A DNA stretch of 64,000 nucleotides from Candidatus Azobacteroides pseudotrichonymphae. Lineage in GTDB: Bacteria > Bacteroidota > Bacteroidia > Bacteroidales > Azobacteroidaceae. Of this stretch, positions 1 through 64,000 are shown piece by piece (position 1 is the first letter of the stretch; every line of letters starts with the position of its first letter). The notes below the pieces were generated by a model, which saw only the letters and a program-made list of their open reading frames with translations, had not been told where the DNA came from and ran no database searches. Location of the stretch: NCBI GenBank assembly GCA_002091395.1, contig AP017914.1, positions 62,001 through 126,000 on the forward strand, in the 5' to 3' direction. Position numbers and translations under genes: made by a program.

Positions 1-51
1 AAAAAAAATCAATACCAGGAGGCATATGAAAAGTGGAAAAATTGTTTTTAG
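1..51 (+). CDS. 3' end of probable xylulokinase (partial)
   Basis: Only the last 16 codons are inside the window. Frame 1 reads KKNQYQEAYEKWKNCF and then stops at 49-51. A Tyr-rich YQ-EAYEKW tail is what I would expect at the C-terminus of a Bacteroidales xylulokinase (XylB), which phosphorylates D-xylulose. The gene lies just upstream of xylA on the same strand, the usual arrangement. The identification rests on this short tail and on context; another sugar kinase cannot be excluded. Confidence 0.55.
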   Translation, partial: KKNQYQEAYEKWKNCF

Positions 52-149
52 GTTCAGTTTTTTGTAAATATGAAAATTTTATTAAAGCTGGGCATTTTTA
101 TGTTTTATTATATTGAAATTTTTAAATTTAAATTAGATTTTTTATATTT

Positions 150-1472
150 ATGAAAACAGATTGTAAATGTTTTTTTCCAAAAATAGAAAAGATACAATTT
201 GAAGGGATTGAGAGTAAGAATCCATTAGCTTTTCATTGGTATGATGAAAAGAAAATTGTTCTTGGGAAAACTTTAAAAGAGTGGTTGAGATTTTCTATGG
301 CTTATTGGCACACTTTATGTGCTGATGGTACTGATCAATTTGGTAAAGGGACTAAAATATTTCAGTGGAATAGTGGTTCAGACATTATTAGTCGTGCAAA
401 AAACAGAATGGATGCTGCGTTTGAATTTATGTATAAATTAAGTATTCCATTTTACTGTTTTCATGATACAGATTTGGTAGATGAAGGGAATTCTCTCATA
501 GAATATGAGAATAATTTAAATAAAATTGTGGAATATGCTAAAGAAAAACAAAATTTTACTGGGATAAAATTGCTTTGGGGGACAGCTAATGTTTTTAGTA
601 ATCCACGTTATATGAATGGTGCTGCTACTAATCCTAATTTCTCTGTTGTTTCTTGGGCTGGAGCTCAAATTAAAAATGCTATTGATGCAACAATTGCTTT
701 AGGAGGTGCGAATTATGTATTTTGGGGTGGACGTGAAGGGTATATGAGTTTACTCAATACTGATATGAAACGTGAGAAGGAACACTTAGCACAAATGTTT
801 ACTGTCGCTCGTGATTATGCGCGAAAGCATGGATTTAATGGATGTTTTCTTATTGAACCAAAGCCTATGGAGCCGTCTAAACATCAATATGATTTTGATA
901 CAGAGACTGTTATTGGATTTTTACGTCATTTTGGATTGGATAAAGATTTTAAGGTAAATATTGAGGTGAATCATGCTACTTTAGCAGGGCATACTTTTGA
1001 ACATGAATTACAAGTTGCTGTTGATGCAGGAATGCTTGGCTCCATTGATGCTAATCGTGGTGATTATCAAAATGGATGGGACACAGATCAATTTCCTATC
1101 AATATTTATGAATTGACACAAGCTCTTTTGGTTATTGTAGAAGGAGGAGGATTTAGTAGCGGAGGTACAAATTTTGATGCAAAAAATCGTCGTAATTCAA
1201 CTGATTTAGAAGATATTTTTATTGCACATATTTCTGGGATGGATGCTTTTGCTCGTGCTTTAATTGTAGCTGCAGCTATACTTGAAAAGTCAGATTATAA
1301 AAAATTACGTGTTGATCGTTATTCTTCATTTGATTTTGGAGATGGAAAATCTTTTGAACGTGGTAAATTAACACTTGCTGATTTGAGAAATATTGCAATT
1401 AGAGATGGTGAACCAATTCAATTAAGTGGTAAGCAAGAGTTATACGAATCAATAATAAATATGTACATTTGA
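150..1472 (+). CDS. xylA: xylose isomerase
   Basis: Converts D-xylose to D-xylulose in the cytoplasm, the entry step into the pentose phosphate route. At 440 residues it has the usual length of the group II (long) xylose isomerases. Visible signatures are the catalytic-His segment YCFHDTDL near residue 104, the WGGREGY metal/substrate motif near 192, [15 protein letters not shown] near 234 and [20 protein letters not shown] near 297, which carry the Glu/Asp/His ligands for the two divalent metals. The ATG at 150 is the natural start and the N-terminus aligns with the family. It follows a probable xylB by about 100 bp and precedes a decayed xylose symporter, so it belonged to a xylose operon. 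The intact gene suggests xylose is still used. Confidence 0.97.
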
Positions 1473-1494
1473 ATTTGGGTTATACTTATAGTAA

Positions 1495-2640
1495 TTTCAA
1501 TGTTTATTTATATAAGTTGTTTTATTAATTGTGATTTGTATTACTTTGACTGCAACAATTGGTTGGTTTTTATTTTGATATAATGTTGCAGTAATTTTTG
1601 GAATTGAAAATATATTAGAAGTTTTTAGTAATGCAATTAATTTTAATATGAGAAAATTTTATACCTATTTATTTCTTTTGGTATCTAAATCAGATAATTT
1701 GTTTTGAGTGACTATATCATGTTTTTACATATGAATATGTAGTCGTGTTGTTTTTCAGCACTAGATTTTTGTTATTCTATAGTTTTTATATTTTGATTAT
1801 GTAATTAATGCTATTATAGCAGAAATATTAATAGTTAATTTTTGTAAATTATTTGATACTTTATGTGGGCTTACTGTTTTAAGTTAGTTCTATGTTTTAC
1901 GGTTTTTAGATGAATTGATGTATATGTTTAGCTTCGGAGTTATTGTGCTCGTATTATTTATGTTTTTGTTTTTTGTTATTGAAATTTTTAGGCATTTAGT
2001 ATTATGCTGATATGTATCAAATGCATTTTTGTACTTAGGCCAAGTATGATGTAATAAAAATTAAAATAAATTTTGTTGAATATGTAAAACATTTTAAAAA
2101 AGACAAAGATATTTTTTTATAAAAGATTGTGTCCGTATGAGGTTTGATGATGAAAAATGGTTAATATGTGGATTGTAAATAATTTATTTACTACTAGTAG
2201 TTATTTGTATTGTTGATAAATTTTGATAAAAATCAATTGTTTATGATTGTGTTCATAAAAATGACAATATGTTTTTTTGTAGTTGCTATATCTGATTTTA
2301 TGTTAAATATGGTTCAGTTATTTTAATATTTTGTATTCTGAATTTTTCTTATGTCTTGTGGTACTTTTGTATAGATTTTTGATACATTCCCAAATACTAT
2401 TTTCGGAAATTTTGTAGCTATAGATGTTATTTTTCAGTTGCTATTTAATTTTATTGTATCATCCATCAGCGTTCAAATCTTTATATATATATATAGTGTT
2501 TCATCAATGATTTTGTATTGTGTATATGGTGCGCGTATATCATTGAGTTTTTTGTATTAAAATTGTAGCATGAAACATAAGAAAAAATTTTGTAAGAATT
2601 TATGAGTAAATTTTTGATGAAATGGTGAATAGTCTTTATA
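1495..2640 (+). pseudogene. xylE: decayed D-xylose:H+ symporter (XylE-like MFS transporter)
   Basis: No open frame remains, but fragments of an MFS sugar transporter line up in order and spacing with XylE. At 1531-1608, ITLTATIGWFLF*YNVAVIFG matches the first-helix motif ATLGGLLFGYDTAVISG. At 1928-1960, LASELLCSYYL matches GLASMLSPMYIA. At 2038-2055, GQV*CN matches GQLLVYCVN. At 2146-2175, DDEKWLICG matches ESPRWLMSRG. From 2414 to 2557 an open stretch (IFQLLFNFIV...VQIF...LYCVYGARISLSF) matches IFQQFVGINVV...PEVF...LLQTIIVGVINLTF, and at 2585 KFCKNL* matches KFGRKPL. Several stops derive from Gly or Glu codons by one change, and the frame shifts several times. Its place just after xylA fits a xylose operon transporter. 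The ends are approximate; the last third is unrecognisable or deleted. Confidence 0.8.
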
Positions 2641-3358
2641 CTAAGTTAATTAAATTAAGTATTTAGTATAAATAAATTTGTTTTAAATTTTGGTGATTTT
2701 TTATACTTGTATATCAATATTATAATAAAAAATTTATTAGTTGCTGTTGAAGTTTCAAAACGTTGTTGTTGCTGTTATATATTTTTTTAAAATCATATTT
2801 GATTGATATAGTATTAGTTTAATTTTTTCATTGCTTTTTATTTGAATTAATATTTTTAATGAAAGGTTTTTTGATTAAAGATTATGGTAATATTATTATT
2901 TTTTAATGAATTAAAAAATAATAATATTAAATAGCGTTATTTTGAATTAAAAAATGTGTATTTACTACCATATAGCTTTAATATTTATAAAAAGAGTTAT
3001 TTTACGTTTATTATTTTTTTTATAACTATTTTTTTTGAAAATAGCACATGCTAAAATGGGATCTTTATTGCTAATAAAATTGTAGATTATACTTTTAGTG
3101 TAGTAGTCTATTATAAATATGTGAATTTTAGCAAAATAGATTTTGATTAAAAAATAAATATTAATAGTAGTGAAATTGTTAATAGTATTATTACGATACT
3201 TCATTGTTATAATTAATCTTTTTTGAAGTAAAAATTGTATTTTTTACAGAAAAATATTAGATTGCGACTCTTTCATAATTTAATTAAAGTTCTTGCAGAT
3301 AGTAGAAATTTATTATTTATTTATTTTTAAGGATAATTTTACTTATTAGGTAGGGTTG
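2641..3358 (+). other. gene-poor AT-rich gap after the xylE remnant
   Basis: I see no convincing gene here. The stretch holds a long perfect inverted repeat at 2888-2929 and a minus-strand open frame at 2965-3204 whose product is mostly I/N/K/Y residues, as expected from base composition. The first part may contain the unrecognisable 3' end of the decayed xylE. Confidence 0.6.
2888..2929. repeat. perfect inverted repeat, 20-bp arms
   Basis: Arms 2888-2907 and 2910-2929 are exact reverse complements separated by 2 nt. The arms are entirely A/T. It lies about 250 bp past the last recognisable piece of the xylE remnant. It could be an old terminator of the xylose operon or simply one of the many palindromes in this window. 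There is no clean T-tract after the right arm. Confidence 0.8.
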
Positions 3359-3813
3359 ATGTTTACTGTTTTGTTTTTTATGTTATGTAGTATTTTAATA
3401 CTATTAGGTTTTTTTTTGTTCCGTGTACTACGTTTATTACTATTGCCTGCATGTTTTCTGTTGTATTTGGAATTTTTAGTGTGTTTACTTATTTAGAATT
3501 TAGATTGTTTGTGTTTATTTTTTGTTTGTTAATACTTGTTATTATTATTTTTATGATTTGTATGTTTAGATCTAAAATTTTTAATAAAATTGCTTTAAAC
3601 AGTAAGATTGATTCTACAGTAATTGATGAAAACATATTAAATATTTGTGAAGGCGATGAGGGAATATCTGTTTCCAGACTTAATCCAGTTGGAAAAGTAG
3701 AAGTAAACAATATGATTTTAGAGGGAAAATCATTAGGTAGATTTATCGATGAGGATACAAAAGTAATTGTTATAAAAGTAACTTCTACTCAACTAATTGT
3801 AAAAGTTAAATAA
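3359..3813 (+). CDS. NfeD-like membrane protein, reading frame split by a 9-T run
   Basis: NfeD proteins are small membrane proteins with an OB-fold tail that partner flotillin-like proteins. The open frame from ATG 3451 (120 residues) holds the last membrane helices and the OB-fold (EGDEGISVSRLNPVGKVEV, then GRFIDEDTKVIVI). The missing N-terminus is just upstream in another frame: ATG 3359 reads MFTVLFFMLCSILILLGFF up to a run of nine T's (3409-3417). One extra T joins it to VPCTTFITIACMFSVV, which resembles the family's V/I-P-G-T-T segment. The joined product would be about 151 residues, normal for short NfeD proteins. It is followed 23 bp later by floA, its standard partner. Either polymerase slippage at the T-run restores the frame, or the gene is inactive, or internal ATG 3451 is used. 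The Gly-to-Cys change in PGTT hints at relaxed constraint. Confidence 0.75.
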
Positions 3814-3836
3814 TTTTTAAGAATTGATAGAAAAAT

Positions 3837-4832
3837 ATGGAATTAACATTATTTATTTGGGCGTTATTTGTTATAGCAATTATTGTTTTATTATCTATTT
3901 TTTTATACTACGTTCCGTTTGTGCTTTGGATTACAGCAAAAGCATCAGGTGTAGATATTTCTCTTTTACAACTTTTTTTAATGCGATTGAGAAAAGTTCC
4001 ACCTGTTGTAATTGTAAATGCTATGATTGAAGCTCACAAGGCTGGATTAAAAAATATTGCAAGAGATCAGTTAGAAGCTCATTATTTAGCAGGAGGTCAT
4101 GTTGAACGAGTTGTTCATGCTTTAGTATCTGCAGAAAAAGCTAATATTGCTTTAATATTTCAAATGGCAACAGCGATTGATTTGGCTGGACGTGATGTAT
4201 TTCAAGCAGTACAAATGTCAGTTAATCCAAAAGTAATAGATACACCTCCAATTGCTGCAGTAGCAAAAAATGGTATTCAACTTTTAGTAAAAGCAAGAGT
4301 GACGGTACGTGCTAATATTAAACAATTAGTTGGAGGAGCTGGTGAAGAAACTGTAATTGCACGAGTTGGAGAAGGTATAATTGCTTCTATTGGAGCTTCA
4401 GAAACACATAAAGAAGTTTTAGAAACACCTGACGCAATATCTAAGGTAGTTTTAAAAAAAGGATTAGATGCTGGGACAGCATTTGAAATTTTGTCTATTG
4501 ATGTAGCAGATATTGATATAGGGAAAAATATTGGAGCAGAATTACAAATGGATCAATCGCAAGCAGATAAAAATATTGCACAAGCAAAAGCAGAAGAACG
4601 ACGTGCAATGGCTGTCGCTTTAGAACAAGAAATGAAAGCTAAAGCACAGGAGGCGCGTGCAAAAGTTATAGAAGCAGAAGCAGAAATTCCAAAAGCGATG
4701 GCAGAAGCATTTAGAAATGGAAATTTTGGTATTATGGATTATTATAAAATGAAAAATATTCAAGCTGATACTAATATGAGAGAAACTATTGCAAGACCGA
4801 AAAATCACGATAATTCAACGGATGTAAATTAA
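3837..4832 (+). CDS. floA: flotillin-like protein FloA
   Basis: Flotillin-like SPFH/band-7 membrane scaffold (formerly the YqfA/UPF0365 family) that forms membrane foci. The 331 residues match the usual length. An N-terminal hydrophobic segment (about residues 4-26) is followed by [21 protein letters not shown], the [17 protein letters not shown] segment and a C-terminal Ala/Glu-rich helical region ([20 protein letters not shown]) typical of the family. It lies directly after the NfeD-like gene, the conserved pairing. A hairpin with a T-tract about 140 bp downstream (4975-5004) could end the unit. No changes at conserved segments were noticed. Confidence 0.95.
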
Positions 4833-5263
4833 GTTTATTTTAATAGTAGTTGTTGTGATGTGTGCCAAATTTGTGTTACGTATATCTTTTTTTTGTTATA
4901 TTATAATTTTTAGATTTTTATTAAAATTGTAAATTTGTTTAGTATTTTTAGTATCATATTTTTTTTGTTATTTTTTCTTCTTGATAAGAAGAATTGTTTT
5001 TTAATTTATTGTGTAGTATTTTATATTTTTTATTCAGCCATTAATTTATAATAAAAAGAGATTCTTGTTTTGATTATATCTAATTATCTGTTAATGAAAA
5101 TCAATTAATTCTTCATTTTATAATAGTTTATTATAAAAATTGTAATTATTGGTTAATTTTTAAATTATATTTTGTAGCTAATGTTACAGGTTGTACATTG
5201 ATTCAAGTATTAGAAATATTTGCATTTTTGACTTCATTTTTAGATATAGTCAAACTAAATATA
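4833..5263 (+). other. intergenic gap floA-mnmE
   Basis: No gene seen. It holds a terminator-like hairpin at 4975-5004. The mnmE frame stays open back to a TTG at 5198, but those extra codons resemble no MnmE sequence, so I treat them as untranslated. Confidence 0.6.
4975..5004 (+). terminator. probable Rho-independent terminator after floA
   Basis: An 8-bp stem (4975-4982 with 4986-4993, TTCTTCTT/AAGAAGAA), a 3-nt loop and then a T-rich tract. It lies about 140 bp past the floA stop and before mnmE on the same strand. The stem is A/T-rich and short, so the call is moderate. Confidence 0.5.
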
Positions 5264-6667
5264 ATGAAGAATTATAGAGATACAATTTGTGCGATAGCGA
5301 CACCTCCAGGTCGAGGAAGTGTCGCTATGATAAGGGTTTCTGGTGAAGGAGCTATTGTTATTGTTGATAAAATATATACACCTATAACCAAACATACTAC
5401 GTTTAGGGCTCAAGCTTCATATACCATAACTTATGGGACCATATATAAAAAAAATAAAATATTGGATAAAGTTATTGCATCTGTATTTCGATCTCCTAAT
5501 TCTTTTACAGGAGAAGATATTGTTGAAATAACATGTCATGGATCAGTTTATATTCAAGAGGAAATAATTAAATTATTAATAGATAATGGGTGTTTTTTAG
5601 CTCAACCAGGAGAATTTACTAAACGTGCTTTTTTAAATGGAAAAATAGATTTGACTCAGGCAGAAGCTATAGCTGATTTGATTTCTTCTTCTTCAGATAC
5701 TTCTCATAGTCTTGCATTTAATCAAATGAGAGGTGAATTCAGTAAAAAATTAAAAAATCTTCGATCTCAATTACTTCAATTTAGTTCTTTAATCGAATTA
5801 GAATTAGATTTTGGGGAAGAAAATACAGAATTTGTAAATCAAACAAATTTATTAAGTCTAGTTTCTTCTATTGAGAATACATTATTACGATTAATTAAAT
5901 CTTTTGATTTAGGGAATGCTGTTAAAAATGGAATTCCAGTAGCAATTGTAGGAGAAACTAATGTTGGCAAGTCAACTTTACTTAATTATTTGTTGAATGA
6001 AGAAAGATCTATTGTTTCAGAAATTCACGGTACAACAAGAAACAGTATAGAAGAAGTAATAAATATTAATGGTACGATTTTCCGATTTATAGATACGGCA
6101 GGTATTCGTAATACAAAAAATAAAGTAGAAGTTCTAAGTATTAATCGAACTTATCAAATAATCGATAAAGCTTTTCTTGTTATTTGGATGGTTGACGTTA
6201 CATCTTTTAGCAAAAGATGTAAACTTATTACTGATCGTATTATTTCTTTAACTAGTGGGAAAAAATTAATTATAATTTTTAATAAAATTGATAAATTAAA
6301 TTCTGATGTGCAATCTTCTTTAAAAGAGAAATTTTTATTAAAAATACCTTTTGTTGACCACATTTATTTATCTGCTAAATGCGGTAAAAATATAGATATT
6401 TTGATAGAAACACTACTAAAAGTTGTGAATTTTGTAAATGTAGATCGAGGTGATGTAACAATAACTAATTTAAGACATTATAAAGCGTTAAAATTGGCCT
6501 TGAAATCTATTCATAGAATAAAAAACGGACTGAAAACAAATATTTTTTCTGAATTTATTTCGCAAGATATATGTGAATGTACTAGTTATCTTGGTGAAAT
6601 CAGTGGAGAAATTACATCAGATGAAATATTGAAAAATATATTTAAAAATTTTTGTATTGGGAAATAA
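5264..6667 (+). CDS. mnmE: tRNA modification GTPase MnmE (TrmE)
   Basis: With MnmG (not in this window) it installs the carboxymethylaminomethyl group on wobble U34 of certain tRNAs. From ATG 5264 the protein is 467 residues, the family length. The N-terminal folate-binding domain starts with MKNYRDTICAIATPPGRGSV. The G domain has GETNVGKS (near residue 229), GTTR, DTAGIR and NKID. The C-terminus is the invariant FCIGK, whose Cys is needed for activity. A TTG at 5198 would add 22 hydrophobic residues absent from relatives, so the ATG is preferred. Two perfect inverted repeats lie in the gene (5294-5328 and 6198-6222). Confidence 0.96.
   Translation: MKNYRDTICAIATPPGRGSVAMIRVSGEGAIVIVDKIYTPITKHTTFRAQASYTITYGTIYKKNKILDKVIASVFRSPNSFTGEDIVEITCHGSVYIQEEIIKLLIDNGCFLAQPGEFTKRAFLNGKIDLTQAEAIADLISSSSDTSHSLAFNQMRGEFSKKLKNLRSQLLQFSSLIELELDFGEENTEFVNQTNLLSLVSSIENTLLRLIKSFDLGNAVKNGIPVAIVGETNVGKSTLLNYLLNEERSIVSEIHGTTRNSIEEVININGTIFRFIDTAGIRNTKNKVEVLSINRTYQIIDKAFLVIWMVDVTSFSKRCKLITDRIISLTSGKKLIIIFNKIDKLNSDVQSSLKEKFLLKIPFVDHIYLSAKCGKNIDILIETLLKVVNFVNVDRGDVTITNLRHYKALKLALKSIHRIKNGLKTNIFSEFISQDICECTSYLGEISGEITSDEILKNIFKNFCIGK
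5294..5328. repeat. intragenic inverted repeat in mnmE, 10-bp arms
   Basis: ATAGCGACAC at 5294-5303 and its exact reverse complement at 5319-5328, with a 15-nt spacer. It lies at the conserved CAIATPPGRGSVAMI segment near the start codon, so an mRNA hairpin could affect translation, or it may be coincidental. Confidence 0.6.
6198..6222. repeat. intragenic inverted repeat in mnmE, 11-bp arms
   Basis: TTACATCTTTT at 6198-6208 and its exact reverse complement at 6212-6222, spacer 3 nt, in the poorly conserved part of the G domain before the NKID motif. Confidence 0.7.
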
Positions 6668-6752
6668 ATAATTCTTTAATTTTAATAATTGTACAACAAT
6701 TTAATTAATGGTATAAATGATAATATAAAAATATTAGTCTTGTTATGTTATG

Positions 6753-7586
6753 TTATGTGGTTTTGTTTTTTAGTTTTAGCCCTTTATAGGTAATATATAT
6801 TCCTGCAATAATAAATGGAATACTTAATAATTGGCCCATGTTTAGTATCATATTTTTTTCGAATGGTTCTTGCACATTTTTGTAAAATTCAATCAAAAAT
6901 CTAGAAAAAAAGATACAAATTAAAAATATACCAAAAATAAGACCTTGATACATATAATATTTTTTCTTCCAATACATCCACAAGCAAAGACAAGCAGTAA
7001 GTGCGTAAAAAAATGCTTCATAAAGTTGTGTAGGATGCGAAGGCTCTGTAAAAATTGGATTCATACCTTGATGTACGTAAGTAAGATTTTTTATAAAAAC
7101 AAATGCCCAAGGGACATTTGTTTGTTGTCCATATATTTCATGGTTTATCAAATTTCCTATACGAATCAAGAATGCTACAAACCCAACTGGAATTACTAAT
7201 CTGTCAAATGTCCATAACATGCTTTTATGTGTTATTTTTTTTGAAAAGATCCATACAGCAATAATAATTCCAATTGTTCCTCCGTGACTTGACAGCCCAC
7301 CTTCCCAAATCTTAATTATGTTAATAGGATTTTGTAAGTAATAATTTGGGTTATAAAATATGCAATGGCCCAAACGAGAACCTATGGTGCTAGAAATTAT
7401 TATGTAAATGAACAGCTTATCAAACCATATTTCACTTAATTTTTCTTTTTCCCATATTTTTTGAACAATCCAAGAACCTATTGCGAATCCAGTAGCGAAA
7501 GCAATTCCGTACCAGCGTATTTCACGTTCAATAAGTGGAATAGTAAATGCTATTGGATCAATTTTCCATACAATAAAAGAAAGCAT
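6753..7586 (-). CDS. lgt: prolipoprotein diacylglyceryl transferase
   Basis: Integral membrane enzyme that moves diacylglycerol from phosphatidylglycerol onto the lipobox cysteine of prolipoproteins. The 277 residues have about seven hydrophobic segments. Family signatures are present: IWEGGLSSHGG near residue 95, the RIGNLINHEIYG segment near 145 (Lgt signature RxGNxxNxExxG) and HPTQLYEA near 183. It starts at ATG 7586 (minus) and converges with mnmE, whose stop is 85 bp away. Its retention implies that lipoproteins are still made. LspA and Lnt are not in this window. Confidence 0.95.
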   Translation of the reverse strand: MLSFIVWKIDPIAFTIPLIEREIRWYGIAFATGFAIGSWIVQKIWEKEKLSEIWFDKLFIYIIISSTIGSRLGHCIFYNPNYYLQNPINIIKIWEGGLSSHGGTIGIIIAVWIFSKKITHKSMLWTFDRLVIPVGFVAFLIRIGNLINHEIYGQQTNVPWAFVFIKNLTYVHQGMNPIFTEPSHPTQLYEAFFYALTACLCLWMYWKKKYYMYQGLIFGIFLICIFFSRFLIEFYKNVQEPFEKNMILNMGQLLSIPFIIAGIYITYKGLKLKNKTT

Positions 7587-7771
7587 TGTTAGAATTAAAA
7601 ATTATTCGCAATGATAACTTTTTTTTTTTATTTTTGAGAATATTTTTAAAATATTTAATTTGAAGTTAAGTATTTGACTGTTAAAATTTTGTAAAATTTA
7701 TTAAAATATTTTTAGTAAATTCTTCATTTCTATTATAAATGCAATTGAATTTGTAATTTTATATTTGTTTT

Positions 7772-9244
7772 ATGATAAAAAATGTAGTTATTCTTTTTAT
7801 CCTGTTTTTACATTCAGATATTGTAAGAACTTCTGAGCAAATTCCTAAGAGAGAGATCCGTGCTGTGTGGTTAACAAGTAATTATGCATTAGATTGGCCA
7901 AAAACTCCATATAAAACCGTTAAAGACGTTTATAAGCAAAAGGAAGAGTTATCAAACATTTTAAATTACTTAAAAAAAGCTAATTTTAATATGATTTTTT
8001 TTCAAACTCGGTTTGGAGGGAATGTTATTTACAATTCTAAAATAGAACAGGTTAGTCCTGTTATAAAAGATGTACATTGTAAAAAAATATATGATCCATT
8101 GAAATTTGCCATCAAAGAATGTCATAGACTAGGGTTGGAGTGTCATGCTTGGTTAGTGACGTACAATTTAGGTTTGGCAAAAAATAAACTAAATATGTAT
8201 CGTTTGCTTGTAAATAAAAAAAATAAATTAAAATTAAAAATTTATAATAATTGTGGTGTAATTTATTTAGATCCAGGGGAGCCTTCTTCAAGTAAGTACA
8301 TAATTTCCATTGTAAAGGAGATAGTTGAAAAATATGATGTAGATGGTATACATATGGATTATATTCGCTATCCAGAACATGCTGATAAATTTCAGGATAA
8401 TGCTACTTATATGTGTTATTCTAGAGGAAAAGATAAAAATACATGGAGAAAAGATAATATTAATCACTTTGTGAGTGAATTATACGATGTAGTGAAAAAA
8501 AAGAAGTATTGGGTACAGGTAAGTAGTGCAGTGATTGGCGCATATACTAGAATTGAACATATTAGTAAAAAATATTTAATTGCATGTGAAGTATATCAAG
8601 ATCCAGAACAATGGATGCGTACTGGCAAGCATGATTTTATTGTTCCTATGATGTATTATTCTAACGATTTATTTTTTCAATTTATTAAAGATTGGAAAAC
8701 AAGAACTCATGGACGTTTTGTTGTTCCAGGATTGGGAGTTTATCGAATTGATGGTGGAAAAAATAATTTGAGCCCTTTAACAATAACAGAGCAAATTTTA
8801 TATTCTCGTAAGAATAATATGAGCGGGAATGTATTTTTTAGAACAAATTATTTGGTAAATAATACTAATGGAATTATGGACAAAATAAGTAATAATTTTT
8901 ATACTCGGCCAGCTTTACTTCCACCTTTAGTATGGTTAAAAAAAGTGTGTCCAGCTTCTCCAACTAATTTATCATTAACAGTTATTGATGGCTTTATATT
9001 ATTAAGTTGGGATTCTGTTAATTCTTTTGGTAAAGAAGATGTGTTTTATAACGTATATCAGTTAAAAAATGAAAAAGAAGGCATTGATGATGCTAGAAAT
9101 TTGATTTCAACTAGAGTTATCGATCATGCGATTTTTATTCCGATAGATAGTTTGAATATATCTGGATGTTATTATGCTGTTACTTCTTATGATAGATATC
9201 ATAATGAAAGTAAAATGTCTAAATTGGTCAATTTTCACATGTGA
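7772..9244 (+). CDS. GHL10 (DUF187) family putative peptidoglycan glycosidase, exported
   Basis: 490 residues. A hydrophobic start (MIKNVVILFILFLHSDIV) looks like a signal peptide. The mature protein opens with REIRAVWLTSNYALDWPKTP, the hallmark of the GHL10/DUF187 barrel, and continues with NMIFFQTRFGGNVIYNS, CHAWLVTYN, VDGIHMDYIRYP and FIVPMMYYS. About 85 residues at the C-terminus look like a fibronectin-III-type domain (PTNLSLTVIDGFILLSWD...). E. coli DigH (YddW) of this family cleaves denuded peptidoglycan glycan strands; a similar envelope role here is inference. I see no lipobox Cys right after the signal, so it may be periplasmic rather than a lipoprotein. A TATATTTG box (7760-7767) ends five bases before the ATG but has no upstream TTTG element. 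Confidence 0.85.
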   Translation: MIKNVVILFILFLHSDIVRTSEQIPKREIRAVWLTSNYALDWPKTPYKTVKDVYKQKEELSNILNYLKKANFNMIFFQTRFGGNVIYNSKIEQVSPVIKDVHCKKIYDPLKFAIKECHRLGLECHAWLVTYNLGLAKNKLNMYRLLVNKKNKLKLKIYNNCGVIYLDPGEPSSSKYIISIVKEIVEKYDVDGIHMDYIRYPEHADKFQDNATYMCYSRGKDKNTWRKDNINHFVSELYDVVKKKKYWVQVSSAVIGAYTRIEHISKKYLIACEVYQDPEQWMRTGKHDFIVPMMYYSNDLFFQFIKDWKTRTHGRFVVPGLGVYRIDGGKNNLSPLTITEQILYSRKNNMSGNVFFRTNYLVNNTNGIMDKISNNFYTRPALLPPLVWLKKVCPASPTNLSLTVIDGFILLSWDSVNSFGKEDVFYNVYQLKNEKEGIDDARNLISTRVIDHAIFIPIDSLNISGCYYAVTSYDRYHNESKMSKLVNFHM

Positions 9245-9357
9245 CAAAATCGTATACTCTTGTATAATATGTTATTATAGAATTTGAATTCTGTAATTTT
9301 TAAAATTTTGATTTTTTGTTTCTATTGCGATTATTTGTAATGTAAATATTGTTAATT

Positions 9358-12300
9358 ATGTCTAAAGAAAAAAAATTTTTGACATGTGACGGCAATCAAG
9401 CTGCAGCTCATATTGCTTATATGTTTAGCGAAGTTGCATCAATTTATCCAATTACGCCTTCTTCTACTATGGCTGAGTATATTGATGAATGGGCAGCTGT
9501 CGGGCGGAAAAATATTTTTGGAGAAGTTGTTCGTGTAGATGAAATGCAATCAGAAGTTGGTGCTGCTGGAGCAATGCATGGAGCGCTGCAAGTAGGAATG
9601 TTATCAACTACATTTACAGCTTCACAAGGTTTATTATTAATGATACCAAATATGTACAAAGTTGCTGGAGAATTGTTACCTGGTGTTTATCACGTGTCAG
9701 CTCGTGCTTTAGCTTCACATGCATTATCTATTTTTGGTGATCATCAAGATGTAATGGCTGTTCGTCAAACAGGTTGTGCTATGTTTGCTACTAGTTCAGT
9801 ACAAGAAATAATGGATTTAGCAGCTGTTGCTCATTTATCAGCAATTAAATCTAGAATACCTTTTGTTCATTTTTTTGATGGATTTCGTACTTCGCATGAA
9901 ATTCAAAAAATAGAACAGTTGAATAATGAAGATTTATCTACGTTAGTTGATCATGAAGCTTTATCAAAATTTCGTAAACGATCATTGAATACAGATACTC
10001 CAGTTGCTCGTGGTATGGCTCAAAATTCAGATATTTATTTTCAGATTCGTGAAGCTTCAAATTTGTTTTATAGTAGAGCCGTGCATATTGTAGAATATTA
10101 TACAAATCAACTTTCTAAGTTAGTAGGGCGTAAGTATGGTTTATTTGATTATTACGGTTCCAAGTATGCAGACCGTATAATTGTTGCTATGGGATCAGTT
10201 ACTGAAACTATTAAAGAAACGATTGATTATTTAATTTCTAATAATGAAAGAGTAGGTTTAGTTTCTGTACATTTATATCGCCCATTTTCTGTAAAGCATT
10301 TCTTAGATGTTATACCTAAGACAGTTGAACGAGTTGCTGTTCTTGATCGAACAAAAGAACATGGGGCTATTGGAGAACCTCTTTATTTGGATGTAAAATG
10401 TTGTTTTTATGCTTTTAATGTATCTACTTTAGTTATTGGTGGTCGTTATGGGTTGTCTTCAAAGGATACAACTCCTGCCTGTATTCTTGCTGTTTATGAA
10501 AATTTATCTTTACATAGTCCAAAAAATAATTTTACTGTTGGTATTACAGATGATGTTACTTTTACATCACTTCCAAAGAAAAAAGAATTAATTTTTGAAA
10601 ATGGACCTTTTGAAGCTAAATTTTATGGATTTGGGTCAGATGGAACGGTTGGGGCAAATAAAAATTCCATTAAAATTATTGGAGAAAACACTAGTAAATA
10701 TTGTCAAGCGTATTTTGATTATGATTCTAAAAAATCTGGAGGGGTTACTTCTTCACATTTGCGTTTTGGGAATAACCCTATTCGTTCTACTTACCTAGTG
10801 AATACACCGGATTTTGTTGCTTGTCATACTCAAGCATATCTCCGTTTGTATGATGTGACTAAGGGGTTAAAGAAAAATGGAATTTTCCTTTTGAATACAA
10901 CATGGGATGAAAAACTAATTAATGAAAAACTTCCTGATAGTGTAAAAAAATATTTAGCTATTAACGATATCAATTTTTATATTATTGATGCAACTAGTAT
11001 TGCTCGTGAAATTGGATTAGGTAATAGAATTAATACAATTCTTCAATCAGCATTTTTTAAAATAACTGGTATTATCCCTTATGATTTGGCTGTGAAACAA
11101 ATGAAAAAATTTATTATAAAATCTTATGGGAAAAAGGGAGAAGATATTGTAAACATGAACTATGCAGCAGTTGATCGTGGAATTGATTTGTTAAAAATTG
11201 AAATTCCTTCTGATTGGAAAAATATTCAATTAACATTGTGTGAAATAAAAAAAGAAGGGGTCTCTGATTTTGTTTCAAAAGTTGTTTACCCTATTAATAT
11301 GCAAAAAGGTGATAATCTTCCTGTTTCCGCTTTTACTGGTTATGAGGATGGAACTTGGGAGCAAGGAACTTCTGTTTATGAAAAACGCGGTGTGGCAGCA
11401 CATGTTCCTGCTTGGATTCCAGATAACTGTATTCAATGTAATAAGTGTTCGTATGTTTGTCCCCATGGAGCTATTCGCCCGTTTATATTAGACATAAATG
11501 AACAGATTAAAGCTCCTTCAGGACTGATTACTTTAAAAGCTGTTGGAAGACAATTTGAAAAAATGAGATTTCGTATACAAGTTGATATATTAGATTGTTT
11601 AGGATGTGGAAATTGTTTAGATGTTTGTCTAGGAAATAAAAATGGTAAAGCTTTGAAAATGTCTCCAATTGAAGTCGAGTACAGTAATCAAATCAATTGG
11701 GATTTTTGTATAAAAGATGTAAAAACTAAACAACATTTAGTAGATATTTCATTAAATGTAAAAAATTCACAATTTGCTACTCCGTTATTTGAGTTTTCAG
11801 GAGCCTGTTCAGGGTGTGGAGAGACTCCTTATGTAAAATTGATTTCTCAATTATTTGGAGATCATCAAATGGTAGCTAATGCTACTGGCTGTTCTTCTAT
11901 TTATTCTGGGTCAGCTCCTTCGACTCCTTATACTAAAAATTCAGAAGGGCATGGTCCTGCATGGTCAAATTCTTTATTTGAAGATAATGCAGAATATGGA
12001 TTAGGTATGCTTATTGGAACTGAGAAAATGCGTGATCGTGTAGAACGGTTAATGATACAAGGGTTATCTTGCTCTAGTTGTTCAACAGAAAAGAAAACTT
12101 TATTCAATGATTGGATCAATAATCGTTCTAGTTATTCTATAACTAGAACGATAGCTGATAAATTGATTCCTATGTTAGATAAGGATGATTGTGATATTTG
12201 TAAACAGTTGCTTGAATTATCACACTATTTTGTGAAGAGATCACAATGGATTATTGGTGGAGATGGCTGGGGATATGACATTGGATTTGGTGGATTGGAT

Positions 12301-12900
12301 CATGTGATTGCTTCAGAGCAAAATGTAAATATTCTTGTATTGGACACTGAGGTGTATTCTAATACAGGTGGCCAGTCATCTAAATCTACTCCAGTTGGTG
12401 CTGTAGCTAAATTTGCTTCTACTGGAAAACGTACTCGTAAAAAGGATTTGGGATTAATTGCTGTTACTTATGGTTGTGTTTATGTAGCCAAAATAGCTAT
12501 GGGAGCCAATCAATCACAAACTTTAAAAGCTATCTGTGAAGCAGAATCATATGATGGGCCATCATTGATAATTGCTTATGCTCCTTGTATTAATCATGGA
12601 TTAAAAAATGGAATGGGGAAAGTGCAAGAAGAGCAAAGATTAGCTGTTGAATGTGGTTATTGGAATCTTTGGAGATTTGATCCACGTTTAAAAATTAAAG
12701 GCGAAAATCCTTTTCAATTAGATTTTAAAGAACCAAATTGGGATAAATTTAAATATTTTTTAAAAAATGAAGTTCGGTTTTCTTCTTTAGAGAAACAATG
12801 CCCTGAAGAGGCTGGAAAAATTTTTAATATAACACAAGAGAATGCTAAATACAGATTAAATGTTTACAAATGTTTAGCGTCTAATTTTTACGGAATGTAA
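9358..12900 (+). CDS. nifJ: pyruvate:ferredoxin (flavodoxin) oxidoreductase
   Basis: Oxidises pyruvate to acetyl-CoA and CO2 and passes electrons to ferredoxin or flavodoxin. It is the single-chain form of 1180 residues from ATG 9358; a TTG three codons earlier is less likely. Domains in order: pyrimidine-binding/pyruvate domain (YPITPSSTMAEY near the start), the CoA/transketolase-C-like middle, a ferredoxin domain with CIQCNKCSYVCP (near 690) and CLGCGNCLDVC (near 746), then CSGCGETPYV (near 816) and the TPP-binding GDGWGYDIGFGG (near 968) with NTGGQSSKSTP. All Cys of the two ferredoxin-type clusters are present. The small ferredoxin at 23528 is a likely acceptor. A 14-bp-arm inverted repeat lies at 12122-12152. 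Confidence 0.98.
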   Translation: MSKEKKFLTCDGNQAAAHIAYMFSEVASIYPITPSSTMAEYIDEWAAVGRKNIFGEVVRVDEMQSEVGAAGAMHGALQVGMLSTTFTASQGLLLMIPNMYKVAGELLPGVYHVSARALASHALSIFGDHQDVMAVRQTGCAMFATSSVQEIMDLAAVAHLSAIKSRIPFVHFFDGFRTSHEIQKIEQLNNEDLSTLVDHEALSKFRKRSLNTDTPVARGMAQNSDIYFQIREASNLFYSRAVHIVEYYTNQLSKLVGRKYGLFDYYGSKYADRIIVAMGSVTETIKETIDYLISNNERVGLVSVHLYRPFSVKHFLDVIPKTVERVAVLDRTKEHGAIGEPLYLDVKCCFYAFNVSTLVIGGRYGLSSKDTTPACILAVYENLSLHSPKNNFTVGITDDVTFTSLPKKKELIFENGPFEAKFYGFGSDGTVGANKNSIKIIGENTSKYCQAYFDYDSKKSGGVTSSHLRFGNNPIRSTYLVNTPDFVACHTQAYLRLYDVTKGLKKNGIFLLNTTWDEKLINEKLPDSVKKYLAINDINFYIIDATSIAREIGLGNRINTILQSAFFKITGIIPYDLAVKQMKKFIIKSYGKKGEDIVNMNYAAVDRGIDLLKIEIPSDWKNIQLTLCEIKKEGVSDFVSKVVYPINMQKGDNLPVSAFTGYEDGTWEQGTSVYEKRGVAAHVPAWIPDNCIQCNKCSYVCPHGAIRPFILDINEQIKAPSGLITLKAVGRQFEKMRFRIQVDILDCLGCGNCLDVCLGNKNGKALKMSPIEVEYSNQINWDFCIKDVKTKQHLVDISLNVKNSQFATPLFEFSGACSGCGETPYVKLISQLFGDHQMVANATGCSSIYSGSAPSTPYTKNSEGHGPAWSNSLFEDNAEYGLGMLIGTEKMRDRVERLMIQGLSCSSCSTEKKTLFNDWINNRSSYSITRTIADKLIPMLDKDDCDICKQLLELSHYFVKRSQWIIGGDGWGYDIGFGGLDHVIASEQNVNILVLDTEVYSNTGGQSSKSTPVGAVAKFASTGKRTRKKDLGLIAVTYGCVYVAKIAMGANQSQTLKAICEAESYDGPSLIIAYAPCINHGLKNGMGKVQEEQRLAVECGYWNLWRFDPRLKIKGENPFQLDFKEPNWDKFKYFLKNEVRFSSLEKQCPEEAGKIFNITQENAKYRLNVYKCLASNFYGM
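12122..12152. repeat. intragenic perfect inverted repeat in nifJ, 14-bp arms
   Basis: Arms 12122-12135 and 12139-12152 are exact reverse complements with a 3-nt spacer. The segment encodes NRSSYSITRTIAD, between the third cluster region and the TPP domain. Confidence 0.9.
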
Positions 12901-13291
12901 TTTTTTAAAACCTATTAGTTGATTTGTTAATATTGTATCGATTTGTAATACAATACAAAAACCAATAGTTTTGATTTTATTGTATGTATATTTATTGCAT
13001 TTAATTGCAATAATATTTTTGAAATGTTATAGTTGCTTTTATAAGTTTGCTTGCTAATTTTATTTATGTCATTATTTTGATTATAAAAATTAATAAGTAT
13101 AATAGTTATAATTGTTATGCTAATAACAACTTTTATAATACAATACAAATTATTCATTGATTATCAAAGTTATATGATTTATCATAATTTTTTGTCTTAT
13201 TTTATTATATGAGTTGTACCTCATATTTATTAGTATTATTTGCTATGGTGGTTGATATATTTTGTGTTAATTATTTCAAAAACTATTTTTA
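12901..13291 (+). other. intergenic gap nifJ to acyltransferase
   Basis: No gene recognised. A minus-strand open frame at 12927-13157 encodes a low-complexity I/N/K/Y-rich product with no family features and is probably chance. Confidence 0.6.
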
Positions 13292-14116
13292 ATGAAAATT
13301 TTTCAAGTAGATATTTGGGAAATTTTTTTGAAAAAATTTCCTTATTTATATATGAAAATGCCGTCGTTTGTTATCAAACTACTTGCTTGGTTTGTCTGTC
13401 AGAATCGAATAAATAAATTTTTTTCCATAAATGCTAATCTTACAGGTGTAGCATTTATGGAAAAAATTATCAAAGATAATCACATTACTATTAATTTAGA
13501 TGGAATAGAAAATATACATTTTACTGATAAAAGGAGATATATTTTTGTATCAAATCATCCATTAGGCGGATTAGATGGAATTTGTTTATCTGCTATATTG
13601 GGAAGGTATTACAATGGGAATATAAGATATCTAGTTAATGATATCTTATATTTTATAGAACCGTTACGAGATATTTTTATTCCTATTAATAGATATGGAA
13701 GACAGACTAAAAATGTAGTTAATATTTTAAATAAAGTATTTGATTCTCAAAGTCAAGTTATTACGTTTCCAGCCGGAATGTGTTCACGAAAAATAAATGG
13801 TAAAATTATGGACCTTGAGTGGAAAAAAATGTTTGTTATAAAAGCAATTAAGCACTGTAGAGACGTTGTTCCAATATATTTTGAAGCTACAAATTCTTGT
13901 TTATTTTATACAATTTCTAATTTCCGTAAACGTATAGGAATAAGGTTTAATGTTGAAATGTTACTTCTGCCTAGAGAAATGTTTAAAGCATTTGGAAGTG
14001 AATTTACTGTTCATTTTGGAAAGCCTATTGCTTGGCAAACGTTTGATTTGTCCAAAACAGCATTGCAATGGGCAAATGAAGTAAAAAAAATGGTTTATTC
14101 TATGGAAAGAAAGTAA
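13292..14116 (+). CDS. PlsC-type O-acyltransferase, GlsA-like (glycine lipid)
   Basis: 274 residues with a lysophospholipid-acyltransferase fold. The active-site block is FVSNHPLGGLDGICL near residue 85, with His and Asp six positions apart as in the hemolysin-linked branch rather than the classic HX4D. Next come PINRYGRQ and the FPAGMCSRK substrate block. The gene lies 26 bp upstream of a GNAT-type partner. In Bacteroides the equivalent pair (glsB/glsA) makes N-acyl glycine and then the di-acylated glycine lipid, so this would be the O-acylation step at the inner membrane. That role is inferred from family and pairing; ordinary 1-acylglycerol-3-phosphate acyltransferase activity is the alternative. 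Two intragenic palindromes lie at 13318-13341 and 13619-13652. Confidence 0.8.
   Translation: MKIFQVDIWEIFLKKFPYLYMKMPSFVIKLLAWFVCQNRINKFFSINANLTGVAFMEKIIKDNHITINLDGIENIHFTDKRRYIFVSNHPLGGLDGICLSAILGRYYNGNIRYLVNDILYFIEPLRDIFIPINRYGRQTKNVVNILNKVFDSQSQVITFPAGMCSRKINGKIMDLEWKKMFVIKAIKHCRDVVPIYFEATNSCLFYTISNFRKRIGIRFNVEMLLLPREMFKAFGSEFTVHFGKPIAWQTFDLSKTALQWANEVKKMVYSMERK
13318..13341. repeat. intragenic inverted repeat, 11-bp arms
   Basis: Arms 13318-13328 and 13331-13341 are exact reverse complements (GGAAATTTTTT type) with a 2-nt spacer, near the start of the acyltransferase gene. The arms are mostly A/T, so a chance match is possible. Confidence 0.55.
13619..13652. repeat. intragenic inverted repeat, 13-bp arms
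   Basis: AATATAAGATATC at 13619-13631 pairs exactly with 13640-13652; spacer 8 nt. It encodes NIRYLVNDILYF, a segment just after the active-site block of the acyltransferase. Confidence 0.85.
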
Positions 14117-14142
14117 TATCAAATGAGATTTATCATTTAATT

Positions 14143-15159
14143 ATGGAAAAAATAATAAATAAAATTGATCGTAACATTATTAAATCTGAACTAACTAGAG
14201 AAAAACTTTTTCGAAAAACTAATAAATTGGGTAATGAAATTTATCTTTTTACTGCTCATGATGCTCCTAATTTAATGCGTGAAGTGGGGCGTTTGAGAGA
14301 AGAGGCTTTTAGATATTATGGTGGTGGAACAGGGAAATCAATAGATATAGATGAATTTGATACGATGGAAATTCCTTATCGTCAATTAGTTGTTTGGAGT
14401 CCTTCTGATGAGGAAATCCTTGGTGGTTATCGATTTCGATGTGGAAATGAAATTTCTTTTGGGGATGATGGACAACCGAATAATATTGCTACAAGTGATT
14501 TGTTTTATTTTTCGAAAAAATTTAAAGATATTTATTTGCCACAAATGATAGAATTAGGTCGCTCGTTTGTGTCTTTAGCTTATCAAGCTAGCAGAATTGA
14601 AACAAAAGGACTTTTTGCACTGGACAATCTTTGGGATGGATTGGGTGCATTATCTGTTATTGATCCCTGCCTTCGTTATTTTTTTGGTAAAGTAACAATG
14701 TATGAAACTTATAATAAAGAAGCACGTGATATAATTCTTTTCTTCCTTGATAAATATTTCTCTGATAAAGAGAATCTAGTTGTTCCTATTTATCCTCTGA
14801 ATTTTCAGATGGATTATCAAACATTAACAAATATTTTCAATAAAAGTACTTATAATGAAAATTATAGAATACTTAATTTGTTGATACGAAAAAATTATGG
14901 AATAAATATTCCGCCTTTGATGAGTGCTTATATGAATTTATCACCAAGTATGCTTGTTTTTGGAACAGCGATAAATAAAAATTTTGGCAATGTAGAAGAA
15001 ACAGGAATTTTAGTAGATGTTTGTGACATATTCGAAAATAAAAAAAAACGTCATATAGAATCGTTTTTACAAGAGAAACCAACTAAAAAATTGATAAGTC
15101 ATATTCGTAAAATGATTAGTAAATCATATTTTCATTTAAAAAAAATTAAGGGCAAGTAG
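14143..15159 (+). CDS. GNAT-type N-acyltransferase, GlsB-like (glycine lipid)
   Basis: 338 residues, of the hemolysin/OlsB-like N-acyltransferase group. The core LMREVGRLREEAFRYYGGGTG, LVVWSPSDEEILGGYRFRCG and QMIELGRSFVSLAYQ resembles the acyl-ACP-using GNAT domain that acylates an amino acid. The C-terminal part (NYGINIPPLMSAYMNLSPSM) is also typical of the Bacteroidetes members. It follows the PlsC-type gene by 26 bp, so the two are probably one operon. In Bacteroides GlsB forms N-acyl-3-hydroxyacyl glycine, the precursor of glycine lipids. Substrate identity (glycine rather than ornithine) is inference from lineage. Confidence 0.8.
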   Translation: MEKIINKIDRNIIKSELTREKLFRKTNKLGNEIYLFTAHDAPNLMREVGRLREEAFRYYGGGTGKSIDIDEFDTMEIPYRQLVVWSPSDEEILGGYRFRCGNEISFGDDGQPNNIATSDLFYFSKKFKDIYLPQMIELGRSFVSLAYQASRIETKGLFALDNLWDGLGALSVIDPCLRYFFGKVTMYETYNKEARDIILFFLDKYFSDKENLVVPIYPLNFQMDYQTLTNIFNKSTYNENYRILNLLIRKNYGINIPPLMSAYMNLSPSMLVFGTAINKNFGNVEETGILVDVCDIFENKKKRHIESFLQEKPTKKLISHIRKMISKSYFHLKKIKGK

Positions 15160-15308
15160 AACGATTCATTTATAAAAGTTTTTACGTAAAATTATTTAAG
15201 GTTAAATGACTCACTGAATTTTTGTATTCAAAATTAATTTATTATTGATTTTGTGTTTTTATTATAACAAATATTTATATATGTGTTAGAAAACAAGTTA
15301 ATACCTTT

Positions 15309-17126
15309 TCATTGAATTTGAAGAACTGGAAGAATAACTTGTCTATAATCATGATTTTTCCAAATGTTGAATAATTTTATTTGTTCATGGTTTTTTTCTT
15401 TCACTATAAAATATTTAGTTATTTTTTCATCAATTTTTTCAGTTGCTTTATTTAGGAAAACTGTAAGTATATCTTTTTTTTCAGGATATTTTACAATTTG
15501 ATAATTTTTTATGTTAGCTAGCCTTAAGGCTGTTAATATAGCTGTATTTATATCTCCTAATTCATCTATTAAGTTTAGTGATAAGGCTTGTTTGCCAGTC
15601 CATATATGTCCTTGAGCAAGTACATCAATTTGTTTTTTTGTTTTTTTTCGTCCTTCGGCAACACGTTTTAGAAACAGGTCATACCCTTTTTCTATATAAG
15701 ACTGCACCATAGCACTTTCTATAGTGTTTAAAGCTCTTGCTGGTAAAAGTCCTATTCCTAGTAATGGGATTGATAACATATCTCCTCCAAAATTTGAATG
15801 TAAGTTAGTTGACACATGATCGTGTGTTGCTCCAATAGTCTTTGCCAACTGCATGCCGTTAGGTATTAATCCGAAAATTCCTATGGATCCTGTTATTGTA
15901 GTTGGTTCAGCAATAATTTTATTCGCTATACAGGCGATATAATACCCTCCTGATGCAGCATAGTCCCCCATTGATACAACAACAGGTTTTACTTGTTTTA
16001 GAGATTTGATTGCATGCCAAATTTGTTCAGATGCATAAGCACTACCGCCATGAGAATTGATACGAAAAATTACAGCTTTAATAGTAGGATCTAGTTTTAA
16101 TTTTTTTAATTCTTTTATGTATTCTTTAGAATTAATGTAATTTTTCGAATAAAAAGTTGATGATGATTCATCTGGAATAATTTCACCTTCTGCGTATAAA
16201 ATAGCAATTTTGTCACATCCGGTGGTTTTTGTTGTCGTTGACTTAATTGCTAGATCTTTAGTACTTATGAAGTTTAGTTTGCAATTGTGTTTAGTTCCTA
16301 CTTTATGTTTTAATAAAAATTCTATTTCATCATCATATTTTAAACCATCAATTAGTTTGTAAGATACAATAGAATCAGGATCAGAAAAAGCCAAGCATTT
16401 GTCTGCATATTTGTTCAACTTATATATAGAAATTTTTCGGCTTTTAGATATACCTACTAATAATGTTGTCCAAATATCAGATAGAAGATTATATGTTTGG
16501 TTGCGATTAAAACTACTCATTTTGTTTGAAGTATAAGGTTCAACTGCAGATTTATAAATTCCAACTTTATAAATCTGCAGTTGAACGCCACATTTTTTTA
16601 GAATATTTTTATTATACTGAATAGATGTTGATAAACCGCGAAAATCAAACATTCCTATTGGATTCATATAAATCTCATCAGCAACTGAACTTATATAATA
16701 TGAATTGTGGTTGAAATTATCTCCGTAAGCAATAACAAATTTTTTAGTTTTTTTAAAATCTATTAAAGCTTCCCTAATAGATTCTAAACTTGCATATCCT
16801 GATTTTATTTGCCCTGCTTGAATATAAATGCCACTAATTTTTTTATTATTTTTTGCTTCTTTTATAGCGGCGAGAACAGTGTCAAGGTCTTGAGTTTCAA
16901 TTATTTCTTTGTTAAAGATTGAGAACATGAAATTTTTGTTTTCTCTGTCAACAATTGTTCCATTCAAATTTAATTTGAGTATACTTTCATTTTGTAAAGG
17001 ATAATAATGATTTTTGATATCAAAAGTGATATGTCCGATTATTATTATTGATAAAACAAACAAAATGATACATGCGATAATTACTCCAATGATAGAGGCT
17101 ATAATTGTTTTAATAAATTTTTTCAT
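15309..17126 (-). CDS. sppA: signal peptide peptidase SppA, 67K type
   Basis: Membrane-bound serine protease that degrades cleaved signal peptides. 605 residues, the long (tandem-domain) form. One N-terminal membrane helix (about residues 6-32). The catalytic Lys lies in KVGIYKSAVEP (near 193) and the nucleophile Ser in GDYAASGGYYIA (near 390); SHGGSAYASEQ precedes it. It starts at ATG 17126 on the minus strand. The exact segment around the catalytic Lys is built as a 21-bp-arm palindrome (16538-16586): VQLQIYK is encoded by the reverse complement of the codons for YKSAVEP. Otherwise the protein looks intact. Confidence 0.95.
   Translation of the reverse strand: MKKFIKTIIASIIGVIIACIILFVLSIIIIGHITFDIKNHYYPLQNESILKLNLNGTIVDRENKNFMFSIFNKEIIETQDLDTVLAAIKEAKNNKKISGIYIQAGQIKSGYASLESIREALIDFKKTKKFVIAYGDNFNHNSYYISSVADEIYMNPIGMFDFRGLSTSIQYNKNILKKCGVQLQIYKVGIYKSAVEPYTSNKMSSFNRNQTYNLLSDIWTTLLVGISKSRKISIYKLNKYADKCLAFSDPDSIVSYKLIDGLKYDDEIEFLLKHKVGTKHNCKLNFISTKDLAIKSTTTKTTGCDKIAILYAEGEIIPDESSSTFYSKNYINSKEYIKELKKLKLDPTIKAVIFRINSHGGSAYASEQIWHAIKSLKQVKPVVVSMGDYAASGGYYIACIANKIIAEPTTITGSIGIFGLIPNGMQLAKTIGATHDHVSTNLHSNFGGDMLSIPLLGIGLLPARALNTIESAMVQSYIEKGYDLFLKRVAEGRKKTKKQIDVLAQGHIWTGKQALSLNLIDELGDINTAILTALRLANIKNYQIVKYPEKKDILTVFLNKATEKIDEKITKYFIVKEKNHEQIKLFNIWKNHDYRQVILPVLQIQ
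16538..16586. repeat. intragenic perfect inverted repeat in sppA, 21-bp arms
   Basis: Arms 16538-16558 and 16566-16586 are exact reverse complements separated by 7 nt. The arms carry mixed bases (CAACTGCAGATT core), so this is not a low-complexity effect. The repeat covers the catalytic-lysine motif of SppA. Confidence 0.97.
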
Positions 17127-17299
17127 CTTTAAAATTGAATTCTTAATGAATTAATCATACACAAATTGAGTAAATTAAATTTTAAATATTTATGTAAATT
17201 TTCAAACATGTAAAACGAGTCTACACTCAAAAATAAAAAATTATAATTCAGTAGCAATCATTTTTTTGAAACTTTGATTATACATATCTGCTGAATGTA

Positions 17300-19273
17300 T
17301 CAAAATTTTATATCATTTATTGTTTTTTTTATGGATTCTAGTAAAGGTAGAACTGATATTGTACTTCCGGTAGCTTTTAGCATCCATTGAGTTGGGGTCA
17401 AATGCCCTATACAGTACATGCGATTTATTTCTTTAGCAAAATCTTTCCCATCTAAATATTGTTCTAGTTGAAATTCAATTATTTGGCCGTAAGCATAAGC
17501 TGACAAATATAAAGGGTAGCTTATCATATGTGAATAAATTGCTAATATCACTTGGTCTTGTAATCCAAATACTGACGCAAAATATTTATTCCAAATTTCT
17601 TTTGATAATCGAATTATTTCATTTTTTAATTGTTTTGCTGTGGAATTTGGATTTATGTATATCCACTTCCACACTGATATATCAAGCATAGAAACCCCAA
17701 TTATTTCATATAGAGTCCATGCTTTGTCTAATATTAATAAATTTGATTCTTCTTCTGAAGAATTTTTTCTATCAAATCCAAGTAATTCTAAATCACGTCT
17801 TTGAAAAATAAAAGCTAATGCTTCAGTGAAAGCAGTATTTGGAACTCCACTCAACAAATAGTAATCTACACCATAAAGAGAAAGTGTTTGTTCTACATTG
17901 TGACCAAGTTCGTGAATAGCCGTGTTATATCCTTTATAGTCCATTCCTTTAGTGCCTATAGGAGTACGTAGGTGTGATTGTTGTCCTTTCATTTCCGCAC
18001 CCCATGCATGGCCAGAACCTCGAGCAGAATCTACTGTAATTTTTTTACTAATATAATTTGCTCGTTCTGAGTCGAATCCTAATTTCTTTAGTATGGTATG
18101 TATTTTTTTTTCAAAAGCTTTTGCATTAGCATACAAGCTACGTGTTTTTGTATCTAGTATAGATTCACTTATGTTGCTACGATATTTAAACCCATCGTAC
18201 CAAATATCAAATGCTTCTAATTTTCTATTTAATCGTTTCGATATAATTTTACCTATAGTGTACAGCTCAGGAGATGACAGATAATTATGAAAAAATATTT
18301 CTGTATCTTTTACGGAAATTTCCATAGTTTCTGAAAAATAACGATCTATGTAAGTATTACCAGTATAACTATCAATTACTTGTAATGCTTTGAAATTATC
18401 TATAAATTTTTCGTATCTAGTGATTTTTTCTGGAGTTCCTATTTTTACTTTTTCATTTTTATAAATGATATTAGAAAATGGATCCCATTGATAATTATTA
18501 GAATGGATAACTTCTACTGGTATTTCTTGTAAAATAATACGTTTCATTACTTCATAAATTGTTTGTTGTTTTTCCAAACTTTCTTCTTTTTGAGTATAAT
18601 TAGCTTTTATTTCATCTCGTAATCCCCAATGTGAAAGCAGAATTTTTTCCTCATGAAATATTTTTTCCCCATTTTTTAATAGTTGTCCAATGTAAATATG
18701 ATAGTTTGATATATATACTTCAGCATTATTATGAGATATAGCACATTTTTGCTTTACAAAAGCTGGAATACGGTTTGTAAACAAATCACCCATGCGTGCA
18801 TATGCCAATAACAATCGGTTATCACCTAATTTTTCTTTCTCATCTAATGTTAATCTCGGAAAATTCAAAATAATAATAAAAGCAATTTTGCTTTTATATA
18901 GATCTTCTGACAAGTGTGAATCTGGACTGTATGATGAAAATAGTTTATCAATATATTGTAAAGGCCCTGTATTTTCATGAATATGACGTTGCAAACGAAA
19001 TAGCATTCCATTGAAATTTCCATTTATAGCTTCTAGATATTCACTTGTTTTAAAAAAAAGTTTTTTTTTCTCTTCTAAATCAGAATAGTAATTCTTTTTA
19101 CAAAAGATTATAAATTCATCATCTTCTCCATCAGTTAGTTCCCATAATTGAGCTACTTGTTTAACTCCTAGTTCTATTAATTCCTTATTATTTTTATCAA
19201 TCAGTAGAAGTGTTTTAATAGCTTCTTTTATAGTTGTTTCTTTGATGTGAGTAGTTTGCTGGTTTATTGTCAT
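17300..19273 (-). CDS. M3-like zinc metallopeptidase
   Basis: 657 residues. The zinc motif is HELGH (near residue 454) followed about 25 residues later by the third-ligand segment TEALAFIF, as in the thimet/oligopeptidase F (M3) clan. GSGHAWGAEM and the QSHLRTPIG segment before it, and the C-terminal YPLYLSAYAYGQ block, support a long helical oligopeptidase. No signal peptide is obvious (MTINQQTTHIKET), so a cytoplasmic peptide-degrading role is plausible. The ATG at 19273 (minus) is followed by a plausible helical N-terminus. It lies 173 bp upstream of sppA on the same strand; the two could degrade peptides in sequence, which is speculation. Confidence 0.75.
   Translation of the reverse strand: MTINQQTTHIKETTIKEAIKTLLLIDKNNKELIELGVKQVAQLWELTDGEDDEFIIFCKKNYYSDLEEKKKLFFKTSEYLEAINGNFNGMLFRLQRHIHENTGPLQYIDKLFSSYSPDSHLSEDLYKSKIAFIIILNFPRLTLDEKEKLGDNRLLLAYARMGDLFTNRIPAFVKQKCAISHNNAEVYISNYHIYIGQLLKNGEKIFHEEKILLSHWGLRDEIKANYTQKEESLEKQQTIYEVMKRIILQEIPVEVIHSNNYQWDPFSNIIYKNEKVKIGTPEKITRYEKFIDNFKALQVIDSYTGNTYIDRYFSETMEISVKDTEIFFHNYLSSPELYTIGKIISKRLNRKLEAFDIWYDGFKYRSNISESILDTKTRSLYANAKAFEKKIHTILKKLGFDSERANYISKKITVDSARGSGHAWGAEMKGQQSHLRTPIGTKGMDYKGYNTAIHELGHNVEQTLSLYGVDYYLLSGVPNTAFTEALAFIFQRRDLELLGFDRKNSSEEESNLLILDKAWTLYEIIGVSMLDISVWKWIYINPNSTAKQLKNEIIRLSKEIWNKYFASVFGLQDQVILAIYSHMISYPLYLSAYAYGQIIEFQLEQYLDGKDFAKEINRMYCIGHLTPTQWMLKATGSTISVLPLLESIKKTINDIKF
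18886..18907. repeat. intragenic inverted repeat, 10-bp arms
   Basis: ATAAAAGCAA (18886-18895) and its reverse complement (18898-18907), spacer 2 nt, inside the M3-like peptidase gene. Short and A/T-rich; it may be chance. Confidence 0.45.
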
Positions 19274-19527
19274 AAAAGCGTTCGTAGTTTTGGTTAAAAA
19301 TTGTATAGCAATTCGTAATTTATTTATAGTATGTAATTTCTCACAAATATATTGAATTTAACAATTCATTTAATGAGTTTTTTTATAAACAGTTAATTAT
19401 AGATTTTTTTTAGATAATATTAAAAAATGTTTACTTTTGTTTTTGTATCATTTGATTTTAATAATGGTTGAATTTCTAATTTTCATTTTTCTTAAATATA
19501 TAAATAAATATAACAATTTATAAATCA

Positions 19528-20196
19528 ATGTATTGGTTGGTGATGTCATCTATTGGGAAAAAAATTGTTATGAGTATTTCTGGTATTTTCCTTGTTTTGT
19601 TTTTACTTTTTCATATGTCTATGAATTTGGTTTTAATTTTTTCCACTGTGACATATGACAAAATATGTGGAATACTTGGAGCCAATTGGTATGCAGTGAT
19701 AGCAACAGTTATTTTAGCAATTGGAGTTGTTGTTCATGTTGTATGTGGAGTATTACTTACATTACAAAATATGAAAGCAAGAGGTGCCGATGAATACAAA
19801 GTATCATGTAAAACTAAAGTTGAGTGGGCAGCAAAAAATATGCTTATTTTGGGGCTTGTTATCTTTTTTGGGTTGATTATTCATTTGCAAAATTTTTGGT
19901 ATAAAATGCAATTTGCTGATCTTTTTCAATTAGGGAGTCTTGATGATAAAAGTGGGTCGCAGTTAGTTATTAATTTATTTTCCAATCCGATATATTCTTT
20001 TATTTATATTTTATGGTTAGTTGCATTATGGTTTCATTTAACACATGGAATTTGGAGTTCTTTACAAACTGTTGGGTTGAATAATAAAATATGGTTTTGT
20101 AGATTGAAGTTGATTTCTAATATTATCGCAACTGTTATTATGATTGGTTTTGCTGTTGTCCCAATTTACTTTACTTTTTATGCATTTATAAAATGA
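19528..20196 (+). CDS. frdC: fumarate reductase/succinate dehydrogenase cytochrome b subunit
   Basis: Membrane anchor of a B-type (Bacteroides-like) fumarate reductase that binds haem b and oxidises menaquinol. 222 residues with five hydrophobic segments, opening with [20 protein letters not shown] as in the Bacteroidetes family. Candidate haem ligands include the His of [22 protein letters not shown] and WFHLTHG. It overlaps frdA by 4 bp (ATGA), so translation is coupled. Confidence 0.95.
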
Positions 20197-22136
20197 TACA
20201 ATTAGAATCAAAAATTCCAGAAGGTTATTTAGAAAATAAATGGAGTAATTATAAAAATTATCAAAAATTAGTAAATCCTAATAATAAACGTCGTCTAGAT
20301 ATTATTATTGTAGGAACTGGCTTGGCTGGTGCTTCAGCAGCTGCTTCTCTTGGAGAATTAGGATTTAATGTTTTTGTTTTTTGTATTCAAGATTCTCCTC
20401 GTCGAGCTCATTCTATCGCTGCACAGGGAGGCATTAATGCATCTAAAAATTATCAAAATGACGGAGATTCAGTTTATCGTTTATTTTATGATACAATTAA
20501 AGGTGGTGATTACAGAGCTCGTGAAGCCAATGTTTATCGTTTATCTGAAGTTTCTAATAGTATCATCGATCAATGTGTAGCACAAGGTGTTCCATTTGCT
20601 CGTGAATATGGTGGTTTATTGGATAATCGTTCTTTTGGCGGAGCACAAGTTTCTCGCACTTTTTATGCAAGGGGGCAGACTGGACAGCAATTATTATTGG
20701 GCGCTTATTCTGCACTAAGTCGTCAAATACGTAAAGGAAATGTAAAAATGTATACTAGGCATGAGATGTTGGATTTAGTCATTGTAGATAATCGTGCTCG
20801 TGGTATTATTGCTCGTGATTTAATCACTGGTAAGATAAAACGTTTTGCAGCTCATGCTGTAGTTATTGGGTCTGGTGGGTATGGAAATGTTTTTTTTCTT
20901 TCAACAAATGCCATGAATTCTAATGGGTCAGCTATAATGCAATGTTACCGTAAAGGGGCATTGTTTGCAAATCCTGCTTTTGTTCAAATTCATCCAACTT
21001 GTATTCCAGTGCACGGAGAATTTCAATCTAAATTGACGTTAATGTCTGAATCATTACGTAATGATGGTCGTATTTGGGTTCCTAAAAAAATTGAAGATGC
21101 TAAATATATTCGTGAAGGTAAGTTAAAACCAATTCAAATAGAGGAAAAAAATCGAGACTATTATTTGGAAAGAAGATATCCAGCTTTTGGTAATCTTGTT
21201 CCGAGAGATGTTGCATCTCGTGCTGCAAAAGAAAGATGTGATGCAGGTTATGGAGTGAGTAGTACAGGATTGGCTGTTTATTTAGATTTTTCAGATTCTA
21301 TTAATCGTTTAGGGTTGAAAACAATAGAATCTCGATATGGAAATTTGTTTCAAATGTATGAAAAAATTGTTGATGAAAATCCATATAAAACACCTATGAT
21401 GATTTATCCTGCCATTCATTATACAATGGGTGGTTTGTGGGTTGATTATGAATTAATGACAACTGTTAGAGGTTGTTTTGCTATTGGTGAGGCAAATTTT
21501 TCTGATCATGGAGCTAATCGTTTAGGAGCTTCTGCTTTAATGCAGGGATTAGCCGATGGTTATTTTGTGTTACCATATACCATTCAAAACTATCTTGCAG
21601 ACCAAATTTGTGTTCCCAAAATTAATGCGGATTCGATTGAATTTTTAGAAGCAGAAAAAGCAGTAGAGAATAAAATTGCCACTCTTATGAGTATCAAGGG
21701 AAAATTCACAGTAGATTCTATTCATAAAAATTTAGGTTGTATTATGTGGGAGTATGTTGGTATGGATCGTATTAAAGAATCTTTAGAAATAGCGTTGAAT
21801 AAATTGAAAAGCCTAAAGGAAGAATTTTGGTCTAATGTATTTGTTCCAGGTAAATCTGATACATTGAATTTAGAATTAGAAAAAGCTTTACGTGTATCTG
21901 ATTTTCTTGAAATAGGAGAGTTAATGGTATTAGATAGTTTAAATCGTAATGAATCTTGCGGTGGTCATTTTAGAAATGAATATCAAACCAAGGATGGGGA
22001 AGCATTACGTAATGATGAACATTATTCTTATGTTTCTTGTTGGTATTATATGGGGGAACATAAATATCCAAATTTAGTTAAAGAATTACTTAATTATGAA
22101 TTTGTAGTCCGTCAACATAGGAATTACAAGTCATAA
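20193..22136 (+). CDS. frdA: fumarate reductase flavoprotein subunit
   Basis: Reduces fumarate to succinate at a covalently bound FAD. 647 residues. The dinucleotide fold [17 protein letters not shown] (near residue 33) is followed by [14 protein letters not shown] (near 72), with the His that carries the flavin. [11 protein letters not shown], the catalytic-Arg block [15 protein letters not shown] and [12 protein letters not shown] are present, then [19 protein letters not shown]. Length and the long C-terminal domain fit the Bacteroidetes B-type enzyme. It is the likely electron sink for NifJ-derived reducing equivalents. Confidence 0.97.
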
Positions 22137-22149
22137 ATTATATTTACAT

Positions 22150-22905
22150 ATGGATAAAGATATAAACATAAATCTAAAAGTTTGGAGACAAAAAGGTCCA
22201 AAAGCTAGTGGTTTTTTTGAGACTTACAGGTTAAATGATATTTCTGGAAGCACGTCATTTTTGGAAATGTTGGATATCTTAAATGAACAATTATTAAAGG
22301 ATGGAAAAGAACCTATAGCTTTTGATAATGACTGTCGCGAGGGTATTTGTGGCATGTGTTCATTGTACATTAATGGACATCCTCACGGACCTGATAGTTT
22401 AATTACAACTTGTCAATTGCATATGCGTCATTTTAAAGAAAATGAAACTATTACTGTTGAACCGTGGAGATCGTCAGCTTTTCCAGTTATACGAGATTTA
22501 ATGGTAGATAGATATGCTTTTGATAAAATTATACAGGCTGGTGGTTATATATCAGTTAATACTGGAGGAGTTCCTGATGCTAATGCAATTTTAATACCTA
22601 AAGCTGATGTTGATGAGGCAATTGATGCTGCTTCGTGTATTGGATGTGGTGCTTGTGTTGCTGCGTGTAAAAATGGATCTGCAATGTTATTTGTGTCAGC
22701 AAAAGTAAGTCAATTGTCTTTATTGCCACAAGGCAAGGTAGAAGCAAAGGAACGTGTTAAAGCAATGATTGCTAAAATGGATGAATTAGGATTTGGCAAT
22801 TGTACTAATACAAGAGCTTGTGAGCTGGAATGTCCAAAAGGAATTTCCATTAGTCATATTGCTCGTTTAAATAGAGAATTTTTGAAATCCAAGTTTAATG
22901 ATTAA
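22150..22905 (+). CDS. frdB: fumarate reductase iron-sulfur subunit
   Basis: Carries electrons from the membrane anchor to FrdA. 251 residues. The [2Fe-2S] ligands lie in CREGICGMC (near 61) with the later TTCQLHM, the [4Fe-4S] cluster in [11 protein letters not shown] (near 163), and the last cluster in [14 protein letters not shown]. It begins 13 bp after frdA and ends the frdCAB operon, with tRNA-Leu 80 bp further on. Confidence 0.97.
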
Positions 22906-22984
22906 AATAATAAAATTTACCTTTTTATAACCATTTATTCTTCTAAGAAATTGGAATTGGAAATTCTATTTCAAAGTTGGTTTT

Positions 22985-23069
22985 GCTCGGATGGTGGAAC
23001 AGGTAGACACGCAAGACTTAAAATTTTGTGACCATTGTGGTCATGCGGGTTCAAATCCCGCTCCGAGTA
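22985..23069 (+). tRNA. tRNA-Leu(TAA)
   Basis: 85 nt without CCA. Acceptor stem GCTCGGA (22985-22991) pairs with TCCGAGT (23062-23068), with the G1-U72 pair common in tRNA-Leu. The anticodon loop CTTAAAA gives anticodon TAA at 23019-23021. A long variable arm (GACCATTGTGGTC) confirms a class II tRNA, and the T arm is GCGGG-TTCAAAT-CCCGC. It is the only tRNA I find in the window. Confidence 0.97.
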
Positions 23070-23527
23070 CTTGTTTATTTTAACATTTACTTTATTCTCA
23101 ATTGGAAATTGATTTGTTTTTAGTAATCTTGCTAAGTTATTTTTGCGATACTAAAAATGATGCTGAAGAGTACTTAAGAAAATATTCTGAAACAAAGAGC
23201 ATTTCTCTGTAAGAGATCTAACTTAATAGTTAATAATTTGAGTAAAAAATAAATTTAAAAGTACAATTGGATATTTGAAAAATAAATAAAACAAAGATTT
23301 ATTTTAATTTTTAATTAGTTTGTTTTATTGTAGTGTAATGTTAAAAATTAAACAATTATGTACGTATGCGTTATGTTTTTTAACAGAGTTAGTGATTATA
23401 TTGATTAATATATGTACAAATTTTTTGTAAAATTATTATTGTTATATCTAGTTTTATAGTTTAAAGCTTTTGTATAGTTTACTTATTTTTTTATATTTGT
23501 GTTATAATAATTTTAATTTTTTATAAA
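23070..23527 (+). other. gap between tRNA-Leu and ferredoxin
   Basis: No established gene. An open stretch from TTG 23102 to the stop at 23210-23212 would encode about 36 residues: a hydrophobic part, then CDTKNDAEEYLRKYSETKS. The charged part looks more protein-like than its surroundings, but I recognise no family; it may be a tiny peptide, a gene remnant or chance. The ferredoxin promoter is at 23470-23500. Confidence 0.5.
23470..23500 (+). promoter_or_regulatory. Bacteroidetes-type promoter of the ferredoxin gene
   Basis: TTTG at 23470-23473, a 19-bp spacer and TATATTTG at 23493-23500. This fits the Bacteroidetes sigma-ABfr consensus (-33 TTTG, -7 TAnnTTTG, spacing about 19-21). Transcription would start near 23506, about 20 bp before the ferredoxin ATG. 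Confidence 0.7.
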
Positions 23528-23695
23528 ATGGCTTACGTTATTACAAAAGATTGTATTGCTTGTGGAACTTGTATTGATGAGTGTCCAATTGAAGCTATTT
23601 CCGAAGGGGATATTTATTCAATAGATGCTGATTCTTGTACGGAATGTGGCTCATGTGTAGGGGTTTGCCCATCTGAAGCGATTATCAAAGAGTAG
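23528..23695 (+). CDS. 2[4Fe-4S] ferredoxin
   Basis: 55 residues, the size of clostridial-type ferredoxins. Two cluster motifs are seen: CIACGTCIDECP (residues 9-20) and CTECGSCVGVCP (about 39-50), both complete CxxCxxCxxxCP. It is a small cytoplasmic electron carrier, the likely acceptor for pyruvate:ferredoxin oxidoreductase (nifJ). It is monocistronic, with its own strong-looking promoter at 23470-23500. Confidence 0.95.
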   Translation: MAYVITKDCIACGTCIDECPIEAISEGDIYSIDADSCTECGSCVGVCPSEAIIKE

Positions 23696-24256
23696 CACAT
23701 TATCGTAACTTTAATATTATATTTTGTAGAAAATGGATGTATTTTTACATAAAATGCGTCTGTTTTTATAAGTGATGCTGCAATCAAAATTTGATGCGTA
23801 GCTTATGATGTTTTATTGTTAATTTAATCTAAGTATCATGTTTTCGTGCGGTAGTATGTTTGATTTTAAAAATACACAAATTGATTTTTGTGTGCTATTT
23901 GACTATGAATTTTTTAAAAATTAGTTTATAATTGAAAACATTGCGAATGTTATTTGACTCACTTGTTAAGTAACATTCACTGAAAACTTAAAGTTTTTTG
24001 TTTGCATATCGGTTTGTAAATTATAGATTTTGTCAGTATGTGTTGTCACAAAACATAATATGTTTTGTGACAACTATTTTTTTGTATGTTAATTTTATTT
24101 TTATAAAAATATTTTGTTTTATTCAGTTACTATGTAATGGTTTTAATTGCTAAAATAGTTTAAATAAACAACTGAGTTAAAAATTAATATTTTTAAATTA
24201 TGAAATTATGTAATTAGATTTTTTGTTTTTTATTTCAATTTACTCATTTTGGATTT
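23696..24256 (+). other. intergenic gap ferredoxin-valS
   Basis: No gene recognised in 561 bp. It contains a near-continuous palindrome with a following T-run at 24043-24073 and weaker imperfect inverted repeats around 23880-23900 and 23950-23985. Confidence 0.6.
24043..24073 (+). terminator. perfect 15-bp-arm palindrome followed by T-run
   Basis: TTGTCACAAAACATA (24043-24057) and its reverse complement (24059-24073) with a single central base, followed by CTATTTTTTT. It has the shape of a Rho-independent terminator but sits about 350 bp past the ferredoxin stop. It could end a long 3' UTR or be one of the window's many palindromes. Confidence 0.5.
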
Positions 24257-26890
24257 ATGAGAAGTAATCAAATATCAACAAAATATAATCCTTTGAAAGT
24301 GGAAAAAAAATGGTATAATTATTGGATGAGGAAAAAATTTTTTAAATCTGTTCCAGACGCTCGTCAGCCTTATTCTGTAGTTATTCCTCCTCCTAATGTA
24401 ACAGGTGTTTTACATATGGGTCACATTTTAAATAACACGATTCAAGATATATTAGTTCGAAGATCAAGAATGTTAGGAAAAAATGTTTGTTTAGTACCAG
24501 GAACAGATCATGCATCAATCGCTACTGAGGCTAAAATAATTGCTAAGTTATCTAAAGAAGGTATTTGTAAGAATGATTTGACACGAGAACAATTTTTAGA
24601 ATATGCTTGGAACTGGACTCGCAAATATAAAAAAATTATTTTAGAACAACTAAAAAAAATAGGTATAAGTTGTGATTGGGATAGAACATGTTTTACAATG
24701 GATAAACAACGCTCAAAAAGTGTGATAAAGGTCTTTATACATTTGTATAAAAAAAAAATGATCTATAGAAGTTTCAGAATGATTAATTGGGACCCTGTTG
24801 CAAAGACAGCCATATCAAATGAAGAAGTGATTTATAAAGAACAAAGTGGAAAGTTATATTATATCAAGTATAAAATAGTAGGTGAGAATAATTATGCTAC
24901 AATTGCAACAACAAGACCAGAAACTATATTTGGTGATACTGCTGTATGTATTAATCCAAATGATAAGAAAAATGAATATTTAAAAGGAAAGAAGGTAGTT
25001 GTCCCATTTGTTAATCGTGAAATTCCTGTCATTGAAGATGATTATGTAGAGTCTGAGTTTGGTACTGGATGTTTAAAAATAACACCAGCGCATGATATAA
25101 ATGATTATATATTAAGTAAAAAATATGGGTTGGGAATATTGAATATATTTAATGATGATGCTACACTAAATAAATATGGGCTTCAGTATGAAGGCAAAGA
25201 TCGCTTTTTTGTTCGAACTGAGATTGAAAAAGATTTAAATGCACTAGGATTAATAAAAGAAGTAAAAGTTTATAAAAATAAAATTGGATTTTCAGAGAGA
25301 ACTAATGTTCCTATTGAGCCTAGGCTATCTGTGCAGTGGTTTTTAGCGATGAAAAAATTGGCAAAGCCAGCTTTAGAAGCTGTTATGACTGATAAAATTC
25401 AATTTCACCCTTCTAGGTTTAAAAATATTTATCGTCATTGGATGGAAAATATTAAAGATTGGAATATTTCTCGTCAATTATGGTGGGGGCATCGTATTCC
25501 TGCTTATTTCTTACCAGAAGGAGATTTTGTAGTTGCTGAAACACAAAAAAAAGCGTTAGTATTAGCAAGAAAGAAAACAGGCAATTCAGGATTGCAATTG
25601 TCTGATCTACAGCAAGACGAATCTTCGTTAGACACATGGTTTTCAAGTTGGTTGTGGCCTATTGTTGTTTTTAATGGCATAAATAAACCAAACAATAAAG
25701 AAATTAATTATTATTATCCAACTTCTGATTTAGTAACAGCTCCTGATATTATTTTTTTTTGGGTGGCTCGTATGATTATTTCTGGGTACGAATTACGACA
25801 AAAACCGTGTTTTCATAATGTATATTTCACTGGAATTGTTCGTGATAAGTTAGGAAACAAGATGAGTAAATCATTAGGCAATTCTCCTGAACCTTTAGAT
25901 TTGATTAATCACTATGGGGCTGACAGTGTTCGTCTTGGCTTAATGTTATCTTCTTCAATTGGAAATGATATATTCTTTAATGAAATTTGTTGTGAACAGG
26001 GTAGAAATTTTAATAATAAAATGTGGAATGTTTTCAGATTGCTTAAAGGATGGCAAGTAGCAGATACAGAGCAACCAGAATCTTCAACAATATCCATTTT
26101 ATGGTTTAGAACACAACTCAGTTTAACTATTAGAAGAATGAACTATTCGTTTTCTAAATATCGTATTTCTGAAGCATTAATGAACATTTATAAATTATTT
26201 AAAGATGATTTTTCTTCGTGGTATTTAGAAATAATAAAACCGAAATATGGACAATCGATGGATAGAAAAACTTATGAAGTAACATTAGATTTTTTTGATT
26301 CATTGCTTAGACTTTTTCATCCTTTTATTCCATTTATTACTGAAGAATTATGGCAATTTTTGAAAATACGTAAAGAAAATGAAAGTATAATGTTTTCAAC
26401 AATTCCTAAGGTAAATTTTAGTGAAAATTGGTTGATTACAGAAAAAATGGAAGAAGCAAAAGAAATAATTTCAAATATTCGTGCAGTACGATTAAAAAAA
26501 AATATTTCTAATAAAGAAAAAATTGTATTACAAATTATAGGAAGTTACAAACTTGATTATGCTTCAGTGATTATTAATATGGCAAATCTATCTGATATTG
26601 AAATGGTAGAAAAAAGGCCTAATGGAGCCGTTTTTTTTCTTGTAAAAACAACTGAATATGCTGTTGCAATAAGACGTAATATTTATACAAAGGAAGATTT
26701 AGATAAATTAAAAAATACCTTACAGTATTATCGTGATTTTTTATCTCACATTCAAGTAAAATTAAATAATAAAAATTTTGTATCCAAGGCTCCAGTAAAA
26801 ATTATTGAATTTGAGAAAAAAAAGAAAATAGATGCCGAGAGCAGAATTAAATCGTTGGAGAAAATTATAACATCACTAAATAATGGATGA
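24257..26890 (+). CDS. valS: valyl-tRNA synthetase
   Basis: Charges tRNA-Val; class I synthetase of 877 residues. N-terminal KYNPLKVEKKWYNYW, then PPPNVTGVLHMGH (HIGH motif near 54). The editing domain follows (ATTRPETIFGDTAVC, GTGCLKITPAHDINDY). The DWNISRQLWWGHRIP block and KMSKSLGNS (near 535) complete the catalytic core. It ends with an anticodon-binding domain and a C-terminal coiled coil (EFEKKKKIDAESRIKSLEKI). All key motifs are intact. Confidence 0.98.
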   Translation: MRSNQISTKYNPLKVEKKWYNYWMRKKFFKSVPDARQPYSVVIPPPNVTGVLHMGHILNNTIQDILVRRSRMLGKNVCLVPGTDHASIATEAKIIAKLSKEGICKNDLTREQFLEYAWNWTRKYKKIILEQLKKIGISCDWDRTCFTMDKQRSKSVIKVFIHLYKKKMIYRSFRMINWDPVAKTAISNEEVIYKEQSGKLYYIKYKIVGENNYATIATTRPETIFGDTAVCINPNDKKNEYLKGKKVVVPFVNREIPVIEDDYVESEFGTGCLKITPAHDINDYILSKKYGLGILNIFNDDATLNKYGLQYEGKDRFFVRTEIEKDLNALGLIKEVKVYKNKIGFSERTNVPIEPRLSVQWFLAMKKLAKPALEAVMTDKIQFHPSRFKNIYRHWMENIKDWNISRQLWWGHRIPAYFLPEGDFVVAETQKKALVLARKKTGNSGLQLSDLQQDESSLDTWFSSWLWPIVVFNGINKPNNKEINYYYPTSDLVTAPDIIFFWVARMIISGYELRQKPCFHNVYFTGIVRDKLGNKMSKSLGNSPEPLDLINHYGADSVRLGLMLSSSIGNDIFFNEICCEQGRNFNNKMWNVFRLLKGWQVADTEQPESSTISILWFRTQLSLTIRRMNYSFSKYRISEALMNIYKLFKDDFSSWYLEIIKPKYGQSMDRKTYEVTLDFFDSLLRLFHPFIPFITEELWQFLKIRKENESIMFSTIPKVNFSENWLITEKMEEAKEIISNIRAVRLKKNISNKEKIVLQIIGSYKLDYASVIINMANLSDIEMVEKRPNGAVFFLVKTTEYAVAIRRNIYTKEDLDKLKNTLQYYRDFLSHIQVKLNNKNFVSKAPVKIIEFEKKKKIDAESRIKSLEKIITSLNNG

Positions 26891-27434
26891 AATTAGTACG
26901 AACAGTAGATACGTGCAAATTCATTCTCAACTTGGAAGTTGAATGTTGAAAATACGTGATAGTAGCAATTATTTTGAAGTGAATATTATGTAAATATTAA
27001 TTTTATATTGTTTGATGGTTTATTAAGTATGTAAATATTACTTTAAAAGTTACTATGTTAGTAATTAAAACTAATTTTAAATTAGTTATTTTGTTATATT
27101 AATATTTTTAATAAATGAGTAAAATATTGGTATATTAATTAATACAGATTGATTTTATCAAAAAGTTTGTAACTTTTTGATACTAAAATAAATTAAGAAA
27201 TTATATATATTGTAGGACCTTTTGTCACTTATAAGTGTGTTGTTATTTTCATTGTACGAAATTGTAACGACTTTTCCTAAAAAGGCATTTTTAATTTAAA
27301 ATATAATATTCCCATTGTTTTTATTTTAGTAGTTCAAATAAAAAATTGAAATTATTGTATAATTTTTTGCAATTATTATTGTTATTGATAACTCTGAGAT
27401 TAAATATTGGTTAGCATTGTTAAATGTTTAAATA
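26891..27434. other. convergent gap valS/dxs
   Basis: No gene seen between the convergent valS and dxs. It contains a 12-bp-arm hairpin (27156-27182), the 12-bp palindrome CACTTATAAGTG near 27226, and most of the 19-bp-arm repeat that spans the dxs stop (27413-27464). Confidence 0.6.
27156..27182. repeat. inverted repeat, 12-bp arms
   Basis: TATCAAAAAGTT (27156-27167) pairs exactly with 27171-27182; spacer TGT. It lies between convergent valS and dxs, so it may act as a transcription stop, although no clear T-tract follows on either strand. Confidence 0.7.
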
Positions 27435-27464
27435 TTATATTTCTATTAAACATTTAACAATGCT
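27413..27464. repeat. inverted repeat across the dxs stop codon, 19-bp arms
   Basis: Arms 27413-27431 and 27446-27464 are exact reverse complements (AGCATTGTTAAATG core), spacer 14 nt. The right arm lies in the last codons of dxs (SIVKCLI) and the left arm in the 3' UTR, so the dxs mRNA would end in a stable stem-loop. It could be a processing or stability element or a terminator lacking a T-tract. Confidence 0.9.
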
Positions 27465-29318
27465 TTTTACGTCCATGCCACATAGTTCATGTAATTCATT
27501 AATAGTTCCATGTGGAATAAATTTGTCTGGAACTCCTATCTGTTTAATTTTTGGTGTATATCTATTATGAAACATAAATTCAACAACAGCTGTTCCTAAT
27601 CCTCCTTTAACAGTTCCATCTTCAATAACAATTATGTATTGATAATTTCCCCCTATTTCATGTAGTAATTCTTCATCTATTGGTTTTAAATAAATCATAT
27701 CGTAATGAGCAACATTAAGATTTAATTTTTCTACTAAATGTATAGCCTCTTTTACCGAATTTCCAATAGTTCCAATACTTATAACAGCAATTTTTTTACC
27801 TTCTTTCAGTTTTCGTCCTTTTCCAACCGGTAATATTTTAAATGAACAATTCCAATTTTTTAATTTTCCTTTGCCTTTCGGATAACGAATAGCAAATACA
27901 CCTTTATTTGGTTGTATAGCTGTAAACATTAAGTTTCTTAAATCTATTTCATTCATAGGTGCAGCAACAGTTATGTTTGGAATACAATTCAGATAAGCCA
28001 AATCTAATGTTCCATGGTGTGTAACTCCATCTTCTCCTACTAATCCGGCTCTATCTAAGCAAAGTACTATATTTAAATTTTGCAAAGCTGCATCGTGAAT
28101 AATATTGTCATAAGCTCTTTGCATAAAAGATGAGTAAATATTACAAAAAGGAATTATCCCTTCTTTTGCTAATCCACATGCGAATGTTACAGCATGTCCT
28201 TCTGCTATTCCAACATCAAAAGTTTTATCTGGATTTTTTTTTTTAAAAAAATTCATTGAACATCCTGTAATCATAGCAGGAGTAATCCCAACAATATTAT
28301 CATTTATTTTAGATAGTTCCACTAAAGTATATCCGAATACGTCTTGGTATAATGGCGCGTTGTTTTTTGTCCAAATTTTGATAAGTTTCCCAGTTTTTGG
28401 ATTGAATTTACCTGGAGCATGCCAAGTATTAGGTTTATTTTCTGCTGGTTTAAATCCTTTTCCTTTTACAGTACGAACATGTAACAATTTTGGACCTGTC
28501 ATATTTTTAATATCATTAAGAATTTTGATTAATTCCTTAATGTTATGACCATCTATTGGGCCTAAGTAGCGAATATTAAGTCCTTCAAAAATATTATGTT
28601 GTTTTGTTAAAAGTGCCTTTAAACTATTATTAAAACGAAGAATAAATTCTTTTCTTTTATTTTTAATAAAACCAAAATTATTAAGAAAGGTGTATAATTT
28701 ATAACGAATAGTATTGTATGTATGGGAAGTAGTTATTTTAACAAGTGATTGACTTAATCCACCAACAGGACGATCTATAGCCATGTTGTTATCATTTAAA
28801 ATTATTAATAAATTATTTGGATTAGAAGACACATTATTTAGCCCTTCAAATGCTAATCCTCCAGTCATAGATCCATCTCCTATGACTGCTATTATTTTCC
28901 TATTTTCTTTTTTTAATTTGGAAGCGATAGCCATTCCTAATGCAGCAGAAATAGAGTTAGAAGCATGTCCTGCAATAAAACTATCATATTCACTTTCTTC
29001 AGGGTTGGGGAACCCACTTATACCATTTAATTTTCTAAGAGTGCAAAATAATTTTCTCCTTCCTGTTAATATTTTATGCACGTATGCCTGGTGACCAACA
29101 TCCCATACAATTCTGTCATAAGGAGCATTAAATACATAGTGCAAGGCAACTGTTAACTCTACAGTTCCTAAATTAGAACTTAAATGACCTGGTGTTTCTG
29201 CTAAGATTTCAATAATATAGTTTCTTAATTCTTTACATACTTGTTCTAATTGTTCTTTTTCTAGTTTTTGTAAATCTTGTGGAGAATTTATCCTAGATAA
29301 TAAATGATAATTATCCAT
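27435..29318 (-). CDS. dxs: 1-deoxy-D-xylulose-5-phosphate synthase
   Basis: First step of the MEP isoprenoid pathway: pyruvate plus glyceraldehyde-3-phosphate gives DXP, using TPP. The start is taken at ATG 29318 ([16 protein letters not shown]), giving 627 residues as in the family; the frame extends 39 codons further up, but that part is unlike any DXS N-terminus. Motifs: [34 protein letters not shown] motif [15 protein letters not shown] (near 147), LNDNNMAI and the C-terminal [14 protein letters not shown]. The 3' end is part of a 19-bp-arm inverted repeat. Confidence 0.97.
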
Positions 29319-29470
29319 TATTTTTTTATACTTAAATATACCAATTTTATTACAGATTTTTTCAGATATAATAGCGAAATTAATAACAAATTGATTTTTA
29401 AGAAAATTAACACATGTTGTATAAAATGTATTCAAAAATTTATCTATTTAGTTTTAGTATTAATGATTTA

Positions 29471-29611
29471 AAAAAAATATTAAATTTTTTAATGATAATA
29501 GTAATAATTAATGATTTTTAAGTAAAAAAAATTTTTATTCTATTTATTTTAATAAGTTTTAAGTTTATAAATTATAGTTTATTATAAACTTAAAAAATTT
29601 AATATTTTTTT
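29471..29611. repeat. inverted repeat pair A, 22-bp arms
   Basis: Arms 29471-29492 and 29590-29611 are exact reverse complements, entirely A/T, about 97 nt apart. The pair interlocks with pair B (order A, B, A', B'). Confidence 0.75.
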
Positions 29612-29664
29612 AACCATACTATAATTAATAAAAAACATTTTTATAATCATTAATTATTACTATT
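29497..29664. repeat. inverted repeat pair B, 19-bp arms
   Basis: AATAGTAATAATTAATGAT at 29497-29515 has its exact reverse complement at 29646-29664. The left arm starts 4 bp after pair A's left arm and the right arm lies beyond pair A's right arm, so the two stems cannot nest. Confidence 0.8.
29557..29595. repeat. hairpin C, 14-bp arms
   Basis: TTTTAAGTTTATAA (29557-29570) and its reverse complement (29582-29595), spacer 11 nt; the right arm overlaps pair A's right arm by about 6 bp. Confidence 0.75.
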
Positions 29665-30067
29665 CTAGTTATACTTAAAAATATTGTAGACATAGATAAA
29701 AGTATAAAACTTTCAATTTTGAAAACTTAATTGTTGCAAAATTTAAATTATTGAATGTTTAAAATTGTATTTTTAGTAATTATAGCCTGCTACTGATGTA
29801 AGAATTTTACTTGGAGGAATCGTTGTTTATTATCAACTTTTTATTAATCTAATAATTAATTATATCGTGCATGTATACAAAATAGTTGATTAATTATAAC
29901 AATTTAAAAATATGTATGAAATAGTAAATTACTTAATTAAAATATAGCCTTGCCTGACTATACCGCATAGTGTAGTTACATTGTTTATTAGTTCATAAAA
30001 TGTAAACAGATGTTTATTAGTGAATTGTTGTTAAAATTGAACAAATTGTTTTTGATAACATTTGATT

Positions 30068-31483
30068 TTATTCAAAAAATTCTTTTTGTTTAGCTAAACT
30101 AATTAAATAATTACGAGCAGCTTCATAATCATTAGAAATTACACCATCTAAAATGGCTTCTTTTACTGCTGATTTTAGTTTTCCTATTTGCTTACATGCA
30201 GGTAATGAAAACATTTTCATGATTTCTAACCCATTTATTGGTGGTTGAAATTTTTTTATTTTATCATTTTTCTCTATACTTTCCAATTTGTTTCGTACTA
30301 ATTTGAAATTATAAGAAAATTGCTTTACTTTTTCCAAATTTTTTGAAGTAATGTCAGCTTCACATAGCAGCATTAGATCATCAATATCATTTCCTGCGTC
30401 AAATAATAAACGTCGAATAGCTGAATCTGTTACTTCATTATTTGACAGTACAATAGGTCTCATATGTAAAGAAATCATTTTTTTTGTATACTGAAATTTG
30501 TCATTTAGTGGCATATGTGTACGCACAAAAATTTTTTTTAACATTTCTGCTCCTTTATACTCATGTCCATAGAATGTCCAACCTGATTTGTAATCAAATC
30601 TTTTAGTAATTGATTTTCCTATATCATGAAATAAAGCAGCCCAACGCAACCATAATTTGTTGCTTGTTTTAGATAGGTTATCAATAACAATCAGTGTATG
30701 TTTGAAAATGTCTTTATGGCTAATATCTTCTTTAATTTCTTTCCCTTTAAGTGCTATAAGTTCAGGAAAAATCAAATGTAGTAGTCCTGTTTTTTCTAAA
30801 AGATTAAATCCTATTGAAGGACGTGGAGATAGTATGATTTTGTTTAATTCAGACACTACTCGTTCTTTTGAAATAATTGTTATTCGATTACAATTATTTT
30901 TTATTGCTTCAAAAGTTTTTGTTTCTATAAAAAATCCTAGTTGAGATGCAAAACGAATTGCACGTAACATCCGTAATGGGTCATCTGAAAAAGTTATAGA
31001 TGGATTAAGTGGTGTTCTAATAATACATTTTTCTAAATCTGTTAATCCGTCAAAAAGATTTATTAATTTTCCAAAATTGGATTTATTTATACATACAGCT
31101 AAAGTATTGATTGTAAAATCTCTACGTTTTATATCTTCTTCAAACGTTCCATTTTTTATTTCAGGATTCCGAGAATTCCAATTATAAGATTCTTTTCTTG
31201 CTCCTACAAATTCTATTTTTATATCCAGATATTTTATCTGAGCTGTTCCATAATTTTTAAAAATAGCAAAATCAGAATTTGTTAGCTGTTTAGATACTTC
31301 CTTTGCTAGTGCAATGCCGCTACCAACACAAACAATATCAATATCTTTGGATGAGCGATTAAGTAGTATATCACGAACAAACCCACCTACAACATATGCT
31401 TCAATATTTAATTTGTCAGAAGCAGTAGTTAAAATTTTAAAAACATGATTAGAACGATAAGCCAAAAATAAAGAATAATACAA
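30068..31483 (-). CDS. cca: CCA tRNA nucleotidyltransferase/poly(A) polymerase family, HD domain
   Basis: Adds or repairs the CCA end of tRNAs. 471 residues. Nucleotidyltransferase core YVVGGFVRDILL (near 31) with DIDIV, the RRDFTINTLAV block, the ERVVSEL neck and the C-terminal HD phosphohydrolase domain (LFHDIGK near 284, YGHEYKGAEM). The only usable start in frame before a stop is TTG at 31483 (minus), giving MYYSLFLAYRSNHVFKIL; no ATG lies near the expected N-terminus. The tRNA-Leu gene in this window ends without an encoded CCA, so the enzyme is needed. Confidence 0.92.
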   Translation of the reverse strand: MYYSLFLAYRSNHVFKILTTASDKLNIEAYVVGGFVRDILLNRSSKDIDIVCVGSGIALAKEVSKQLTNSDFAIFKNYGTAQIKYLDIKIEFVGARKESYNWNSRNPEIKNGTFEEDIKRRDFTINTLAVCINKSNFGKLINLFDGLTDLEKCIIRTPLNPSITFSDDPLRMLRAIRFASQLGFFIETKTFEAIKNNCNRITIISKERVVSELNKIILSPRPSIGFNLLEKTGLLHLIFPELIALKGKEIKEDISHKDIFKHTLIVIDNLSKTSNKLWLRWAALFHDIGKSITKRFDYKSGWTFYGHEYKGAEMLKKIFVRTHMPLNDKFQYTKKMISLHMRPIVLSNNEVTDSAIRRLLFDAGNDIDDLMLLCEADITSKNLEKVKQFSYNFKLVRNKLESIEKNDKIKKFQPPINGLEIMKMFSLPACKQIGKLKSAVKEAILDGVISNDYEAARNYLISLAKQKEFFE

Positions 31484-32050
31484 AGTGCAATGCTATAATG
31501 AATTAATATAAGCTTAATTACTAAAACCTTACGTTTGTAATTTACAAAAAATGTTTTTAATTGGCAATATTTTATACAATAGTTATTATTCAATAATGGT
31601 TAATTATCAAATGAAATTATTAAAATTTTTCATGGAATTTAAATTATCATTAGTCTGATTTAATAAGATTTTTCATATTACTTTAAAAGTATGAAAGGAT
31701 ATAGAATCAAATTTCTATTTTCAATAAATGGATGGATAACTCAAATTTTTATCAAATATTTTCATATCGTTTTGTAATGATTTTATAATCTTTTTTTAAT
31801 TTTATTTAGAACGACATTCTATCATGCATAATACTAAAATTTAGTATTACTAAATAATTTTGTGTGTAATTGCATTTTATATAAAAATTACAGCTGTGTA
31901 ATTAATTATTTATTAAACACGAAGAGTTTATGTAATAATTATTAATTTAGTTAGTTTAAAATAATTTTAAATTAATTTTAATTTTTCATGGTATTTGTTT
32001 AATATCATTAAAAATGGTTTTGTATGTAAATTACAATTGTGGTGGTTTTT
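31484..32050. other. divergent gap cca/FAH gene
   Basis: No gene seen in about 570 bp between divergent genes, so promoters for both should lie here. I find no clear TTTG-19-TAnnTTTG pair. A small palindrome (ATTTAGTA/TACTAAAT) is near 31838. Confidence 0.5.
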
Positions 32051-32668
32051 ATGAAAATTATTTGTGTGGCTTCGAATTATCGAACTCAAAGTGATGATGT
32101 AAATAAAAAATTGAAAGTAAATGACCCAATTATTTTTATGAAATCTGATACATCATTGTTAAAAAACGGAGATCCTTTTTGTATTCCAAATTTTTCATCA
32201 AAAATTCAATATGAAGCTGAAATTGTTGTGCGAATTAGTCAATTTGGTAAAAATATACCATACAAATTAGCTTATCAATATTTTAACGAAGTTACAATAG
32301 GTATTGATATGACAGCAAAAGATTTACAATCCAAATTTGACAAATTTGGATTGCCATGGGAACTTTATAAGTCTTTCGATAATTCTGCAGTTATTGGAAC
32401 ATTAGTAAAAATAAAGAAATTTAAATGGGACATAAACCAAATGTTATTCCGTTTGGATATTAATAAAAACACAGTTCAAAAAGGAAATACATTAGACATG
32501 ATATTTAGTGTGTCCGAAATAATAGAGTATGTAAGCCAGTTTGTTACACTTAAAATTGGAGATTTAATTTTTACAGGAACACCGATAGGCATTGGAAACG
32601 TAAATATTAACGATCACTTTCAAGGATATATTGAAAATGAAAAATTGCTTGACTTTTATATAAAATAA
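32051..32668 (+). CDS. fumarylacetoacetate hydrolase (FAH) family protein
   Basis: 205 residues from ATG 32051 (MKIICVASNYRTQ); the frame is open from GTG 32039, but the ATG gives the family's usual MKIICxxxNY start. FAH-fold features: FMKSDTSLLKNGDPFCIP, the metal-binding Glu segment YEAEIVVRIS, TIGIDMTAKDLQ, the GLPWELYKSFD block and LIFTGTPIGIG near the C-terminus. Members include oxaloacetate decarboxylases, acylpyruvases and isomerases; the reaction here cannot be assigned. A 13-bp-arm palindrome (32327-32353) encodes QSKFDKFGLP. Confidence 0.88.
   Translation: MKIICVASNYRTQSDDVNKKLKVNDPIIFMKSDTSLLKNGDPFCIPNFSSKIQYEAEIVVRISQFGKNIPYKLAYQYFNEVTIGIDMTAKDLQSKFDKFGLPWELYKSFDNSAVIGTLVKIKKFKWDINQMLFRLDINKNTVQKGNTLDMIFSVSEIIEYVSQFVTLKIGDLIFTGTPIGIGNVNINDHFQGYIENEKLLDFYIK
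32327..32353. repeat. intragenic inverted repeat in the FAH gene, 13-bp arms
   Basis: CAATCCAAATTTG (32327-32339), one A, then its exact reverse complement (32341-32353). Confidence 0.9.
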
Positions 32669-32703
32669 ACCTGCTTATGTTTTATTTTAAAGTACTATTA
32701 TAA

Positions 32704-32790
32704 ATTAATCGTAAAATATAAATTTTTAATTTTTATTAATATTTTATATTTTGATTTTTTGTATGATTACAGTTAATTTTTACGATTAAT
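32704..32790. repeat. inverted repeat, 13-bp arms, long spacer
   Basis: ATTAATCGTAAAA (32704-32716) and its exact reverse complement at 32778-32790. The 61-nt interior contains a second, weaker A/T inverted repeat (AAAATATAA/TTATATTTT). It lies between the convergent FAH gene and rmuC. Confidence 0.65.
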
Positions 32791-32880
32791 AATTAAAGCA
32801 CAAACTAAAAAATAATAGTATTGTTTTGTACTAATTTGTAATTTTATTTTTAAGTTAAACTTAGCCAAATTTTTTAATTG

Positions 32881-34227
32881 TTAATCTTTAATATAGTTTG
32901 TTTCAGTTGAAAATATAGTTGTTGAGATTTCTTTTTTTGAATTAAATCCTAACTTTTTCATTTTAATAACTTGATTTATCAAATTGTTCCTTCCGTTTGT
33001 TAATTGATTTTTGGCCTTTATGTATGAATCTTGCGTTTGTTCAATTTGTTTCCCTATTTTTTCAAATGTTTCAATAAAGCCAACAAGTTTTTCATATAAT
33101 GATAAGCTTTGTTTTACAATTTCTTTTGCATTTGCGCTTTGCATTTCCTTTTTCCATAAATCGTTTATAATTTTTAAACATGCTATTAAATTATTTGGAC
33201 ACACCAATAAAATTCTTTTGGAATATGCTTCAGACCATAGAGTTCCATCATTTTGAATTGCTACTAAATAGGCTGGTTCTATTGGAATAAACATCATTGT
33301 AAAATCTAGTGAAGTTTCTAAATCATCATAATTTTTATTACTCAATTCGTTAATATGAGCTCTAATAGAGTATAAATGATCTTTAATATGTAATTTTTGT
33401 TGATCTAAGTCATTTGTTGAAGAATACCGTTCATAAGCTATTAATGAAACTTTGGAATCAATAATGATTGTTCGATTATCTGGAAGTTTTACTAAAATAT
33501 CTGGACGCAAAATTTTACCGTCTTTACTTTTAATAGTTTCTTGTAAAAAATATTCTCTTTCTTTTGTCAGCCCTGATTGTTGAAGAACACTTTCAAGAAT
33601 CATTTCACCCCAATTACCTTGTTTTTTTGTTTGATTTTTTAGAGCATTTGCTAGGTTATTTGCTTCACTACTTACTTTATTAGTTTGTTCTATTAATTCT
33701 TTGACCTTTTCTCCAAGCGAAAATCTTATTTTTGATTCTTTATCGTAAGTTTCTTCTACTTTTTTTCTAAAACTACTAATATTATCATCTAATGGCTTTA
33801 AAATTGATTCAATATTAAATTGGTTTAGTTTAATAAATTTATTAGATTTTTCTTCTAGGATTTGATTAGCAATTTTTTCAAATTGTAAATGGGCAATTTT
33901 TTGTATTCTTGTGATTTCTTCTTTTTGAGTAGAAAGTTTTTCTAATAGTGCCTTATTTTCTGCTCTTACTTCAGCGATTTTTCTATTTAAAAAATTGATT
34001 TCATTTTCTTTTGTTTCGAGTTTTGAATTTAATTCGGAATTGTTTTTCTGGATAACAAAAATTGAATTTTCGGCAATTTTTGTTTGTATAGTTACTTCGT
34101 TAAATTTATCATTTAAAATTTTATAATTACATCTTAGAACATATATTTTTTTTTTATGTAAACAAAAAAACAAAATAAAACAAAAAAGAACAAATCCTAT
34201 TACAATAGGCAAAAAAAATGCTTCCAT
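32881..34227 (-). CDS. rmuC: RmuC-family DNA recombination protein
   Basis: 448 residues. An N-terminal membrane helix (about residues 4-24) is followed by a long coiled coil (roughly 35-170, rich in K/E/N heptads). The RmuC nuclease-like domain follows, with NWGEMILESVLQQSGL, LRPDILVKLPDNRTIIIDSK and SLIAYERY; the PD...D.K pattern resembles PD-(D/E)XK nucleases. In E. coli RmuC loss raises inversion at short inverted repeats, a notable family role for a genome rich in such repeats (link speculative). It starts 47 bp downstream of the proS stop on the minus strand and may be co-transcribed with it. Confidence 0.93.
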   Translation of the reverse strand: MEAFFLPIVIGFVLFCFILFFCLHKKKIYVLRCNYKILNDKFNEVTIQTKIAENSIFVIQKNNSELNSKLETKENEINFLNRKIAEVRAENKALLEKLSTQKEEITRIQKIAHLQFEKIANQILEEKSNKFIKLNQFNIESILKPLDDNISSFRKKVEETYDKESKIRFSLGEKVKELIEQTNKVSSEANNLANALKNQTKKQGNWGEMILESVLQQSGLTKEREYFLQETIKSKDGKILRPDILVKLPDNRTIIIDSKVSLIAYERYSSTNDLDQQKLHIKDHLYSIRAHINELSNKNYDDLETSLDFTMMFIPIEPAYLVAIQNDGTLWSEAYSKRILLVCPNNLIACLKIINDLWKKEMQSANAKEIVKQSLSLYEKLVGFIETFEKIGKQIEQTQDSYIKAKNQLTNGRNNLINQVIKMKKLGFNSKKEISTTIFSTETNYIKD

Positions 34228-34274
34228 CTTGATTTCAACTAGTTTGAATTTTTTTGAAAAAAATATGTATTTTG

Positions 34275-35753
34275 TTAATATGTTTTTGCAAAAACAACTC
34301 TTCTTTTAGATGTCATTCCAGTTATAAGATCTTTACCACATGTCAAATCTTCATATAATGGAATACAACGAATAGTAGCTTTTGTTTCTTCTTTAATTTG
34401 TTTTTCAGTTTTAGAAGTTCCATCCCAATGAGCCATGATAAATCCACCATTTTTTATGTTGTTTTTAAATTCATCATAAGTGTTTACATATGTAGTATTT
34501 GTTAAATGATAATTTAATGCTTTTTGAAAAATATCTTTTTGAATATCCTTTAAAAGGATTTTTACATAATTAGTAATGCAATTAATAGAAATCATTTTTT
34601 TTGTTAATGTGTCTCTGCGAGCAACTTCAATCGTCCCGTTTTTCAAATCATTCATCCCAAAAGTTAACCGTATAGGGACTCCTTTTAATTCATACTTTGC
34701 AAATTTCCATCCAGGTTTTTTATTTTCAGAATTATCGTACTTTACACTAATTCCTGATTTTTTTAAATCATCTATAATATTTGTAATTTTTTCATTCAAA
34801 AAAATTAAGTTTTTTTTATTTTTTTCTATGATAGGAACAATTACCACTTGCTGTGGAGCTAGTTTAGGTGGTAATATCAAACCATTATTATCTGAGTGTG
34901 TCATTACTAATGCCCCAATTAAACGACTAGAAACTCCCCAAGAAGTTGCCCATACATATTCTTTTATGCCTTTTTGATTAAAAAATTGAACATTAAAAGC
35001 TTTTGCAAAATTTTGACCTAAAAAATGAGAAGTACCCATTTGTAATGCTTTCCCGTCTTGCATTAAAGCTTCAATGCAATATGTGTCTAGAGCTCCTGCA
35101 AATCGCTCGTTTTGTGTTTTAATCCCTTTAATTACAGGAATAGCCATGTATTTTTCTACAAAATTAGTATATATATTTAGAACTTTCAAAGTTTCTTGGA
35201 GTGCTTCTTTTTTAGTGGCATGAGCTGTATGACCTTCTTGCCAAAGAAATTCTGTTGTTCTTAAAAATAAACGAGGGCGCATTTCCCAGCGAATTACATT
35301 TGCCCATTGGTTCATAAGAATAGGCAAATCCCTGTAAGATTGAATCCATTTTTTATAAGTATTCCAGATAATAGTCTCAGAAGTTGGGCGTACAATTAAT
35401 TCCTCTTTTAATTTAGCATCAGGATCTATAACAATCCCTTTTGTACTATTTTTCAATCTATAATGAGTTACTATTGCACATTCTTTAGAAAAACCTTTTA
35501 TATGATCAGCTTCCTTACTTAAAAAAGATTTAGGAATAAATAAAGGAAAGTATACATTTAAATATCCTGCTTTTTTTAATATGCTATCTAACTTTTTTTG
35601 AATTTTTTCCCATATTGCATATCCATAAGGTTTTACTATCATACATCCACGTATATCAGAGTTCTCTGCTAAATCAGCGTTGATGATTATATCGTTATAC
35701 CACTGAGAAAAATTTACGTCTTTTGGTGTTAGATTTTTTAGTTCTTTTATCAT
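34275..35753 (-). CDS. proS: prolyl-tRNA synthetase, archaeal/eukaryotic type
   Basis: Charges tRNA-Pro. At 492 residues it is the short form without the inserted editing domain, as in Bacteroidetes. Class II motifs: motif 1 region [16 protein letters not shown], motif 2 with [15 protein letters not shown] and [20 protein letters not shown], and motif 3 near [19 protein letters not shown]. The C-terminal anticodon and zinc-like domain ([20 protein letters not shown]) ends in the typical FAKTY. It starts at ATG 35753 (minus). Confidence 0.97.
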
Positions 35754-36169
35754 TTTGTATAGTTATACATTTGGTTCTTGCAAATGTAATTATTTGTTAT
35801 ATACAAGCAATAATTCTTAGTACAATTGTTAGTACTAATTTTAGATTATTAAACATATCGAATTTATTATTAGACTTAATATTATTTTTTGAGTTAATAT
35901 ATAAAATTTTAGTTTAATGTTAAGAATATTTAAAGCCAATTAATTTGAAAAAACAAAGTGGCAAAAAATTAAATTATCTTTAAGTTTTTAATTTTTAAAT
36001 CATAATTGATCTTCTTAAGATAAGAAGGTCAATTATGATTTTTGGATTTTATCAATTGTGTGTTATACATGTTTTAATTAAATTAAAGTATTAATGAGTA
36101 TATGTACATGGTGTTTAAAAACAATTCAGTTATATTTAAGATATTTTTTAAAAATTACTATAAATACTA
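35754..36169. other. gap proS-Nudix with terminator-like hairpin
   Basis: No gene seen. The main feature is the strong hairpin at 35997-36041. A short open frame overlapping the proS start (35723-35917, plus) has no recognisable features. Confidence 0.55.
35997..36041. terminator. strong hairpin terminator, 20-bp stem
   Basis: Arms 35997-36016 and 36022-36041 pair over 20 bp with one G-T wobble and a 5-nt loop. T-runs flank it (TTTTT after the right arm on plus; a T-tract also follows on minus). It lies about 130 bp past the minus-strand Nudix gene and upstream of proS, so it probably stops transcription entering proS. Confidence 0.7.
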
Positions 36170-36670
36170 CTATCTCATAGTAAATAAATGAAAACAAAAT
36201 TCATATTCAAAATTTGGAGTAAATAAATTTTTCCCAATATTTTGGATAATTTCTTCCAAATTCCAAAAACGAATACTTTCTATTTCTTTTGTGTTGAAAT
36301 AAACAGGAGATGACATATAAGTTGTTTTATAAGAATAAATTTTTTCTTGTTCAATGTTTGATTCGAATATGTAAGATTTAATAAAGTATGGTATAAAATT
36401 TTTAATGTTTAATTCTTCATATGCTTCTCTTGTTAGAGCATCCTCTATTTTTTCTCCATATTTAACATGTCCACCAACTGAAGTATCCCATCGTTTTGGT
36501 TGAACATATTTGTGGGAAGCCCGTTTTTGAAGAAGAAGTTCTCCTTTTTCATTAAAAATGTGTAAATGAACAACTGGATGTAGTAATTTGTTGCCATTAT
36601 GGCAATCATTGCGAGTAGCTGAGCCTATTGTATTTCCAAATTTATCTACCAATGGACATAATTCAAACAT
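36170..36670 (-). CDS. Nudix hydrolase
   Basis: 166 residues. The Nudix box is complete: GGHVKYGEKIEDALTREAYEELNIK fits GX5EX7REUXEEXGU, with Asn in place of the last Gly (near residue 66-90). Upstream, HPVVHLHIFNEKGELLLQKRA and WDTSVGGH resemble the isopentenyl-diphosphate-isomerase-like/YfcD subgroup. Substrate is unknown: nucleotide housekeeping is the default, and an isoprenoid isomerase role alongside dxs is possible but the diagnostic Cys is not evident. Monocistronic, ending at the hairpin 35997-36041. Confidence 0.88.
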   Translation of the reverse strand: MFELCPLVDKFGNTIGSATRNDCHNGNKLLHPVVHLHIFNEKGELLLQKRASHKYVQPKRWDTSVGGHVKYGEKIEDALTREAYEELNIKNFIPYFIKSYIFESNIEQEKIYSYKTTYMSSPVYFNTKEIESIRFWNLEEIIQNIGKNLFTPNFEYEFCFHLFTMR

Positions 36671-36810
36671 AAACCAAAAATTGTTTGATTAGAGTTAACA
36701 AAATTTTAGTTTGATTATTATTGAATTTCAAAATTATAAAAATTATTTTTGATATGTTATAGTGTACATTTTTTATTAAGTATAAACTGTAAAATAATAA
36801 TTAATATTTG

Positions 36811-38493
36811 ATGGATGTGTTTGGAAAATATAGAAGAGTTTTAATCACTGCTGCGCTTCCTTATGCTAATGGACCTATCCATATTGGTCATTTAGCAGGT
36901 GTTTATATACCAGCAGATATTTATGCTAGATATTTACGATTAAGAGGTGAAGAAGTTTTGTTTGTTTGTGGATCTGATGAACATGGTGTGCCAATTGCAT
37001 TGAAAGCTATGGAAGAATGTGTTACGCCGAAAAAAATTGTAGATCGATACCATCGTATTATTAAAAAATCTCTTGAGGATTTTGGAATTACTTTTGATAT
37101 TTACTCTAGGACATCTTCATCAATACATCGCCACACAGCATCCATTTTTTTCCGATGTTTGTATGATAAAGGGAAATTAGTTGAAAAAATTACAGATCAA
37201 TATTATGATGCTCGTGCCAGATTATTTCTTGCAGATCGTTATATAATAGGTACTTGTCGTTTGTGTGGATACAAGTATGCATACGGAGATCAATGTGAAT
37301 CTTGTGGATCTTCTATTAGTGTTACGGATTTACTTAATCCTAAGTCTATTGTTACAAATACTTTGCCTGAAATGAAAAAAACTAAACATTGGTATTTGCC
37401 TTTAGACAATTATACGAAATGGTTAAAAAAATGGATTTTAGAAGAACATAAAGAATGGAAACCTAATGTTTTTGGTCAGTGTAAATCATGGTTAAACGCA
37501 GGCTTGTCCGATCGTGCTGTAACTAGAGATCTTGATTGGGGAATTCCTGTTCCAATAGAAGGTGTTGAGGGTAAAGTTTTGTATGTGTGGTTTGATGCTC
37601 CAATAGGTTATATATCTAATACGATAGAGTTTTTCCCAAATGATTGGGAAAAATGGTGGAAAGATTCTAGTACAAAACTTGTACATTTTATTGGCAAAGA
37701 TAATATTGTATTTCATTGTATTATTTTTCCAGTAATGTTAAAAGCTCATGGTGGGTATATTTTACCAAACAATGTGCCAGCTAGTGAATTTTTAAATTTG
37801 GAAGGGAAAAAAATATCTACTTCTCGCAACTGGGCAATTTGGTTACACGAATATATAGATGAATTTCCTGGACAAGAGGATAGTTTACGTTACGTCTTAA
37901 TTGCTAACTCTCCAGAGAATAAAGATAGTGATTTTACATGGAAAGATTTTCAAATACGTAATAACAATGAATTAGTTGCTATTCTAGGGAATTTTATTAA
38001 CAGAGTTTCTGTTCTTACACATAAATATTTTGGTGGGAATGTTCCATTTCGTGAAAAATTAACAAGCCTTGATCAATGTGTTTTAAATGATTTTTTTTCA
38101 AAAAAAATCATTATAGAAAATTGGTTAGAACAATATCGCTTTCGAGATGCTTTGAAAGAAGCGATGAATTTAGCACGTATTGGAAATAAATATTTAACAG
38201 ACACTGAAGTATGGAAAATTGCAGATAAAATTTCTATTCGTAGAGCCACTGTTTTGAATGTTGCATTGCAAATGATAGTAAATCTTACTATTATATTTGA
38301 TCCTTTTTTACCATTTACAACTGCAAAAATTCGAAAATTTCTTCACAAAGAAAATTTAAAATGGAATCAATTTGGAGAAATGGATTTATTAAAAGCTGGA
38401 GACCAGATTGATCAATTGAATTTGTTATTTGTTAAAGTAGAAGATGAAACTGTTGAAAAACATGTTCGAAAGTTATTTAATACAAAGAGCTGA
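36811..38493 (+). CDS. metG: methionyl-tRNA synthetase, lacking the C-terminal tRNA-binding domain
   Basis: Charges initiator and elongator tRNA-Met. 560 residues from ATG 36811 ([21 protein letters not shown]); TTG 36808 is a less likely start. IHIGH is near residue 24, the zinc knuckle [17 protein letters not shown] near 149 and the KMSKS-equivalent KKISTSRNW near 331; the anticodon domain has [14 protein letters not shown]. Bacteroides MetG continues about 110-120 residues with an EMAP/Trbp111-like dimerisation and tRNA-binding domain. Here a TGA follows VRKLFNTKS, where the linker should begin. A faint remnant (KIIKRTQ*F*VKII at 38496-38537) may mark the lost domain. The core is catalytically complete. 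Intragenic palindromes lie at 37630-37653 and 38086-38112. Confidence 0.96.
37630..37653. repeat. intragenic inverted repeat in metG, 10-bp arms
   Basis: TTTTTCCCAA (37630-37639) and its reverse complement (37644-37653), spacer 4 nt. Confidence 0.6.
38086..38112. repeat. intragenic inverted repeat in metG, 13-bp arms
   Basis: Arms 38086-38098 and 38100-38112, spacer one base. It contains runs of 8 T and 8 A, so it is partly low complexity and prone to slippage; the reading frame is nevertheless intact. Confidence 0.75.
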
Positions 38494-38495
38494 GT

Positions 38496-38537
38496 AAAAT
38501 AATAAAGCGAACGCAATAATTTTAAGTGAAAATCATT
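38496..38537 (+). pseudogene. possible remnant of the metG C-terminal domain
   Basis: After the metG stop, in another frame, the sequence reads KIIKRTQ*F*VKII. This resembles the start of the lost tRNA-binding domain in Bacteroides MetG (KPIKANIEFDDFMKIDI). The match is short and includes two stops, so it is only suggestive. Confidence 0.3.
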
Positions 38538-38567
38538 AATTTACTGTATTTAGTGTACTAAATTCAC

Positions 38568-38595
38568 TAGATTCTAGCGTATATGCTAGAATCTA
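38568..38595. repeat. inverted repeat after metG, 11-bp arms
   Basis: TAGATTCTAGC (38568-38578) and its exact reverse complement (38585-38595), spacer 6 nt; about 75 bp past the metG stop. It may act as a terminator or 3'-end stem, but there is no T-tract. Confidence 0.65.
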
Positions 38596-38730
38596 ATTAC
38601 ATGATTACATGATTATTTATGCTTAAAATTTTTTTTATAGATATTATTTTTTAATAAATCGCATAACATTTATGCTAATAAAGCAAGAATTAAAAATATA
38701 TTGAAAATATTAGTTTTTTTCTGAAAATGT

Positions 38731-38781
38731 TGCAAATTTGTTTATGAATATTGATACCAAATATTCATAAACAAATTTGCA
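38731..38781. repeat. perfect inverted repeat, 22-bp arms
   Basis: Arms 38731-38752 and 38760-38781 are exact reverse complements with a 7-nt spacer. It is the longest short-spacer arm in the window and lies in the middle of the non-coding metG-rnz gap. Confidence 0.95.
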
Positions 38782-39432
38782 GTAGATGTATTGATAATAT
38801 ACCTCAAATTTTGTGCATTTGTGAACATTAATGTAAAATATTCAATTCATTTGCAATGAAATGAGGCTGGCAAATAAAGAAGATTAGATTTTTTGTGTTT
38901 TACAAAACGTAATTTTGATGTAATTTTTGTAATGAAAGATTTAGATATAAAGTTGATTATACTTCTAATGTTTAGAAAAAATTATTGTGATTGAACTATA
39001 TATCATGATAATATAATTTATTTTTTATAATTGATTAGCGATACTTTTAATTTTTGAAAAAAGTATTTAAAAATTAAGCAATTAATTATAAATTGATGTA
39101 ATGATTTGAGTGTTGGTTCTACTTACTTTGATCAAACAGTTATTAGTCTAGAGTATAGTTATTATTGATTACGTTGTTAAGCTAAATATTTTAGTGAATT
39201 TGAAATGGAGTTTATTAATGACAAATAGATGATTATTCCAGAAGTAAAATTTTTATTAATTGCGTGATATTGCTTTTTTATTTATATTTTTTATTGAAAA
39301 TGTTGTTTTTTATTTTAAGTCTAAATTATTAAGTTCATCGTATAAAGCGAGTCAAAAATTTTTAATTGATTGTAATCAATGTTTACAAACTTAAACTTAT
39401 AATGTTTGAATTTAAGCAAATAAAATAATTTT

Positions 39433-40338
39433 ATGAATCAGTTTGAAATAAATATATTGGGTTGTGGATCTGCACTTTCATTTATTAAACATTCTTTAAG
39501 TTCACAAATTATCAATTTTTGTGGGAAATTGTATATGATTGATTGTGGAGAAGGAAGTCAATTTCAATTTCGAACAATGAAATTGAAATTTCAACAACTT
39601 AATCATATTTTTATTTCACATTTGCATGGTGATCATTGTTTTGGGTTATTAGGCTTGATTTATACACTTGGTTTGTTTAAACGCACAACGGATTTGTGTA
39701 TTTATTCTCATCCTGAAGCTAAACGTTTATTTCAACCATTGATAAGATATTTCTGCAAAGAAATATCTTATCAGATATTGTTTCGTTCTTTTGATCCAAA
39801 TTGTAGTGAATTAATATATGAAGATCAAAAATTAAATATATTTACTATTCCTTTGAAACACAGAGTTCCGACTGTTGGATTTTTATTTGAAGAAAAATTT
39901 AAGAAGCCATGTGTTAATATCATTCAAGAAATGTGTATTCAAAATAATTTAATTAAAAATACACATAAGTTTAACGATTTTAATTTATCCAATAAAAAAA
40001 TAACACAAAATATTTCAAAAAAAACTACAAATTTTTCTCGTAAATATGCTTATTGTTCAGATACAATGTATCATGAAAAAATTATTCCGTTAATAACTAA
40101 TGTTGATTTACTTTACCATGAAGCAACTTTTAAAAGTGAAGATTTGGTACGAGCTAAAAAAACTTGTCATTCTTCAGCAAAGCAAGCAGCATTAATTGCT
40201 AAGTTCGCTAATGTAAAAAAACTTGTGATTGGTCATTTTTCTGCTCGTTATTCCGATGAACTCTCTTTATTAAAAGAGGCTCAAGAAATTTTTCCGAATA
40301 CAATTTTAGCGAATAAATTTATGGTATTGCCTATATAA
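39433..40338 (+). CDS. rnz: ribonuclease Z
   Basis: Endonuclease that trims tRNA 3' trailers, here needed because CCA is not encoded on the visible tRNA. 301 residues, the short RNase Z form. The metallo-beta-lactamase core shows CGSALS near the start, IDCGEGSQFQFR, ISHLHGDHCFGL (metal motif near 63) and, at the C-terminus, AYCSDTMYH, LYHEATF, KTCHSSAKQAALIA and IGHFSARY. All metal ligands are present. It has a 15-bp-arm palindrome at 39740-39773 and ends inside a terminator-like repeat. Confidence 0.95.
   Translation: MNQFEINILGCGSALSFIKHSLSSQIINFCGKLYMIDCGEGSQFQFRTMKLKFQQLNHIFISHLHGDHCFGLLGLIYTLGLFKRTTDLCIYSHPEAKRLFQPLIRYFCKEISYQILFRSFDPNCSELIYEDQKLNIFTIPLKHRVPTVGFLFEEKFKKPCVNIIQEMCIQNNLIKNTHKFNDFNLSNKKITQNISKKTTNFSRKYAYCSDTMYHEKIIPLITNVDLLYHEATFKSEDLVRAKKTCHSSAKQAALIAKFANVKKLVIGHFSARYSDELSLLKEAQEIFPNTILANKFMVLPI
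39740..39773. repeat. intragenic inverted repeat in rnz, 15-bp arms
   Basis: TGATAAGATATTTCT (39740-39754) pairs exactly with 39759-39773; spacer GCAA, a GNRA-type tetraloop. It encodes IRYFCKEISYQ in a variable part of the protein. Confidence 0.93.
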
Positions 40339-40381
40339 TGACAAATTATGAATATTATGAATAATTTGTCATTATATTTTC
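40333..40381 (+). terminator. rnz terminator-like hairpin, 17-bp arms
   Basis: Arms 40333-40349 and 40361-40377 are exact reverse complements, spacer 11 nt, followed by TTTT. The left arm includes the rnz stop codon. It probably separates rnz from the ribosomal cluster downstream. Confidence 0.7.
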
Positions 40382-40483
40382 TAATAGTTGTCTTTAATTC
40401 TTATAAGAGTGAATTTTTCATGTATTTTTTTTAGTTATTAAACTAATTGTTATATCTTTAGTGTGTTTTATGTCGTAAAGTTT

Positions 40484-40491
40484 TAAATTTG
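40484..40491 (+). promoter_or_regulatory. possible -7 box of the ribosomal operon
   Basis: TAAATTTG matches the Bacteroidetes -7 consensus TAnnTTTG and lies about 25 bp before rpsL. No exact TTTG is found at the expected -33 position, so the call is weak. Confidence 0.35.
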
Positions 40492-40515
40492 AATGTTAAG
40501 TGATATTTTTTAAGT

Positions 40516-40950
40516 ATGCCTACAATCCAACAATTAGTAAGAAAAGGTAGGGTTATGTCTGTTGAAAAAGGCAAGGCTCCAGCATTGGGATTATGCCCAC
40601 AAAGAAGGGGTGTTTGTGTTAGAGTTTATACGACGACGCCTAAGAAGCCAAATTCTGCTATGCGTAAAGTTGCGCGTGTACGTTTGACTAATTTTAAAGA
40701 AGTTAATGCGTATATACCTGGTGAAGGACACAATTTACAAGAGCATTCTATTGTATTGGTAAGGGGAGGTAGAGTAAAAGATCTTCCAGGTGTTCGTTAC
40801 CATGTCATACGTGGAGCTTTAGATACCGTAGGTGTAAACGGTAGAATGCAAGGGCGGTCTAGGTATGGAGCAAAACGTCCTAAAGTATCAGAAGAAAAAT
40901 CAGCTTTGTCTAATAAAAATAAAAATAAAAAGAAACCATTGGGCAAATGA
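40516..40950 (+). CDS. rpsL: 30S ribosomal protein S12
   Basis: Decoding-centre protein of the small subunit and first gene of the 18-kb ribosomal cluster. 144 residues with [29 protein letters not shown] and the [13 protein letters not shown] block. The last 20 or so residues ([13 protein letters not shown]...) are a basic low-complexity tail longer than in E. coli. The lysine-rich PKKPNS loop, where streptomycin-resistance changes arise, is normal. Confidence 0.97.
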
Positions 40951-41061
40951 ATTGTCTCATTGTAATTTTATGTAGTGTTATTGTAGGTTACTTATAAATT
41001 TTTACTTTTTAGTTTTAATTTTTATTATGGATTTCGTTACAACAAAAATTCAAGTATAATA

Positions 41062-41538
41062 ATGAGAAAAACGAAACGCCTTAGTAAGGCGCCACTTCCA
41101 GATGTTGCATTTAGAAGTTACAAAGTAGCAAAATTTGTCAATCATTTAATGTACAGTGGGAAAAAAAGTTTGGCGTTTAATATTTTTTATTCTGCTTTGG
41201 AAAAATTAAAAGGCAAATTTCCTGATGAACAAATGTCTTCTATTGAAATTTGGAAGCAAGCTGTTGATAATGTATCTCCGATTGTAGAAGTGAGGCACAG
41301 AAGAGTTGGTGGTGCTACTTTTCAAGTTCCAACTGAAATTTCCCCTAAAAGAAGAGAAACTATTTCTATGAAAAATATGATTTTTTTTGCCAGAAAGAGA
41401 GCTGGTAAGTCAATGTCTGATAAGTTAGCGTCCGAAATTTTGGATGCTTTTAACAAACAAGGTGGTGCATATAAAAAAAAAGAAGATATGCATAAAATGG
41501 CTGAAGCTAATAAAGCGTTTGCATATTTTAGATTTTGA
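41062..41538 (+). CDS. rpsG: 30S ribosomal protein S7
   Basis: Primary binder of the 16S rRNA 3' domain and head assembly. 158 residues, standard length, with [19 protein letters not shown] and [14 protein letters not shown]. It follows rpsL by 111 bp and precedes fusA by 70 bp in the str part of the cluster. Confidence 0.96.
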
Positions 41539-41608
41539 ACAAAAAATGAAAGTTTTTTAAAATTAACATTATATATAATTAAAATTAAAAAATCGAGGCA
41601 AGAAGATT

Positions 41609-43735
41609 TTGGATAATCAATTAAAATATACTCGCAATCTTGGCATTATGGCTCATATTGATGCTGGTAAGACAACAACGTCTGAGAGAATACTTTTTTA
41701 TACAGGTCTTACTCACAAAATTGGTGAAGTTCATGATGGTTCTGCAATAATGGATTGGATGGCACAGGAACAAGAACGTGGTATTACGATTACTTCAGCG
41801 GCAACTACTACAAGTTGGCAATATTGTGGTGATATGTATAAAATTAATTTAATTGATACTCCGGGCCATGTAGATTTCACTGTAGAGGTAGAGCGTTCCT
41901 TGCGTATTTTAGATGGGGCTGTTGCTGTTTTTTGCGCGGTAGGAGGTGTTGAACCTCAATCTGAGGCTGTATGGTACCAAGCAGATAAATATCACGTGCC
42001 TAGGATCGGATATGTAAATAAAATGGATCGTTCTGGAGCAAATTTTTTTGAAGTATTGCAGCAAATAAAAAATAAATTGGGTTCTAATCCATGTCCTCTT
42101 CAAATACCAATAGGATCTGAAGAGAAATTTTGCGGGGTTGTAGATTTAGTACAAATGAAAGCTTTGTATTGGCATAATGACTCTGATTGTAATGGTGCAT
42201 CTTATTCTGTTGAAAAAATCCCAATAGAAATTGTTTCAGAGGCTGAACATTGGAGAATTAAAATGCTAGAAATTTTAGTTGAAATGGATGATGCTTTGAT
42301 GAATAAATATTTTGATGATCCAAGTGCAATTACTGAAGATGAAATTCGCAGAATTATTCGTAAAGGCACATTAACCATGAAAATTAATCCAGTAATTTGC
42401 GGATCTTCTTTTAAGAACAAAGGGGTACAACCTTTGTTAGATGCCATGTGTGCTTATTTGCCAAGTCCAATGGATTCAGCTGTAATCGAAGGTGTTCATC
42501 CAAATAATTTTAAAAAAAAAATAACTCGTAATCCAGATTCGTCGGCCCCTTTGTGTGCTTTAGTGTTTAAAATTGCTACGGATCCTTATGTTGGGAAACT
42601 ATGTTTTTTTCGTGTATATTCTGGGAAATTAGAAGCTGGTTCTTATGTTTATAATCCTCGTTCTGGAAAAAATGAACGAATTTCAAGATTGTTCCAGATG
42701 CATTCTAATAAGCAAAATCCAATGGAATATATTGGATGTGGTGATATTGGAGCAGGTATTGGATTTAAAGATATTCGTACTGGAGATACATTATGCGATG
42801 AAAGTAATCCAATTGTTTTAGAATCTATGGATTTTCCAAGTCCTGTGATTAGTATAGTAATTGAACCTATTACTCAAAAAGATTTGGATAAATTAGGATT
42901 AGGTCTTTCTAAATTGGCAGAGGAAGATCCAACGTTTACCGTAAAAACAAATGAAGAAACAGGGCAAACAATTGTTTCTGGCATGGGCGAACTTCATTTA
43001 GAAATAATTGTTGATAGATTGAAGCGAGAATTTAATGTTGATTGTAATCAAGGGCGTCCTCAAGTATCATATAGGGAAGCCATTACTAAAGCAGTAAAGT
43101 GGAGGGAGGTATATAAAAAACAAACTGGTGGTCGTGGTAAATTTGCAGATATAATTGTTTGTATAGAACCAGTTGATCAAAATTTTAATGGTGATTTGCA
43201 ATTTGTAAATGAAGTAAAGGGAGGAAACATTCCTAAAGAGTATATTTCTTCCATTCAAAAAGGGTTTTTTAGAGCAATGAAAAATGGAGTTTTAGGTGGT
43301 TATGTATTGGATAAGTTGAAAGTAACTGTTATTGATGGTTCTTACCATCCTGTAGATTCTGATCAATTGTCATTTGAGATATGTGCTATTCAGGCATTTA
43401 AAAATGCTGTTGAAAAAGCTGGTCCAGTTTTGAAAGAACCAATCATGAAAATTGAAGTGGTCACTCCTGATGGAAATATGGGGGATGTAATTGGAGATTT
43501 GAATAAACGTCGTGGACGTATAGAGTCTGTCGATATTACTCGTTTAGGATCATCAAGGCTTATAAAAGCATATGTACCATTATCAGAAATGTTTGGTTAT
43601 GTGACAATTTTGCGTACTATCACATCTGGACGTGCTACAAGTACTATGTCTTTTTCACATTATGAAGAAGTGCCAGTTTTAATTTCTAAAACAGTGTTGA
43701 TGGAAACAAAAGGGCGAGTAGATTTGATTAAATAA
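41609..43735 (+). CDS. fusA: elongation factor G (TTG start)
   Basis: GTPase that drives translocation. 708 residues. G-domain motifs are [17 protein letters not shown] (near 13), [17 protein letters not shown] (near 83) and NKMD. Domain IV and V sequences ([27 protein letters not shown]-type block [19 protein letters not shown]) are normal. The start must be TTG 41609 ([14 protein letters not shown]): no in-frame ATG lies between the upstream rpsG and the conserved [10 protein letters not shown] purine-rich stretch (CGAGGCAAGAAG) precedes it. tuf is not adjacent, as usual in Bacteroidetes. Confidence 0.97.
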
Positions 43736-43739
43736 AATT

Positions 43740-43774
43740 AATATTATGTTTTTAGCACATAAAAACATAATATT
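43740..43774. repeat. inverted repeat fusA-rpsJ, 15-bp arms
   Basis: AATATTATGTTTTTA (43740-43754) and its exact reverse complement (43760-43774), spacer 5 nt. It begins 5 bp after the fusA stop inside the co-directional cluster, so it could be a processing site or attenuator separating the str and S10 parts. Confidence 0.85.
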
Positions 43775-43829
43775 TTGAAATAATTGTTCATAAATATTTT
43801 ATCTTTGAACTGCGAAGAAAAATAAAAAT

Positions 43830-44135
43830 ATGGGTAATAGAATTAGAATTAAGTTAAGATCTTACGATTATAATTTAGTAGATAAATCTGCTGAGAAAAT
43901 TGTTAAAACGATCAAAGGGATTGTTGATCATGTTAGTGGTCCAATTCCACTTCCAACTCAGAGGCGTGTTTTTACATTAAATCGTGCGACTTTTGTTAAT
44001 AAAAAATCTCGTGAGCAATTTGAGCTGGCTTCTTATAAGCGTTTGATCGATATTTACGCATCAACTACTAAAGTAGTTGATGCGTTGACAAGTTTAGATT
44101 TGCCTAGTGGTGTGGATGTTGAAATAAAAGGGTAG
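43830..44135 (+). CDS. rpsJ: 30S ribosomal protein S10
   Basis: 101 residues, complete: [34 protein letters not shown] and the C-terminal [11 protein letters not shown]. First gene of the S10 part. A perfect 14-bp-arm palindrome (44056-44085) encodes [11 protein letters not shown], where Bacteroides relatives have YSSTAKTVDAL, so several codons differ in a way that completes the palindrome. Confidence 0.96.
44056..44085. repeat. intragenic inverted repeat in rpsJ, 14-bp arms
   Basis: ACGCATCAACTACT (44056-44069), AA, then its exact reverse complement (44072-44085). The arms contain mixed bases. Confidence 0.93.
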
Positions 44136-44210
44136 CTTATGTCTAATTTAAAATTTTTTGGTGCAAACTTATGAAGTATTTGTTATTTTTTATTTAAATT
44201 GTCGGTTGTA

Positions 44211-44825
44211 ATGCGAGGATTAGTTGGAAAAAAAATTGGAATGACGTCTGTATTTAATTCAGATGGGAAGAGCATGCCGTGTACTGTTATAGAAGCTGGG
44301 CCGTGTGTTGTTACTCAGGTGAAAACTCTTGAAAAAGATGGTTATAAATCTATACAATTAGGATTTGGTGATAAAAGTAAAAAACATACTACAAAACCGG
44401 AACAAGGTCATTTTAAAAATAGTGGAGCGTCATTTAAAAGGTATTTATTTGAATTTAAAGAAGAAAAACAGTATAAATGTGGTGATATTATAACCGTTAG
44501 TCACCTTGACGGTGAAAAATACGTTAATGTGGTTGGAGTATCAAAGGGAAAAGGGTTTCAAGGTGTTGTAAAGCGACATGGGTTTAAAGGCGTAGGAGAG
44601 GCAACTCTTGGGCAAAGTGATCGTCAAAGGCATGCTGGATCTATAGGTGCATGTTCTTACCCTGCAAAAGTATTTAAGGGTACGCGTATGGCTGGTCATA
44701 TGGGGAATCAAAGAGTGACTATACAAAATCTTGAGGTATTGAAATTGGTACCTGAGCATAATTTATTGTTAATTAAAGGATCAGTTCCTGGATCAAAGGG
44801 ATCAATTGTAATAATTAAGTGTTAA
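44211..44825 (+). CDS. rplC: 50S ribosomal protein L3
   Basis: 204 residues from ATG 44211 ([15 protein letters not shown]), the family's usual start; a TTG four codons upstream is less likely. Conserved blocks: [10 protein letters not shown], the [15 protein letters not shown] loop and [21 protein letters not shown]. Early-assembling 23S binder. Its stop shares one base with rplD (TAATG). Confidence 0.96.
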
Positions 44826-45451
44826 TGGAAGCAAATGTTTTTAATATTAAAGGAGAAGATACAGGAAGGCAAATTGTTTTAGAAAAAAAAGTTTTTGGTG
44901 TTAGATTACGTGAACATGTTGTTTATATGGATGTAAAACGATATTTAAGTAATATACGCCAAGGGACAGCTATGATTAAAGAAAGAAGTAGAGTTTGCGG
45001 TAGTACTCGCAAATTAGGGCGTCAAAAAGGGAGTGGATGTGCTCGTCATGGAGATATTAATTCTCCTATTTTTATAGGAGGTGCTAGTGTATTTGGGCCC
45101 AGACCAAGGAGTTATGGTTTTAAATTAAATAAAAAAGAAAAAAAATTAGCTCGTAAGATTGTTTTGTCTCATAAATTTAGTACTGGTTCTATTACTATTA
45201 TTGAAGATTTTTCATTACAGCATCCAAAAACTAAAGAGTTTTTGACAATAGCCAAAAATTTGAAAATACAAACTGAAAACGAAAAAGTACTTATTATTTT
45301 ATCAAAAAAAAATAATAATATTTTTTTGTCCGTAAGAAATATTCCAAAGATAAAAGTAACAACTGTTTCTGATTTGAATACTTATAATTTGTTAGATGCT
45401 GCACGTTTGATTTTTTTTGAAAGTTCAATAAATATTATTAATAAATTTTGA
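44825..45451 (+). CDS. rplD: 50S ribosomal protein L4
   Basis: 208 residues from ATG 44825 ([14 protein letters not shown]). The exit-tunnel loop region shows KERSRVCGSTRKLGRQKGSG and VFGPRPRSYGFKLNKK. It overlaps the rplC stop by one base, implying coupled translation. In many bacteria L4 autoregulates the S10 operon; nothing in this sequence shows that directly. Confidence 0.96.
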   Translation: MEANVFNIKGEDTGRQIVLEKKVFGVRLREHVVYMDVKRYLSNIRQGTAMIKERSRVCGSTRKLGRQKGSGCARHGDINSPIFIGGASVFGPRPRSYGFKLNKKEKKLARKIVLSHKFSTGSITIIEDFSLQHPKTKEFLTIAKNLKIQTENEKVLIILSKKNNNIFLSVRNIPKIKVTTVSDLNTYNLLDAARLIFFESSINIINKF

Positions 45452-45457
45452 ATTTTA

Positions 45458-45757
45458 ATGAAAATGCTTATCATTAAACCTATTGTAACAGAAAAACAAA
45501 CTAAAATTACAGATAAAAAATCAAATTGTATAGGATTTCGTGTTTATCCTAATGCAAATAAATTAGAGATAAAAAAAGTGATTAAAGAACTTTATGATGT
45601 TTCTGTTATAAAGGTAAATACTATGAATTATAGTTGTAGAAAAAAATTCAGATATACTAAAACTGGAGTTGTGAGTGGGTGGAAAAAGAGTTTCAAAAAG
45701 GCAATTGTAATGTTGAAAAATGGGGAAACAATAGATTTTTATGGAGATAAATTTTAA
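45458..45757 (+). CDS. rplW: 50S ribosomal protein L23
   Basis: 99 residues; MLIIKPIVTEKQTKITDKK and the FRVYPNANKLEIKKVIKELY block are typical. It sits at the tunnel exit, where it docks trigger factor and SRP. Two closely spaced ATG codons (45458, 45464) could both start it; the second gives the MLIIKP form closer to relatives. Confidence 0.95.
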   Translation: MKMLIIKPIVTEKQTKITDKKSNCIGFRVYPNANKLEIKKVIKELYDVSVIKVNTMNYSCRKKFRYTKTGVVSGWKKSFKKAIVMLKNGETIDFYGDKF

Positions 45758-45769
45758 TTAAAAGTTACG

Positions 45770-46594
45770 ATGAAAGTAAATAAATTAAATCCAACAACTC
45801 CAGGACAAAGGCATAAGGTTATCAGTATTTTCAGTGAAATTACAGTGAAGAAGCCAGAAAAATCTCTTGTTTTTGGTGAAAAAAAATCTGGAGGACGCAG
45901 TTCTGATGGGCACAGAACAATGCGTCATATTGGTGGTGGGCACAGACGTAAGCTTCGTTTAATAGATTTCAAGAGAAATAAAGATGGAGTATCAGCAGTA
46001 GTAAAATCTATAGAATATGATCCAAATCGTTCTGCTAGAATTGCTTTGTTATATTATTCTAATGGAAGAAAGAGTTACATTATTGCTCCAGATGGATTGA
46101 AAATAAATCAAGTGTTAATTTCTGGGGAAAATATTAGTCCAGATGTTGGAAATACTCTTACATTATTTAATATTCCTTTAGGAACATTAATTCATAATAT
46201 AGAATTGTGTCCAGGTCAAGGAGCTAAAATGGTTCGTTCTGCTGGAGTGTTTGCACAAATTGTTTCTAAAGAAAATAATTACTCAATTATTAAATTACCT
46301 TCAGGTGAAATACGTAAAATACTTTCGTCTTGTAGGGCGACCATTGGTAGTGTAGGTAATTCTAATCATATTTTAGAAAAATCAGGTAAGGCTGGTAGGG
46401 AAAGGTGGTTAGGGCATCGTCCTCATGTCAGAGGTGTAGTTATGAATCCTGTTGATCATCCAATGGGAGGAGGTGAGGGGCGTGCTTCTGGAGGACATCC
46501 TAGGTCTCGTAAAGGAATATATTCAAAGGGATTAAAGACAAGAGATGTAAAAAAATATTCTTCTAAATATATTGTTACAAAAAGGAAAAAATAG
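45770..46594 (+). CDS. rplB: 50S ribosomal protein L2
   Basis: 274 residues, full length. Key blocks: [32 protein letters not shown] and, near the peptidyl-transferase centre, [20 protein letters not shown] with the conserved His. It starts 12 bp after rplW. Confidence 0.97.
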
Positions 46595-46628
46595 TTTTAA
46601 ATCAATTAATTTTTGAGTGTAAATTATT

Positions 46629-46898
46629 ATGGGTCGTTCTTTAAAAAAAGGTCCTTACATAAATGTTAAGTTAGAAAAAAAAATCATGACAATGAATGCT
46701 ACCAAGAAAAAAAGTGTTATAAGAACTTGGGCAAGATCATCTTTGATTTCACCTGATTTTGTTGGGCATACTATTGCAGTTCATAATGGCAATAAATTTG
46801 TTCCTGTGTATGTTACAGAAAATATGGTTGGACATAAACTTGGAGAGTTCTCTATTACACGTCAATTTCGTGGTCATGCTGGTAATAGAAAAAAGTAA
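46629..46898 (+). CDS. rpsS: 30S ribosomal protein S19
   Basis: 89 residues: [39 protein letters not shown] and [18 protein letters not shown]. Small-subunit head protein that forms a heterodimer with S13. Complete. Confidence 0.96.
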
Positions 46899-46914
46899 AA
46901 GTAATTGGTAGATT

Positions 46915-47313
46915 ATGGGAATTAGAAAAAGAATTTCAGCTGAAAAAATAAAAGAAAATCGTAAAATATGTTATTTTGGAAAACTGAATAATGTGTCTGT
47001 TCCTGCGCGTAAGGCGCGTCTCGTAGTTGATATGATTCGTGGAATGGAAGTATTTAAAGCTTTAAGTGTTTTAAAATTTTCTGGTAAAAAACAAATTTCT
47101 TTAAAAATAGAGAAATTGCTTAGATCGGTTATTTCTAATTGGGAGCAAAAAACAGGTTCTCAAGCTGGGGATGAAAAATTGTTCGTAACAACGATTGCGG
47201 TTAATTCTTCTTCTTCCTTGAAAAGAATGCGTCCTGCTCCAAGAGGAAGAGCGAATCGTATTTGTAAGCGCTTTAGTAGTATAGTTTTATATATAGGCAC
47301 AAAAAAAATGTAA
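46915..47313 (+). CDS. rplV: 50S ribosomal protein L22
   Basis: 132 residues; [22 protein letters not shown] and the tunnel beta-hairpin [16 protein letters not shown] are recognisable. The macrolide-contacting loop appears normal. Confidence 0.96.
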
Positions 47314-47320
47314 ATGCAAA

Positions 47321-48049
47321 ATGGGACAAAAAGTCAATCCTATAAGTAATCGTTTAGGTGGTATTCGTGGGTGGGATTCTAATTGGTATGGAGGTGAGCG
47401 TTATGGAGATATTTTATGTGAAGATAATAAAATTCGTAAATATTTGAATACTCGACTTGTAAAGGCAAATCTATCTCGTATTATTATTGAACGAACTTCA
47501 AAGTTAGTTACTGTGATTATATCTACAGCTAGACCTGGTGTTATTATAGGTAAAGGTGGACAAGAGGTAGATAAATTGAAAGAAGAGTTGAAAAAAATTA
47601 CTGATAAAGAAATTCAAATAAATATTTTTGATGTAAAGAAACCTGAATTAGATGCAAATATTGTTGCAAATGGTATTGCTAGACAAGTTGAGAATAAAAT
47701 GGCTTATCGTCATGCTATAAGAACAGCTATTACTTCTACTATGCGAATTGGAGCAGAAGGAATTAAAATACAGATTTCTGGACGTTTGAATGGCGCTGAA
47801 ATAGCTCGTTCTGAAGTATATAAAGAAGGAAGGGTGCCATTGCATACGCTACGTGCAGATGTTGATTATGCTTTATCTGAGGCTTTGACTAAGGTTGGGT
47901 TATTAGGTATAAAAGTTTGGATTTGTAGAGGGGATATATATCATAAACAAAATCATATTTCACAATTTTTTATTCAAAAAGATTTTAAGCGTAGTATTAC
48001 TGTTAACAAGCATGAATCTGTGAAAGGTAAGAACTTAAAAAAACGATAA
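47321..48049 (+). CDS. rpsC: 30S ribosomal protein S3
   Basis: 242 residues: [22 protein letters not shown], the KH-domain motif [17 protein letters not shown] and [23 protein letters not shown]. Part of the mRNA entry helicase. It is followed by an unusual 149-bp gap before rplP. Confidence 0.97.
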
Positions 48050-48198
48050 TAATTTAAAATTGATTTGTTTGTTTATATATAAATGTAAAAAAGTGTACAT
48101 CTGCTCAATTTGTTATTGATATATTGTTTCGTTTTAATAATTTTATATGATTAAATTATAATTTTTAGAAATCATAAATATTAAATATATCAGGGAAA

Positions 48199-48624
48199 AT
48201 GTTACAACCCAAGAAAACAAAATTTAGAAAGTCACAAAAGGGAAGAATGAAGGGAAATGCGCAGCGTGGTAATCGATTATCTTTTGGATCTTTTGGCATT
48301 AAATCATTGCAAGCTAAATGGATTACAGGACGTCAAATAGAGGCTGCTAGAATTGCCGTTACTCGCCATATGCAACGTGAAGGGCAGGTATGGATCAGAG
48401 TTTTTCCTGATAAGCCCATTACTAAAAAACCAGCTGAAGTAAGGATGGGGAAAGGCAAAGGGAATCCAGAGGGGTTTGTTGTACAGGTTACTCCAGGAAG
48501 AATTCTTTTTGAAGTTGAAGGTGTAGAGTTTAATATTGCAAAAAAAGCTCTAAGATTGGCTGCTCAAAAACTTCCAATTACTACAAAATTTATTGTAAAG
48601 CATGATTATGATTTTAATAATTAG
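48199..48624 (+). CDS. rplP: 50S ribosomal protein L16
   Basis: 141 residues with [19 protein letters not shown], the [20 protein letters not shown] block and [13 protein letters not shown]. It lies 149 bp after rpsC, whereas most neighbours here are within 20 bp. That gap could hold an internal promoter, but no consensus box is evident. Confidence 0.97.
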
Positions 48625-48633
48625 ATTTTTTGT

Positions 48634-48828
48634 ATGAAAAATGATGAAATTAAGAGTTTAACAAATGGTGAATTAATAGAGAAGTTGAAAATTGAGTTAA
48701 AATTATATGGACGAAAAAAAATTAATCATAGAATTTCTCCATTGAATAATACGGCGTTAATTACTTTTTCTCGTAAAAAAATAGCTCAAATAAAAACAGA
48801 AATAGCTCAAAGAAATATTAATAAATAA
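48634..48828 (+). CDS. rpmC: 50S ribosomal protein L29
   Basis: 64 residues; [19 protein letters not shown] at the start and a C-terminal [18 protein letters not shown] helix. Its final stop base is the first base of a possible rpsQ start (TAATG). Confidence 0.93.
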
Positions 48829-48836
48829 TGTTATTA

Positions 48837-49103
48837 ATGAAAGAAAATAGACCATTGAGAAAGGAATTGGTTGGAACTGTTTTCAGTAACAAAATGGATA
48901 AATCCATTATTATTGCTGTTAAATGGAAGGAGAAACATCCTGTGTATGGAAAATTTGTAAACAAAACAAAAAAAATATGTGCTCATGATGAAAATAATGA
49001 GTGTAATATTGGGGATAGCGTTAAAATTATGGAAACTCGTCCACTAAGTAAAACTAAAAAATGGAGATTGGTAAAAATAATTAAAAAAGTAGTTAATATA
49101 TGA
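48837..49103 (+). CDS. rpsQ: 30S ribosomal protein S17
   Basis: 88 residues from ATG 48837 ([15 protein letters not shown]), the N-terminus closest to Bacteroides S17. An ATG at 48828, overlapping the rpmC stop, would add MLL. Core block [22 protein letters not shown] and [15 protein letters not shown] are intact. It overlaps rplN by 4 bp. Confidence 0.94.
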
Positions 49104-49465
49104 TCCAACAAGAATCAAAACTTAAGGTGGCTGATAATTCTGGAGCGAAAGATGTGTTGTGTATTAGAGTATTAGGAGGAACAAAGAAAAGGTATGCTTC
49201 TATTGGTGACATGATTGTTATAACTATTAAGAGTGTTGTGCCATCAAGTGATCTTAAAAAAGGAGCAATATCTAAAGCCATTGTTGTACGTACAAAAAAG
49301 GAGATTCGTCGTGACGATGGAACTTATATTCGATTTGATGATAATGCTTGTGTTCTTTTGAATTCTGCTGGAGAGATGCAGGGAAGTAGAGTATTTGGAC
49401 CTATTGCTCGTGAGCTTCGTGCTGTAAACATGAAGATTGTATCTTTAGCTTCGGAAGTATTATAA
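49100..49465 (+). CDS. rplN: 50S ribosomal protein L14
   Basis: 121 residues: [22 protein letters not shown], the basic [18 protein letters not shown] segment and GPIARELR near the end. The ATGA overlap with rpsQ implies coupling. Intersubunit-bridge protein. Confidence 0.97.
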
Positions 49466-49502
49466 AAGTTTGTTATTGAAAATTGAAAACTGTAAATGAA
49501 TA

Positions 49503-49820
49503 ATGAGTAAATTGCATATAAAAAAAGGAGATGTAGTTTATATAAACTCTGGAAATGATAAAGGAAAAACTGGACGTGTATCAAAAGTGTTTGTGAAAGA
49601 GAGGCGTGCCTTAGTAGATGGGGTTAATGTTGTCTCTAAAAGTGTAAAACCAAGTGCTAAACATAATCAAGGAGGTTTTGAAAAAAAAGAATTATCTGTT
49701 CATATTTCAAATTTAAATGTTTTGGACAATAATGGTGATTATGTGCGAATTTGTAGAAAATTGAACAAAAATGGAGTATTGGCTCGTTTTTCTAGAAAAT
49801 CTGGGGAGGAAATTAAATGA
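49503..49820 (+). CDS. rplX: 50S ribosomal protein L24
   Basis: 105 residues; KOW motif [20 protein letters not shown] at the N-terminus, then [20 protein letters not shown]. Assembly initiator protein. It overlaps rplE by 4 bp (ATGA). Confidence 0.96.
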
Positions 49821-50389
49821 GGAGCAGTATACTTAAAATATATAAAGAAAAAGTTATTCCGACTTTTATTAGAGAATTTAATTATTCTTCGATAATGCAG
49901 GTTCCTGTGTTAAAAAAAATAGTAATTAATCAAGGATTGGGAGTTGCGGTGGCAAATAAAAAAATTATTGATGCTGCTATTCAAGAATTAACTGCTATTA
50001 CTGGACAAAAAGCGATAGTAACTGTTTCGAAAAAAGATATATCTAATTTTAAACTTCGTAAGAAAATGCCAATTGGAGTGATGGTTACTCTTCGTCGTGA
50101 CCGTATGTACGAATTTCTTGAACGTTTAATTCGCGCAGCTTTGCCGCGTATTAGAGATTTTAAAGGAATAAAAAATAAGCTCGATGGACATGGCAATTAT
50201 ACACTTGGAATTCGTGAACAAATTATTTTCCCAGAAATAAATATAGATAATATTGTAAAAATAGTTGGAATGAATATTACATTTGTTACTTCTGCAAAAA
50301 CAGATAATGAAGGGTATCATTTATTGAAGGAATTTGGATTGCCATTCAAAAAAAAAGAAAAGAATTCAAATTTTAATATTTATGGCTAA
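49817..50389 (+). CDS. rplE: 50S ribosomal protein L5
   Basis: 190 residues: [56 protein letters not shown] and the [18 protein letters not shown] block. 5S rRNA binder. Its last codons overlap the rpsN start by 8 bp. Confidence 0.97.
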
Positions 50390-50651
50390 AGAATCATTGA
50401 AAGCTCGAGAATTAAAACGAGCAAGGTTAGTTGCTAAATATGCAAATAAAAGAGCAAAACTTAAAAAGGAATGTAACTATGAAGGATTGCAACTTTTACC
50501 TAAAAATGCATCTCCTGTTAGGTTGCATAATCGTTGTAAAATTACTGGACGTTCAAGAGGATATGTTAGACAGTTTGGAGTTTCAAGAATACAATTGCGA
50601 GAAATGATATCTAAAGGGATAGTGCCAGGTGTGAAAAAGGCGAGTTGGTAA
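50382..50651 (+). CDS. rpsN: 30S ribosomal protein S14
   Basis: 89 residues from ATG 50382 ([16 protein letters not shown]). The frame is open further up inside rplE, but those codons are not S14. It is the zinc-free form: no CxxC pair where short S14 has one, and [22 protein letters not shown] is typical. Confidence 0.95.
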
Positions 50652-50727
50652 AAATAAATTGTATTTGTTTAATAAAAAGTTTGTAACTTCGCGATATTTA
50701 TTTCTGTGGATTAAACTGGTTTATATT

Positions 50728-51123
50728 ATGACTGATCCGATTGGAGATTATTTGACAAGGTTGAGAAATGCTATTAAGGCTAAACATAGAATAGTAGAAA
50801 TTCCTGCATCAAATTTGAAAAAAGAAATCACTAAGATTCTTTTTGATAATGGTTATATTTTGAATTATATTTTTGTGAAAGACAAATTTCAAGGGATGAT
50901 AAGGATTGCTATGAAGTATGACAATGTAAATAAAGTGAATGCAATTCGAGTATTAAAGCGCATATCTACACCTGGGTTGCGAAAATATACGAGTCATAAA
51001 AAAATGCCTCGTGTACTGAATAATTTGGGAATTGCTATATTATCAACTTCAAAAGGTGTAATTACTAATAAAGAAGCTTGTAATTTGCGAATTGGTGGTG
51101 AAATTTTGTGTTATGTTTATTAG
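50728..51123 (+). CDS. rpsH: 30S ribosomal protein S8
   Basis: 131 residues from ATG 50728 (MTDPIGDYLTRLRNAIKAKH), the invariant family start; upstream in-frame codons (from about 50659) are not S8-like. The C-terminal block AILSTSKGVITNKEAC is present. In E. coli S8 represses the spc operon; no such site is evident here. Confidence 0.97.
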   Translation: MTDPIGDYLTRLRNAIKAKHRIVEIPASNLKKEITKILFDNGYILNYIFVKDKFQGMIRIAMKYDNVNKVNAIRVLKRISTPGLRKYTSHKKMPRVLNNLGIAILSTSKGVITNKEACNLRIGGEILCYVY

Positions 51124-51142
51124 TTAAAAGTCTTAAGGTTAT

Positions 51143-51694
51143 ATGTCAAAAATAGGTAAGTTGCCTATAATAATTCCAAATGGAGTGATTGTAACGCAAA
51201 TTGATAATTTAATTGTTGTAAAAGGGCCAAAGGCGGAGTTGCGCCAGCAAATAAGTCCAGTTATTAAAATTGAAATAAAGAAAAATGAACTGATAGTATA
51301 TAGATTGAATGATGAAAAAAAAAGTAAGGCTTTACATGGGTTGTATCGTTCATTGGTTAACAATATGATTGTTGGTGTTTCGAAAGGGTATAAAAAAGAA
51401 TTAGAATTAGTAGGGATCGGGTATCGTGTTATGAATACTGGTAATTTATTAAATTTTGCACTAGGGTATACACACAATATCTATCTACAATTACCAATTG
51501 AGATCAACGTTGAAACTAGAAATGAACGAAATAAAAATCCTCTTATTATTTTGGAATCAGCCAATAAACAATTGCTTGGACAAGCATGCGCGAAGATACG
51601 TTCTTTTAGAAAAGTAGATCCATATAAAGGGAAGGGTATTCGTTTCGTTGGTGAAATGTTTCGTAAAAAATCAGGAAAGTCGACAAATAAATAA
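51143..51694 (+). CDS. rplF: 50S ribosomal protein L6
   Basis: 183 residues: MSKIGKLPIIIPNGVIV, LVNNMIVGVSKGYKKELELVGIGYR and FRKVDPYKGKGIRFVGEM near the end. Complete two-domain L6. Confidence 0.96.
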   Translation: MSKIGKLPIIIPNGVIVTQIDNLIVVKGPKAELRQQISPVIKIEIKKNELIVYRLNDEKKSKALHGLYRSLVNNMIVGVSKGYKKELELVGIGYRVMNTGNLLNFALGYTHNIYLQLPIEINVETRNERNKNPLIILESANKQLLGQACAKIRSFRKVDPYKGKGIRFVGEMFRKKSGKSTNK

Positions 51695-51716
51695 AATTTT
51701 AGAAATTTTAATTATT

Positions 51717-52061
51717 ATGATTGATAAAACAGTAAGGAGATTTAAAATCAAAAAGCGTATTCGTAAATATATTTTTGGTACTAAGAATTGTCCACGATTG
51801 ACTGTGTATAGAAGCAATAAACAAATTTATTCTCAGTTGATTGATGATTTAACTGGGAGCACTTTGGTTTCTGCGTCTTCTCTTTCAATTGTGGAGAGAA
51901 ATTCTAAAAAAAAGACAGCTTTTAAAACTGGAATATTAATGGCGCAAAAGGCGAAACAAGTTGGTATTACGTCAGTAATTTTTGATCGAAATGGATATTT
52001 ATACCATGGAAGAGTTAAAGAATTTGCAAGTGCTGCTCGCATAGAAGGCCTTAAGTTTTAA
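51717..52061 (+). CDS. rplR: 50S ribosomal protein L18
   Basis: 114 residues from ATG 51717 (MIDKTVRRFKIKKRIRKYIFG); the frame opens earlier inside rplF but that part is not L18. PRLTVYRSNKQIYSQLIDD and FDRNGYLYHGRVKEFASAAR are diagnostic. 5S rRNA binder with L5. Confidence 0.96.
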   Translation: MIDKTVRRFKIKKRIRKYIFGTKNCPRLTVYRSNKQIYSQLIDDLTGSTLVSASSLSIVERNSKKKTAFKTGILMAQKAKQVGITSVIFDRNGYLYHGRVKEFASAARIEGLKF

Positions 52062-52070
52062 TTAAAAATT

Positions 52071-52586
52071 ATGATAGTAAATAATAAAAGAAAAATAGTA
52101 GAAAATTTAGAATTAAAAGATCGGTTGGTTACTATTAAACGTGTAACTAAAGTTACTAAAGGTGGACGTACGTTTAGTTTTAGAGCGATTGTAGTAGTTG
52201 GAAATGGTAATGGATTAGTTGGATTTGGACTTGGCAAAGCAGGAGAGGTTGCTGCAGCAGTTGCTAAAGGTGCTGTTTTAGCTAGAAAACGATTAATAAA
52301 AATACCTATTTATAGTGGAACTATACCACATGAACAGACATCTAAATTTGGTGGAGCTTGCGTATTGATTAAGCCAGCTGCTCCAGGTACAGGAGTAAAA
52401 GCAGGTGGTGCAATGCGAGCAGTGTTAGAGAGTACTGGGATAACTGATGTTTTGGCAAGATCTAAGGGATCGTCTAATCCGCATAATATGGTTAAAGCCA
52501 CTATTGCTGCTTTAAGTGAATTGAGAAATGTTTATATGGTTTCTCAAAATAGAGGTATATCAATAAAAAAAGTATTTGAAGGGTGA
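52071..52586 (+). CDS. rpsE: 30S ribosomal protein S5
   Basis: 171 residues: [41 protein letters not shown] and the C-terminal [16 protein letters not shown]. Decoding-fidelity protein; complete. Confidence 0.97.
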
Positions 52587-52593
52587 TTGTAAG

Positions 52594-52770
52594 ATGGTAA
52601 TTATAAAAATTAAACAAACATCGAGTCACATTGGATGTTCTAAAAAACAAAAAAGAACTTTGAATTCTTTAGGGTTGAAAAAAATTGGTAATAAAGTTGA
52701 ACATAATGATAATCCGGTTATTAGAGGCATGATAAAAAAAGTAAAGCATTTAATTAGTGTAGAAAAATAA
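52594..52770 (+). CDS. rpmD: 50S ribosomal protein L30
   Basis: 58 residues from ATG 52594 (MVIIKIKQTSSHIGCSKKQK), standard length, 7 bp after the rpsE stop. The frame opens a few codons upstream inside rpsE, but this ATG matches the family. Confidence 0.94.
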   Translation: MVIIKIKQTSSHIGCSKKQKRTLNSLGLKKIGNKVEHNDNPVIRGMIKKVKHLISVEK

Positions 52771-52853
52771 TTTGAGTTTGCAAATGTTAAAATAGATTTA
52801 TTAATATTTTATTTTTAAAGTTTAATTTTATATTTTATTTTTTTTATGCAGAA

Positions 52854-53300
52854 ATGAATTTATCTAATTTAAAACCGGCAATAGGAGCCGTAAAAAATCA
52901 TAAAAGAGTTGGTAGAGGTCAAGGATCAACGATTGGTGGAACATCAACAAGGGGACATAAAGGACAAAAATCAAGATCTGGATACTCTAAAAAAATAGGG
53001 TTTGAAGGAGGTCAGATGCCTATACAAAGAAGGGTGCCAAAGTTTGGTTTTAAGAATGTTAAGCATATAAAGTATAAAGTAGTTAACCTTGATGCTATTC
53101 AGCGAGTGTCTGACATGTGTGGTTCAACAAAAATTGGCATTAATGATTTTATAAATTTTGGACTTGTTTCTTCAAATCGGTTAGTGAAGATCCTTGCAAA
53201 AGGAGTCATTACTTCTGAATTAGAAATTACTGCCGATGCTTTTTCAAAAGCAGCTGAAAGGGCAATTATAAAGGTTGGAGGGTCGGTAATTAAGCTCTAA
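52854..53300 (+). CDS. rplO: 50S ribosomal protein L15
   Basis: 148 residues: KPAIGAVKNHKRVGRGQGST, the Gly-rich GGTSTRGHKGQKSRSGYS tail through the 23S rRNA, and FEGGQMPIQRRVPKFGF. It sits directly before secY (10 bp). Confidence 0.96.
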   Translation: MNLSNLKPAIGAVKNHKRVGRGQGSTIGGTSTRGHKGQKSRSGYSKKIGFEGGQMPIQRRVPKFGFKNVKHIKYKVVNLDAIQRVSDMCGSTKIGINDFINFGLVSSNRLVKILAKGVITSELEITADAFSKAAERAIIKVGGSVIKL

Positions 53301-53310
53301 ATGTGTATAT

Positions 53311-54651
53311 ATGAGAATAGTTGAAATAGTAAAAAACATTTGGAAAATAGAGGATTTAAAATCGCGTATAGTTGTAACTTTTTTTCTAATTTTAGTTTAT
53401 CGTTTTTTATCGGTTGTTACTCTGCCTGGTATTGATCCTACTTCTTTAAGTGGGTTAAAAATGCAAACGCAGGGAGGGTTAATGAGTTTGTTGGATATGT
53501 TTTCTGGTGGTGCGTTTTCAAATGCTTCTATTGTAGCATTAGGAATTATGCCATATATATCAGCGTCGATTGTGATCCAGTTGTTTGTAGTTGCAATTCC
53601 ATACTTTCAGAAACTTCAATACGAAGGAGAAAGTGGACGTAGAAAAATAAACCAATATACACAGTATCTGACATTGTTAGTTTTAGTAGTACAAGCTCCA
53701 ACATATCTTATTAACTTACATAGACAGATGAAATCTGTTGGCTCTGATTTTCCAGGTGGAATATGGTTTACTTTTTCTTCTATCATTATTCTTGCTGCAG
53801 GTTCTATGTTTGTGTTGTGGCTTGGTGAACGTATTACAGATAAGGGAATAGGAAACGGGATTTCTTTTATTATTATGATTGGTATCGTTGCTCGTTTACC
53901 ACAAGCTTTAGTTCAAGAGATTGTATCAAGAATTAACGAAACATCTGGAGGATTGGTAATGTTTTTACTTGAGATAATTATTTTGTTAATTGTTATTGCT
54001 GGATCAATTCTTTTGGTGCAAGGGACAAGAAGAATACCAGTTCAATATGCTAGACAAATGGTTGGAAATCGACAATACGGAGGTGTTAGGCAATATTTGC
54101 CATTAAAAGTGAATGCTGCTAATGTAATGCCTATTATTTTTGCTCAAGCTATTATGTTTATTCCTATCTCTTTAATAGGTTTTGGCTCTAACAAAATGAA
54201 CGTAATATCAAAATTATTTATTCCATTAACTAATAGTAGTAGTTTTTTGTATAATTTTACAAATGTAGTGTTAATAGTTATATTTACTTGGCTTTATACA
54301 GCTATTACAATTAATCCAAAACAGATATCAGAAGATTTAAAACGTAACAATGGGTTTATACCAGGTATCAAACCTGGTAAAAAAACGGCAGAATATATTG
54401 ATGATGTTATGTCAAAGTTAACTGTTGGGGGGTCTTTATTTCTTTCATTAGTCGCAATTATGCCTGCTTTTGCAAAAATGTTTGGAATACAGGGGGGGTT
54501 TTCTTCTTTTTTTGGTGGAACTTCGTTGCTTATTTTAGTAGGTGTAGTTTTAGATACATTACAGCAGGTAGAAAGTCACTTATTAAATAGACATTATGAT
54601 GGGTTATTAAAATCAGGAAGAATTAAGGGCCTTTCAAGTCAATATTATTGA
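53311..54651 (+). CDS. secY: protein translocase subunit SecY
   Basis: Channel of the Sec translocon. 446 residues with ten hydrophobic segments. Typical blocks: TLPGIDPTSL, FSGGAFSNASIVALGIMPYI, ASIVIQLFVVAIP, GIGNGISFIIMIGI, the cytoplasmic loop GTRRIPVQYARQMVG and LPLKVNAANVMPIIFAQ. It is part of the spc segment, as in most bacteria. Confidence 0.98.
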   Translation: MRIVEIVKNIWKIEDLKSRIVVTFFLILVYRFLSVVTLPGIDPTSLSGLKMQTQGGLMSLLDMFSGGAFSNASIVALGIMPYISASIVIQLFVVAIPYFQKLQYEGESGRRKINQYTQYLTLLVLVVQAPTYLINLHRQMKSVGSDFPGGIWFTFSSIIILAAGSMFVLWLGERITDKGIGNGISFIIMIGIVARLPQALVQEIVSRINETSGGLVMFLLEIIILLIVIAGSILLVQGTRRIPVQYARQMVGNRQYGGVRQYLPLKVNAANVMPIIFAQAIMFIPISLIGFGSNKMNVISKLFIPLTNSSSFLYNFTNVVLIVIFTWLYTAITINPKQISEDLKRNNGFIPGIKPGKKTAEYIDDVMSKLTVGGSLFLSLVAIMPAFAKMFGIQGGFSSFFGGTSLLILVGVVLDTLQQVESHLLNRHYDGLLKSGRIKGLSSQYY

Positions 54652-54677
54652 AAAATTGTTATTCTTATTTTTATAAA

Positions 54678-55454
54678 ATGATTTGTTTAAAAACAGATGA
54701 GGAAATTGAATTAATGCGTATAGCTTGTCGATTAGTTGGATCAGTACTTGCAGAAATTGCTAAGTATATTATCCCTGGAGTTTTAACACTTCAATTAGAT
54801 AAAATAGCAGATGAGTTTATTCATGATAATGGTGCCATACCAGTATTCAAAGGGTATAATGGATTTCCTAGTACTATTTGTGTTTCTGTGAACGAAAATG
54901 TTGTACATGGTATACCAGGTAATTATTTTTTAAAAAATGGAGATATTGTTTCGGTTGATTGTGGAGTGAAAATTAATGGCTATTGTGCGGATTCTGCTTA
55001 TACATTTGAAGTTGGAGAAGTAGATCCAAAAGTAAAAAGGTTGTTAAAAATAACAAAAGAATCTTTATATATTGGTATTAATAATGCTGTAGATGGAAAA
55101 AGAATTGGAGATATTGGAAGTGCAATTCAAACATATTGTGAAAATGCTGGATATAGTGTTGTTAGAGAGTTGGTAGGCCATGGTATAGGTAAAAATATAC
55201 ATGAACTACCAGAAGTTCCAAATTATGGTGTAAGAGGCAATGGCTGCTTGTTGAAATCCGGAATGTGTATTGCTGTGGAACCAATGATTAATCTTGGGAC
55301 AAGAGATATAAAATTTTCAGAAGATGGATGGACTGTCTATACGGTAGACCGTAAACCTTCTGCTCATTTTGAACATACAGTTGCTATTCGGAGTAAAAAA
55401 GTGGATATTTTGTCTACATTTGATTTTATAGATAAAGTTTTGAACCATAAATAA
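54678..55454 (+). CDS. map: methionine aminopeptidase, type I
   Basis: Removes initiator Met from nascent proteins. 258 residues from ATG 54678 (MICLKTDEEIELMRIACRLVG); the frame opens with a TTG overlapping secY, which is less likely. Metal ligands sit in DCGVKINGYCADSAYT, HGIGKNIHELPEVPNYG, VEPMINLG and the final FEHTVAI. No N-terminal zinc-finger extension is seen. Confidence 0.96.
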   Translation: MICLKTDEEIELMRIACRLVGSVLAEIAKYIIPGVLTLQLDKIADEFIHDNGAIPVFKGYNGFPSTICVSVNENVVHGIPGNYFLKNGDIVSVDCGVKINGYCADSAYTFEVGEVDPKVKRLLKITKESLYIGINNAVDGKRIGDIGSAIQTYCENAGYSVVRELVGHGIGKNIHELPEVPNYGVRGNGCLLKSGMCIAVEPMINLGTRDIKFSEDGWTVYTVDRKPSAHFEHTVAIRSKKVDILSTFDFIDKVLNHK

Positions 55455-55484
55455 AAAATTTATTTTTATATTTGCGATTAGAAT

Positions 55485-55703
55485 ATGACTAGGCAATCAG
55501 CAATAGAGCAGGATGGTATTGTTACAGAAGCGTTATCAAACGCGATATTTTGTGTTGAATTAGAAAATGGGCACAAAATTAAGGCTCATATATCTGGTAG
55601 AATGCGTATGCATTATATTAGAATATTGCCAGGAGACAAAGTAAAAGTTGAGATATCACCTTATGATTTATCTAAAGGGCGTATCTCGTTTAGATATAAG
55701 TAA
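55485..55703 (+). CDS. infA: translation initiation factor IF-1
   Basis: 72 residues, complete OB fold: [41 protein letters not shown] and [20 protein letters not shown]. It blocks the A site during initiation. Spacing of 30 bp after map. Confidence 0.97.
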
Positions 55704-55713
55704 ATATTTATAT

Positions 55714-55830
55714 ATGAAAGTAAAAGTTTCCATTAAAAAACGTGGAGTTAGTTCTAAAATTGTGCGTAGGAATGGGTGTTTATATGTAATAGACAAAAAG
55801 AATCCTCGGTTTAAACAACGTCAAGGATAA
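55714..55830 (+). CDS. rpmJ: 50S ribosomal protein L36
   Basis: 38 residues from ATG 55714: [11 protein letters not shown]...[11 protein letters not shown], ending [10 protein letters not shown]. It is the zinc-free variant: the CxxC of the classic form is missing (a single Cys remains), as in other Bacteroidetes. The frame extends upstream through infA, but that part is a shadow. Confidence 0.94.
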
Positions 55831-55845
55831 TTTATAAAATAATGT

Positions 55846-56226
55846 ATGGCTATAAGAATAGTTGGTGTAGATTTACCTCAGAATAAAAGAGGAGAGGTAG
55901 CGTTGACATGTATTTATGGGATAGGTCGTAGCTTAGCTGGTAAAATTTTGACAGAAGCTAATATTGATAAAAATATCAAAATTAAAGAATGGACTGATTC
56001 TCAAGCTGCTTTAGTGCGTGAAATTATTAGTCGCGATTTTAAAGTAGAGGGTGATCTTAGATCTGAAATTCAATTGAATATAAAACGTTTGATGGATATT
56101 GGTTGTTATCGTGGTATTCGTCATCGTATAGGATTACCAGTGAGAGGACAAGGTACTAAAAATAATGCTCGTACCAGAAAGGGGAGAAGGAAAACAGTTG
56201 CTAATAAAAAGAAAGTTGCAAAATAG
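55846..56226 (+). CDS. rpsM: 30S ribosomal protein S13
   Basis: 126 residues: [35 protein letters not shown] and the C-terminal [19 protein letters not shown]-like basic tail ([19 protein letters not shown]). First gene of the alpha segment. Confidence 0.97.
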
Positions 56227-56259
56227 AAGTTTAATAAAATTTAAGTAGGTATAATTGAT

Positions 56260-56646
56260 ATGGCAAAGAAAATGACTGCAGCGAAGAGAGTTGTAAAGGT
56301 GGATGCCAACGGGCAGTTACACATTCATTCCTCGTTTAATAATATTATAGTTACCATTACAAATAATGATGGGCAAGTCATTTCATGGTCTTCTGCTGGT
56401 AAAATGGGGTTTAGAAGCTCTAAAAAAAATACTCCTTATGCAGCTCAAGTAACGGCTCAGGATTGTGCTAAAATTGCTTATGATTTAGGACTTAGAAGGG
56501 TTAAAGCTTATGTAAAGGGGCCTGGTAATGGACGTGAGTCAGCTATTAGAACTATACATAGTTTTGGTATTGAAGTGACGGAGATTGTGGATGTTACTCC
56601 ACTTCCACATAATGGATGTCGACCTCCAAAGGGAAGGCGAGTTTAA
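56260..56646 (+). CDS. rpsK: 30S ribosomal protein S11
   Basis: 128 residues: [55 protein letters not shown] and the C-terminal [13 protein letters not shown]. Complete. Confidence 0.97.
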
Positions 56647-56665
56647 CAGTTTATTTCGTAATAAA

Positions 56666-57283
56666 ATGGCAAGGTATATTGGTGCAAAAGCAAAAATTGC
56701 ACGTAAATTTGGTGACCCTATTTTTGGGATGAATAAAGCTCTTAATAAGAGTAAACATAATAATAAAAGTAAAAAAAATATTTCAGCAAATAGAAAAAAG
56801 AAAAAAAGATCAGAATATGGAATACAGTTGTCAGAAAAACAAAAGGCAAAGTATACTTATGGCTTGCTTGAGAAGCAATTTCATAATTTATTTGTGAAGG
56901 CGTCTCAAACTAAAGGGATTACTGGTGAAGTACTTCTTCAATTGTTGGAGTCTCGATTAGATAATTTAGTTTATCGAATAGGATTGGCTAGTACACGAGC
57001 AGGTGCGCGTCAATTAATTTCGCATAGACATATTTTAGTTGATGATAAAATTATAAATATTCCATCATACTCAGTAAAATTAGGGCAAATTATAGGAGTT
57101 CACGAAAAAGCTAAGTCTATGAGTATAATTATAAATAATCTCATAAAAGCAAATTATAATAAATATTCATGGATTGAGTATGATAAGTCCTCTATGAATG
57201 CTAAGTATTTACGTATTCCTGATAGAGTAGATATTCCTGAGAACATTAAGGAACAATTAATAGTGGAGTTGTATTCTAAATAA
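56666..57283 (+). CDS. rpsD: 30S ribosomal protein S4
   Basis: 205 residues from ATG 56666 (MARYIGAKAKIARKFGD); the longer frame back into rpsK is spurious. Contains the S4 RNA-binding domain LESRLDNLVYRIGLASTRAGARQLISHRH-type block (residues about 97-125). Cys-free at the N-terminus, as in zinc-independent S4. Confidence 0.96.
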   Translation: MARYIGAKAKIARKFGDPIFGMNKALNKSKHNNKSKKNISANRKKKKRSEYGIQLSEKQKAKYTYGLLEKQFHNLFVKASQTKGITGEVLLQLLESRLDNLVYRIGLASTRAGARQLISHRHILVDDKIINIPSYSVKLGQIIGVHEKAKSMSIIINNLIKANYNKYSWIEYDKSSMNAKYLRIPDRVDIPENIKEQLIVELYSK

Positions 57284-57301
57284 ATTAATATTTTTTGCGC
57301 A

Positions 57302-58285
57302 ATGTTAATATTTAAAAGGCCTGATAAAGTAGGGGAGTTGTTATCTAACAGCAAGTATGGAAAGTTTGAATTTTACCCACTAGAATCAGGGTATGGAACT
57401 ACTATTGGAAATTCTCTTCGACGCGTTCTTTTATCATCTTTAGAGGGTTATGCTATAGTCGCAATCAAAATTGAAGGTGTAATCAATGAATTTTCTGTTA
57501 TACCTGGTGTTATAGAAGATGTTACAAATATTATTCTAAAACTTAAGCAAGTGAGATTTAAACAAATAAATGAAAAGATTGAATACGAGAAAGCAATCGT
57601 TTCAATTTCAGGAATTGAAGAGTTTAGAGCAAGTAATATTTGTAGTAATATGAACGGATTTGAAGTTGTAAATCCTGATTTTGTAATAGCTCATTTAGAT
57701 AAAAATGCTAATCTAAATATAGAATTGATAATAAAGAAAGGGAGGGGATATGTTACAGCAGATGAAAATCATTTAGATAGTGATGATTTGAATCAAATAT
57801 CTATTGATTCTATTTTTACACCAATAGTAAATGTGAAATATGAAGTTGAATCTTTTCGTGTTGAACAAAAAACAGATTATGAAAAATTAGTAATTGAAAT
57901 TATGACTGATGGTTCTGTTCATCCTAGAGATGCTTTGAAATCAGCTGCTAATATTTTAATTCATCATTTAAGATTATTTTCTGATGATAAAATTTTTTTA
58001 GAAAAGGTCTATGATGAAGAAATAGTTGAAAGTTTTGATGAAGATATTTTACGAATAAGACAACTATTAAAATCTAAACTATCTGATATGGAACTTTCTG
58101 TACGTGCTCTCAATTGTTTAAAAACAGAAGGCATAGAAACATTAGAAGATCTTGTACAGCGCTCTAAGAGTGAGTTGATGAAATTTCGTAATTTTGGTAA
58201 AAAATCATTGCTTGAACTAAATGAATTATTAACGAAATTAAATTTAGCTTTTGGTATGGATGTAGAAAAGTATAAATTTAAATAA
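57302..58285 (+). CDS. rpoA: RNA polymerase alpha subunit
   Basis: 327 residues. N-terminal dimerisation domain: [21 protein letters not shown], then [18 protein letters not shown]. The C-terminal domain (about 245-327) has [20 protein letters not shown] and [13 protein letters not shown], the DNA/activator-binding helix-hairpin-helix region. It sits between rpsD and rplQ as expected. Confidence 0.98.
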
Positions 58286-58287
58286 TA

Positions 58288-58782
58288 ATGAGGCACAATA
58301 AGCAAATTAACAATTTGGGACGTACTTATTCTCATCGAAATGCTATGTTTTCTAATTTGGCTGTTTCGTTGATTAGACATAAAAGAATTTTTACGACTCT
58401 TGCTAAAGGAAAAGAACTTCGTAGATATGTAGAACCGATTTTAACTAAATCTAAAAATGATACAACTCATTCTAGGAGATTAGTTTTTCGAAAATTACAT
58501 GATAAGTATGCTGTATCTGAATTGTTTAAAAAAATTGCCCAAAAAATAGGAGATAGACAGGGCGGTTACACTCGTATTATTAAAATTGGGAATCGTTTAG
58601 GTGATAATGCTTCTATGTGTTTTATTGAACTTGTAGATTATAACAAATTTTTATTTGAAACTAAAACATCACATAGATTAAAATCTAAAGTACGACGCTC
58701 TAGAAAAAAATCTTCTAAAAGTAAGAATATAGTTAAGAATGAAAATATTATGTCTGGAGAAACAATTGTTACAGAAGAGTGA
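58288..58782 (+). CDS. rplQ: 50S ribosomal protein L17
   Basis: 164 residues: [38 protein letters not shown] and [19 protein letters not shown]-terminal charged extension of about 40 residues, common in Bacteroidetes, follows. Last gene of the ribosomal cluster; 3 bp after rpoA. Confidence 0.96.
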
Positions 58783-58925
58783 ACAGTGGAATGATCAAGT
58801 TAAAATTAAACATTTATAAATGAGTATTCGGATGATATAATTTTTATGATTTTTTATATATCTAAAATTTGATTCAACGTTCACGCTGTAGTATTTTTTG
58901 CTCAAAAGAGTAAAATATAAATAAA

Positions 58926-61223
58926 ATGAAAAAACCAATTAAATTCTTATTTATAATTTTTTGTGTATCAATTATTTTTATTGTTTCTTTTTTTACTTTA
59001 ATCATTACAGGAATAGTAGGAAATGTTCCTTCAGTAGAAGAATTGGGAAATCCAATTAATAAATATGCTACTCAAGTTATTTCGTCTGACATGAAAGTTA
59101 TGGGGACATATTCTCAAGATAAAGAAAACAGGATTTATGTAAATGATAGAAAACTTTCTAAATATATAATTTGGGCATTAATTGCTACTGAAGATGTACG
59201 TTTTATGAAACATTCTGGAATTGATTTTTATGCGTTGTTAAGATCAATAGTAAAGCGAGGATTTTTGTTTCAAGTTAGTGGCGGTGGCGGTAGTACTATT
59301 TCACAACAATTAGCAAAACAACTTTATTTTGAGCATGCAAAAAATTTTTTAGATCGTATTTTTCAAAAATCAATTGAGTGGGTAATTGCAGTCCAATTAG
59401 AGCGTTTTTATACTAAAGAGGAAATAATTGGTATGTATCTTAGCAAATTTGATTTTCTTTATAATGCGGTTGGAATCAGAGCAGCTTGCCACGTTTATTT
59501 TGGAAAATTGCCGCAAAATGTTAAAATAGAAGAAGCAGCCACTTTAGTTGGGATGTGTAAGAATCCATCTTATTTTAATCCGTTAAAACATTCAAAAAGA
59601 GCTCGAGGCAGACGAAATGTTGTTTTAACTCTGATGAGAAAAAATAATTGTATTTCTCAAAAAGAATGTGATTCACTGAAAATTTTACCTTTAATTACCA
59701 CATTCCATAAAGTGGATCATGATGATGGTATTGCTCCATATTTTAGAGAATATTTACGTTTGTTAATAACAGCTGAAAAACCAAACAGAAAAGATTATGA
59801 TTTTAGTAATATTTGCAGATATACAGAAGATTCTATAGCGTGGGAAACTAACCCATTATATGGATGGTGTAATAAGAATAAAAAATCAAATGGGTTAGCG
59901 TATGATCCTTATACTGATGGATTAAAAATATATACTACGTTGAATTCACGTATGCAAATTTACGCAGAACAAGCTGTTCGTGAACACGTAGGAAATTTTT
60001 TACAACCTATTTTTTTAAAGGAGAGTAGAAATAATCCAATGGCTCCTTATTCTTTTTCAATTGGGAAAAATGTTGTTGATACTATATTGGCACGTGCGAT
60101 GAAACAAACTGATAGGTATCAGATATTGAAAAAAAGAAATATATCCGAAAATGTAATCAAAATTATTTTTAATAAACCAATAGAAATGCAAGTTTTTTCA
60201 TGGGCTGGAGAAAAAGACACGATTATGTCTCCAATGGATTCAATTCGTTATATGAAATCTTTTCTTCGTTCAGGATTGATGTTAATGGATGCTCATTCTG
60301 GAGCAGTGAAAGTTTATATTGGAAATATTAATTATAAATATTTCCAATATGATATGGTAAGTATGGGGAAAAGACAAGTTGGTTCTACTATTAAACCTTA
60401 TTTGTACTCACTTGCGATGGAAAATGGATTTAGTCCATGTGATGAAGTAGTTCATGAGCCACAAGAATTAATTACTGAAACAGGAGAGGTATGGTCACCT
60501 AAAAACACTAATAAAATGCAAAATGGTAAAGTTACTCTTTATTGGGGATTACAGCATTCTGATAATTGGGTGTCTGCTTATTTGATAAAGCATTTATCTC
60601 CTTATTCTTTTAAACAAATATTACTTTCTTATGGATTATCTGAGCCTATTAATCCAGTAATGTCTTTGTGTTTGGGATCTTGTGAAGTCTCTGTAGAGCA
60701 AATGGTATCTGGATACTCTGTTTTTCCAAACAGAGGAGCTCGTTTTATTCCAATGTTTGTTACACGTATCGAAGATAGACATGGTAATATAATATCTACT
60801 TTTTATCCAAAAATTCATATTGTAATCAGTGAACAAGCAAATTATAAAATGCTGAGTATGTTGAGATCTGTAATTGATAATGGCACAGGACGTGGTATTC
60901 GTCTGTATACTACAGTGCAAATGGGAGGAAAGACAGGAACAACTCAAAATAACTCTGATTGTTGGTTTGTAGGATTTACACCATCAATTATAGGAGGATG
61001 TTGGGTTGGTGGTGAAGATCGTTCGATACATTTTAATAAAATGAGTGATGGGCAGGGAGCAAAAGCAGCATTACCAATTGTTGGTATTTTTTTTAAAAAA
61101 TTGTTTGCAGATACAAAATTAGGATATTCTTCATCTGATCAATTTATTGTTCCACAACAATTTAGCAATATTCGTATATCAAAAGATGAGTATGAACAGG
61201 ATACAATAGAGAGTGTTAATTAA
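58926..61223 (+). CDS. class A penicillin-binding protein (PBP1)
   Basis: Bifunctional peptidoglycan synthase, 765 residues with an N-terminal membrane anchor (about 6-30). Glycosyltransferase motifs: EDVRFMKHSGIDFYAL (near 89), GGGSTISQQLAKQLY and the QKSIEWVIAVQLERFYTKEE block. Transpeptidase motifs: SxxK in GSTIKP (near 485), SDN in HSDNW and KTGTT (near 668). So both activities should be intact. It retains cell-wall synthesis together with murF. A 14-bp-arm palindrome lies at 60316-60350. It converges with cdaA, 3 bp away. Confidence 0.95.
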   Translation: MKKPIKFLFIIFCVSIIFIVSFFTLIITGIVGNVPSVEELGNPINKYATQVISSDMKVMGTYSQDKENRIYVNDRKLSKYIIWALIATEDVRFMKHSGIDFYALLRSIVKRGFLFQVSGGGGSTISQQLAKQLYFEHAKNFLDRIFQKSIEWVIAVQLERFYTKEEIIGMYLSKFDFLYNAVGIRAACHVYFGKLPQNVKIEEAATLVGMCKNPSYFNPLKHSKRARGRRNVVLTLMRKNNCISQKECDSLKILPLITTFHKVDHDDGIAPYFREYLRLLITAEKPNRKDYDFSNICRYTEDSIAWETNPLYGWCNKNKKSNGLAYDPYTDGLKIYTTLNSRMQIYAEQAVREHVGNFLQPIFLKESRNNPMAPYSFSIGKNVVDTILARAMKQTDRYQILKKRNISENVIKIIFNKPIEMQVFSWAGEKDTIMSPMDSIRYMKSFLRSGLMLMDAHSGAVKVYIGNINYKYFQYDMVSMGKRQVGSTIKPYLYSLAMENGFSPCDEVVHEPQELITETGEVWSPKNTNKMQNGKVTLYWGLQHSDNWVSAYLIKHLSPYSFKQILLSYGLSEPINPVMSLCLGSCEVSVEQMVSGYSVFPNRGARFIPMFVTRIEDRHGNIISTFYPKIHIVISEQANYKMLSMLRSVIDNGTGRGIRLYTTVQMGGKTGTTQNNSDCWFVGFTPSIIGGCWVGGEDRSIHFNKMSDGQGAKAALPIVGIFFKKLFADTKLGYSSSDQFIVPQQFSNIRISKDEYEQDTIESVN
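60316..60350. repeat. intragenic inverted repeat in the PBP gene, 14-bp arms
   Basis: ATATTGGAAATATT (60316-60329) pairs exactly with 60337-60350; spacer 7 nt. It encodes VYIGNINYKYFQYDM, a variable segment before the SxxK motif. Confidence 0.9.
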
Positions 61224-61226
61224 ATA

Positions 61227-61988
61227 TTAAATTTTTAGTAGTAATTCTTGTAATTTTTCTGTTGAAACATTGTTATATAGATGATTTTTGTACGCCAATG
61301 AAATTTTACCTGTTTCTTCAGAAAGAACGATAATTTTGGCATCACTTTGTTCACATAGACCTAGTGCTGAACGATGACGTAATCCATGTGATGGATGGAT
61401 ATTTTTTTTCCGAGAAATAGGTAATATACATGCAGCAGCAGCAACTCTTTTATTTGCAATAATTATTGCCCCATCATGTAAAGGACTGTTTTTAAAAAAA
61501 ATGTTTTCTATTAGTCTTGTGTTAATATTTGCATCTATATTTTCTCCAGTTTTTATAAAAAAATCTAATGGTATACTCTGTTGTATAACTATTAAGGCTC
61601 CTTCTCTCCTTTTTGACAAGTTAATTAAAGCTATTATAATTGGTTTACTATAAGAAATGTCATTTTGTTTATTTTTTAATTTTATTAGTTTCATCAAAAT
61701 TTTTATTTCTTTAGTTGAACCCAAATTTTGAAGAAATTCTCTAATTTCTTTTTGAAAAAGAGTAATCAATAAAATAATTCCTACATCGATGAATTTATCT
61801 AAAATACTTCCTATAATATGCATTTGTAATTCTTTGGATACTAGTATCCAAAGAATTACAAAAAATAGTATTCCTATAAAAACAGGTATAGTACCTGTTT
61901 TTTTCATTAAACGATAAGTTCTATAAATAAAAAAAACTACTAAAATAATATCAATAGTATCTTTTACTTTTATATTGAAATATGTCAT
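61227..61988 (-). CDS. cdaA: diadenylate cyclase (c-di-AMP synthase), CdaA/DacA type
   Basis: Makes cyclic di-AMP from two ATP. 253 residues: about three N-terminal membrane helices (residues 10-75), then the DAC domain with SPLHDGAIIIANKRVAAA (DGA motif near 171) and LRHRSALGLCEQSDA (RHR motif near 202). Start ATG 61988 overlaps folP by 4 bp, a conserved Bacteroidetes pairing. Two palindromes lie in the membrane part: a 40-bp perfect palindrome at 61823-61862 and an 11-bp-arm repeat at 61878-61902. Confidence 0.95.
   Translation of the reverse strand: MTYFNIKVKDTIDIILVVFFIYRTYRLMKKTGTIPVFIGILFFVILWILVSKELQMHIIGSILDKFIDVGIILLITLFQKEIREFLQNLGSTKEIKILMKLIKLKNKQNDISYSKPIIIALINLSKRREGALIVIQQSIPLDFFIKTGENIDANINTRLIENIFFKNSPLHDGAIIIANKRVAAAACILPISRKKNIHPSHGLRHRSALGLCEQSDAKIIVLSEETGKISLAYKNHLYNNVSTEKLQELLLKI
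61823..61862. repeat. 40-bp perfect palindrome inside cdaA
   Basis: Arms of 20 bp (61823-61842/61843-61862) with no spacer, mixed bases (TCTTTGGATACT core). On the coding strand it encodes FVILWILVSKELQ, in the second/third membrane helix region. Confidence 0.97.
61878..61902. repeat. inverted repeat in cdaA, 11-bp arms
   Basis: AAAAACAGGTA (61878-61888) and its exact reverse complement (61892-61902), spacer TAG, only 16 bp from the 40-bp palindrome. It encodes MKKTGTIPVF. Confidence 0.8.
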
Positions 61989-62809
61989 ATTGTTTGTATT
62001 TGATTATATAATTTTATTGTTTGAACAGCTTCTTTTACATCATGAACTCGAATAATATCAGCTCCTTGTGTCAATGCAAACATGTTTAATGCTGTTGTTC
62101 CGTTTAATGCTTTTTCAGTTGAAACTTTTATTATTTCACGTATCATTGTTTTTCGTGAAATGCCCACTACAATAGGCAAATTAAAGATACTAAATTGTTT
62201 TAGTTGACTTAAAATTTTATAATTTTGGTATGTAGTTTTACTAAACCCAAACCCAGGGTCTATCCAAATATCATATATTCCTCTATGATACAAATAATTA
62301 ATTTTTTCTTCAAAAAAAGATAAAATTTCAGATAACAAATCATTATACTTGGTGTACTTCATTGCTGTTTGTGGTGTTCCTCGCATATGCATGATAATAT
62401 AATGAACATGTAATTCAGTTATAATATTAGTCATTTTTGAGTCTAATTTACCAGCTGAAATATCATTTATAATAGAAATTGGGAATTTTTTTGCACACTC
62501 TTTTACTACTTTGGAACGAAAAGTATCAATTGAAACAATAGCATTAGGCATTTCTTGAAAAAGAAGTTCTAGTCCAAGTTGTACCCTATTTATTTCTTCT
62601 TTTTCACTAACGAATTCCGAATTAGGATGAGATGAATATCCTCCTATGTCAATAATGTCTGCTCTTTCTTTTTTTATTTGAATTATTCTTTTTATTATTT
62701 CTTGTTTAGTTTGCTTCCGACTTTTTGGGAAAAATGAATTTGGCGTAATATTTAGAATTGCCATAACTTTTTTCGTAACTATCTGTTTATCTATTTTATT
62801 TTGTATCAT
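61985..62809 (-). CDS. folP: dihydropteroate synthase
   Basis: Joins p-aminobenzoate and hydroxymethyl-dihydropterin diphosphate in folate synthesis. 274 residues: MAILNITPNSFF, VSIDTFRSKV, INDISAGKLD, IIMHMRGTP, WIDPGFGFSKT, VGISRKTM and the C-terminal IIRVHDVKEA. The loop normally reading STRPG/SSRPG is SSHPN here, so the usual Arg is replaced by His. It lies upstream of cdaA with a 4-bp overlap. Retention implies folate is made from imported or self-made precursors. Confidence 0.95.
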   Translation of the reverse strand: MIQNKIDKQIVTKKVMAILNITPNSFFPKSRKQTKQEIIKRIIQIKKERADIIDIGGYSSHPNSEFVSEKEEINRVQLGLELLFQEMPNAIVSIDTFRSKVVKECAKKFPISIINDISAGKLDSKMTNIITELHVHYIIMHMRGTPQTAMKYTKYNDLLSEILSFFEEKINYLYHRGIYDIWIDPGFGFSKTTYQNYKILSQLKQFSIFNLPIVVGISRKTMIREIIKVSTEKALNGTTALNMFALTQGADIIRVHDVKEAVQTIKLYNQIQTI

Positions 62810-62922
62810 TATTAGTGGCGAAAATAATTATATTTTAAGTTTTTTAAACGTAGTAAATACGATATAAATCGTTATATAACGAAAATTTTACATGTAATTT
62901 TAATACAAATTAAATTTTTATA

Positions 62923-64000
62923 ATGAAAATAGAGTTTTTATATCAAATATTTAAACGATATCCTGTTGTTACAACAGATAGTCGTACTTGTCGCCAAAAT
63001 TCGATTTTTTTTGCTTTGAAGGGAAATAAATTTGATGGAAATGATTATATCGACGAAGCTCTTGCATGTGGATCAGTTTATGCAGTAGGAGATAGCTGTA
63101 ATTTGTCAAAAACCAAACAAATTATTAAAGTAAAGAGTTCTATTCAAACATTACAATCTTTAGCAAATTATCACCGCCAACGAATGAACGCAAAAATAAT
63201 TGCTATAACTGGAACAAATGGGAAAACTACAACTAAAGAGTTGATTGCAGCAGCTTTAGCTTCAAAATATAAAATAATTTATACGCAAAAAAATTTAAAC
63301 AACCATATTGGAGTGCCTTTAACATTATTGCAATTAAATTCAGATCACAAATTTGCAGTTATTGAAATGGGAGCAAATCATCCTGGTGAAATAAGGACAC
63401 TTTGTCAAATTTCAAATCCTGATTATGGACTAATTACTAATATTGGGAAAGCTCATTTGGAAGGGTTTGGTTCTTTTGATAAAATTATTAAAGAGAAGGC
63501 AGAATTGTATAATTTTATTCGTAATAAAGGAGGAATAATATTTAGAAATTTGGATAATCTTATATTAAATAGTGTATCAAATTCACTATCTACAATTGGT
63601 TATAGTGCTAAATATTGCAATTCTTTTGTTTATGGACGAATAATAAAATTTGATCCAACTTTGATTTTGGAGTGGAATAGAAAAAATAAAATTTTTACTC
63701 ATTTGGTTGGTAATTATAATTTTGAAAATGTTTTGGCATCAGTTTGTGTAGCTAATTATTTTGGAGTAGAGAATTATAAAATTAATTTTTCTATATCTAA
63801 TTATGTTCCGATTAATAATCGTTCACAAAATTGTATAACTAGAAAAAATAGTGTTATTATTGATTCTTATAATGCAAATCCTGCTAGTATGCAAGCTGCA
63901 TTAGATAATTTTTGTAATCTACGTAATAAATTGCCTAAAATGGTTATACTAGGCGAAATGGAAGAATTAGGAGGAAATACTAAAATTGAGCATGAAAATG
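62923..64000 (+). CDS. murF: UDP-MurNAc-tripeptide D-Ala-D-Ala ligase (partial, runs off the window)
   Basis: Adds D-Ala-D-Ala to the peptidoglycan precursor. 359 codons are visible. N-terminal VVTTDSRTCRQNSIFFALKG with the substrate-binding SR, the ATP loop ITGTNGKTTTKE (near 97), NNHIGVPLTLLQ, IEMGANHPGEI, TNIGKAHLEGFGS and DSYNANPASMQAAL, then LGEMEELG. These are diagnostic for MurF rather than MurE. It is divergent from folP with about 113 bp between starts, so both promoters should lie in 62810-62922; I see no clear consensus boxes there. Confidence 0.96.
   Translation, partial: MKIEFLYQIFKRYPVVTTDSRTCRQNSIFFALKGNKFDGNDYIDEALACGSVYAVGDSCNLSKTKQIIKVKSSIQTLQSLANYHRQRMNAKIIAITGTNGKTTTKELIAAALASKYKIIYTQKNLNNHIGVPLTLLQLNSDHKFAVIEMGANHPGEIRTLCQISNPDYGLITNIGKAHLEGFGSFDKIIKEKAELYNFIRNKGGIIFRNLDNLILNSVSNSLSTIGYSAKYCNSFVYGRIIKFDPTLILEWNRKNKIFTHLVGNYNFENVLASVCVANYFGVENYKINFSISNYVPINNRSQNCITRKNSVIIDSYNANPASMQAALDNFCNLRNKLPKMVILGEMEELGGNTKIEHEN

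Follow-up and report, generated by a model that had tools for sequence, protein, structure and literature searches.

The nfeD gene of Candidatus Azobacteroides pseudotrichonymphae phylotype ProJPt-1 is divided between two reading frames that meet at a run of nine T's (T9). There is, in our judgement, about an even chance that the gene is still used, with its membrane anchor relaxed and its frame restored at T9 by +1 slippage or, alternatively, by a −1 ribosomal shift. The two halves of the protein have evolved unequally, a feature that the earlier note on this DNA overlooked, and nfeD fits neither the picture of an ordinary pseudogene nor that of an intact gene bearing a typing error. ProJPt-1 lives inside cells of Pseudotrichonympha, a gut protist of the termite Prorhinotermes japonicus (PMC5478533); its genome comprises 1,016,909 bases in seven contigs (chromosome 1, 774,998 bases; chromosome 2, 139,924 bases). 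The analyzed stretch, the 64-kb window, covers contig positions 62001–126000 of chromosome 2, and coordinates below refer to it unless stated otherwise. The nearest relative compared is CfPt1-2 (chromosome of 1,114,206 bases). T9 per se is not rare: overlapping 9-mers of T or A number 765 on 1.017 Mb, and the window holds 16 runs of at least nine.

The adjacent frames described in the earlier note do meet at nine T's (Table 1). Codons of frame A are read from 3350 and stay open over 3350–3493, up to a stop at 3494–3496, with TTG 3356 and ATG 3359 as candidate starts; the ancestral start Met has been lost, and GTA at 3350 stands in its place. Frame B is open from 3391 through 3813. By open reading frames alone, the junction may lie anywhere within 3391–3493; homology places it between L19 (frame A, ending at 3406) and P25 (frame B, 3421), hence, in effect, at T9. 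The step from A to B is −1; therefore, the frames are joined by one T added in the RNA, as was claimed before, and equally by a −1 ribosomal shift or by the loss of two T's. With ten T's, nfeD aligns to its relatives without gaps (GFFFVP vs. EIFLIP), and SILILL of frame A followed by VP..TF of frame B aligns gap-free to SVLILLEIFLIPGITF of CfPt1-2 given one extra T; in the alignments to CfPt1-2 and the relatives, neither frame can be followed past T9. The gene is a single open frame in 19 genus relatives, and CfPt1-2, the nearest genome compared, reads GAAATTTTTCTTATTCCA at this position, without a long run; no sister strain with nine or ten T's was found. Hence, T9 arose through AT drift in the ProJPt-1 lineage and is one base short. 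The lesion is a single indel in an A/T run of at least nine bases, as expected under slippage rescue.

Table 1. Features of the nfeD–floA region (window coordinates).
Feature	Position	Strand	Evidence
nfeD N-terminal frame (frame A), first membrane stretch	3356..3415	+	frame, alignment
Run of nine T's, frame junction; in-phase U UUU UUU at 3409–3415	3409..3417	+	alignment with relatives
Remaining nfeD (frame B): membrane stretches two and three, then C-terminal domain	3415..3813	+	frame, alignment
Earliest in-frame ATG of frame B; as a candidate internal start it would give 120 aa	3451..3453	+	frame
PF01957 NfeD partner-binding (OB-fold) domain, purifying selection	3649..3804	+	profile match, dN/dS
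floA, intact flotillin-like partner gene	3837..4832	+	dN/dS 0.08 vs. CfPt1-2

The C-terminal half, encoded in frame B, matches PF01957 (E-value 6.6e-8; 33.1 bits vs. the cut-off of 29.1). The joined protein was aligned with 88 relatives, and columns with conservation >80% were considered conserved; residues 74–154 retain all such columns (15/15), and residues 1–73 only 3 of 14. Relative to CfPt1-2 (Nei–Gojobori), the C half has a dN/dS ratio of 0.27, and the membrane half one of 0.97. The mean identity of the C half to the genus is 0.56, other members showing 0.55–0.71, while the membrane half falls to 0.21, with 0.52–0.64 in every other member. Purifying selection on the C half is evident from these comparisons; dN/dS and residue conservation rule out a simple pseudogene here. 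An ordinary pseudogene would be neutral along its whole length and carry several lesions, whereas nfeD has one lesion, a joined frame free of stops, and a constrained C half. Only one NfeD was found in the genome, that is, no second intact copy, and no solved structure matching by sequence was found.

The downstream floA is unbroken, in agreement with the earlier note; it starts 23 bases past the end of nfeD, likely in one operon, and the nfeD–floA order is common to CfPt1-2 and other genus members. The suggestion that the unit is used is supported for floA and for the C half of NfeD, as judged by their dN/dS. The first 30 codons of floA (3837–3926), which encode its membrane segment, have a dN/dS of 0.48 vs. 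0.08 for the whole gene; perhaps this segment drifts jointly with the membrane half of NfeD.

The 11 conserved positions lost from the membrane half include the invariant Glu (E20 replaced by Gly), the Gly of the PG motif (G26 replaced by Cys), and the start Met. The N-terminal membrane segments thus lack the Glu and the PG motif that are conserved in relatives, while hydrophobicity is kept. For comparison we took 159 strongly hydrophobic 70-residue windows from 27 genes (GRAVY >1 in both genomes); the identity of the nfeD membrane half to CfPt1-2, 0.36, is below all of them (minimum 0.40, median 0.70). Yet the joined membrane half has 73 codons without a stop and a GRAVY of 2.44 vs. 2.01 in CfPt1-2. 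We also simulated neutral drift from the CfPt1-2 sequence until the divergence equalled that observed (t = 0.6), taking base composition from either neighboring intergenic DNA or local third positions; CfPt1-2 here is a stand-in for the ancestor, and indels are left out. Stops are absent from the joined frame in 2–4% of runs; A's at codon position 2 are as few as observed in <0.1% of runs; and simulated drift lowers or keeps GRAVY, whereas in nfeD it rose. Hence, fully neutral decay of the membrane half is disfavored by the simulations, although dN/dS of 0.97 alone would suggest neutrality. The signal of kept hydrophobicity is strong at residues 35–73 and weak at residues 4–22 and 23–34. At residues 4–34, which flank T9, differences from CfPt1-2 (unpolarised) affect 4 of 31 second codon positions vs. 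29 of 62 first and third positions (p = 0.001); polarised changes before Met35 are few, 12/4/5 by codon position. Since specific residues are lost and the hydrophobic character is kept, the natural reading is that the membrane half would be a hydrophobic anchor under a relaxed, composition-only constraint. The frameshift may be recent and most of the drift older, and selection acting up to the break could account for the same traces. A truly dead gene, a sugar-transporter remnant that resembles the MFS type and carries two in-frame stops, occupies 2219–2530 of the plus strand about 0.8 kb upstream of nfeD, between it and a xylose-isomerase-like ORF at 150–1472; the remnant shows 37% identity to a CfPt1-2 ORF (E-value 2e-12).

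Similar lesions occur elsewhere in the genome. When 658 kb sampled from ProJPt-1 was surveyed by tblastn against ORFs from 740 kb of CfPt1-2, 334 orthologous ORFs were covered, and two true frame breaks besides nfeD emerged, in ispH and coaBC; the reverse search revealed no homopolymer frame break in 332 CfPt1-2 ORFs. The count is a lower bound, as the nfeD break itself was missed by tblastn because its membrane half is so diverged. An apparent frameshift in uvrA is a false match from the overlapping folD reading frame. The ispH and coaBC breaks each fall exactly at a run of ten A's, each one base short, and each gene is the sole copy in the genome. In ispH (chromosome 1, A10 near 304015; 3704–4566 of the sampled stretch), the halves are 64 and 59% identical to CfPt1-2; in coaBC (chromosome 1, A10 near 16427; 15903–17080 of the sampled stretch), 76 and 72%. 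IspH is split within its single catalytic domain, with conserved cysteines, which we take to be cluster ligands, on both sides; ispG of the same pathway is intact. The coaBC break falls between the CoaC and CoaB domains, and the CoaB half has no ATG, GTG, or TTG ahead of its first, nucleotide-binding motif. About 60 other A/T runs of at least ten in conserved genes sit in intact matches.

No degradation is seen beside the ispH and coaBC breaks, unlike in nfeD, where dN/dS differs between the halves; these two genes are better slippage candidates than nfeD. At the same time, genes broken in the same way make the rescue of nfeD more plausible: given the same lesion in sole copies with conserved flanks, interruption at a homopolymer does not by itself mark a ProJPt-1 gene as dead. 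Each of the three breaks lacks a base, a pattern consistent with a filter that would pass only those lesions that +1 slippage mends.

We suggest that nfeD lies in two frames because GGT TTT TTT (T)TT GTT, the codons at the break, is one T short compared with the relatives, and that purifying selection on the FloA-binding C-terminal domain indicates a gene in use, whose membrane half would now be needed only as an anchor. Full-length NfeD would most likely come from a minority of transcripts that gain one U at T9 through RNA polymerase slippage, or else from ribosomes slipping by −1 on these U's, with an identical protein as the outcome. The claim of the earlier note that slippage at T9 yields a full-length protein is possible, and ispH and coaBC raise its plausibility, but NfeD made in this way would be abnormal, given the 11/14 conserved membrane residues lost and GTA in place of the start Met. 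Nine T's are also at the lower end of the run lengths known to slip. A wider proposal, to which we give slightly less than an even chance, is that CoA (coaBC), isoprenoids (ispH), and the flotillin partner (nfeD) are made only via routine +1 slippage at A10, A10, and T9, respectively, so that essential metabolism would rely on the infidelity of polymerase or ribosome.

Two alternatives had been left aside in the earlier note, −1 frameshifting on the in-phase U UUU UUU, which leads to the same product, and internal initiation at ATG 3451. Under the latter, a shorter NfeD, which retains the OB domain preceded by the final membrane stretch, is made on the floA transcript from this ATG or from a later Met near 3555–3566, and T9 is irrelevant. 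The available start in frame B, the lost ancestral Met, selection on the C half next to a membrane half free of sequence constraint, and a hydrophobicity signal that is strongest past residue 35 agree with it; we nevertheless consider it rather unlikely, as the region before Met35 is no more eroded than the region after it, encodes an uninterrupted hydrophobic sequence in the correct frame both before and after T9, and has changed least at codon position 2, and ATG 3451 itself sits within the second hydrophobic stretch.

It is likewise improbable, though compatible with the already relaxed membrane half, with real decay nearby (the sugar-transporter remnant), and with a single lesion without other breaks, also typical of a young pseudogene, that a recent deletion of one T inactivated nfeD as the first step of its loss, the conservation of the C half being a memory of past selection; the identical one-base lesion in the sole ispH and coaBC copies, both flanks of which are conserved, speaks against this. 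An assembly error or a within-population polymorphism, with ten T's as the true or commoner allele, seems highly improbable. In its favor are the proneness of homopolymers to error, the amplification of the DNA from the symbionts of a single protist cell, and a missing base in each of the three breaks; however, the genome was sequenced from PCR-free MiSeq libraries at 192–250x and verified with PacBio reads (PMC5478533), and some 60 other A/T runs of at least ten in conserved genes sit in intact matches. Coverage of about 192x for chromosome 2 makes a plain sequencing error at T9 unlikely. We prefer continued use of nfeD with the frame restored at T9.

In comparison with known systems, −1 programmed ribosomal frameshifting shares with nfeD the −1 step and an in-phase slippery heptamer (GGU UUU UUU at 3407–3415). 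Here, however, the frame arrangement is not conserved, as follows from the single-frame genus relatives and the lack of a T run in CfPt1-2, and no stimulating downstream RNA structure was found, 3416–3500 folding no better than its shuffles (z = −0.01). Like NfeD–FloA (SPFH5) operons (PMC2636767; Staphylococcus aureus, PMC11222466), the locus has nfeD directly before floA, a PF01957 OB-fold, and hydrophobic N-terminal stretches; unlike them, it has nfeD in two frames and lacks the Glu and the PG motif of the membrane half. In S. aureus, NfeD binds FloA through its OB domain and is directed to microdomains by its membrane part (PMC11222466); these roles fit a retained OB domain and a drifted membrane part. 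If the rescue is real, the uneven drift of nfeD would also reveal what a flotillin needs, a cytosolic OB domain on any hydrophobic anchor.

Rescue of genes in AT-rich endosymbionts by homopolymer slippage, which the earlier note called known, is indeed documented: in Buchnera and Blochmannia, genes frameshifted at poly(A/T) runs are rescued by transcriptional slippage (PMC5009743, PMC3017870). Slippage in bacteria occurs at runs of nine A or T, and 12–50% of transcripts of frameshifted endosymbiont genes are corrected at long poly(A) runs (PMC5009743). Among transcription insertions in Buchnera, +1 in A/T runs predominate, and a survey there saw no reading frame restored (PMC5574713). In the literature, we found no transcriptome paper bearing on mixed-length transcripts. 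Like these cases, nfeD belongs to an AT-rich endosymbiont and has a one-base indel in an A/T run of at least nine with the remaining frame open; ispH and coaBC fit the Buchnera and Blochmannia rescue at the sequence level. The differences are that ProJPt-1 belongs to Bacteroidota and has a protist host and that nfeD has drifted strongly on one side of the break. Since two essential genes are split like nfeD, the cell may have to rely on slips in copying for their expression. The phenomenon would thus be of a known kind in a new lineage: demonstrated cases of slippage rescue so far come from a few gammaproteobacterial endosymbionts of insects, and, if real here, the rescue would have originated independently in another phylum, in a bacterium living inside a protist, and would involve essential-type genes without a second copy.

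Follow-up and report, generated by a model that had tools for sequence, protein, structure and literature searches.

Candidatus Azobacteroides pseudotrichonymphae is a bacterium that lives inside a protist of the termite gut. The window analysed here is a 64 kb stretch of chromosome 2 of its genome ProJPt-1 (positions 62001-126000; coordinates below count from the start of the window), and it holds 18 perfect inverted repeats with arms of at least 13 bp and a spacer of at most 20 nt (Table 1). All 17 repeats named in the original prediction made from this DNA are present in the sequence; the one placed at 24043 starts at 24042 and has arms of 16 bp, an 18-bp coding repeat in the acyltransferase gene had been overlooked, and the repeats at 27413 and 40333, classed as intergenic, each reach into the 3′ end of an ORF. 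The G-T mispair in the repeat at 35997 leaves a longest perfect run of 13 bp, with a spacer of 19 for that run. The gene names hold by NCBIfam or Pfam, except that for the gene previously called rnz a beta-lactamase-superfamily domain is all that was seen.

Table 1. Inverted repeats of the window and the genes in which they lie (gene coordinates in brackets).
Repeat	Position	Strand	Location
20 bp, spacer 2	2888..2929	.	intergenic
14 bp, perfect, spacer 3	12122..12152	+	nifJ, pyruvate:ferredoxin oxidoreductase (9349-12900)
18 bp, perfect, spacer 12	13419..13466	+	glsA-type acyltransferase (13292-14116)
13 bp, perfect, spacer 8	13619..13652	+	acyltransferase (13292-14116)
21 bp, perfect, spacer 7	16538..16586	-	sppA (15309-17126)
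16 bp, spacer 1	24042..24074	.	intergenic
19 bp, spacer 14	27413..27464	.	3′ end of ORF 27435-29435 (minus)
14 bp, spacer 11	29557..29595	.	intergenic
13 bp, perfect, spacer 1	32327..32353	+	FAA-hydrolase family gene (32039-32668)
21 bp, one G-T mispair, spacer 3	35997..36041	.	intergenic
13 bp, perfect, spacer 1	38086..38112	+	metG (36808-38493)
22 bp, spacer 7	38731..38781	.	intergenic
15 bp, perfect, spacer 4	39740..39773	+	beta-lactamase-superfamily gene (39433-40338)
17 bp, spacer 11	40333..40377	.	begins at 3′ end of ORF 39433-40338 (plus)
15 bp, spacer 5	43740..43774	.	intergenic
14 bp, perfect, spacer 2	44056..44085	+	rpsJ (43830-44135)
14 bp, perfect, spacer 7	60316..60350	+	penicillin-binding protein gene (58926-61223)
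20 bp, perfect palindrome, spacer 0	61823..61862	-	cdaA (61227-61988)

Excess of close inverted repeats

Codon and dinucleotide shuffles both uphold the predicted excess of short-spacer inverted repeats, many of them in genes. ORFs were taken by a simple longest-ORF rule, most counts requiring 120 aa or more, and small genes were hence counted as noncoding. In the window, nine repeats lie in such ORFs, against 0.20 expected from 10 synonymous-codon shuffles. Over both chromosomes the coding sequence holds 56, where 108 synonymous-codon shuffles gave 3.23 on average and never more than 10; noncoding DNA holds 85 against 3.00 (3 shuffles), and all DNA 152 against 4.33 (3 local dinucleotide shuffles). 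The earlier estimate for chance, about 0.1 in 64 kb, was of the right order, the dinucleotide shuffles implying about 0.3. The coding repeats fall in the three codon phases 23, 22 and 15 times, which is uninformative.

The excess is confined to inverted repeats with spacers below about 20 nt, as is expected of template switching. Per nucleotide of spacer, there are 17.0 inverted repeats at 0-4 nt and 8.0 at 5-9 nt, with a background of 0.2-0.5 beyond 20 nt, and below 20 nt mirror repeats stand at 0-0.6 and direct repeats at 0.2-1.2. Arms are 13-31 bp long in ProJPt-1. The sister genome used for comparison, CFP2, has a weaker coding excess (18 against 1.34 expected), and there direct repeats are also in excess at spacers of 0-4 nt.

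That a dispersed palindromic element, similar to REP or Rickettsia palindromic elements, was inserted at all these sites is next to impossible. A few 12-mers are shared between arms, giving 4 links for the 152 arms on the chromosomes and 3 for the 30 on small contigs; five control draws for the chromosomal set give 0-1 links. There is no common arm sequence, as had been stated from the window, and against CFP2 orthologs the arms contain 13 gap codons in 515, hence little insertion; the link count and the gap-codon count contradict membership of either family.

An artefact of whole-genome amplification or assembly is a slim prospect. CFP2 was presumably amplified as well, and we count this in favour of an artefact together with the phage ProJPt-Bp1 from the same sample, which is slightly over chance at arms of at least 11 bp (4 against 0.30). 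ProJPt-1 itself was obtained by whole-genome amplification of cells out of one protist cell (PMC5478533). Against this, the phage has a single repeat with arms of at least 13 bp in its 99.5 kb, where stretches of this length carry 16.5 on average over both chromosomes and between 3 and 26 on chromosome 1; its sequencing depth is comparable (224x, against 192-250x) but its GC content is higher (42%), so it is an imperfect control. Both genomes also have an excess of repeats with 1-3 mismatches, which is what decay of once perfect repeats would leave, and PCR-free paired-end libraries and PacBio reads were mapped for verification of the assembly (PMC5478533), possibly still from amplified DNA. 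Frame-breaking repeats were rejected as a sign of artefact: when the 122 noncoding repeats were set against the CFP2 ORFs and those in 260 kb of DNA from three large relatives, three fell in sequence that aligns to protein, two of these within a decayed mfd gene and the third within rpsJ, a gene below the ORF cut-off.

Conservation and polarity of the arms

The repeats are not retained between the two genomes. A paired run of at least 9 is kept in CFP2 for 1 of the 51 ProJPt-1 repeats with an ortholog there (a set that leaves out sppA), and in the reverse comparison 2 of 18 CFP2 repeats are kept in ProJPt-1. Counts far above shuffles and sites not shared with a relative are the opposite of the two outcomes that the original prediction had named as speaking against it. 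Of the 740 orthologous arm positions in CFP2, 385 pair, where random placements give 0.276 (sd 0.017). Shared ancestry of the bases inflates this value, which a quasipalindrome seed and/or shared sequence would lead one to expect; pairing falls to background immediately beyond the arm ends. Amino-acid identity of the arms to CFP2 is 0.567, against 0.675 (sd 0.024) and a lowest value of 0.606 in 400 controls. Nucleotide divergence of the arms is 0.294 against 0.252 (reached by 0 of 300 controls), and the difference in divergence between arms 0.167 against 0.137 (8 of 300).

In the comparison with relatives that the original prediction called for, one arm has been rewritten while the other is close to ancestral. 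Polarity was scored for 24 repeats with up to five relatives aligned; sppA was left out, as was nifJ, which was searched against relatives and aligned to two only. In the worse arm 20 of 48 columns invariant in relatives are broken (control mean 0.194, reached by 0 of 1000), and in the better arm 2 of 63 (control 0.061). The claim that the repeats alter less-conserved residues therefore fails, since rewritten arms often change residues invariant in relatives. Novel residues make up 0.383 of the worse arm (control 0.274, 0 of 1000). In the better arm they make up 0.148 (control 0.107, 45 of 1000), so it is not wholly untouched, and nucleotide divergence of the less diverged arm is 0.210 against 0.183 (8 of 300). 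In conservation score the two arms differ only marginally more than in controls, 98 of 1000 of which reach the same gap, and unequal arms are present in control windows too.

Individual repeats of the window differ in how they read. In the cdaA palindrome the 3′ arm is rewritten and carries Glu, against Ile, Val or Met in all 28 of the other aligned sequences, and the repeat in the penicillin-binding protein gene has novel residues at 2 of 5 positions in its 5′ arm and 0 of 5 in its 3′ arm. The 13-bp acyltransferase repeat has the residues of CFP2 in both arms, and the changes in rpsJ are partly common to CFP2, with no clean one-arm case. Median protein identity between ProJPt-1 and the nearest relative compared is about 72%, so the rewriting events cannot be timed.

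Selection for mRNA hairpins that serve stability, translation pausing or termination, one of the two causes first proposed, is a very unlikely builder of the repeats. Compensated double differences are slightly raised (23 of 64, 0.359, against 0.241; 9 of 300 controls), which could mean repeated conversion or selected pairing, and T-rich tails follow some noncoding repeats (a strict rule finds 12 in 122, a loose rule 29 in 88 chromosomal repeats and 6 in 25 from small contigs). Opposed to these are the near-complete lack of conservation in CFP2, the AT-richness of the arms (21% GC in genes, against 29% for coding DNA), and the broken invariant residues, where selection at the RNA level would be expected to act at synonymous sites; at gathering score, Rfam matches one tRNA in the window and nothing else. 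Intrinsic terminators were rejected as a general explanation, given that the T run is found in a minority and mean arm GC is 12-20%; a minority of the noncoding repeats may be terminators.

Template switching and comparable systems

Our results suggest that quasipalindrome template switching, the other cause first proposed, left these repeats behind as scars, and we put the probability of this at about 0.78. It is favoured over selected hairpins because of the arm polarity and the lack of conservation in CFP2. The excess at close spacers only, the absence of conservation, the sharp ends and the pairing of one near-ancestral with one rewritten arm are observed in the ProJPt-1 repeats; we infer from them a replication setting, a single step and a route of rewriting. 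A growing strand would quit its template at a partly self-complementary site, copy the other arm, either from the nascent strand or from the sister strand, and return to the template, one arm thereby becoming the exact complement of the other in a single step. Spacers of 0-2 nt occur at about three times the frequency predicted for fold-back with a loop of 3 nt or more, which for part of the repeats points to strand switching between molecules. No fork-direction bias was seen when fork direction was taken from local GC skew, the derived arm being upstream in 9 and downstream in 6 of 15 clear cases. In ProJPt-1 there are more perfect 18-pair repeats than 18-pair repeats with a single mismatch (38 against 22), but in CFP2 there are fewer (5 against 13), which suggests a high recent rate in ProJPt-1.

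Such copying errors are known elsewhere and are most likely unusually common in ProJPt-1. The portions available of two E. coli studies (PMC7202029, PMC6357072) describe quasipalindrome mutation in which, as here, one arm is rewritten and an imperfect repeat becomes perfect; in contrast to ProJPt-1, these were engineered lacZ reporters and showed a leading-strand bias. In coding genes of Saccharomyces cerevisiae (PMC8604942, in part), arm homogenisation with neighbouring amino-acid replacements and short spacers has likewise been described, with the same intramolecular and intermolecular routes as are considered here. The yeast cases were found between strains and have arms mostly of 7-11 bp, whereas those of ProJPt-1 are longer and are seen in one strain. 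Nematomorpha mitochondria (PMC6649704, in part) also carry many perfect inverted repeats in protein genes, perfect or absent, for which template switching was proposed; their arms reach 284 bp in a mitochondrial genome, while ProJPt-1 has shorter arms and some decayed repeats.

The original prediction knew of no described palindrome family that would explain the repeats. A 2014 survey already lists Azobacteroides among the genera whose protein-coding sequence is extremely enriched in palindromes and close inverted repeats (PMC4060949). The survey concerns the same genus and the same feature and predates publication of ProJPt-1; the accessible parts of it contain a single mention and give neither loci nor arm polarity, nor do they compare the genus with relatives. 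Relative to those parts, what is new here is the arm-polarity evidence and the ProJPt-1 genome, the palindrome richness of the genus being known.

Origin of the high level

A separate question is why the level is so high in ProJPt-1. One answer, to which we give somewhat less than even odds, concerns the level and not the origin: the rate of template switching would be ordinary, and the repeats would go unpurged under weak selection in the AT-rich DNA of a small, clonal, intracellular population. The coding excess over controls is large (56 repeats in 729 kb, where controls give 5 in 1.12 Mb and 1 in about 385 kb), whereas noncoding repeats without a T-tail are about 2-5 times denser (344 per Mb, against 75-177 in control groups), as expected if purifying selection hides repeats in other genomes. 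The noncoding density of CFP2 (118 per Mb) is like that of controls and not above them, the 80 control loci from other Bacteroidota themselves slightly exceed chance in coding repeats (5 against 0.50), and coding palindromes are over-represented in most phyla, according to the accessible parts of the survey (PMC4060949). Less easily accommodated are the noncoding DNA of ProJPt-1, which is denser in repeats than each control group, and its surplus of perfect over one-mismatch repeats.

A tentative alternative, which we consider somewhat unlikely, is that the level stems from loss of ExoVII, RecJ and SbcCD, nucleases that could clear the intermediates, combined with a symbiont population so small that selection is weak. 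Genes xseA, recJ, sbcC and sbcD were not detected in ProJPt-1 or CFP2, a correlation that fits the weak repair originally suggested. Loss of ExoVII alone was rejected: nine xseA-less control loci hold 1 coding repeat in 127,635 bp (expected 0.00 by chance, about 10 at the ProJPt-1 rate), and 17 loci with xseA hold 1 in 249,441 bp. These 26 scored loci were picked from the 80, and genome completeness was not given; xseA-less here means no match. Absence of xseA is common, the gene being above cut-off in 161 of 395 genomes of the class, and among 36 other members of the genus 28 have no sbcD or one that scores under the cut-off; both the latter count and the control-like noncoding density of CFP2 speak against the nuclease link. 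The literature searched yielded no text on ExoVII and quasipalindromes. More doubtful again is the stronger proposal that joint loss of ExoVII, RecJ and SbcCD made template switching, largely between strands and not by hairpin fold-back, a leading source of protein changes that span several residues in ProJPt-1. If true, conserved ProJPt-1 proteins would be rewritten a few codons at a time.

ProJPt-1 is a natural genome in which template switching is frequent enough to be read from sequence, within genes, and in which the direction of rewriting is largely resolved for a process otherwise known mainly from reporters and yeast strains. It offers a testable connection between symbiont loss of single-strand nucleases and one specific kind of protein change, and where substitutions cluster in such genomes, adaptation need not be the reason.

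Inverted repeats in the window and in the two symbiont genomes

All the inverted repeats listed in the original prediction were confirmed to be present in the window (G000:C2:62001-126000, on chromosome 2 of ProJPt-1), where a custom script counted 18 perfect inverted repeats whose arms measure 13 bp or longer, with a spacer of no more than 20 nt. By the same definition, the two ProJPt-1 chromosomes contain 152 repeats vs 4.33 expected from three local dinucleotide shuffles; the ProJPt-1 sequence available to the analysis as a whole comprised both chromosomes minus 2,500 masked bases and 92,485 of the 101,987 bases of the small contigs. The coding sequence (ORFs of at least 120 aa) holds 56, whereas 108 synonymous-codon shuffles that preserve both protein and codon usage average 3.23 and never exceed 10; noncoding DNA holds 85 vs 3.00 expected. 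In the chromosome of the sister symbiont CFP2 (minus 8,000 masked bases, plasmids left out) there are 18 coding repeats vs a mean of 1.34 and a maximum of 4 in 65 shuffles, and 45 noncoding ones vs 0.33 expected.

At the same 13-bp arm threshold, coding repeats numbered 5 vs 0.50 expected in 80 named Bacteroidota loci (1,118,238 bp), 0 vs 0.00 in 56 loci of large genus members (170,706 bp) and 1 vs 0.40 in 13 stretches from three large genus members (214,404 bp), the three groups overlapping slightly; the 36 further genus genomes searched measure 1.4-5.4 Mb. The controls thus show a small excess at most, and the strong coding excess is a property of the two small symbiont genomes. The contrast is smaller in noncoding than in coding DNA: repeats without a T-tail occur at 344 per Mb in the ProJPt-1 chromosomes and 118 in CFP2, and the corresponding densities for the three groups of controls are 177, 75 and 92.

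A concern about these counts is that ProJPt-1 DNA was whole-genome-amplified before sequencing and the repeats could be an artefact of that step. However, phage ProJPt-Bp1 from the same sample carries a single repeat with arms of 13 bp or longer in 99.5 kb, compared with a host mean of 16.5 over both chromosomes (range 3-26 in windows of phage length on chromosome 1); with arms of at least 11 bp it carries 4 vs 0.30 expected. The excess of imperfect repeats and the reading frames that stay open are also evidence against an amplification origin.

Over-representation of coding palindromes in Azobacteroides is already known from PMC4060949, where the genus is listed among those with an extreme surplus of them; for inverted repeats in coding sequence, that paper cites template switching as one origin that has been proposed. 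Switching of this kind has been described in yeast genes (PMC8604942) and as a source of RNA stems (PMC8794818), and mitochondria of Nematomorpha have perfect palindromes in coding sequence (PMC6649704). In a literature search on inverted repeats in Azobacteroides and on palindromes and template switching in endosymbionts, with most subscription journals outside its coverage, none of the titles dealt with this process in Azobacteroides, and we therefore grade the finding as a new instance of a described phenomenon.

Coordinates of individual features in ProJPt-1
Location	Feature	Observation
Window 13419-13466	Coding inverted repeat, acyltransferase gene	18-bp arms; absent from the original prediction
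Window 13619	Inverted repeat, acyltransferase gene	Residues of both arms unchanged relative to CFP2
Window 17300-19273 (minus)	657-aa ORF	No NCBIfam match at E 0.001
C1 264055-264672	Gene with the longest repeat in the polarity set	31-bp arms; novel residues 1/10 in one arm, 6/10 in the other
C1 479447-482362 (loci L068-L069)	Counterpart of mfd	Split over frames, without an ORF; two inverted repeats, 15- and 23-bp arms
C7 (smallest contig, L052) 6527 and 7059	Two inverted repeats	26-27-bp arms, near-identical sequence, 0.5 kb apart

Divergence and polarity of the arms

Sixty repeats lie inside ORFs, small contigs included, and 51 of these have a CFP2 ortholog. Amino-acid identity to CFP2 is 0.567 in the arms vs 0.675 (sd 0.024) at random placements in the same genes, and nucleotide divergence is 0.294 (reached by 0 of 300 controls) vs 0.252; the arm with the lower divergence likewise exceeds its own control slightly (0.210 vs 0.183; 8/300). 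Because gap codons make up just 13 of 515, the alignments indicate that arm sequence was replaced rather than inserted. A paired run of at least 9 is kept in CFP2 by 1 of the 51 ProJPt-1 repeats, and in the reverse direction 2 of 18 CFP2 repeats keep a paired run.

Polarity, that is, which arm is ancestral and which rewritten, was scored against up to five relatives, with sequences from G004, G008, G011 and G022 among them, for the 26 longest-armed of 37 repeats with well-conserved flanks, using 90 of 92 matches (two with internal stops were dropped), and 24 repeats were scorable. Controls were 1000 sets of flanking windows with the same geometry. Of the columns invariant in relatives, 20 of 48 are broken in the worse arm (control 0.194, sd 0.041; 0/1000 reach the observed value) and 2 of 63 in the better arm (control 0.061). 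Novel residues make up 0.383 of the worse arm (control 0.274) and 0.148 of the better (control 0.107). With both arms pooled, 0.198 of invariant columns are broken vs 0.130 (3/1000), and the arms differ in mean score in the direction expected, but by a marginal amount (98/1000). In the cdaA repeat the 5′ arm residues are identical to those of CFP2, while the 3′ arm carries Glu at a position occupied by Ile, Val or Met in the remaining 28 sequences of the alignment. The rpsJ repeat is not a clean one-arm case, part of its change being common to both symbionts, and neither is the acyltransferase repeat at window 13619, whose arms are both unchanged in residues.

Repeat type, spacer length and age

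The ProJPt-1 excess is limited to inverted repeats and to short spacers, falling per nt of spacer from 17.0 (0-4 nt) through 8.0 (5-9), 3.6 (10-14) and 1.8 (15-19) to 0.2-0.5 thereafter, compared with 0-0.6 for mirror repeats and 0.2-1.2 for direct repeats at spacers below 20 nt. A tandem-duplication excess is seen in CFP2 and not in its sister: G002:C5 of CFP2 (L084-L139) has 56 direct repeats at spacers of 0-4 nt (arms of 13 bp or longer), vs 6 in the ProJPt-1 chromosomes.

Spacers of 0, 1 and 2 nt account for 21, 20 and 20 of 182 repeats, where 2.3, 11.1 and 5.4 are expected from a simple model that demands a loop of 3 nt or more in every event and lets inner bases pair by chance alone (pairing chance 0.30). 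This surplus speaks for inter-strand switching in some of the repeats. Among 18-pair repeats with spacers of up to 12 nt, ProJPt-1 has 38 perfect, 22 one-mismatch and 41 two-mismatch cases (expected 0, 0.5 and 5.5), and CFP2 has 5, 13 and 30 (expected 0, 0 and 1.0). From these ratios ProJPt-1 looks recently active and CFP2 more decayed.

Repair genes and the high repeat level

Searches with E. coli references found recA, mutS, mutL, uvrA, uvrB, uvrD, ruvABC, recG, recR and polA in both symbionts, and gave no match in either for sbcC, sbcD, recJ and xseA, nor for recC, recO, dnaQ and dinB, which may be too divergent to detect. Profile searches of 38 genomes likewise gave no match in either symbiont for xseA, recJ or sbcD; among the 36 others, matches were above the cut-off in 30, 32 and 8, respectively, with weaker sbcD matches in 24 more. 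Loss of these nucleases is a possible cause of the high repeat level. The sisters differ in repair genes: recF has a clear tblastn match in CFP2 and none in ProJPt-1, where recQ gives only a weak match, and mfd (transcription-repair coupling factor) is intact in CFP2 (mfd equivalog) and decayed in ProJPt-1.

ExoI and ExoVII lower quasipalindrome mutation in E. coli. In recB mutants a 13-fold higher rate is reported with a leading-strand reporter in PMC6357072. The ExoVII-less Bacteroidota controls speak against a simple link between nuclease loss and repeat level, since their 9 loci (127,635 bp; 26 genomes checked) hold a single coding repeat, and drift alone is a serious alternative explanation of the high level. 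Among genomes without an xseA match, recJ is kept in all 8 of the larger ones examined (2.7-4.3 Mb). Neither gene is matched in G062, a Bacteroidia genome of 0.5 Mb on a single contig, which offers a naturally occurring test of the nuclease account.
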